Source: a virus. From it: a DNA stretch of 24,723 nucleotides. The stretch spans positions 1 through 24,723 of the IMG/VR virus record IMGVR_UViG_3300010354_000612. One strand, given 5' to 3'. The notes under the pieces are model-generated. The model ran no database searches, had not been told where the DNA came from, and saw only the letters and a list, made by a program, of their open reading frames with translations. Below are positions 1-24,723 of this stretch, in pieces; positions within the stretch are counted from its first letter, which is position 1; every line of letters begins with the position of its first letter. Both the position numbers and the translations under genes were made by a program.

Positions 1-27
1 AAAAAAAAAGAGGCCCGAAGGCCTCTT
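1..27 (-). terminator. Rho-independent terminator after the capsid operon
   Basis: Read on the minus strand, a 7-8 bp stem (AAGAGGCC paired with GGCCTCTT) closes a TTCG loop, giving the very stable C(UUCG)G tetraloop, followed by a run of T that reaches the window edge. It begins 21 nt past the stop codon of the major capsid gene and should end the minus-strand head/tail transcript. The T-run may continue beyond base 1. It cannot work as a poly-U terminator for plus-strand transcripts, because the plus strand has T-poor sequence after the stem. Confidence 0.93.
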
Positions 28-48
28 GATTCCTAAGCTTGATTAGGC

Positions 49-1032
49 TCAGGCGACTGGGTTCTGGAAGATGAAACCAGCACCGCACTTGCCGTTCTCA
101 CCCATGCCGACGAGCTCGAAGCTACGCTCGACAAGGATGTCGCCGGTGAACACTCTGCGCTCGATGTTGAAGCGCTCAGGAGTGGAGATAGGATAACCAC
201 TCAGAGTGTAGGTGTAGGCGAAAGCGGGGTTACCATAGTTAGCGTCCAGGGCAGGCATGAAGCCGTCTGTGGAGGCGGAAGGATGGTAGAAGAGGATCGC
301 GGTGTTGTTGTAGATGTTCTCCAGCGCACCGGTGGCCTCATTCAGCTTCAGGCGACGGGCTACGCGAATCTCGTCGAGTCCGAAGATCTGGGCAAGAGTC
401 TTCTCATCGACAAGCACTCCACGCTGCATGAAGTCACGGATACGCTTGTTACGCTTGAGGGCGTTGAAAGCGTCAGGTGAGATCACCATCTTGTTGGGAT
501 ACACACCGATCTGGCTGCGGACCTGCTCCTTGGCGTCGTCCATCAGCACTTCCACGTCAGCAGTTGGGCTGTTGAACTGATCAGCACCACCATTATAGGT
601 GGCCAGGTTCAGCACGTTGTTGGTCTCGTACTGAGTGGTGTCGGTTACAGCGGTGGCAACCTGGATCTCCCAGGATTGCATCAGGCGGTTTGCGGCGTCC
701 TTAGCAGCGAACTGACGAAGGTCGATTTGAGCAGCGCCGTTCTTGGCCTCAGCGGCGACCTCTTCGGCGATTTCCCAGCTGACCGCTTCCTGACGGAGAG
801 CGAACGAACGGGTTCCGAATTGGTTCTGGATCTTCTGGATGTTAGTTCCAGGAGCGCGGAGGAAGGACTGAGCCGCGAAAGCTTCCTTACCGAATACCAG
901 GGTACGACCGGCGCGAGTATTCATAGATACCGCAGGAGCGAAGAAGGTAGCTACACCCTCAGCGTTCTTATACCCTTGAGCTAGTTGCGTAAGAATAGGG
1001 TCAATTACGCGTACCTGATCAAGATTCATCAT
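49..1032 (-). CDS. Major capsid protein (HK97-fold type, probable)
   Basis: This 327-residue protein probably forms the phage head shell. It has no signal peptide or membrane segment, and its mixed alpha/beta make-up and length fit phage coat proteins. Around residues 175-215 a segment with YPNKMVISPDAFNALKRN resembles the spine-helix/P-domain region of capsid proteins, where a residue-numbering loop (SPDAFNAL) precedes a basic stretch. The C-terminal part (YTLSGYPISTPERFNIERR...GDILVERSFELV) resembles the closing strands of coat proteins. Context supports the call: it is the last gene after protease/scaffold and decoration genes and is followed by a strong terminator. The start is ATG-ATG with a clear AAAGGAG ribosome site 10 nt before the first ATG, which fits high expression. 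The subfamily cannot be named from sequence alone; capsid identity is likely rather than certain. Confidence 0.85.
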   Translation of the reverse strand: MMNLDQVRVIDPILTQLAQGYKNAEGVATFFAPAVSMNTRAGRTLVFGKEAFAAQSFLRAPGTNIQKIQNQFGTRSFALRQEAVSWEIAEEVAAEAKNGAAQIDLRQFAAKDAANRLMQSWEIQVATAVTDTTQYETNNVLNLATYNGGADQFNSPTADVEVLMDDAKEQVRSQIGVYPNKMVISPDAFNALKRNKRIRDFMQRGVLVDEKTLAQIFGLDEIRVARRLKLNEATGALENIYNNTAILFYHPSASTDGFMPALDANYGNPAFAYTYTLSGYPISTPERFNIERRVFTGDILVERSFELVGMGENGKCGAGFIFQNPVA

Positions 1033-1060
1033 GATTGTTAATCTCCTTTAGTACCTATTA

Positions 1061-1585
1061 TCAAGCCAGAGCCGCGCCAGCTTCGTTACCGAGCTTGACA
1101 CGAACATAAGCAGTCTCACCTGCGCCGGTTGTAGCGGCGTCGAGGGCACGACCGAGGACGATCTTGCCGGTTCCAGCAGCGCCTGTTACGGCTTGGCCAG
1201 AAGCGTTAGCGAAGATCGGTGAGTCGACGACGATGGTCTGGGAAGCAGCTACCTGAACGATAACGATTCCAGTCGTCACGATTGAAGCCAGGCCCTGATA
1301 GGGGAATACGCCAGGCTTGTAAGGTGTGGTGGAAGGATTCAGTTGACCTTCGTACACCAGGGTCGAACCGTCATCCACTTGGTAGCCGTTGGCGTTCAGT
1401 TCGCCTTGGCCGTAGATACGGTATACATTCACGCCAGCGGCATAACCGTTGGCTGAGGGATACGCGCCGGTGCGCGTAACAAAACGATGAGCCTCGACAC
1501 CGTTGGTGAGAGCTGTGCTGTCGGTAACAGTTACAGTCTCAACATACTGGTGGTCAAAGGACATGTAACGTGGGTCTTTAGCCAT
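1061..1585 (-). CDS. Capsid decoration (cement) protein, probable
   Basis: This 174-residue protein is rich in Ala, Gly, Thr and Val and predicted to be mostly beta-strand. The C-terminal half contains the pattern IVVDSPIFANASGQAVTGAA...GKIVLGRALDAATTGAGE...VRV, which resembles DUF2190-like capsid cement proteins: a small barrel in which a parameter such as 'GxALxAATxxGExVxVxL' closes the fold. Such proteins sit on the outside of the mature shell and stabilise it. It lies directly between the protease/scaffold gene and the major capsid gene, where decoration genes usually lie. A good AAGGAG site precedes the ATG by about 9 nt. Only 28 nt separate its stop from the capsid start, so the two are cotranscribed. 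Family assignment is by pattern, not by search. Confidence 0.75.
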   Translation of the reverse strand: MAKDPRYMSFDHQYVETVTVTDSTALTNGVEAHRFVTRTGAYPSANGYAAGVNVYRIYGQGELNANGYQVDDGSTLVYEGQLNPSTTPYKPGVFPYQGLASIVTTGIVIVQVAASQTIVVDSPIFANASGQAVTGAAGTGKIVLGRALDAATTGAGETAYVRVKLGNEAGAALA

Positions 1586-1601
1586 GTGTTAGATCTCCTT
1601 A

Positions 1602-2999
1602 TTAGTTGGATAGGACGGCCTTCAGAGCAACGGTGTACTCAACGCCTTTCTCTTCCGCGTATTCCAGCGCCTGAGCGTGGAGATCCGTGGTTGAGGGGTC
1701 GTAGACGTACCCATCGGCCGAAGGTGTTGGCTGTTTTCTGCTCTTAGGAGCAGATGCGGGTGTTGCGAACTCTTCAAAGCTTACCATGGAAGGCAGGTTG
1801 CCCAGGATACCCTTGAAGAAGTCGAATTGGGAGGCTTTGCCTGTCTCGGAGAAGTTCACCGAGTTCTTATTGTTGAGAGTCTCCATGAATCTCACCAGGT
1901 CAGTCTTGGCGACGATCTGCTGAGTCAGTTTACCCTCACCGTAGAGAGTCTCACAGAAATCAGAGATTTCCTTCTCTCTCATCAGTTTCTTTTGTCTGGC
2001 AAGTTCCTCTTCCAGTTCGGCTACCCGGGCTTGAAGGTCATTCTGTCCCTGAACTCCCATAGCGGATTCGCTATGATCCAGAGTTCCTGTAGCCTCTTCA
2101 GATGCGGTCTCTTCAGACATGTCGCTCTTCTTCATCATCTCTGCGTTCTTCTTCTCATCCTCGTCCTCTTCGTAATCCTTGCATCCTTCGCCGTTATCGG
2201 CTACTTCCTCTTCTTCTTCCTTTTTCTCTTCGGTCTCCTCTTCAGCGTAGACCTGCTCTCCTTTGGGTTCCTCAGCTCCTTTCACATCTTCGGAGGTAGG
2301 ATGCTCGGCTTCGGATGGCTTTTCGCCCTCCTTCACGGCTTCGCCCATATCCTCGGAATCTTCCTTCTCTTCTTTGTCCTCGTCATCTTTACCCTCTTTC
2401 TTAGCCTCAATAGCTTTCTTGAGACCTTCGGGCATCTCACCGTAGGACATTCCCTCACCTTCCATCATGGAAGCAGCATCAGTTTTTAGAGCTAGAGCCT
2501 TAATTAGCTCTTCGATTTCGTACTCAGAGGCGAGTTGGGCGATCTTCTGATCATCACCCTCCATGTCACCGGAGATATCCTCGGTGTCCATGCCAGGACC
2601 CTCATCGCCCTCTCCAGAAGGCTCCTCGGGGGCTTCGCCACCCATGTCGTCTCCGGCGTCATCGGCTGGAGCAGCGGCGTCATCACCACCCTCTTCAGGG
2701 GCATCTCCTCCCATGTCATCTCCGCCATCCTCAAGACCGAGATCATCGGACGAGTCGTCGGCCATGCTCATTTCGGGAGCTTCAGCTTCCATGTCTGATT
2801 CCATACCGTACTCCATGTCGTACTCGGCAGGAGCACCGGTCTCGGAGATCTGATTACCGCTATCGTCGTATACATTGGCTTTGGCCTTATCGCCGCCACC
2901 GCCGATATTGATATTAACGGTCATTCCTCCACCCTCAGTGTGCTCAACTGTTGAGCTAACCGAAGCGGGAGTTTCTGGTTTGGTTTTCTTCCTAGCCAT
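1602..2999 (-). CDS. Nested scaffold protein from internal start (candidate)
   Basis: An in-frame ATG at residue 179 of the protease/scaffold gene (2999-2997) would give a 465-residue protein that starts MARKKTKPE and contains all of the acidic, coiled-coil and C-terminal scaffold segments but no protease domain. Exactly 24 nt upstream on the same strand is GTTTAAA, the heptamer found before several other phage genes here at 23-26 nt, and a weak AGGA site lies 12 nt before the ATG. Known parallels are Mu gpZ within gene I and lambda Nu3 within gene C. That the protein exists is an inference from these signals; no direct evidence of expression is available. Confidence 0.6.
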   Translation of the reverse strand: MARKKTKPETPASVSSTVEHTEGGGMTVNINIGGGGDKAKANVYDDSGNQISETGAPAEYDMEYGMESDMEAEAPEMSMADDSSDDLGLEDGGDDMGGDAPEEGGDDAAAPADDAGDDMGGEAPEEPSGEGDEGPGMDTEDISGDMEGDDQKIAQLASEYEIEELIKALALKTDAASMMEGEGMSYGEMPEGLKKAIEAKKEGKDDEDKEEKEDSEDMGEAVKEGEKPSEAEHPTSEDVKGAEEPKGEQVYAEEETEEKKEEEEEVADNGEGCKDYEEDEDEKKNAEMMKKSDMSEETASEEATGTLDHSESAMGVQGQNDLQARVAELEEELARQKKLMREKEISDFCETLYGEGKLTQQIVAKTDLVRFMETLNNKNSVNFSETGKASQFDFFKGILGNLPSMVSFEEFATPASAPKSRKQPTPSADGYVYDPSTTDLHAQALEYAEEKGVEYTVALKAVLSN

Positions 3000-3533
3000 A
3001 GTTTGATTTTTTCCTAAATGTTCTTTAAACGAAATAGAAGACTCCCCTTCGGAGGGGGTAATTGTTATCGTTTTTTGCTCGGATAACTCCGAAAAAGCAG
3101 TAAGTCCCTTTACGGCCGGAATTGAAACTAAACCAAGATGACGTAGGGAGAGTTTCCCAGGAGTAGGATTTGTCTCAGCTTCGGGGAGGTAGAAGGAGCT
3201 ACTAACCTTTTTGAACACCCCATCTTTGATGAGTTGTTCGGCCTTGGGGGTAAGTTCTACCTTACCCCAAAGCTCTTTGCCCTTTCTCCAGACCTTACGT
3301 ACCCACCCGAGAGCAGGAGTGTCGTCCTGCTGATCGTGGCCAATAATCAGAGGGGCTTCGTGGTGAATGGGGTCATAAGACCCCACCACCTGATCCAAAT
3401 CGCTTTCCGTAAATACGAGCTTCTGGCCCGTAGAGGAGATCTGAGGGCCCGCTCTGAACATCTCGATAAACACGACCTTTTTAGGTTGTGCTTCCGAGAG
3501 AGGTTCTTTACGATTGAGTACGTGTTCTTTCAT
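1602..3533 (-). CDS. Prohead protease (Mu gpI-like) fused to acidic scaffold
   Basis: This 643-residue protein joins a head-maturation protease and a scaffold. Residues about 18-147 match the Mu gpI pattern: a YDPIHHEAPLIIGH segment (candidate His66), then GWVRKVW, LWGKVEL, a VSSSFYLP segment (candidate nucleophile Ser111-113) and a RHLGLVSIPAVKGL end. Residues about 230-480 are extremely acidic, with repeats such as DDMGGDAPEE and DDMGGEAPEE, then Glu/Lys-rich sequence. Residues about 500-530 look like a coiled coil (ARVAELEEELARQKKL). The tail of the protein (about 540-643) is helical and could bind the coat protein. The ATG lies 3 nt after the sheath stop with no Shine-Dalgarno site, so translation is probably coupled. 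Residue 179 is an in-frame ATG with its own promoter-like motif (see nested scaffold entry). In Mu, the scaffold gpZ is likewise made from the 3' part of gene I. Confidence 0.88.
   Translation of the reverse strand: MKEHVLNRKEPLSEAQPKKVVFIEMFRAGPQISSTGQKLVFTESDLDQVVGSYDPIHHEAPLIIGHDQQDDTPALGWVRKVWRKGKELWGKVELTPKAEQLIKDGVFKKVSSSFYLPEAETNPTPGKLSLRHLGLVSIPAVKGLTAFSELSEQKTITITPSEGESSISFKEHLGKNQTMARKKTKPETPASVSSTVEHTEGGGMTVNINIGGGGDKAKANVYDDSGNQISETGAPAEYDMEYGMESDMEAEAPEMSMADDSSDDLGLEDGGDDMGGDAPEEGGDDAAAPADDAGDDMGGEAPEEPSGEGDEGPGMDTEDISGDMEGDDQKIAQLASEYEIEELIKALALKTDAASMMEGEGMSYGEMPEGLKKAIEAKKEGKDDEDKEEKEDSEDMGEAVKEGEKPSEAEHPTSEDVKGAEEPKGEQVYAEEETEEKKEEEEEVADNGEGCKDYEEDEDEKKNAEMMKKSDMSEETASEEATGTLDHSESAMGVQGQNDLQARVAELEEELARQKKLMREKEISDFCETLYGEGKLTQQIVAKTDLVRFMETLNNKNSVNFSETGKASQFDFFKGILGNLPSMVSFEEFATPASAPKSRKQPTPSADGYVYDPSTTDLHAQALEYAEEKGVEYTVALKAVLSN
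3024..3030 (-). promoter_or_regulatory. GTTTAAA promoter-like motif inside protease gene
   Basis: An exact GTTTAAA on the minus strand lies within the protease/scaffold coding sequence, 24 nt before the internal ATG at 2999. Position and orientation match the other copies upstream of real genes. It may drive a separate scaffold transcript that also covers the decoration and capsid genes. Being in coding sequence it could also be chance. Confidence 0.5.
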
Positions 3534-3536
3534 CTA

Positions 3537-6173
3537 TCAGAATACGTTGGTTGTGTTGAGAAGAGTGCTAAATCTCTCCTCATTTCTGGAGAAGGAATCG
3601 CTCAGTTGAGCTACCTGACCAGCGGGCGTTCTGACGATGGTCACAAGCAGACGCTCAAGAGTTGGGCTTGTAGCCACGTACACGTCGAGTCTTACAGTGC
3701 CGTTTTCGAGGTCCGTTGCGTTATTGTTTGCCGATGAACAAACAACCAGATACGCTTGCTCAGGCCTGGATCCGAATAGCGCTCCCTGACGGAAGAACTG
3801 ACCACAGATCTGAGAAGCAATGGACTTCACTCTGGCGTACACAGTTCCTGCGGAATCGATCTGCTCGAAGAGAACGTCGTCGAAGCTGCGTCCCATAACG
3901 TCAATAAGGACATTAAGGATGGCACGTGTGTTTACAAACTTAAACAGAGGGTTGGAGGAGAGAGTTCTCGCGCCCCATGCCACGATTCCTCTGTTAGGAA
4001 GCGAGCGGATAGGGTTCAGTCCCAGAGTATAAGTAACTTCTTGCTGCTGAGCTGAGATGTCGAACTTGAGTCCGATGGCTCCGCGCAGAGGATAACGAGC
4101 TCCTGCAGGAGGCTGCTGGAAGCCCTCGTTGATGTACCTGGAGCAGGCGATACCGGCAATAAAGCCCGAAGGAGCAACATAGCGGTCGTCCAGGTTCTTG
4201 ATGTATGGAGCGTAGTAAGCGGCGTGGCCGAAAGGAACACCGACAGTGCTCTTAATCAGATCCAGTTCGTCCTGAACACGCACCAGAGAGGTCTCGTCGG
4301 CGCCACAGTCGATGAGCGCGATGTGCTGGGTTCCTGTGATACCTTCCGTGACTCCGATCTTGCCTTCAGCAGCTCTGACGAGTGTCTGAGTGATCTTCAA
4401 GCGTTCCTGACGGGCTTCGGATTGGCTAGCAAAGTCACCGACTCCGGCCTCGTAGGCAAGCACGGTGTAGGCTTCGGGAGCGAAGAGGAAACCAGGGGCT
4501 AATGCTCTCGATTCCATTCCCTGCTCGATGGCGTAGACAAAGTCATTGGCCTTGGCGCTCGAGGTCAGCTTATACGACTCGTAGGAGGAGCTCTGCTCTA
4601 CGGAGGGGAGTTTAACAACGTTGGGGTCGATCGCTCCGCTTCTGTTCACTCCGGGATACACTGGTGAACTGATTCCGTTCTTCGAGGTGATTCTGATCTT
4701 CAGAACGTAATCGTGCGAGTAGAATCCGTTAGCGGCGGCTTTCTCCGCGGCTGTTGGGGTTCCTGTCAACTCAGTGAGCTCTGGACGGATGTAAGGAGCA
4801 CCGGCTTCGGAGATGAGTTCGCCATTAGTATCGAGACCGTTGTTTGGAACGTACTTGGTGGCGCTAATTCTTCCGCTTGTGGTATCGGAGTCTAGAGTTC
4901 CGGCTTCTACCGTGTAGTAGGAATCCAGATCTTTCTCGGCGAGAATCGCTTCGATCGCGGTCTTGAGCTTTGTGGTCAGTTCTGCAGGATCAGCACCGTC
5001 GATGATAATCGCCCTATTCTCCCCGGCAACATTCACGTAGAATACCTGAACCGAGTCGGGAAGGTATCCTGTGCGGGTTGTGGGATCGCCACTAGGTACA
5101 ATCGCTGCGCTGGAGCCGTTGACAAGCTTAGCAAAAGCTGTAGTGGCCAGATCGTATTGCCAATAGGCAGCGTCAGCATTGGCCCACTTGGAAGTGTTGG
5201 TGCTGGTGTCTACTGAGATGGCGATGTACTTATCGTCGGGGATGGCCGAAGCGGCAGTGTAGAATCCCTGGACAATGAGGAATTCTTTAATGATCTGAGA
5301 CTGCTGAGTGGCTACGTTGTAGCTCTTAGTGGCCGCAAAGGAACTGAGTTGGCCTCCGGAGATATGCAGAATTGCCTGCTTGTTAGTCTGGTCTCTGGAC
5401 ACACACCTGAAATTGATGTCCTTAATAGAGGAGTACAGAGTAACAACGCCGGCCTGAGCAAGCAGGTCGAGTTGCTGGGCATACTCACTATTGGAGAACT
5501 TATAGGCGTAAAGTTTCTGTACCTCAGGAAGGTCTCTGGAGTCCTTGGAGAAGATTCTGAACTTGCCTGCCAGAGCCTCAGCTGCGTCCTGCTCGATGCG
5601 ATAGAAGTCGGCGAAGTTATCGCCATTACCGGAGAGGTACGTGTAGATATCTCTGGCGTTATCGATCTGATCTAAGGCAGTAGTTGTGATTACACGAATC
5701 TCAACTCCGTCCGCATCGTCGATTCCGATGGGAGTACCAAAATACCGACCATTTACCTTGATCGCAAAGGCATTGTAGGTCGTTCCGGCGGTCGACGCAC
5801 CAATATTGATTACAGTCTCCGGTGTTGGTGTAACTCTGGTGAAGTAGAGAATACCATTAACGCCAACGTTATCGAAGAAGGCCTTTACGCTATCGTATGT
5901 AGCCAGGGCTCCTTTGTTACCGACAGGAGGCTTTCCTCCGATTCTGCTGAGAAAATCATCAACTGATCCGATCTGAGTCGGAACGTAGGGTTGAAGATCG
6001 GAATAGGCGCTAATAGCATCTTCCTTGTAGTAATCCTCAGTGGGGGTAGTACCGAAGATATATCCCACCGCGTGAGTTGCGATAGGTTGTGGAAGAGAGC
6101 CTGTCGAGGTTTGTGTTACGAAGACTCCCGGCCGATTCAATGTCGCAGCATTGATTCTGATTGGATTGGCCAT
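3537..6173 (-). CDS. Contractile tail sheath protein
   Basis: This 878-residue protein forms the outer contractile tube of the tail. The N-terminus (NRPGVFVTQTSTGSLPQP, residues about 13-30) is the typical PGVYVxE-type opening of sheath proteins. Residues about 70-120 carry the usual F...G......YDSVKAFFDNVG...LYFTRV pattern. The C-terminal region (about 750-870) has FVNTRAILNVLIDVMGRSFDDVLFE and then a Q...FFRQGALFG segment, which is the conserved helix-and-strand part that packs on the tube. It is longer than T4 gp18 (about 660 residues); the extra sequence is in the middle (about 130-560) and is probably an exposed insertion domain. The ATG has no Shine-Dalgarno site. A GTTTAAG motif lies 35 nt upstream. 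Protease/scaffold follows at 3 nt. Confidence 0.95.
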   Translation of the reverse strand: MANPIRINAATLNRPGVFVTQTSTGSLPQPIATHAVGYIFGTTPTEDYYKEDAISAYSDLQPYVPTQIGSVDDFLSRIGGKPPVGNKGALATYDSVKAFFDNVGVNGILYFTRVTPTPETVINIGASTAGTTYNAFAIKVNGRYFGTPIGIDDADGVEIRVITTTALDQIDNARDIYTYLSGNGDNFADFYRIEQDAAEALAGKFRIFSKDSRDLPEVQKLYAYKFSNSEYAQQLDLLAQAGVVTLYSSIKDINFRCVSRDQTNKQAILHISGGQLSSFAATKSYNVATQQSQIIKEFLIVQGFYTAASAIPDDKYIAISVDTSTNTSKWANADAAYWQYDLATTAFAKLVNGSSAAIVPSGDPTTRTGYLPDSVQVFYVNVAGENRAIIIDGADPAELTTKLKTAIEAILAEKDLDSYYTVEAGTLDSDTTSGRISATKYVPNNGLDTNGELISEAGAPYIRPELTELTGTPTAAEKAAANGFYSHDYVLKIRITSKNGISSPVYPGVNRSGAIDPNVVKLPSVEQSSSYESYKLTSSAKANDFVYAIEQGMESRALAPGFLFAPEAYTVLAYEAGVGDFASQSEARQERLKITQTLVRAAEGKIGVTEGITGTQHIALIDCGADETSLVRVQDELDLIKSTVGVPFGHAAYYAPYIKNLDDRYVAPSGFIAGIACSRYINEGFQQPPAGARYPLRGAIGLKFDISAQQQEVTYTLGLNPIRSLPNRGIVAWGARTLSSNPLFKFVNTRAILNVLIDVMGRSFDDVLFEQIDSAGTVYARVKSIASQICGQFFRQGALFGSRPEQAYLVVCSSANNNATDLENGTVRLDVYVATSPTLERLLVTIVRTPAGQVAQLSDSFSRNEERFSTLLNTTNVF

Positions 6174-6208
6174 AAATTTTTGAAGACACCATATCTTTCA
6201 ATATAGCC

Positions 6209-6215
6209 CTTAAAC
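6209..6215 (-). promoter_or_regulatory. GTTTAAG promoter-like motif before sheath gene
   Basis: GTTTAAG on the minus strand, a one-base variant of the GTTTAAA motif, lies in the 63-nt gap before the sheath gene, 35 nt upstream of its ATG. It is followed by TATATTGAA, similar to TAT..AGAA-type sequence after other copies. It could give the sheath and head genes extra transcription over the small genes upstream. A second GTTTAAG inside the sheath gene near 3947 has no start nearby, so this variant alone is weak evidence. Confidence 0.45.
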
Positions 6216-6236
6216 AAACGGTGGGTTTTAACTTGT

Positions 6237-6479
6237 TTAGTCGGTTTCGTCCATCTTGTAGAGCTGGAATAATTCATTCATCAGCCAGTCCGGGCAGGAT
6301 ACCGCTCCGCACCTCCTAAACTCTAAAATTCTCATCGACTTCCTTAGAATCTTATTAAAATCCGGCGTATCTACATATCGCGAATTTACGCTTACAAACC
6401 CCTTGAGATCCGACACATCCCTCCTAAGGCAGATGGAGCATAGTATGAGGATGAGTTTTAGTCTTTCCGAATCTGTCAT
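6237..6479 (-). CDS. Small protein of unknown function in tail operon
   Basis: This 80-residue protein begins MTDSERLKLILIL and is predicted to be mainly helical. It has three cysteines (SICLRR, RRCGAVSC) but no clear zinc-site spacing. It is not recognised. Its ATG overlaps the stop of the preceding gene (TGATG), so it is translationally coupled and cotranscribed with the two genes upstream. Lying between a chaperone-like gene and the sheath gene, it probably helps tail assembly or is a minor tail part, but the sequence itself shows no function. Confidence 0.7.
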   Translation of the reverse strand: MTDSERLKLILILCSICLRRDVSDLKGFVSVNSRYVDTPDFNKILRKSMRILEFRRCGAVSCPDWLMNELFQLYKMDETD

Positions 6480-6907
6480 CAGGGATTGTTATTGATGGCC
6501 TCTAGAGCCTGCTGGTGTATCTGTACCATGACCACAAACTTGCTCATGGGGACCTCTTCCATGTCGGATAGTCCGCTAAAGGATCCGTTCTGTATCCCGA
6601 AGCATCTCCTAAGCCACTCGTGCTTAGTCATGTAATTGCATAGTATATTCTCTTTTACGATCTCGAAGACTTTAGCGATGTCACGATAAGTAAGGTTTCT
6701 AAGATCGAACTTTCTCACACACAGTCTAGATAGAATACTGATAATCCCATCTACATCGACCTCTTTTGGCTGATCATTATCTCCCTTCATGATGAAGTCC
6801 AGGAATTCCAGATCGGCGCCCTTTATATCTCTGAAGTGTAACTCCCGTAATTTAGAATCGATAACCGTGATGGTATAATCGCTATTCCGTTTCACGGATA
6901 GAGTCAT
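6479..6907 (-). CDS. Small protein, possible second tail assembly chaperone
   Basis: This 142-residue protein (MTLSVKRNSDYTITV...) has an N-terminal beta segment with LRELHFRDIKGADLEFLDFI, followed by helices and a C-terminal helix (MSKFVVMVQIHQQALEAI). The 'FRxIKGxDLEFLD' style resembles small proteins seen beside tail genes in contractile-tailed phages, some acting as tail assembly chaperones. Its ATG overlaps the upstream stop (TAATG), so it is coupled to that gene. I looked for a programmed frameshift joining the two, as in lambda G-GT, and found none convincing. Function is inferred mostly from position. Confidence 0.7.
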   Translation of the reverse strand: MTLSVKRNSDYTITVIDSKLRELHFRDIKGADLEFLDFIMKGDNDQPKEVDVDGIISILSRLCVRKFDLRNLTYRDIAKVFEIVKENILCNYMTKHEWLRRCFGIQNGSFSGLSDMEEVPMSKFVVMVQIHQQALEAINNNP

Positions 6908-7281
6908 TACTTCCTACTTTCCTCTACATCGTCGATTTCTTCCATCCCCAGCAGCTCGTTGATTGCACCACCGAGCAACTTAAGCTGCTTTGCTGTTAGC
7001 CTCTTAGCATCCTTCAGGGAGAGTTTGCGCTTACCCTCGTCCGGTGCGTGGAGAATGCAGATCGTCTGCAGTGTTGCCTCTACTTCCCCGATGTTCTTAT
7101 TCTCGGAAATTTTCGAGATCTCGATCAGATCATTAGCTGAGGGCTCTTTAAGAGTGAGGAATTTACCAGGAGACACCTCAACGGAGATCACCTCGGGATC
7201 CCCGAAGTCAAAGAGATCGTCATCCGCTTCCACAATGCTCGCTGAAGAGGACGATTCCCTTGTCATTTTACTTACTGCCAT
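6907..7281 (-). CDS. Tail assembly chaperone-like protein (Mu gp41/P2 E type, tentative)
   Basis: Read from the ATG at 7281 this is 124 residues. The first 30 are Ser/Asp-rich and likely disordered. Residues about 32-110 read VEVSPGKFLTLKEPSANDL, then a helix, then LSLKDAKRLTAKQLKLLGGAINELLG. This resembles tail assembly chaperones, in which a short beta motif and 'L(R/K)EPT..DL' lead into helices ending with a two-step 'L..d...l....i..ll' pattern. These bind the tape measure protein during tail building and are usually absent from the virion. A GTG at 7305 in the same frame is possible, but it lies only 2 nt after a GTTTAAA motif, so the ATG 26 nt downstream fits the other genes better. It heads the minus-strand operon toward the sheath. 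Confidence 0.7.
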   Translation of the reverse strand: MAVSKMTRESSSSASIVEADDDLFDFGDPEVISVEVSPGKFLTLKEPSANDLIEISKISENKNIGEVEATLQTICILHAPDEGKRKLSLKDAKRLTAKQLKLLGGAINELLGMEEIDDVEESRK

Positions 7282-7307
7282 GGGAGGGATTGTTATGTGT
7301 CCCACTC

Positions 7308-7314
7308 TTTAAAC
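7308..7314 (-). promoter_or_regulatory. GTTTAAA motif, leftward half of divergent promoter pair
   Basis: An exact GTTTAAA on the minus strand ends 26 nt before the ATG at 7281. With the plus-strand copy at 7321-7327 it forms an inverted repeat (TTTAAAC, 6-nt spacer CCCTTT, GTTTAAA) in the only gap between two divergent operons. Likely a promoter for the leftward tail/head operon. Confidence 0.65.
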
Positions 7315-7320
7315 CCCTTT

Positions 7321-7327
7321 GTTTAAA
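7321..7327 (+). promoter_or_regulatory. GTTTAAA motif, rightward half of divergent promoter pair
   Basis: An exact GTTTAAA on the plus strand ends 25 nt before the ATG at 7353. It is followed by ATTATCTATAGAA and then the ribosome site. Likely a promoter for the rightward small-gene/dCMP deaminase cassette. Confidence 0.65.
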
Positions 7328-7352
7328 ATTATCTATAGAAGGAGAGAGGTCC

Positions 7353-7724
7353 ATGGCTGTTAACCGAAATCCTCACGAGGAGTGGGAGGAGCTCAGATCC
7401 AGCTCTGACTACAGGACTACGGACACCCAGATCACCTCTCTGGTCCGACAGCAACTATCCCAGTCGGAGTATCTTAGAACATCCAACAGAGTCAATCCCG
7501 GACCTCTACGTAATTCTCGCGCTGCGTCAGCGGATTCCCAGCCCCAGATCCCGCACGCGGTGGGATCAGAGGATATGTGGGGGTGGCAGCAATGGACAGA
7601 TGTTTCCGTAGCGGGATTGGCCGGCATCCCAGAGGCCCAGAATTTGCTCGAGGAGAAAAAGGATTCGGAGGTGCCCGGTAAGAATTATGAGCCCTACGGG
7701 GAGGTGGGAGGCGCTTCCGTTTAA
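7353..7724 (+). CDS. Unknown protein, first gene of the rightward cassette
   Basis: This 123-residue protein (MAVNRNPHEEWEEL...) is not recognised. The first 75 residues are polar and probably disordered; the C-terminal part contains a Trp-rich stretch (MWGWQQWTDVSVAGLAGIPEA) followed by an acidic, Gly/Pro-rich tail. The ATG at 7353 is chosen over an upstream ATG at 7260 because a strong AAGGAGAGAGG site lies just before it, a GTTTAAA motif lies 25 nt upstream, and the earlier start would overlap the divergent gene and promoter region. The lack of a folded core in half the protein suggests a small virion or assembly factor, but this is a guess. Confidence 0.78.
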   Translation: MAVNRNPHEEWEELRSSSDYRTTDTQITSLVRQQLSQSEYLRTSNRVNPGPLRNSRAASADSQPQIPHAVGSEDMWGWQQWTDVSVAGLAGIPEAQNLLEEKKDSEVPGKNYEPYGEVGGASV

Positions 7725-7745
7725 GGTACTGCTGAAGGCAAAGCC

Positions 7746-7943
7746 ATGGATAACCTCCCTAATCACGTAAGTAGGTCCGAGCACAGCAGTTGGAAGAAGT
7801 GGGCGGAAAAGCATTCCTCCAAACCTTCTCCGTCTAAGCTGGCCACGGGTCTAACCGAGTCGTATTGGGAGCAGCTCCCCACCCCGATGGATAAGAGCCC
7901 CTATCAGTCATGTAGCTCCTGCCGTAGAAATAGAATCAGATGA
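7746..7943 (+). CDS. Small unknown protein with C-terminal CxxC
   Basis: This 65-residue protein (MDNLPNHVSRSEHSSWKK...) is polar, with Ser, Lys and Trp scattered through it, and ends in SCSSCRRNRIR: a CxxC pair followed by a basic tail. Two cysteines alone do not make a zinc site, although a dimer could. A GAAGG site lies about 9 nt before the ATG. The stop overlaps the next start (ATGA), so it is part of the same operon. Function unknown. Confidence 0.6.
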   Translation: MDNLPNHVSRSEHSSWKKWAEKHSSKPSPSKLATGLTESYWEQLPTPMDKSPYQSCSSCRRNRIR

Positions 7944-8161
7944 GTAACACTACGAGACGTAGATTATCCTCTCAGGAGACAGAGGAGATCCTGGAGGAGG
8001 AGCTGGTGGTTGCGCACGAGCCGGAACCAGAACCGGAATTAGATCCTACGCCCACCGGCCTGATCTTCCTCGGAGAGGAGGACAAAAGGCTTCTTAGAAA
8101 GGTCAACAATCACATCGTGAACAAATTGGGACTTGGAGGGACACGGTCTTTTAAAGTGTGA
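7940..8161 (+). CDS. Small acidic unknown protein
   Basis: This 73-residue protein (MSNTTRRRLSSQETEEILEEE...) has a helical acidic start, a Pro-Glu repeat linker (EPEPEPELDPTP, residues about 28-39) and a short helical end (GEEDKRLLRKVNNHIVNKLGL). It is not recognised. The ATG overlaps the preceding stop as ATGA, so it is translationally coupled. A near-match to the GTTTAAA motif lies in its last codons and may serve the next gene. Confidence 0.65.
   Translation: MSNTTRRRLSSQETEEILEEELVVAHEPEPEPELDPTPTGLIFLGEEDKRLLRKVNNHIVNKLGLGGTRSFKV
8149..8155 (+). promoter_or_regulatory. TTTTAAA promoter-like variant before dCMP deaminase
   Basis: TTTTAAA, one base from the GTTTAAA motif, lies 34 nt before the ATG at 8190 and is followed by GTGTGATAGAATAAA, resembling the sequence after the 7321 and 14562 copies. 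It overlaps the 3' end of the upstream coding sequence. Weak candidate on its own. Confidence 0.3.
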
Positions 8162-8189
8162 TAGAATAAAGACAGATACAGACTCTTTT

Positions 8190-8600
8190 ATGAAACCTAG
8201 GCTAATAGAGGCGTACATGGATATCGCGGAGAGATTCGCTCAGGTTTCAGAGTGTCAGAGACTTAAGGTGGGCGCTATAATCGTAAAAAATGGTTCTATT
8301 TTAGCTCATGGCTGGAACGGAACTCCTAGTGGGTTCAGGACCAATGTATGCGAGCTCGAAGACGGAACGACCTCGCCATTTGTTCTTCACGCCGAGCAAA
8401 ACGTCCTTGTGAAGATGGCCAAGTCCACGGAATCCGTGGACGGAGCTGAGATCTTCTGCACTCACTCTCCGTGTCCCGAGTGTTCAAAATTATTGGCTCA
8501 AAGCGGGATTAAAAAAGTGTATTACAAGCATAGATACCGTATTACAGAGGGATTAGATGTTCTTCAGCAGCTTGGGGTAGATGTGGAGAGAGTAGCATGA
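8190..8600 (+). CDS. dCMP deaminase (ComEB/CDD family)
   Basis: This 136-residue enzyme probably deaminates dCMP to dUMP, feeding dTMP synthesis for phage DNA replication in the cytoplasm. The start MKPRLIEAYMDIAERFAQVS is the usual helix 1; KVGAIIVKNGSILAHGWNGTPSG follows, with the NGTPSG loop typical of dCMP deaminases that bind the nucleotide. The zinc site is complete: HAEQN (His ligand plus catalytic Glu) and PCPEC (two Cys ligands), followed by KKVYY. It is shorter than T4 dCMP deaminase (193 residues) and close to the compact bacterial type. The ATG at 8190 is chosen over one at 8133 because it matches the family's N-terminus. It is the only recognisable metabolic gene in the window. 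The next gene overlaps its stop by ATGA. Confidence 0.92.
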   Translation: MKPRLIEAYMDIAERFAQVSECQRLKVGAIIVKNGSILAHGWNGTPSGFRTNVCELEDGTTSPFVLHAEQNVLVKMAKSTESVDGAEIFCTHSPCPECSKLLAQSGIKKVYYKHRYRITEGLDVLQQLGVDVERVA

Positions 8601-8959
8601 CTCTCAACTCCGACTCCGAGAAAAAAGCTCTTAAGGAGTCACTTAAGAACACTGTAGATCTACAGGAGACTCTAGGGTGCTTAGAAAAAGTCCTAGCTGA
8701 TAGGACTCCTTTTGCTTTGTATGTAGCGACGGCAGACAGATCCGACTGCATGTGGATATTCGATCCCCAGACAGTGTATCAGATGATAGGGGGAAAAGGA
8801 AAATATATTCAGATATTCGATACTCTGTTCCCCACGGAAGAGGATAAGTCGGTAGGTGTTGTGTTCTTTATCCTTAAGAAAGTCGGTCCTATCTACTCAA
8901 TCAGGGTGGACATCGAGCTTATAGACTCTATAATAGAAGAATTATACGATGAGATCTAG
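8597..8959 (+). CDS. Unknown protein after dCMP deaminase
   Basis: This 120-residue protein (MTLNSDSEKKALKESL...) has an N-terminal helix (about 7-33), then alternating strands and helices (FALYVATADRSDCMWIF, VGVVFFILKKVGPIYSIRVDIEL) and a C-terminal acidic helix. It looks like a small globular alpha/beta domain but is not recognised. It is coupled to the deaminase by an ATGA overlap and is the last gene of the rightward cassette. Its last 18 nt overlap the end of the convergent gene at 8942, leaving no room for a separate terminator. Confidence 0.72.
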   Translation: MTLNSDSEKKALKESLKNTVDLQETLGCLEKVLADRTPFALYVATADRSDCMWIFDPQTVYQMIGGKGKYIQIFDTLFPTEEDKSVGVVFFILKKVGPIYSIRVDIELIDSIIEELYDEI

Positions 8960-9829
8960 GGATTTTAGCGCGGCTATAATCTCATTGACTTTGGATTTTA
9001 GCTCGAGATTCTGATTACGTCTGTACCTGGTGTTGGGGGCGACAACTTTATTCGTCGGGATCACGGTCATGGAGGTACCTGGCGTCGCCGAATCAAACCC
9101 TGTCACTGTAAACTCCACCTCTTCGGGTATTCCAGGAGAAGGAGGCGATGTCATGGCCACAAACGTATCTCCTACGGAGAACTGAGTATCAAAAGCGGTA
9201 CCAGTACCCGTGACATTAGCGTTATTGATCGCTATTGTACCGGAGTAGTAGAATGAGTTGAGGGCGGTGGGTATAGCTAGTATCTCCGGTGGATCCACCG
9301 AAGGTGTCTCTAGAGCTTTGATTCTCTGCTCTAAATTTGCTACAGTTACTACCGCGGAGGTAACTTTCTCCTCAAGAGATCTCTGAGTTAGAGAGAGCGT
9401 CTGCAGTTGCTGCTGTCCCTCACTTAGATTTTTCTGGAAATTCTGCTCTACTGTACTGATATCGTCCTCTACGAGCTGAAGAGCGGTTTCGAGATTCGAT
9501 ATAGAGACTGACGTGGCCTCCGATAAAGCAGCCTGGGCCGAAGCTATGGCCGTAGAGAAGATCTTCAGATCGCGAATCTTAGCGTAGGTCCTATCAGCAA
9601 ACCTTACATTGACGATCCCGAGCTCCGTGGTTGGGTCTATAACCTCGGCTAAGCTTACACCTAGTTTCAGGCCACTCTTGGTTCCGGTGCCATCCTCGAC
9701 AAACAAAGTCCCTTCGGATGTCAATCCGTCCTGAGCAAGTACCTCCCCTGTCGTGGAAAGCTCCTGTCTCGCGATGTTCAGCAGGCCCCCCGCGTAGTCC
9801 TCTATGAATCTGCTACGTAAATCAGCCAT
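8942..9829 (-). CDS. Coiled-coil and beta-domain protein, probable virion part
   Basis: This 295-residue protein starts MADLRSRFIEDYAGGLLNIARQEL. Residues about 35-90 form a small beta region (GTLFVEDGTGTKSG). Residues about 95-174 look like a long coiled coil (ISNLETALQLVEDDIS, then LEQRIKALE). Residues about 193-260 carry YYSGTIAINNANVTGTGTAF, a beta motif common in phage fibre and baseplate proteins ('G.v.v.....V.GtGT.F...l..GD.i'). The C-terminal 25 residues are again helical. This layout fits a trimeric connector or fibre-like virion protein. No Shine-Dalgarno site is strong. It is the last gene of the three-gene leftward operon, 15 nt after the LRR gene, and ends convergently with the gene at 8597. 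Confidence 0.75.
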   Translation of the reverse strand: MADLRSRFIEDYAGGLLNIARQELSTTGEVLAQDGLTSEGTLFVEDGTGTKSGLKLGVSLAEVIDPTTELGIVNVRFADRTYAKIRDLKIFSTAIASAQAALSEATSVSISNLETALQLVEDDISTVEQNFQKNLSEGQQQLQTLSLTQRSLEEKVTSAVVTVANLEQRIKALETPSVDPPEILAIPTALNSFYYSGTIAINNANVTGTGTAFDTQFSVGDTFVAMTSPPSPGIPEEVEFTVTGFDSATPGTSMTVIPTNKVVAPNTRYRRNQNLELKSKVNEIIAALKSLDLIV

Positions 9830-9844
9830 TTACTTTTCCGCTTA

Positions 9845-10663
9845 TCAACTGCTATAGTAGTCTTTAATCAGAGAATCCTCAAGACTACTGGTGAAGAACG
9901 CGTACATATGGGGTGGAATAATACTCGGAGGAGGTGGGTTGTCCCACAGTACCAGCCAGTTATTACACACTAGCATTCTGATCTTTGACGCGATCCGCCT
10001 ATTCGACCAGTCTATCTCATTGCCTCTCAGATCGAGTAGCGTCTCGTATTCCTTTCTGAACATCGAGAACTCCCTGTTCGATGAGGATGTGATGACAGGT
10101 CTAAAGTCCCTAAGAAGGCGCTCCTGGGACAGAGGTGTAAGAGCGCAGTTTCTAGCAAGAAGCGCTTTGATCGCTCGGTTATTACCCAAGTTCACTACCT
10201 CCAGCCCCGGACAGTTGGAGAGATTGAGAACTTCCAGGTTCGGGGAGTTGGCAATAAACACCGCCCTCATATTGAGATTTCCCTCAAGATTGAGGCGTTC
10301 CAGCGTACTTCTGGAGACGTTAAAGTTTGCATGAACCAACTTGTTCTTCTGAAGGTTCAGACGCTTAATCATAGGATCCACGAGAGTGTTGGTCTCCGCG
10401 TCTATCCAGTAATCCTCCCAGGTAAGTATGTCCTGGTTGGTTAATTTTAGCTCCTCTACCGGGGCCGTATTCTTTCTGTCTTTGGTTATCTCAAGAAGGT
10501 ACGAGTCATTCATCTGCTTCATGAGGACGGAGAGGTTCTCCTCGTTGGAGTCTGGGCCTCTCCCAAAGTTAACGTAGTTAAAGTTACCTGGGGACTTAGG
10601 TCCGAATGATAACTCGCGGGATCCTTTGACAACCTTAAAAAAAGTCTGCACTCTGTGGCTCAT
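9845..10663 (-). CDS. Leucine-rich-repeat protein, probable virion-associated
   Basis: This 272-residue protein has an unassigned N-terminal domain (1-95) followed by about four leucine-rich repeats in residues 98-185: IKRLNLQKN, LERLNLEGN, LEVLNLSNCPG, LEVVNLGNN, then IKALLARNC, each with the LxxLxLxxN core. A helical C-terminal domain follows, ending with a Pro-rich loop (DNPPPPSIIPP) and an aromatic tail. LRR domains usually bind other proteins. No signal peptide or membrane helix is seen. A good AGGAGG site precedes the ATG, which overlaps the end of the 1288-residue gene by 4 nt. Because it lies between two probable virion genes I infer a structural or host-binding role, not shown by the sequence. 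Confidence 0.82.
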   Translation of the reverse strand: MSHRVQTFFKVVKGSRELSFGPKSPGNFNYVNFGRGPDSNEENLSVLMKQMNDSYLLEITKDRKNTAPVEELKLTNQDILTWEDYWIDAETNTLVDPMIKRLNLQKNKLVHANFNVSRSTLERLNLEGNLNMRAVFIANSPNLEVLNLSNCPGLEVVNLGNNRAIKALLARNCALTPLSQERLLRDFRPVITSSSNREFSMFRKEYETLLDLRGNEIDWSNRRIASKIRMLVCNNWLVLWDNPPPPSIIPPHMYAFFTSSLEDSLIKDYYSS

Positions 10664-13600
10664 TTTAGTCTGCCTCCTGACAGGGTTTTTGGACAGAAAT
10701 CTAAGTGATATTCACCGTTATATGGAGGAGAGAATCTCTTGCACTTCATCACATTCATACAGATCTGATAGTAGAATGGAGAATCGAACGTGGCGCATGT
10801 AAATTCGCTATTTTTCTCTAAGTTCGCCTTAATAAACTCCACCACACCGAATTCCGTGTTTCCCAGCTCACTAAGCTCCGATCCCCCGTACTCTCGAGTG
10901 AATGGTTCAGAGAACAGGTTCTCCAGCACTGGCTCCCCCTTCCTCCCAATAGAAGTTCCGGGTGGAAGAAGATTGGTGAACGCCGGTGGGTCCTTAAAAG
11001 AAGATCCAGGTATCATCATGGAGCTGGGAACGTACTCGCTAAATGTTCCCAGAGGCCTGTCTACACTGACCCTAGATGGTGATGACCCCGGGATCTCCTG
11101 GTAGGTTTCCGGGAAGAGCGACTTGTTAAACCCCGTGACGCACCTCTCCTGCGACTCAGCGTACAGAGCCTCGCACTCGGAGCCCCCGAACCTCTGGCAG
11201 GATCGGACGGGATCGAAGACCTCGACTGCAGTTTTGCCGGATACGTAACTAGCACCTAGGACGTCCGTATTGATTGTGGGATCTCCATCGAGCTTTTTAT
11301 AGATCTCTTTTACCACAGAAGGTTTTTGAGCTGGACGCTGGGAACTTACATCCTGCTCGTATTTTGTTGCTGGGGAGAACTTTTTCTGTAAAGCACGTAG
11401 GCGCTCTGGCTCTCTTACCTCATCGGAGGTAACAATTCCATTTGCCAACTGATTGGCTTCGGAGAACTTGATAAATCTGTTGATGAAGTTGATCGGCAGT
11501 TCGTCTACTATACCCAGCTCCATAACTTGGGATGAGTACTGAGAGATCTGCCTCGCCTGCTCAGGAGTGACAGAGTTTACCACGGGGACCCTGTTAGGCA
11601 CTCTGGAGTTTCCAATTCCGGGCGACTCCACGATAGAGGCTGTGGACGCTATCGTTGTAAGTGACGGAATACTCTCCCCGGAGGAGATGGAAGAGATTAT
11701 CTGGGGCATTGTCTCGTAGGATTTGTTCTGAGACAGAACCAGGGGCTCTAGAAGGTTGGAGATGCCGAATGACGACTCAAAGTTATAGTTGAGCTGGGCG
11801 TTAAATATTGTTTTGATAATCGATATGTACTTTATCAGCTCTTCGAGATTGACCACTAATTCTGGAAGCGCATAAAACTCATAGGATGTATCTACTTTAA
11901 AATTGTCCATCTGATACGAGTTTTTGTAGTTCCCGAGTTTGACACCTAGTCCGGCTAGCGTGGCGTACCTCAGGAAGGCTGTGAAGGACCCACCCGAGAA
12001 CCCGTCGAGCACGTGCCCTAGCGTGGTGTTGGAGGAGGGGCCATTGAGTACGGAGAATAGTTCTTTAGGAGTGAGACCTTTAGCCCTATCGTAGAGACCC
12101 TCGAGTACCTTTGATGATTCAATCTGGCCAAGATTGTCGCCAATGACCTTCGTCCACTGCTTTAGAGCGATTGGGGTTATTGCGTTGGCCTGGGGGTATA
12201 GGACGGTGGGCGATGATAGGGCATCGGGTCTATAGACCCCGGTGATCATCTGCTCGATGAGAGGCTGTAGGAATTGAATCTCATTTCTATCCTTTATGAT
12301 TGTATTCTCGCCATTTTGGTAAAGATACGAGATCGATTCGAGTAGGCTTAGGTTATTCTGACCAAGAATCCTCTCAAACTTGACAAGTTGCGAAGGATCT
12401 ACGGCGTAAGTCAGACCGATGAGAAGTCCTATGAGCTTGGGATACCTCTCAAGATTAACGTAAGTTAACCTTGACTTATCCTTCTGAGAGAGATCAAGGA
12501 TGTTCAGAAGAGAGTCCAGCTCGTTGTTTCTATATAGGAAAGATAAGTACGTATCCACGGCTCCCTGGCCGCCAAATTCGTACACGAGCTGTGCGAGTTC
12601 GTAGGCTTTAAAAAACGACTTTAGATCCGACGAGTCTGTCAGCGGAGCGAAACTCTCGACCAACTGCGAGAACGATTGCACTTCTAGCAGTTTATTGATC
12701 TCCGAGTCCCTAAACCCAAGGGAACTTAGAAGCCCAATCAGGTTCTTATCATTTGCCTCGTAAGCCTTGAAGAAGATGTTGGGAAGAAATTCCGATGTTG
12801 ATATTCCTATTCTCTTCAGAGTCTGAACAACTTCCTCCAGTTTGTTATTTATGCGCTCAATCCAGGGCCCAAAAAACTCTAAAGACCTTCCGGGGAGCAC
12901 AGGACGAATCACCGCCGATGAGAACCTGGAGTAGTTATCCAGTAGGTACTTAATAGAGCCACTTAGCCCTGCTCCAGGGCTCGGGCCTTTCTCTCGACCT
13001 GTGAAGTAAGATGTTGGTGGGAATACCCGCTGAAACTCGCGCATCTGCGTACTTACTGAGCCCAGACCTTCGTGGCCTGGAGCACGACCATTTCCGTCTA
13101 GAGTGTTCAGGACCGCTTTGACTGTGTCACCCACCAGCAAACATCTCTTATATATACTCTCAAGGGCATACAGTAGAAGATCTACTCTTGCCGGCTCGCG
13201 ATAGGAAACGGGAGTCTCCAAAGACACGAACCTATCCTCCAGTCCGGAACTGAACTGCGAGTATACGGGATTGTATACCACTCTACTATCCGATACGGGA
13301 GTGTTTTCGGGAAGTGTTTGAGCTTGAGCAAAGGATTTTAACAACCCAAACCCATTCAGGAATTTTAGTCCAGCTATCTTATTGGGTACAGTTCCGGACT
13401 TGAATATGACGTTGAACTTTCCGAATATGGAGTCTCCGTCGGTGAAATCGAATATCTCAGGAGTGTTTCTGCCCAGTCCCGCTGCTAAGATGTACTCGGA
13501 GAATCGTACTATGTACTCGACACCACCTACGGGAGAGCCTTCATAGGATCCGAAGGCGTCGGTGATCTCTTTGAGCTGCCTTACAGACTCCACCACCTGC

Positions 13601-14526
13601 TTTCCTTCTCCGCCAAAGGTCGAGAAGAGCAGGTTCTCGTCTACGTTTTCTATGTCAGAAAACTCCGACACGTAGGAGTCGGACACAATCTCGTTGGAGT
13701 CGAAGCCAAACTCCGTGAATTTTCCAAAAGCCGATCTTATGTTATCTTGGAATACTTTTCTAAATGATTTTGTTTGGTCTAGCCTTCTGGAGACGTACTT
13801 AACCCACTCCGACTCTTCAAAATACGAGCGGGTCGGGTTTGTAACGTTTGGGCGTAATTTGTACAGTTCGCCGTTAAATATAACTAAGTAGTCGTAGGAG
13901 AGCGGTATGCTGTACTTGGAGAGCCCTAGACTACTAGCAAATCTATTATACCCGAGAGGAGAGTACAGTTCCTCATCCTTAGCGGACGAGAACGCTTCCC
14001 AGTAGCGGGCTTTCGGGAAAAGAGTATACACTCTGTTAGTAGTCGAGTCTAGCTCCTTAGGCAGGACCGAGTAAAGAGCTTCGGAATACTGATATTCCGG
14101 CTGCCCTTGTAGTATATCTACCGCCTCGGAGGGGGCGTAGAAGCCCAAGTTATCGACGTTCTCATAAAATAGTTCTAAGTACGTATTCAGTATACGTGTG
14201 AGATTCGCGTCGTAGTTCGATTTTTTCTTAATAAACTCGATAACCCCCTCTACTACAAACTGCAGTAGACTCTTCATAGCCTCAGTATTAAAATCCAGAT
14301 CAAGCACTACTACGAGCAAGATCTCCTTGAAAGATAAAATGGAGATCTCGTCCTTGGCCTCCACTCTGTCAATAACCCTACGCAAGAGTTCGAGCCCCGA
14401 ATCTAGGAATTTCCTACGTGAGAGATCCGTGGTTAAACTGCCAAACTCCTTCTCGTAAGCAACAAGGCTTTCCGATACCAAGTTCTGGGCATTTATACGG
14501 ATCTCCTCGAAAAGCGCTGAAGTCAT
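10660..14526 (-). CDS. Very large unknown protein (1288 residues), probable virion protein
   Basis: This is the largest gene of the window and is not recognised. The first 130 residues are helical; the body is a long alternation of helical blocks and Ser/Pro/Tyr-rich segments. No transmembrane helix, nucleotide-binding loop or peptidase motif was found. The Cys content is notable: almost all cysteines lie in the last 200 residues, in two groups (SCQRFGGSECEALYAESQERC, spanning about 1105-1130, and CATFDSPFYYQICMNVMKC...FCPK near the end), suggesting disulphides or metal sites. Size and place, at the head of a leftward operon with an LRR protein and a coiled-coil protein among structural genes, suggest a large tail, baseplate or ejected protein. 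It does not look like a tape measure protein: no long coiled coil or Gly/Ala-rich repeats. GTTTAAA lies 23 nt before the ATG; no Shine-Dalgarno site. Confidence 0.8.
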   Translation of the reverse strand: MTSALFEEIRINAQNLVSESLVAYEKEFGSLTTDLSRRKFLDSGLELLRRVIDRVEAKDEISILSFKEILLVVVLDLDFNTEAMKSLLQFVVEGVIEFIKKKSNYDANLTRILNTYLELFYENVDNLGFYAPSEAVDILQGQPEYQYSEALYSVLPKELDSTTNRVYTLFPKARYWEAFSSAKDEELYSPLGYNRFASSLGLSKYSIPLSYDYLVIFNGELYKLRPNVTNPTRSYFEESEWVKYVSRRLDQTKSFRKVFQDNIRSAFGKFTEFGFDSNEIVSDSYVSEFSDIENVDENLLFSTFGGEGKQVVESVRQLKEITDAFGSYEGSPVGGVEYIVRFSEYILAAGLGRNTPEIFDFTDGDSIFGKFNVIFKSGTVPNKIAGLKFLNGFGLLKSFAQAQTLPENTPVSDSRVVYNPVYSQFSSGLEDRFVSLETPVSYREPARVDLLLYALESIYKRCLLVGDTVKAVLNTLDGNGRAPGHEGLGSVSTQMREFQRVFPPTSYFTGREKGPSPGAGLSGSIKYLLDNYSRFSSAVIRPVLPGRSLEFFGPWIERINNKLEEVVQTLKRIGISTSEFLPNIFFKAYEANDKNLIGLLSSLGFRDSEINKLLEVQSFSQLVESFAPLTDSSDLKSFFKAYELAQLVYEFGGQGAVDTYLSFLYRNNELDSLLNILDLSQKDKSRLTYVNLERYPKLIGLLIGLTYAVDPSQLVKFERILGQNNLSLLESISYLYQNGENTIIKDRNEIQFLQPLIEQMITGVYRPDALSSPTVLYPQANAITPIALKQWTKVIGDNLGQIESSKVLEGLYDRAKGLTPKELFSVLNGPSSNTTLGHVLDGFSGGSFTAFLRYATLAGLGVKLGNYKNSYQMDNFKVDTSYEFYALPELVVNLEELIKYISIIKTIFNAQLNYNFESSFGISNLLEPLVLSQNKSYETMPQIISSISSGESIPSLTTIASTASIVESPGIGNSRVPNRVPVVNSVTPEQARQISQYSSQVMELGIVDELPINFINRFIKFSEANQLANGIVTSDEVREPERLRALQKKFSPATKYEQDVSSQRPAQKPSVVKEIYKKLDGDPTINTDVLGASYVSGKTAVEVFDPVRSCQRFGGSECEALYAESQERCVTGFNKSLFPETYQEIPGSSPSRVSVDRPLGTFSEYVPSSMMIPGSSFKDPPAFTNLLPPGTSIGRKGEPVLENLFSEPFTREYGGSELSELGNTEFGVVEFIKANLEKNSEFTCATFDSPFYYQICMNVMKCKRFSPPYNGEYHLDFCPKTLSGGRLK

Positions 14527-14549
14527 GGACGCGATAAATCTGATTAAAC

Positions 14550-14556
14550 TTTAAAC
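14550..14556 (-). promoter_or_regulatory. GTTTAAA motif, leftward half of second divergent pair
   Basis: An exact GTTTAAA on the minus strand ends 23 nt before the ATG at 14526. Together with 14562-14568 it makes a perfect inverted repeat (CTTTAAAC, spacer TTTGG, GTTTAAAG). Likely promoter of the 1288-residue/LRR operon. Confidence 0.65.
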
Positions 14557-14561
14557 TTTGG

Positions 14562-14568
14562 GTTTAAA
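14562..14568 (+). promoter_or_regulatory. GTTTAAA motif, rightward half of second divergent pair
   Basis: An exact GTTTAAA on the plus strand ends 23 nt before the ATG at 14592 and is followed by GCTATGAGAA. Likely promoter of the operon that leads into the portal gene. Confidence 0.65.
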
Positions 14569-14591
14569 GCTATGAGAACTTACCACGAGCT

Positions 14592-15062
14592 ATGCAATCC
14601 AAAATCTCGGTGATTCTGATCAAGAGACGAGCAGTTGATAATTCCTCAGATCTGAACAAGATGGCGGTGCATCTGGAGCAGATGCTAACAGAAAAAGATG
14701 GAGTGGAGCTAAAAGTCCGCCAGGGACTTACCGAGGCCGCCATCAAATCAGCTTCCTTTGTCGTATTCTGCGGGTACGATAACGCGGCTCTCTCGGAATT
14801 CTTCAAGGCTCTCTCCGTGATCGAGGGAATGGAAGGAGATTCCGGCCCAGTTCTGTTCCTCTACGAGGAGGCCGGTCAGTCCATCTGGGAGCGCATGAAC
14901 TACATTCTGAGAGAAGGCATGGATCTGCGTCGCATGGATCCAAAGATCTTTAACAAAATCGTTGACACCTGGACATATAAGGATATAATTAGTACTATAG
15001 ACGTAGCATTAAGAAAGCTTGGAACTGGATCGCCTACTAGCGCTGGCACCTCAGCTGACTGA
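14592..15062 (+). CDS. Rossmann-like protein, possibly a diverged LOG/SLOG domain
   Basis: This 156-residue protein has an alternating strand/helix pattern: KISVILIKRRAV, then a helix to EQMLTEKDG, VELKVRQGLTEAAIKSASFVVFCG, a helix, GPVLFLYEEAGQSIWERM, and a C-terminal helix. The second half resembles LOG-type proteins, where a 'kPv.ll...gyw..l......gfi...d...i.d....i...l' segment follows the nucleotide loop. However the family's PGGxGTxxE loop is replaced by CGYDNAALSEF (residues about 61-71), so catalysis is doubtful. The last 14 residues (GTGSPTSAGTSAD) are low-complexity and overlap the next gene. It heads the rightward operon containing portal and tube genes. The ATG has no Shine-Dalgarno site. 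The fold link is an inference from pattern. Confidence 0.72.
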   Translation: MQSKISVILIKRRAVDNSSDLNKMAVHLEQMLTEKDGVELKVRQGLTEAAIKSASFVVFCGYDNAALSEFFKALSVIEGMEGDSGPVLFLYEEAGQSIWERMNYILREGMDLRRMDPKIFNKIVDTWTYKDIISTIDVALRKLGTGSPTSAGTSAD

Positions 15063-15987
15063 GGATCAATTTCAGAGACTTCTCGATCATGATCGCTGGA
15101 GGCTCGAGGCGACATTTGCCCATGAGGTAAGACTTGAGGAGCTAAGGCTGTCCTCAAAGCGATCGGGGAGCGCCGGGAGTGGTGGAAGCCCATCTCAGAC
15201 AGGTACGAGCGACGAGGACAGGAAGTTCAACGAACTGACCTCCTACGGGGCGTGCTCGGATAAGCACATCGGTCTTATCTCTAAGACCAAGGTCTGGGAG
15301 GGGGCGAATGAACGCTCGACAAAGCTCTTCGAGCAGTGGTACGCCCATCTCCAGGAGAATAACATCATCCCACTCAAGGATCTCAAAGAGGGCAGGATTA
15401 AGACTCTGCTTCTGGCATTTCTGTGGGCTAGCGGATGCTCCCACCGTGTGGCGAAGTGGCCGGAGGCCTCAGATTCTCATTTGGTGGAGACTCTGCGTAA
15501 GGATCTAAGGGAGAGATTCTCGAAGTTCTCAAAGCACAGCATCATCGCCGCTTACGAGTCCCTCAAGACCTTCTGGAAGGAAATCAACGATTACGAGTCG
15601 TGTCCTTTTAACTCCAGTTTGATCGCCGATATTCTTGACGAGTCGTACCTCTACGTGTCTCAAAAGGCCGATGAGGAGTCCAAAGTTGATATAAAGAATT
15701 CCCCGCTCTTCTCCGAGTTTGAAAAGAACTTCCCCCACGTTCCGCTTAGCACACTCGAGAAATACTACTTAAAGAACAGATTTAACTTCGTAGCGGCGGG
15801 GGTGGGGGCTCTGAGAAAGGTATTCACCACTTCGTGTCCCTCAGAGCTTGAACACAAATTCACGCCAAGTGAATGGCCTAAGAAGTGGCATACCTATCTC
15901 AGTTCCTACGAAACAAAATGGCAGAAACAACTCGCGACGATTCAGCACGAGACTCGGGAAGCACAGGAGAAGTGGAAAGAGGGGTAA
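15019..15987 (+). CDS. Unknown protein with TTG start and no internal methionine
   Basis: This 322-residue protein (TTG-GAA-CTG-GAT...) is not recognised. A helical first 48 residues are followed by a Ser/Gly linker (SGSAGSGGSPSQTGTSD, about 50-66) and a mainly helical, Trp/Tyr-rich domain to the end. The frame is open only from 15013, after an in-frame TAA at 15010-15012, and contains no ATG at all, so translation must start at a rare codon (TTG at 15019) or enter from the upstream gene, which it overlaps by 44 nt, by a +1 shift. Its place just upstream of the portal gene is where terminase or head-assembly genes often lie, but no such motif is seen: there is no Walker motif and no clear DNA-binding helix-turn-helix. 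Confidence 0.75.
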   Translation: MELDRLLALAPQLTEDQFQRLLDHDRWRLEATFAHEVRLEELRLSSKRSGSAGSGGSPSQTGTSDEDRKFNELTSYGACSDKHIGLISKTKVWEGANERSTKLFEQWYAHLQENNIIPLKDLKEGRIKTLLLAFLWASGCSHRVAKWPEASDSHLVETLRKDLRERFSKFSKHSIIAAYESLKTFWKEINDYESCPFNSSLIADILDESYLYVSQKADEESKVDIKNSPLFSEFEKNFPHVPLSTLEKYYLKNRFNFVAAGVGALRKVFTTSCPSELEHKFTPSEWPKKWHTYLSSYETKWQKQLATIQHETREAQEKWKEG

Positions 15988-16172
15988 ACATCCTCACCAA
16001 CTCCCAGCCTGTCATAGTAGATGGCGCGGAGGAGGCCATAGAGAGATTTAACAATGGCGAGCTTAGCGCTCAGGAGCTTTACAACATCATCCTAGATGCC
16101 CCTGTGGTCTACGTTGATCGGTCCTCGGCTTCCGAGTTTAAAGAATCAAAAGACAACAACTCGACCGAGTGA
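15918..16172 (+). CDS. Small acidic unknown protein before portal
   Basis: From the ATG at 15918 this is an 84-residue protein (MAETTRDDSARDSG...). The first 30 residues are disordered and polar; the core (VNILTNSQPVIVDGAEEAIERFNNGELSAQELYNIILDAPVVYV) is a compact strand-helix-helix-strand unit; the tail is charged. An earlier ATG at 15885 is possible, but both starts lie inside the end of the upstream gene and lack a Shine-Dalgarno site. Its stop overlaps the portal GTG as GTGA. A GTTTAAA motif occurs within its last codons. Not recognised. Confidence 0.68.
   Translation: MAETTRDDSARDSGSTGEVERGVNILTNSQPVIVDGAEEAIERFNNGELSAQELYNIILDAPVVYVDRSSASEFKESKDNNSTE
16136..16142 (+). promoter_or_regulatory. 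GTTTAAA promoter-like motif before portal gene
   Basis: An exact plus-strand GTTTAAA lies inside the end of the small upstream gene. It ends 35 nt before the portal ATG at 16178 (26 nt before the GTG at 16169), matching the spacing of the other copies. It could give the portal gene separate transcription. Confidence 0.5.
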
Positions 16173-18127
16173 GGGGTATGGCTGAGGATCGTCGAGCGGC
16201 GAAACACATTAAAACAGGGTACTACGATAGGTATTTCCGCCTAGGAGTAGCTCAGGGAGGCCTTGCGGGTTACAAGGCTGATCCTTACGCCTTCACTGCC
16301 ACCCCGTACCTCAACTCCGGCACCATCCTACCCCGCCGCGACGACATCCTCATCGAGGAGGGTGGCGGAGGCCCACGGGCGATCGAGAAGTACATGCGGC
16401 TGTTCAACGATAGCCACATTATCGCCGCTTGGGAGAAGATCACAGGGGAGATTGTTCAGCGCAAGTGGGAAGTCGATCCGGCTAGCACCTCTGACCGTGA
16501 CGAGGAGGTGGCGGAGTTTGTTCGCCAGGTTCTGAAGCGCATGGGCACCAACACCCGCCAGGCCTACGGCAAGGAGATGCTCGTAACCTCCAACTCCGCG
16601 TTCGATACTTTCATCCGTGGCATGTGCGAGTCGATGATACTCGGCATCGCGATCGGCGAGATCTGCTGGATGCGTCAAGGAAATTACATCGTCCCCTCCG
16701 AGGTTAAGATCCGCGATCCGCGCCGGTTCCAGTTTGTTCTCAACGAAGATGGAACGATTTCTCCACGCCTGATGACTGTGGATTCGCCCGTGGAGGGTAT
16801 TCCGCTACCTCTCAGGTCGATGGTGATCCATAGGCACTGGGCGTACAGCAACTTCATGGATCCCTACGGCACCGGCCTGGGACGCCAGCTCTACAGCCTT
16901 GTGGAGTTCAGACGTACACTGATGTCCTTCTGGCTCCAGTACGCTGACAAGCACACCACTCCCACCGCGGTTGGTAAGTTCTCGCTCGGCACCCCGGACG
17001 AGGAGGTCCAGTCCCTCTTCACGGCGCTTCAGCGCCTGGGCCAGGAGACCGCTATTGTTATCCCCGACGAGATGGACATCAGCTGGCTTGAGAGCCAGGG
17101 CCGAGCGGAAGTCTACGAGAAACTTATCGAGTATGTCGATCAGCAGATCAGTTTTGTTCTCAACGGCGAGAATACCGTGGGCCAGGAGACGGGGAATGTT
17201 GGTTCTTACGCCAGGGACCAAGTCTCCGACTCGGTTCGTATGCGTAAAGCTAAAGCGTTCTCTGAGGAGCTTGACGAAACGATTAACGCTACGCTTGTGC
17301 GCTGGATTGTTGAGCTTAACTATCCGGGCGCCGCTGTTCCTAGACTTCGTAGAAACTTTGATGATCTAGAGCAGCGAGAAGACCCCGTAAAGGTTGTTCA
17401 GATGCTCACTCAGCTGCAAGCGATCGGTTACGAGGTCAAGGACCTTGACTGGGTGAGGGATAAGCTCGAGATCCCGTCCCTGGGCAAAGTGGACATGTCA
17501 GCGATGATGGGCGGAGCCCCTGGCGCTCCTGGGGCGCCCGGAGCTGCGCCGATGTCCGAGCCTAAAACCCCAGAGCAGATGGCCGATGCCACTAACGGAT
17601 CTCAGGGTGCCTTCGGATCGGACCAATCCGATCTCCTCAAGCTCTTCGACTTTGCCGAGGGTGAGGGCGAATACGACGAGGTGGGAGATGAATCCGATAA
17701 GACCAAGAAGGATAAGATTGCTAAGATCATCGCGTCCAAGTTCGATGGCACACTCGACGACGTTGGATTCCAGCGTATCATCTCTGACACCGGGGACTCC
17801 GAGGCCTCCGCGTCTCGCGTTCGTGTGGACGAGTACACATCGCCAGGCGAACTCGCCCATGGCTGCCGTCGGCTTATCGAAGAAGTGAAGAAAGTTCCGT
17901 ACTTACGCCCTGAGCAGTCGATGGCGTTAAGCAACCTCGATATGGATCTGCATGTTTTCGAGAACGCTATTGTTGTGGAAGATATGACAACCTGCGATAC
18001 TACCAAGCTCCTGGAACTGTATCGCTCCATCTATCGCCTCAACCGCTCGGTGGCGCATAAGGAATGCGTGGTGCTAGATTGTAGAGCGGCTGGTTATTGG
18101 AAGTACTTTGCTCCGTACTTTATGTAA
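16169..18127 (+). CDS. Portal protein (Mu gp29-like, DUF935)
   Basis: This 652-residue protein should form the ring at the head vertex through which DNA enters and leaves. It matches the Mu gp29/DUF935 pattern: HIIAAWEKITGEIVQRKWEVDPAS (residues about 83-106), GMCESMILGIAIGEICW (151-167), RDPRRFQF (182-189), a MDPYGTGLGR segment and the helical stem region (ENTVGQETGNVGSYARDQVS). A Gly-Ala-Pro repeat linker (about 446-460) leads to an acidic segment and an extra C-terminal domain (about 540-652) absent from the 512-residue Mu protein; it has several cysteines (CDTTK, KECVVLDC). The GTG at 16169 overlaps the preceding stop as GTGA; an ATG at 16178, preceded by GAGGGG only 1 nt away, is the alternative start. 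Composition is GC-richer than that of the 1288-residue gene. Confidence 0.92.
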   Translation: MRGMAEDRRAAKHIKTGYYDRYFRLGVAQGGLAGYKADPYAFTATPYLNSGTILPRRDDILIEEGGGGPRAIEKYMRLFNDSHIIAAWEKITGEIVQRKWEVDPASTSDRDEEVAEFVRQVLKRMGTNTRQAYGKEMLVTSNSAFDTFIRGMCESMILGIAIGEICWMRQGNYIVPSEVKIRDPRRFQFVLNEDGTISPRLMTVDSPVEGIPLPLRSMVIHRHWAYSNFMDPYGTGLGRQLYSLVEFRRTLMSFWLQYADKHTTPTAVGKFSLGTPDEEVQSLFTALQRLGQETAIVIPDEMDISWLESQGRAEVYEKLIEYVDQQISFVLNGENTVGQETGNVGSYARDQVSDSVRMRKAKAFSEELDETINATLVRWIVELNYPGAAVPRLRRNFDDLEQREDPVKVVQMLTQLQAIGYEVKDLDWVRDKLEIPSLGKVDMSAMMGGAPGAPGAPGAAPMSEPKTPEQMADATNGSQGAFGSDQSDLLKLFDFAEGEGEYDEVGDESDKTKKDKIAKIIASKFDGTLDDVGFQRIISDTGDSEASASRVRVDEYTSPGELAHGCRRLIEEVKKVPYLRPEQSMALSNLDMDLHVFENAIVVEDMTTCDTTKLLELYRSIYRLNRSVAHKECVVLDCRAAGYWKYFAPYFM

Positions 18128-18135
18128 TTCGGCGA

Positions 18136-18184
18136 GATGGGCTTAGTTTAAATATCATCAGAACTAAGTGTAAGCTATCCCATC
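18136..18184 (+). promoter_or_regulatory. Inverted-repeat leader just before the tail tube start
   Basis: GATGGG (18136-18141) pairs with CCCATC (18179-18184), which abuts the tail tube ATG. Directly inside, CTTAGTT (18142-18148) pairs with AACTAAG (18162-18168) around a 13-nt loop, leaving a 10-nt bulge on the 3' side. The structure spans the GTTTAAA motif. If transcribed from upstream it could fold over the start region; if the promoter lies here, only part would be in the mRNA. No T-run follows, so it is not a terminator. Confidence 0.4.
18146..18152 (+). promoter_or_regulatory. GTTTAAA promoter-like motif before tail tube gene
   Basis: An exact plus-strand GTTTAAA in the 57-nt portal-tube gap ends 32 nt before the tube ATG and is followed by TATCATCAGAAC, similar to GCTATGAGAAC after the 14562 copy. 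Likely a dedicated promoter for the highly expressed tube gene and the genes after it. Confidence 0.62.
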
Positions 18185-18613
18185 ATGCTCTCTTACAAGC
18201 CGGTAACGCAATCGCAGTTCTGGATCCAGGCGTCCCCCTTCCAGCACTATTTCACCAACTTCAGCGGAATTCGTGATACCGCCGGTACCTCCCAGTACGC
18301 TGATGGTGTTCGCGGTCGTATCTTCAATCTCAAGGGGCCACGCACACTCTCCGAGGTTACCATTTCGGTGCCATTCGATCCCGAGAAGCACGCTGATATT
18401 GTCGATTTTTGGAAGTCCTATGGCTGTGAGTTTGTTACTCTGACTGTGACTCCCGTCTCCTGTGGCGAAGATCCTCAACCCATCGGCCAGCGCACCATCA
18501 CCATTCCCGATGCTCAGATGACAAGTCTGAACTTCGGTGCAGCTGATCGCACTTCCTCAAACGTTTCCACTCTCGAGCTTACGTTCGTGATGGACACATT
18601 CACCTACAACTGA
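18185..18613 (+). CDS. Tail tube protein
   Basis: This 142-residue protein probably forms the inner tube of the contractile tail (T4 gp19 is 163 residues). It starts MLSYKPVTQSQFWIQASPFQHYFTNFSGIRD and shows the beta-rich, T4/Mu-like pattern: an N-terminal segment with 'F.V.I...f...F..vsGi', a central RTLSEVTISVPFDPEKHADIVDFWKSYG (the usual loop and helix) and a C-terminal run of strands ending in ELTFVMDTFTYN. It lies after the portal on the plus strand, while the sheath is about 12 kb away on the minus strand; in most contractile phages sheath and tube are adjacent. The ATG lacks a Shine-Dalgarno site and follows a GTTTAAA motif and an inverted repeat. Confidence 0.88.
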   Translation: MLSYKPVTQSQFWIQASPFQHYFTNFSGIRDTAGTSQYADGVRGRIFNLKGPRTLSEVTISVPFDPEKHADIVDFWKSYGCEFVTLTVTPVSCGEDPQPIGQRTITIPDAQMTSLNFGAADRTSSNVSTLELTFVMDTFTYN

Positions 18614-18636
18614 TATATCGTCACGGAGGTTGAGGT

Positions 18637-19692
18637 ATGAGTCTCTCCAACCTCTATTTTAGGGGGTGCTTTGAGCAACCCTCCGACGAGCAGAAATCGG
18701 CTGTTGAGGAGCTTAATGTCGAGGGAAATGTTGTAGATAAGAGCTGTCTGAGGGACAATATAAATACCTGCGGGATGAGTATCAAAGAGCTCTTTGATAC
18801 CTACTCGTTTTACAATCCACAAAAAGGACTGTATAAATCCTGGGGGGATATTGAGTTCCCCTGGCAGATTAGCAACCTTACTCCTAATCTTCTGCTCTCG
18901 CAGACTAATGACAAATGGGGTGTGGCGAGCTACATGAGTCTTGTGGCCTACCACCAAGGAGACCGTGTTCTTGTAATAGAGAATGATGGCTACAGGATAG
19001 GTGTCTATCAGGCCAACGTAGACATAGTCTCTATCAGCAAAGAATTTGATCCCTCAAAATGGACAAAAATTTGCCATGTGGAGACGACCGAGCCAGCAGG
19101 ACTGCCCACAGTAGAGGAGCTGAGGGCCCGGTACAGACCTTACAGACTTGAGCTGTTTGATAAGGAGTGGGGAGAGTATCACGCGTCTTGGTCCTCTGAG
19201 CTTTTCGAGCAGAGCGCAGCGCTATGTTCCACCATCTCGGAGTTGGAAAATTGTCTGAGGACTAATTCCTCGGATAAGTGGGAACAAGCCCGGGTCAGAA
19301 GACAATTCTTCTACAAACATGGAGATATCGTTCTCGTAGAAGGGGAATGCGGAGATGCTCTATGCGTCTATATCGCCACTCAGAACATTCCTGCCACTGA
19401 ATCCATACTAAAAGCTTACGCTACATTCGACCTTACAGATCCCGCTTGGCAGCGCATATACTGTGTTTCCACGGGGCGAAACAGATGCCTCGAGTACCAG
19501 AGGAAGAAGGAGCCGGAGTTGGGATACGACGTTGTAGAAATGGGCTCCCAGGGACATTTTGTGGAGGTGCCCGTACCTTACAGGCTTCGTCCTGCCGTCC
19601 CGAGCCTAGACGAACGTGTGGAACTCCGAACCCCGCCCAAAGTCCTAACGCAAGCAGAGATAGATGCCCTTCCCCAGCCCCAAGAGGAGTAA
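18637..19692 (+). CDS. Virion protein with two binding-module-like repeats
   Basis: This 351-residue protein has an unassigned first 100 residues (several Cys) and two similar segments. Residues about 104-149 contain YHQGDRVLV...YQANVDIVSIS...FDPSKWTKICHVET, and residues about 228-280 contain YKHGDIVLV...YIATQNIPAT...LTDPAWQRIYCVST. Both fit 'Y..GD.V.V....Y.A....P......P..W..I..V', the pattern of small CBM5/12-like carbohydrate-binding modules found in phage and secreted proteins. A Pro-rich C-terminus ends the protein (LPQPQEE). A role in receptor or glycan binding at the tail tip is inferred. A GGAGG site lies 7 nt before the ATG; the gene follows the tube by 23 nt and the next gene starts 3 nt after its stop. 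Confidence 0.75.
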   Translation: MSLSNLYFRGCFEQPSDEQKSAVEELNVEGNVVDKSCLRDNINTCGMSIKELFDTYSFYNPQKGLYKSWGDIEFPWQISNLTPNLLLSQTNDKWGVASYMSLVAYHQGDRVLVIENDGYRIGVYQANVDIVSISKEFDPSKWTKICHVETTEPAGLPTVEELRARYRPYRLELFDKEWGEYHASWSSELFEQSAALCSTISELENCLRTNSSDKWEQARVRRQFFYKHGDIVLVEGECGDALCVYIATQNIPATESILKAYATFDLTDPAWQRIYCVSTGRNRCLEYQRKKEPELGYDVVEMGSQGHFVEVPVPYRLRPAVPSLDERVELRTPPKVLTQAEIDALPQPQEE

Positions 19693-19695
19693 CTT

Positions 19696-20532
19696 ATGGC
19701 AAAAGTATTTGGAGGAGGAAATTCCCCCTCGTGTGGTGATAGCGGAATAAACAGAGTCCTTCCGTCTTCCCCGGAGGCTTTACGTGGTGGCCAGCAGCAG
19801 ACTTTTTCTTCCTCGCCTAACGTCTACTCAAAGACACAATCGGCTGTGGGCGACTCTAGTCTTCAGGACTTCTATACCAAATCCGAGGTACAAAAACTTC
19901 TAAAGCTTAAAGCCGATATCTCCTCCGTATACACCAAGGAAGAGGTGGACGACGCTTTAGCCGCTTTGGAAGCGAAAGTAGGCCAATCGCTCATTGCGTT
20001 CATCACTGAGGCAGAAGTAGATACTAAGATCTCAGCATCCTACGACAGCATTTTCTCCTATCTTGCACAAAACTACTACACTAGCTCACAAACCTACTCC
20101 AAGGCCCAAGTAGATAGCCTCATCGCCGCAATAGAGATTGAGGATGGCTTCGTAATGAAGCAACCTTCCACCACCGCTGATAACACCATCTCTCCTGGTG
20201 CCAATGAGGCGGTGCCTCTGACACTGGTGGCCTCTACCGACCCCGATATCACCACTATCCAGCACTGGGTCGATAACCAATCCAACTCTGTGGGTAGAGT
20301 GAGGACTTCGGGCCGAGTGGAGTTCTATGGTCATATGGTCCTGGGGCAGAACATAGAATCCTGGAGACCGGCTCTCGATACGAATCAGAGAAGGATTAGT
20401 GGAGTGGCGGATCCAATACACACTCTTGATGCCGCAAACAAGAAGTACGTTGAGGATTACGTTGTTGCCGTTGTGGACGCGATCCAGCGAGATGACGATG
20501 GCCTATACGATATAGACTGCCTAGAGTATTAG
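19696..20532 (+). CDS. Fibre- or baseplate-type protein with YTKxEV repeats
   Basis: This 278-residue protein begins with a Gly/Ser-rich segment (FGGGNSPSCGDSG). Residues about 55-150 contain four copies of a YTK.EVD-like repeat: FYTKSEVQKLLKLK, VYTKEEVDDALAALE, FITEAEVDTKI, TYSKAQVDSLIAAIE. These are typical of phage tail fibres, where they form short trimeric coiled coils. A beta region follows, with NQRRISGVADPIHTLDAANKKYVEDYV near the C-terminus: the 'I..VadP....DAa.k.YVd' motif of T4-like long/short tail-fibre proteins. A GAGGAG site overlaps the upstream stop region. It is likely a fibre or fibre-attachment subunit expressed with its neighbours. Confidence 0.85.
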   Translation: MAKVFGGGNSPSCGDSGINRVLPSSPEALRGGQQQTFSSSPNVYSKTQSAVGDSSLQDFYTKSEVQKLLKLKADISSVYTKEEVDDALAALEAKVGQSLIAFITEAEVDTKISASYDSIFSYLAQNYYTSSQTYSKAQVDSLIAAIEIEDGFVMKQPSTTADNTISPGANEAVPLTLVASTDPDITTIQHWVDNQSNSVGRVRTSGRVEFYGHMVLGQNIESWRPALDTNQRRISGVADPIHTLDAANKKYVEDYVVAVVDAIQRDDDGLYDIDCLEY

Positions 20533-20557
20533 GCTACTTATAAGATTAAAGTGATAT

Positions 20558-22543
20558 ATGACTCAGACACCTATCACACTTCCACGCGATAAAGTTCGCG
20601 TACGTCGTTCCCCGGTCTTCACAAAGAGGCCGTTAATTGTTGATATAGAGGACGGGGAACTAGCGATTAATTTTCACGCCGATGAGCCGGGCCTTTTTAT
20701 AAGGGATCTTGACGCGGACGGAGAGCAGAGAATAAGGAAAATAGGCCCTGTGCATTTTGGCTCAACGGCTCCGAATTCTACCGCTGCGGACTACGACTTC
20801 CCCATCGAGCTATCTAACGGGGAGTGCTGGGTGGATACGTCAGCTGGGACCGGAAAGTACCTGCTTAAGACGTGGAATCAGTCCGCCAATAGTGGCGCTG
20901 GGGCGTGGATGGAAGTTGGTGAGATATATGGTAAGACAACGGGGTACCTGGATCAGTTCAAGGATGCTTTGGACGGAGAGGACTACGTACACACCGATCG
21001 TGCGAGAATCAAGATAAATAATAAGACGGCTCTGCGCGGCTTGTCAACCACTTCAGGCAACCGACTCATTATTAACGAGAACGACGAGTTTGCTAACGGT
21101 GTACGTGTTAACGCAGCTCAGCTGGATGTAAGCACTGACGGTGTGAGCTTAGTCTCGCAGACGATGACGCCATTCCAGACTGAATCTGTTGCATCCAACA
21201 TATTCACCTACCTGGCTCACGGACTCTTCACGGGGGAGAAAGTTTACGTGTATCCGGAACTAGCTGACGGAACAACCACCTCTCCACTTACCAGCGGGGA
21301 CTATGTTGTTGTCAATGCCTCCAACGATACTTTTCAGCTGAGCTCTAATGGAATCACTCCTGTGGCCTGTTCGGGTAATGTCTACCTTGCACCGTACGAA
21401 GAAATTGAGATTGACGCGGAAGCCAATTACTTCTCCACTGGCAACTTTGCTTACAAGAGCCTTCGCTTTACTCCGGCGGATGGGCAGATAGAGGATGGGC
21501 ATTGGGACGTGTACCACAACCCGGTCAATGGGAACCTAAGGATTTTTGCGAGAGCGGGTAATACGCTTATCGAGCCGGAAGGACCCGGTCTCTCCGTAGA
21601 AGTCAAGAACTCATCTGGCACTGTGGCCATCCCCGCGGGCCATCCTGTATACATTGTGGGGTACGATGTTATTGGCAAAGTGGCAAAAGTGGCCATGGCT
21701 GAGTCAGGGGAACCTTCAACAATGCCCGCCATCGCGGTGGCAAAAGAGGCCATAGCGCCCGGTTCCAAGGGCTATGTTGTCTTTCTTGGTAGAGTGGAGG
21801 GCCTCAATACAGCCTCTCTACCAGGATCCAATGGAGCGGGTAATGCCGACGAAGGTAGGGTGTTGTATGTAGGAGAGGATGGCGGATTGACCTTTACACC
21901 CCCGCCACTTTTGCTCACAAGCAAAGGAATACAGGCTATAGCGGTACTTTTGCGCCAAGATGCAACGAATGGATCCATAGTCGTCAATAACCCATCGGCT
22001 TTTACAGGTCAGCCCCCTCTACCCCAGGGGTACGTATGGGTTGGTAGTAGTGATAATGTAGCCACGGCCCGTAGACTGGATTCCAACTCGTTTCAAGTTC
22101 GCACAGCGTCAGATAACGTTGTGGAGTTGGCTCTGGCGTCTAATATCAAATTCGGAGGATACGAGTTCCTCTACGATGGTGCCGCTGGATCGAAGGTACA
22201 GACTAAAGTCTCCACGGGCGTCATCTCCACAATAACTTTCGATCCGGTAGTTGTGGCTAGTTTCGACTCGCAATTATACCGATCCGCTAAGTTCCTTATC
22301 CAAGTTTCCGCACTCGCTCCTGATGATAATTACGAGGTATCCGAGATGCTTATTGTTCATAATGGTGTCAGTGCCCATCTGATGCAGTACGGCACTGTGA
22401 GCACTCTTTCCGATCCGGGAGGGTTTGGGGAGTTTAATGTAGAGATCTTACCCGGAGGCGAATGTCAGCTGACTTTCCGTAAACACTCCTGGATACCTAA
22501 CAACGTTGTAGTAAGGGCTCTTAGGACCGCCATACTGGTTTAA
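20558..22543 (+). CDS. Tail fibre/virion structural protein, cyanophage-like
   Basis: This 661-residue protein starts RVRRSPVFTKRPLIVDIEDGELAINFHADEPGLFIRD. That is the 'R.s....kP...ql..GElaIN...glf.rd' N-terminus widely seen in aquatic phage structural proteins. The middle (about 60-560) is beta-rich with Gly/Asn/Ser repeats. Residues about 565-661 form a typical C-terminal domain: ASFDSQLYRSAKFLIQV, YEVSEMLIVHNGVSAHLMQYG, ECQLTFRKHS and RALRTAIL, common in marine T4-like phage fibres. Probably a receptor-contacting fibre or baseplate spike. The ATG lacks a Shine-Dalgarno site; 25 nt separate it from the previous stop. The last Val codon and stop contain GTTTAAG, a candidate promoter for the next gene. 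Confidence 0.88.
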   Translation: MTQTPITLPRDKVRVRRSPVFTKRPLIVDIEDGELAINFHADEPGLFIRDLDADGEQRIRKIGPVHFGSTAPNSTAADYDFPIELSNGECWVDTSAGTGKYLLKTWNQSANSGAGAWMEVGEIYGKTTGYLDQFKDALDGEDYVHTDRARIKINNKTALRGLSTTSGNRLIINENDEFANGVRVNAAQLDVSTDGVSLVSQTMTPFQTESVASNIFTYLAHGLFTGEKVYVYPELADGTTTSPLTSGDYVVVNASNDTFQLSSNGITPVACSGNVYLAPYEEIEIDAEANYFSTGNFAYKSLRFTPADGQIEDGHWDVYHNPVNGNLRIFARAGNTLIEPEGPGLSVEVKNSSGTVAIPAGHPVYIVGYDVIGKVAKVAMAESGEPSTMPAIAVAKEAIAPGSKGYVVFLGRVEGLNTASLPGSNGAGNADEGRVLYVGEDGGLTFTPPPLLLTSKGIQAIAVLLRQDATNGSIVVNNPSAFTGQPPLPQGYVWVGSSDNVATARRLDSNSFQVRTASDNVVELALASNIKFGGYEFLYDGAAGSKVQTKVSTGVISTITFDPVVVASFDSQLYRSAKFLIQVSALAPDDNYEVSEMLIVHNGVSAHLMQYGTVSTLSDPGGFGEFNVEILPGGECQLTFRKHSWIPNNVVVRALRTAILV

Positions 22544-22544
22544 G
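22538..22544 (+). promoter_or_regulatory. GTTTAAG promoter-like variant at the fibre gene
   Basis: GTTTAAG overlaps the last codon and stop of the preceding gene and ends 44 nt before the ATG at 22589. It is followed by GATGAGATATAGAAAAA. The spacing is longer than for the exact copies, so support is weak. Confidence 0.32.
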
Positions 22545-22588
22545 GATGAGATATAGAAAAAATATAACTGGGGGAATGGTGAACCCAT

Positions 22589-24723
22589 ATGGCAACTGCT
22601 AAGAAGTTTAATGTGCGTCATGGCCTGAGCGCGGGCACGGGCACGGAGTTAAAGGACGTAATTGATAACCTTGGTAAGGTGATAGATGTCGGGACACTGC
22701 CCGATCTAAAGACAACTGCCAAGACCAACACAGTTGCCGCTATCAACGAGCTCTACGATAGTCTCGGATCTTCTCTTTCGATCAGCGAGACCTTCGAGCC
22801 TATGGGCGTGGCTAGTAGGTCCCATAGTGTCATCTCTTTCGATAATTCAACACGAACTTTTACAATCGCCCCCTCCCCGGGCACAGCATCATTCGCGGTC
22901 TGGACAAAAGCTATTAAGAGGACTTATACCTCTGCCCAGAGCGTGTCCATTGGGGCCTCTCCGGCTACTGGTCTGTACTACATATACTTCGATCCCAGCG
23001 GGGTTCTAAGCTACAGGACAACGTACTTCGATTGGGAAAATGACGCCATGGTGGCGTACGTGTATTGGAACGCCGCCACCAACACCGCCCCGTTTGTGGC
23101 CGATGAGCGCCATGGGATTGCCATGGACTGGGCTACCCATGAATATCTCCATCGTACCCGTGGTGCAGTAATTGCAGAGGGATTTTCAATTAGTAACTAT
23201 ACCACTACAGGTGATGGATCAGCGGATTCTGATGTAACAATAGATATAGGTAATGGTACATTTTTTGACGAAGATTTAGAAGTTAATATTACTCATAATG
23301 CAACTCCCGCCATAGGCGAATTTAATCAAATATTGATAGGGGACGCCGAAATTCCCATTTTTTATCAAAACGGAGTTTTAGGATCTTGGACAAGAGATAA
23401 CGCAACAATATTTCCAGTAAAATACTCAGCTGGAGGTAGAATACAATATAATCAGCTATCAGGTGGAAATTGGACAACAACTGAGATCTCAAATAATAAA
23501 TATGGAGTAGTTTTTATCATAGCAACTAACGAGATAAGAGCACCTATTATTGGGATTTTAGGGCAAAATCAATTTACAAATCTAAGTGATGCCAAAGATA
23601 TAGATTTTTCTTCACTTGCCCTTCCTGGATTTCCTATTGTTGAGTTTAGACCATTATATCGACTTACATACCAAACTTCAGACTCTTATACAAATTCTAC
23701 TAAATCAAGACTAGTAGATGTTACTGATATTAGATCTCTTTCACCTTCTCCTGCGGGGACTCCTATTAATGACCATGGAACATTAATTGGTCTGGCAGAT
23801 GATGACCATACTCAGTATGTTCATACTTCTCTTAATAGAACAATCAGTGCATCTCATACAATCACTGGAAACACCAAATTTCTTGGCGGGATAAAGGATT
23901 CAAATAGTAACTTAGGCATATCGGGACAAAATCTCGTTTCTACGGGGGCCGGAATAGAATGGAAGTTTCCAACTCCTACAACCAATGTTATTTACGTATC
24001 TAAAGACGGAAATGACTCTAATGATGGTGGAAGCCTTCAAAATTCTAAACTAACAATTAAATCTGCTCTTTCTTCCGCATCAGCTGGTACAGTAATTAAA
24101 GTATCTGCTGGGACTTATTCTGAAGATAATCCGCTCATTGTTCCCCCACAAGTGTCAATAGTTGGAGATTCACTGAGAGAAGTTACAGTAACTCCACAAA
24201 ATAATGGCGATTTATTCTATGTGAGTAATGGAGATTATATTTCCGACATGTCATTTACTGGCGCGAGCAATACTGGAGCTATCTTCTCATTCAATCCTTC
24301 CGACCCACCATACATCTCTCAGTCTCCATACATCCAAAACTGCACGAATTTTGTTCCAGGTAGTCAAGGACTAAGAATTGATGGGGATCATTGTATCGGC
24401 CCATTTAAGTCAATGGTTGTTGATTCATATACACAATATAACCAAGGTGGTATTGGAGCTCAGATCAAAAATGAAGCTTACGCTCAGTTAGTATCGATGT
24501 TTACTATTTGTTGTGATACAGCGATTAAATGTGAAAGCGGAGGCGGATGCGATTTAACCAACTCTAACTCTTCTTTTGGTAATTATGGTCTTGTTTCAAA
24601 TGGTCTGAGTGCCCTTAAATACACTGGGGATGTTGTATCGTCTACGATTGCTGATACTAATACTGTAAGAATAGATATTTCTTCTTCTCAATTAAATGTA
24701 TCTTCAGCTTCTTACAATGAGAC
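22589..24723 (+). CDS. Large tail fibre protein, 3' end outside window (partial)
   Basis: An ATG at 22589 opens a frame with no stop through the right edge (over 711 codons). N-terminal residues about 1-65 contain TLPDLKTTAKTNTVAAINELYDSL, a common phage-fibre segment. Residues about 65-190 form a beta domain (FDNSTRTFTIAPSPG, THEYLHRTRGA). Residues 335-375 carry ALPGFPIVEFRPLYRL; about 393-410 HGTLIGLADDDHTQYVH, a known fibre motif; and from about 466 IYVSKDGNDSNDGG, VIKVSAGTYSEDNPL and SIVGDSLREVTV, the start of a right-handed beta-helix (pectate-lyase-like) seen in T4-like cyanophage fibres. Composition changes sharply near 23165 (residue about 192): 38 of 60 G/C at 23041-23100 against 19 of 60 at 23221-23280, with A/T-ending codons after it. 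This suggests a distal part acquired from an AT-rich phage. Confidence 0.88.
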   Translation, partial: MATAKKFNVRHGLSAGTGTELKDVIDNLGKVIDVGTLPDLKTTAKTNTVAAINELYDSLGSSLSISETFEPMGVASRSHSVISFDNSTRTFTIAPSPGTASFAVWTKAIKRTYTSAQSVSIGASPATGLYYIYFDPSGVLSYRTTYFDWENDAMVAYVYWNAATNTAPFVADERHGIAMDWATHEYLHRTRGAVIAEGFSISNYTTTGDGSADSDVTIDIGNGTFFDEDLEVNITHNATPAIGEFNQILIGDAEIPIFYQNGVLGSWTRDNATIFPVKYSAGGRIQYNQLSGGNWTTTEISNNKYGVVFIIATNEIRAPIIGILGQNQFTNLSDAKDIDFSSLALPGFPIVEFRPLYRLTYQTSDSYTNSTKSRLVDVTDIRSLSPSPAGTPINDHGTLIGLADDDHTQYVHTSLNRTISASHTITGNTKFLGGIKDSNSNLGISGQNLVSTGAGIEWKFPTPTTNVIYVSKDGNDSNDGGSLQNSKLTIKSALSSASAGTVIKVSAGTYSEDNPLIVPPQVSIVGDSLREVTVTPQNNGDLFYVSNGDYISDMSFTGASNTGAIFSFNPSDPPYISQSPYIQNCTNFVPGSQGLRIDGDHCIGPFKSMVVDSYTQYNQGGIGAQIKNEAYAQLVSMFTICCDTAIKCESGGGCDLTNSNSSFGNYGLVSNGLSALKYTGDVVSSTIADTNTVRIDISSSQLNVSSASYNE

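Follow-up and report, generated by a model that had tools for sequence, protein, structure and literature searches.

Comparative sequence evidence for a nested scaffold start with a candidate late promoter inside the protease gene of S-TIM5-like cyanophages

Results

The protease/scaffold locus and its gene order

The window analysed here, a stretch of 24,723 bases, is a virus record of its own. It comes from a relative of cyanophage S-TIM5 (Aurunvirus), of whose genome it covers a part, and it carries head and tail genes of the same kinds and in the same order as S-TIM5. The genes for tail sheath, protease/scaffold, a cement-like head protein and the major capsid protein follow one another in that order on one strand, and the portal gene lies on the other (Table 1). 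The window carries Mu-type portal and sheath genes in an S-TIM5-like order and is thus not derived from a virus of the herpesvirus order. S-TIM5 and its relatives share this gene order and have a homologous protease/scaffold gene with the same motif and methionine as described below for the window; in the S-TIM5 annotation the locus holds a single protease gene, without a nested gene. Within the gap that precedes the sheath gene (6174-6478, minus strand) a short unlisted open reading frame of about 80 codons seems to be present, where S-TIM5 has gp149.

Table 1. Positions of genes and sequence features in the window
Feature	Position	Strand	Evidence
Major capsid protein gene	49..1032	-	PHROG 1005, E 1.7e-69
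Cement-like head protein gene, next downstream of protease/scaffold	1061..1585	-	PHROG 1731, E 0.00096; PF09956, E 1.6e-4, below curated cut-off
Full-length head maturation protease/scaffold ORF, 643 aa	1602..3533	-	PHROG 976, E 3.8e-68; PHROG 328; PF10123, E 5.7e-10
Putative nested scaffold ORF, 465 aa	1602..2999	-	Sequence; residues 279-463 match PHROG 976 positions 213-393, E 1.9e-23
Covarying RNA hairpin within scaffold coding sequence	2052..2085	-	12 pairs, 98.2% of 396 cells paired
Block of suppressed synonymous variation (motif, leader, start region), window-like phages	2973..3047	-	Codon test and permutation
Putative nested start codon ATG, Met179	2997..2999	-	Met in 61/61 unique ORFs
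Stretch between motif and ATG, 24 nt	3000..3023	-	Met179 is first ATG past motif in 50/51 unique motif-bearing ORFs
Low-confidence linker, residues 139-178, carrying motif and leader	3000..3119	-	pLDDT <50
Nested promoter-like motif GTTTAAAG	3023..3030	-	Synonymous invariance in 37/37 representatives; permutation 0/2000
Protease core, residues 16-138, herpesvirus-protease-like fold	3120..3488	-	AlphaFold2 confident core; Foldseek and VIA-align matches
Tail sheath gene, upstream of protease, same operon	3537..6173	-	PHROG 17610
GTTTAAGG, one-mismatch motif 34 nt before sheath start	6208..6215	-	Sequence
GTTTAAAG before first gene of leftward operon	7307..7314	-	Motif positions

The protease part and its predicted fold

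The protease/scaffold ORF matched the Mu-like protease family PF10123 with 39.7 bits against a cut-off of 25.2. PHROG 976, a family of head maturation proteases, covers both the protease part and residues 279-463 of the nested product, and the single ORF joins an N-terminal protease to a C-terminal scaffold. Since the protease core spans residues 16-138 and the nested product aligns to the C-terminal half of PHROG 976, the motif and Met179 fall within the linker that joins protease to scaffold.

When the AlphaFold2 model of the protease (mean pLDDT 67.9) was compared with known structures by Foldseek, the top 17 rows were all herpesvirus proteases, with a best E value of 6.8e-5. VIA alignment to a herpesvirus protease gave Z 8.5 over 119 residues at 3.4 Å, and T4 gp21 gave Z 8.0. 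The predicted match to a herpesvirus-type fold is consistent but modest (Z near 8), and a search of solved structures by sequence returned no match at E values up to 1. His66, Ser111 and His132 are invariant in 25 aligned proteases and may correspond to the Ser-His-His catalytic triad of herpesvirus proteases. Triplets of the form aromatic-x-Glu (FSE, FKE, FEE, YAE) were seen by eye to recur in the product of 1602-3533 and in its relatives; they might be cleavage sites of the protease.

A GTTTAAA motif precedes an internal ATG at the spacing of other gene starts

A first-pass annotation of the window had placed an ATG exactly 24 nt after GTTTAAA within the protease/scaffold gene. This was confirmed on the minus strand (GTTTAAA at 3030-3024, ATG at 2999-2997); counted from the ORF start at 3533 the ATG is codon 179, and the nested product would begin MARKKTKPE (MTKKK in S-TIM5). 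The annotation had also taken 24 nt to be the spacing of true operon starts, and that too was borne out: the other six GTTTAAA sites of the window lie 25, 26, 23, 23, 26 or 35, and 32 nt before a likely start, so that the nested spacing is typical of a range of 23-35 nt. In S-TIM5, 30 pairs of site and start were found within 60 nt of each other, mostly 19-40 nt apart. Of the 51 unique ORFs that carry the nested motif, 31 have 24 nt between motif and ATG, and the other 20 have 27 nt.

S-TIM5 genes hold 14 GTTTAAA sites on the sense strand (15 site-gene pairs). The nested site is the only one of these 14 that is followed by an in-frame ATG after 15-45 nt; random positions within S-TIM5 genes have such an ATG in 14% of cases. 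The leader between motif and ATG has a GC content of 32%, compared with 48% for the ORF. No clear Shine-Dalgarno sequence was visible at normal spacing in the leaders; the window has AGGA 12 nt from the ATG. Frameshifting at TTTAAAG was considered as an explanation of the sequence and rejected by inspection, since the ORF reads the site as TTT-AAA and a shift to the -1 frame would run straight into TAA.

GTTTAAA as a candidate late promoter of the phage lineage

GTTTAAA occurs seven times in the window, against 2.06 expected from dinucleotide shuffles; one of 100 shuffles reached seven. In the S-TIM5 genome (172,474 bases) it occurs 63 times, counting both strands. It is the commonest 7-mer at positions -60 to -10 of S-TIM5 genes (28 of 212 CDS), and 29 of the 212 CDS have it at most 60 nt upstream, namely 19 of 47 structural genes and 10 of 165 others (Fisher p 5.4e-8). 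From the enrichment at gene starts and the preference for structural genes, GTTTAAA behaves as a late promoter in S-TIM5, and we regard it as a candidate late promoter for the phage lineage. Six longer contigs of the motif-bearing groups contain GTTTAAAG 34, 24, 23, 29, 14 and 13 times, and the same pattern read backwards 7, 3, 0, 2, 1 and 1 times.

The motif is followed by G in 25 of 30 gene-upstream sites of S-TIM5, and TAGA stands at position 8 past it in 8 of 30; the nested site of S-TIM5 (44495, minus strand) has both. Small inverted repeats around TAGA were noticed in several S-TIM5 leaders after GTTTAAAG, for example at 76707 and 105196. No -35 element was visible at the S-TIM5 motif sites. 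For the S-TIM5 sigma factor gp108, Pfam gave a match to sigma region 2, with a score slightly short of the curated cut-off, and none to region 4, which is in keeping with a promoter without a visible -35 element. We infer that gp108 may be the factor that recognises GTTTAAA.

The S-TIM5 sheath gene has an exact GTTTAAAG 40 nt ahead of its start. In the window and in S-TIM5 and S-TIM54 alike, the interval from the protease gene to the major capsid gene contains no exact GTTTAAA, and the nearest exact copy upstream of the cement and major capsid genes is the nested site. As the nearest motif upstream, the nested site would thus feed scaffold, cement and capsid genes together.

Motif codons and start region are under synonymous constraint

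Loci were gathered with six protease peptides, none of which covers the motif, and separately by way of the major capsid protein. A protease match was present in 119 sequences. These gave 101 complete ORFs, 61 of them unique; 18 sequences were left out because they were cut by contig ends or too divergent (including L060-L062). Codon tests used 37 of the 51 unique motif-bearing ORFs, less than 97% identical to each other in nucleotide sequence. Related sequences are not independent, and the permutation values given here ignore the tree.

The check proposed in the first-pass annotation, whether homologues keep motif and methionine, favoured a nested gene. Met179 is kept in all 61 unique ORFs and the motif in 51 of them, with no synonymous change in the motif codons of the 37 representatives. 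The codons TCG TTT AAA GAA are invariant in all 37, between pairs of sequences with nucleotide identities down to 57%, and no other of the 79 four-codon runs is invariant; across 259 conserved columns, codon diversity in these representatives is on average 0.77 of that expected. In a scan of the whole ORF only two windows beat all 2000 permutations, -17 to -7, around the motif, and +478 to +487, which corresponds to an RNA hairpin described below. In phages most like the window the constraint extends through the leader past Met179 (windows -10 to +1 and +4 to +17). Taken by itself, the S-TIM5-like clade shows no significant constraint at the nested site (P 0.23), because its sequences are close to each other.

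The invariance of Met179 is in itself not sufficient proof of a start, and was rejected as such: the methionines at alignment positions +27 and +68 past Met179 are also invariant in the 61 unique ORFs. No synonymous constraint was found around that at +27, and both are probably structural. The peptide ISF(K/Q/E)E is conserved as well, its Ile, Ser, Phe and Glu being present in every one of the 61 unique ORFs; its conservation, perhaps as a protease cleavage site, explains the amino acids and not the codons. The more distant relatives S-CBWM1 and L060-L062 have neither motif nor Met at that place, so that the nested arrangement is a feature of this lineage.

A CCCC/GGGG hairpin just upstream of GTTTAAA was considered as part of a terminator-promoter tandem. 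It folds in most sequences, with a mean z of -0.69 in the motif clades and -1.48 in the motif-less clade (control windows, -0.60). Only 1 of 47 sequences reached p < 0.05 against synonymous recoding, and the candidate was rejected.

A clade with a different promoter-like motif provides a natural control

The ten unique ORFs without the motif all retain the Met and form one clade with full support (L102, L105, L115, L116, L118, L121, L122 and relatives), whose own promoter-like motif is GTTGAAAG. At the nested site these sequences have TCA-TTY followed by a Gln or Glu codon. Over the 90.5 kb of 12 loci from the clade there are two copies of GTTTAAA, neither of them upstream of a called ORF, and 46 of GTTGAAA, of which 19 lie upstream of ORFs. 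Past the major capsid gene, too, GTTGAAA stands at the site that GTTTAAA occupies in the other groups. Three contigs of the clade contain GTTGAAAG 15, 9 and 7 times, compared with 2, 1 and 1 for the pattern read backwards, and in three of seven loci inspected (L102, L115 and L121) it lies directly before the full-length start instead.

At the place of the motif, the Phe and Gln codons of this clade are as diverse as chance predicts (1.02 and 1.01 of expectation), while codons +2 to +8 past the Met are constrained (P 0.0065). The motif codons are thus fixed only in groups that use GTTTAAA, and in both groups the start region is fixed. Since the Met is kept where the motif is absent, its retention must have a cause that does not depend on the promoter. 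In the tree one change between presence and absence of the motif suffices; the outgroups root it poorly (branches of length 10), so that it accommodates gain and loss of the nested promoter alike. Two segments in the stretch from about 37 to 12 codons upstream of the nested Met, GAAGGCTC and GAGTCTTC (as in L116), are constrained in this clade and fold together in 10 of 10 sequences. Their pairing is possibly an RNA device that stands in for the promoter.

A covarying RNA hairpin lies within the scaffold coding sequence

The second constrained window of the scan corresponds to an RNA hairpin, for which 33 of the 37 representatives were aligned. Three of its pairs show changes on both sides. 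Its covariation score was reached by none of 500 shuffles and its number of double-change pairs by 10 of 500, and it is more stable than synonymous recodings (p < 0.05) in 34 of 37 sequences. The hairpin is present in a single copy in the window (92 bits) and in S-TIM5 (82.9 bits), the next score in nine sources being 12.4. No Rfam family was found at the site, and the hairpin is missing from the GTTGAAAG clade. Our guess would be that it controls translation or stability of the scaffold message.

Discussion

The motif, its spacing, its promoter-like distribution, the synonymous constraint, the conserved Met and the gene order were all computed from the sequences. We consider it likely that they reflect an in-frame, 3′-coterminal pair of products, a protease-scaffold fusion and a 465-residue scaffold made from its own nested late promoter. 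Transcripts from promoters before the sheath gene and further upstream would give the 643-residue fusion. A second phage late promoter, GTTTAAAG, placed in the codons of the linker, would give a shorter transcript on which Met179 is the first ATG, and from which the scaffold alone and then the cement and major capsid proteins could be translated. A small amount of the fusion would enter the prohead, and scaffold and capsid protein, needed in hundreds of copies, would come from the stronger downstream unit. The simplest model would have two overlapping units, one comprising the sheath and the protease-scaffold fusion and the other scaffold, cement and capsid. The first-pass proposal of a nested scaffold gene with its own promoter is thus supported as regards motif, Met and codon constraint; for promoter use and strength, the start site of the transcript, sigma recognition and the ratio of the two proteins, the scheme states what we infer.

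The same promoter might serve mainly the cement and capsid genes, with Met179 an incidental or minor start and most scaffold cut from the full-length protein by the protease. The lack of an exact GTTTAAA between the protease and major capsid genes in the window, S-TIM5 and S-TIM54 would fit such an arrangement, as would the equal invariance of the methionines at +27 and +68. We nevertheless think it rather unlikely: in phages resembling the window the constraint reaches across the leader into the first codons past Met179, codons +2 to +8 are constrained even in the clade that lacks the motif (P 0.0065), and Met179 is the first ATG past the motif in 50 of 51 ORFs. The reverse case, in which nesting is purely translational in the manner of lambda and Mu, with a start at Met179 on the long transcript and no promoter activity of GTTTAAA, would account for the GTTGAAAG clade, which keeps the Met and the constraint on the start region without the motif and in which the constrained upstream arms GAAGGCTC and GAGTCTTC could pair. 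It is unlikely in view of the strong link of GTTTAAA to gene starts throughout the genome, with the same spacing and the same following G as at the nested site, and of motif codons that are fixed exactly in the clades using GTTTAAA but free to vary in the GTTGAAAG clade.

Conservation might also act at the level of the protein, the peptide SISFKE being a protease/scaffold cleavage site and the DNA motif its by-product. The peptide does lie at a domain boundary, with Ile, Ser, Phe and Glu in all 61 unique ORFs, and S-CBWM1 has a similar ISF. Against this stands the absence of synonymous variation from four codons of two- to six-fold degeneracy in 37 of 37 representatives, at positions that vary freely in the GTTGAAAG clade. 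This control is the strongest guard against a purely protein-level cause, and the evidence from codons makes the cleavage-site explanation highly improbable.

Capsid assembly requires far more scaffold than protease. In lambda and Mu the scaffold is made by internal in-frame translation starts on a long transcript, and in herpesviruses the balance is set by a promoter inside the protease gene. To our knowledge, the phages studied so far are thought to set the ratio of scaffold to protease by internal translation starts or by proteolysis. The first-pass annotation had likened the locus to Mu I/Z and lambda C/Nu3. The likeness holds in that one gene encodes protease and scaffold and that the window protease belongs to a Mu-like family; here, by contrast, a phage promoter motif lies inside the protease part. 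Since the protease model matches herpesvirus proteases best, the closest parallel is instead UL26/UL26.5 of herpesviruses (UL80/UL80.5 of HCMV), in which an N-terminal protease is likewise fused to the scaffold and the scaffold ORF is in frame and 3′-coterminal. The present case differs in occurring in a tailed cyanophage with a contractile-tail sheath, in having a putative promoter of bacterial-virus type, and in that the nested unit would also serve the cement and capsid genes; the counterpart of the herpesvirus promoter within the protease ORF is here a candidate with strong comparative evidence. It is a case of a phage working like UL26/UL26.5 and not of a herpesvirus.

For the herpesvirus system, a passage in PMC4498786 describes UL26.5 as in frame with and 3′-coterminal to UL26, and the title of a reference given there indicates that nesting is achieved by a promoter. 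The scaffold that derives from the long form in herpesviruses, VP21, is put at about 10% of the total in a passage of PMC12474303. For lambda and P2, a passage in PMC8508860 states that protease and scaffold share one gene. Literature on S-TIM5, on GTTTAAA phage promoters, on nested scaffold/protease promoters and on cyanophage late promoters yielded no description of such an arrangement; the original S-TIM5 paper might mention one.

A broader reading, towards which our confidence is evenly divided, is that a lineage of tailed phages doses scaffold against protease in the herpesvirus way. It would combine a late promoter that is embedded in linker codons of a gene for a herpesvirus-type protease and drives cement and capsid as well; a sister group that lost or never had this promoter and keeps the internal start, perhaps by means of RNA structure; and, in the groups with the promoter, the covarying hairpin as an additional layer of control on the RNA. 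The arrangement would then be either convergent or an old shared trait of the capsid lineage. The fold match carries no information on how the promoter arose.

If the nested late promoter is real, control of the herpesvirus type would occur in a cultured phage group with a matching protease fold, and S-TIM5 grown on Synechococcus WH 8102 would offer a simple laboratory setting in which to test the origin of the arrangement. Annotation of such loci as a single gene may miss a product.

Another feature of motif placement is found between divergent genes. At 7308-7327 and 14550-14568 of the window, divergent GTTTAAA pairs stand back to back, 5-6 nt apart, and similar close divergent pairs are also present in S-TIM5.

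Follow-up and report, generated by a model that had tools for sequence, protein, structure and literature searches.

The closest described systems to the one studied here are the late promoters of T4-type phages, which consist of a single -10-like word without a -35 element (TATAAATA; NATAAATA is the late promoter of cyanophage S-PM2 (PMC2984593)), stand before virion genes and are read by the phage sigma gp55 (PMC2988020; PMC2984593). For the S-TIM5-like phages we found no description of late promoters in the open literature searched; in the open publications mentioning S-TIM5 the motif was absent by title, abstract and term, with an earlier mention in the original genome paper being possible, and a search for GTTTAAAG together with phage gave an unrelated match only. 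Our analysis of one virus contig and its relatives makes it quite likely that S-TIM5-like cyanomyoviruses have a late promoter class built around GTTTAAAG, or in full GTTTAA[A/G]G, and that a phage sigma reads this word as a -10-like element.

The stretch of DNA analysed, which we call the window, is the whole of a virus contig of 24,723 nucleotides (24.7 kb). Its near DNA matches among named phages are confined to the capsid gene (~80% DNA identity to Cyanophage S-TIM5 and to its close kin S-TIM61 and S-TIM66), and protein matches show the whole window to be collinear with 41.7-66 kb of S-TIM5, in the same gene order. By its sequence the window is thus a fragment of an S-TIM5-like cyanomyovirus (Aurunvirus), and because it matches S-TIM5 throughout and in order we ran a genome-wide test on the complete S-TIM5 sequence (172 kb, 212 coding genes). 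Relatives were drawn from 106 IMG/VR loci, gathered via the capsid protein and the sigma, to which further loci were added later.

The original prediction had listed seven exact copies of GTTTAAA in the window, each just upstream of a start codon. All seven were found at their coordinates and on their strands, the distances to in-orientation ATGs (24, 26, 25, 23, 23, 35 and 32 nt) were correct, and the excess over chance was borne out by dinucleotide shuffles, which gave a mean of 2.06 copies and reached seven in 1 of 100. It was also right that the core word differs from TATAAATA of T4, but the element is longer than the GTTTAAA first read: the core has eight letters, with a G usually next after GTTTAAA. 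The sites in the window are as follows.

3023..3030, minus strand: GTTTAAAG, within the protease ORF; its GTTTAAA stands 24 nt upstream of the in-frame ATG at 2999
6208..6215, minus strand: GTTTAAGG variant, 35 nt before the tail sheath ATG at 6173
7307..7314, minus strand: GTTTAAAG, before the gp147 homologue (ATG 7281), forming a back-to-back pair with the site at 7321..7328
7321..7328, plus strand: GTTTAAAA, before the gp146 homologue (ATG 7353)
14549..14556, minus strand: GTTTAAAG, before the gp140 homologue, a virion protein (ATG 14526)
14562..14569, plus strand: GTTTAAAG, before the gp139 homologue (ATG 14592)
16136..16143, plus strand: GTTTAAAG, ahead of the portal gene (ATG 16178) and inside the last part of the preceding gene
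18146..18153, plus strand: GTTTAAAT, before the gp135 homologue (ATG 18185)
22538..22545, plus strand: GTTTAAGG variant, before the gp131 homologue (ATG 22589), where S-TIM5 has GTTTAAAG

Of the three near-matches proposed alongside the exact copies, the two GTTTAAG sites (GTTTAAGG) are genuine members by position; the tail sheath site, for instance, is GTTTAAAG in S-TIM5, GTTTAAAG or GTTTAAGG across relatives and GTTGAAAG in the other clade described below. The third, TTTTAAA at 8149-8155, is probably no member, as it lies upstream of a dCMP deaminase gene whose orthologues have a sigma70-type promoter (TATAAT) at this place. We also left out GATTAAAG before the gp142 homologue, which in several relatives is coding or too close to the ATG.

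When all 8-mers lying 15-65 nt before annotated S-TIM5 starts were counted without preselection, GTTTAAAG was the most enriched (25 observed vs 0.95 expected; p=7e-27, measured against the word frequencies of the genome itself). The genome holds 36 copies vs a mean of 13.3 in shuffles, and 27 of the 36 precede an annotated start by <=90 nt; one more is the site inside the protease gene, and the remainder look like background, so that the rule that every copy precedes a start holds for the window but not for the whole genome. Virion or packaging annotation was found for 17 of the 26 genes with GTTTAAAG vs 47 of 212 overall (p=4e-7). Some non-virion genes also carry the word, and several virion genes lack it immediately upstream. 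A search for sigma70-type promoters (TTGACA-like, 15-19 nt, TATAAT-like) revealed TTGACA-N17/18-TAtaAT-type promoters upstream of DNA polymerase, primase and thymidylate synthase, and GTTTAAAG was absent from the regions before these three genes. The word thus goes with virion genes and is distinct from the early-type promoters; early, replication and metabolic genes would mostly use ordinary sigma70-type promoters. The phage-specific promoter class originally proposed therefore survives the genome-wide comparison, with the word as top 8-mer, mostly near starts and mostly before virion genes.

As a control we used the T4-like cyanophage S-PM2, in which ten starts within 45 kb have NATAAATA 19-37 nt ahead of them and no start is preceded by GTTTAAAG. 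Similar to the T4-type system, the distances of GTTTAAAG to starts match those of NATAAATA in S-PM2; however, the top upstream 8-mer of S-TIM5 is not an ATAAATA word, and the element accordingly does not belong with TATAAATA and NATAAATA.

Across relatives the word is kept while its flanks change upstream of gp154, tail sheath, gp147 and gp146. We labelled 98 relatives, of which 61 have GTTTAA[A/G] words and 37 have GTTGAAAG at orthologous genes, and across every labelled gene none of the 98 was a mixture of the two. One change is enough to explain the labels on the capsid tree (branch support 100; shuffled labels need ~27), with GTTT probably the ancestral state, since midpoint rooting places the GTTG clade beside the GTTT members L115, L055 and L076. 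Moreover, when the top words per clade were rechecked with mechanical gene calls independent of annotation, GTTGAAAG was the top upstream word of the GTTG contigs (49 vs 1.64 expected, log10 p -53) and GTTTAAAG that of the other GTTT contigs (33 vs 1.35 expected, log10 p -33). These observations bear on whether the word is a product of chance and composition, AT-rich intergenic DNA yielding TTTAAA words and higher GC yielding the GTTG form. Intergenic DNA is indeed AT-rich and the GTTG clade does have the higher GC, but a single letter of the word moved, all-or-none and at all sites, which also speaks against base composition as the cause of the GTTG form; considering in addition the enrichment against the genome's own word frequencies and against shuffles, and the lack of the word near S-PM2 starts, we regard this explanation as practically negligible.

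The shape of the element was examined in a profile of 130 GTTT and 85 GTTG non-redundant sites. Neither set carried any upstream signal from -40 to -1, which leaves no place for a -35 element. In the GTTG form the word is longer, GTTGAAAGC, with a weaker TAGAA (positions 14-18) four letters further on; TAGA is weak in the GTTT clade. In both forms most words lie 17-40 nt from the start codon. In a -10 role these distances would give leaders of ~10-25 nt, with TAGA at the transcription start. Could GTTTAAAG instead be a -35 element, or half of a two-part promoter with the TAGA word as downstream -10? The letters GTTTAA are the -35 of Bacillus sigmaB promoters, and the TAGAA of the GTTG clade does stand at a fixed gap. 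However, a 17-nt spacer would put the start of transcription ~28-30 nt downstream, which in the majority of sites is the position of the ATG or beyond it, and there is no second element at the expected -10 position, at sigmaB spacing included; TAGA, weak as it is in the GTTT clade, is better explained as an initiator where the transcript begins. A -35 role of the sigmaB kind is excluded by how far the words lie from start codons, and we consider a -35 reading of any kind very unlikely. The preferred reading thus remains a -10-like element acting without a -35, from which transcription would begin ~6-8 nt downstream of GTTTAAAG and yield short leaders before virion and packaging genes.

Nested protease and scaffold genes are known from lambda (C/Nu3) and from herpesviruses (UL26/UL26.5), where UL26.5 is expressed from its own internal promoter. 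The first site of the window falls in a comparable place, inside the first of these two reading frames and just before the start of the second.

1602..3533, minus strand: head maturation protease ORF (PHROG 976, E=3.8e-68), which contains the internal site
1602..2999, minus strand: nested in-frame ORF beginning MARKKTK, a candidate scaffold

The copy at 3030-3024(-) does stand 24 nt from the ATG at 2999, as originally described, but this ATG starts no separate ORF and is instead an internal in-frame start of the protease ORF, kept as Met in both the GTTT and GTTG clades. We compared 41 distinct GTTT-clade protease genes over 194 columns with an invariant, degenerate amino acid. Only 9 of the 194 used a single codon, and four of the nine are consecutive, TCG TTT AAA GAA, spelling GTTTAAAG in 41 of 41 GTTT-clade sequences (P=0.00045 by simulation for a run of four or more among nine). 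At the same place the GTTG clade reads TCA TTT/TTC CAA/CAG GAA, with the codons free. The codon freeze in one clade and its loss in the other indicate that a signal acted here at the DNA level and was lost with the switch. The site is a candidate promoter, probably giving the nested scaffold, gp152 and the major capsid gene, in this order, a message of their own; immediately before its start the major capsid gene carries no copy. Similar to C/Nu3 and UL26/UL26.5, an in-frame start within the protease gene would give a separate scaffold, though the scaffold function and the internal transcript are here only inferred. The internal site also helps to judge whether GTTTAAAG might be an RNA element in the 5' leader, a translation or decay signal and no promoter, as its constant position near start codons in sense orientation could suggest. 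However, the internal copy is held at the nucleotide level within a coding region and was lost on the switch, early genes with sigma70-type promoters lack the word, and where intergenic regions are divergent the paired back-to-back copies act as promoters would, all of which make the RNA reading barely credible beside that of a promoter.

What reads the word? S-TIM5 gp108 matches PHROG 351 and, by sequence, SigA structures over sigma2-sigma3 (1.2e-05); its match to Pfam Sigma70_r2 (PF04542, 4.2e-05) falls just below the cut-off, and the GTTG-type sigmas match PF04542 at 1.5e-07 and 8e-09. From its sequence, gp108 is a sigma70-family protein. A structural model of modest confidence (pLDDT 65) has a domain order like that of the sigma32, sigmaS and SigA structures, and we use it for the sigma70-like domain order only and not for residue contacts. 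The sigma was found in all long contigs checked that span its region. A profile search with the GTTT-type sigma found no GTTG-type sigmas at first; the first came from searching long GTTG contigs, one of which, alone among the GTTG contigs, carries both the sigma and the capsid gene, and others were found on seven further contigs. The 20 kb around the GTTG-type sigmas hold 5-9 copies of GTTGAAAG, of which nearly all precede starts, and GTTTAAAG is almost absent there. A sigma70-family gene thus occurs in the same phages as the word, and in a tree of 35 GTTT-type and 7 GTTG-type sigmas a single change gives the same split as the promoter word. Word and sigma therefore diverge together, but with one change in each this amounts to a single event and would fit another phage-encoded reader as well as it fits the sigma.

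The helix aligned with sigma70 region 2.4 is near-invariant in the GTTT set (WVNRCLQFHMLNYLRD) and different in the GTTG set (WLNRSLTFQVLNYLRD), the predicted promoter-reading helix going from LQFHMLNYLRD to LTFQVLNYLRD; residue 77 is a fixed His in the former and a fixed Gln in the latter. About 26 columns of the sigma are fixed differently between the two sets, and the helix is therefore a candidate, not proof. We also considered that GTTTAAAG is read by another phage-encoded DNA-binding protein, as a late promoter element or activator site, with a host or phage sigma being secondary. The switch shows the reader to be lineage-specific, but any phage-encoded reader would co-diverge in this way, and the element is longer than the usual -10 hexamer; on the other side, the sigma is present throughout the long contigs checked, its changes include the -10-reading helix, and the word is placed like a T4-type -10 element. 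We consider another reader rather unlikely, and on this sequence evidence the phage sigma probably reads the word, with gp108 in S-TIM5 directing the host RNA polymerase to GTTTAAAG.

The original prediction drew an analogy to the dedicated sigma factor of T4, and this stands insofar as a phage sigma splits in step with the word; the sigma, however, is not of the gp55 family. S-PM2 gp55 belongs to PHROG 234, and BLASTP and profile comparison of the S-TIM5 sigma with it were negative, with no usable similarity. Unlike T4 gp55, the sigma of S-TIM5-like phages is larger, with sigma2 and sigma3-like parts. A gp45-type clamp (PF02916) gave no match, but neither did it in any control genome. A parallel for the switch comes from the related phages T7, T3, SP6 and K11, whose promoter word and RNA polymerase diverged jointly, mainly at few positions. 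There the reader is a single-subunit phage polymerase, whereas here it would be a sigma using the host polymerase.

Taken together, we lean towards a one-time joint rewiring, in one sub-clade, of the sigma and all its promoters (~thirty per genome) from GTTTAAAG to GTTGAAAGC, which would have left two orthogonal systems and been set by few residues of the sigma 2.4 helix (S-TIM5 ~75-78, notably His77 to Gln), within a gp55-independent late system in which a nested scaffold has its own internal promoter. The S-TIM5-like phages are widespread relatives that stand apart from the T4-like cyanophages, and with a defined word and a probable reader their late genes would become recognisable in metagenomic fragments. 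The all-or-none switch from GTTT to GTTG would offer a natural experiment in how a sigma and dozens of promoters change specificity jointly, and the two versions may serve as a ready-made orthogonal pair.

The early-type promoter class is also found in the window, since the dCMP deaminase gene there carries a sigma70-like promoter (TGATAGAAT, 8142-8190 (+)); in relatives, the promoter of this gene has TATAAT where the window has TGATAGAAT.

The proposed late-promoter word in its GTTT form, GTTTAAAG, is still present on a contig with a distant sigma (L174, 50% identity), in DNA that is very AT-rich. On the 7.6 kb of L036, a contig encoding a GTTT-type sigma (61% identity), we found neither GTTTAAAG nor its GTTG-clade counterpart GTTGAAAG. 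Some GTTG phages have GTTGAAAG elsewhere in the protease-gp152 region, either upstream of the protease or between the protease and gp152 (L185 9136, L081 7436), as if it replaced the lost internal promoter.

Upstream of the thioredoxin-sigma pair gp107-gp108 of S-TIM5 (L011, 111421-111540 (-)), a TATAAT follows a short inverted repeat and GTTTAAAG is absent, an arrangement that would be compatible with the sigma being expressed early.
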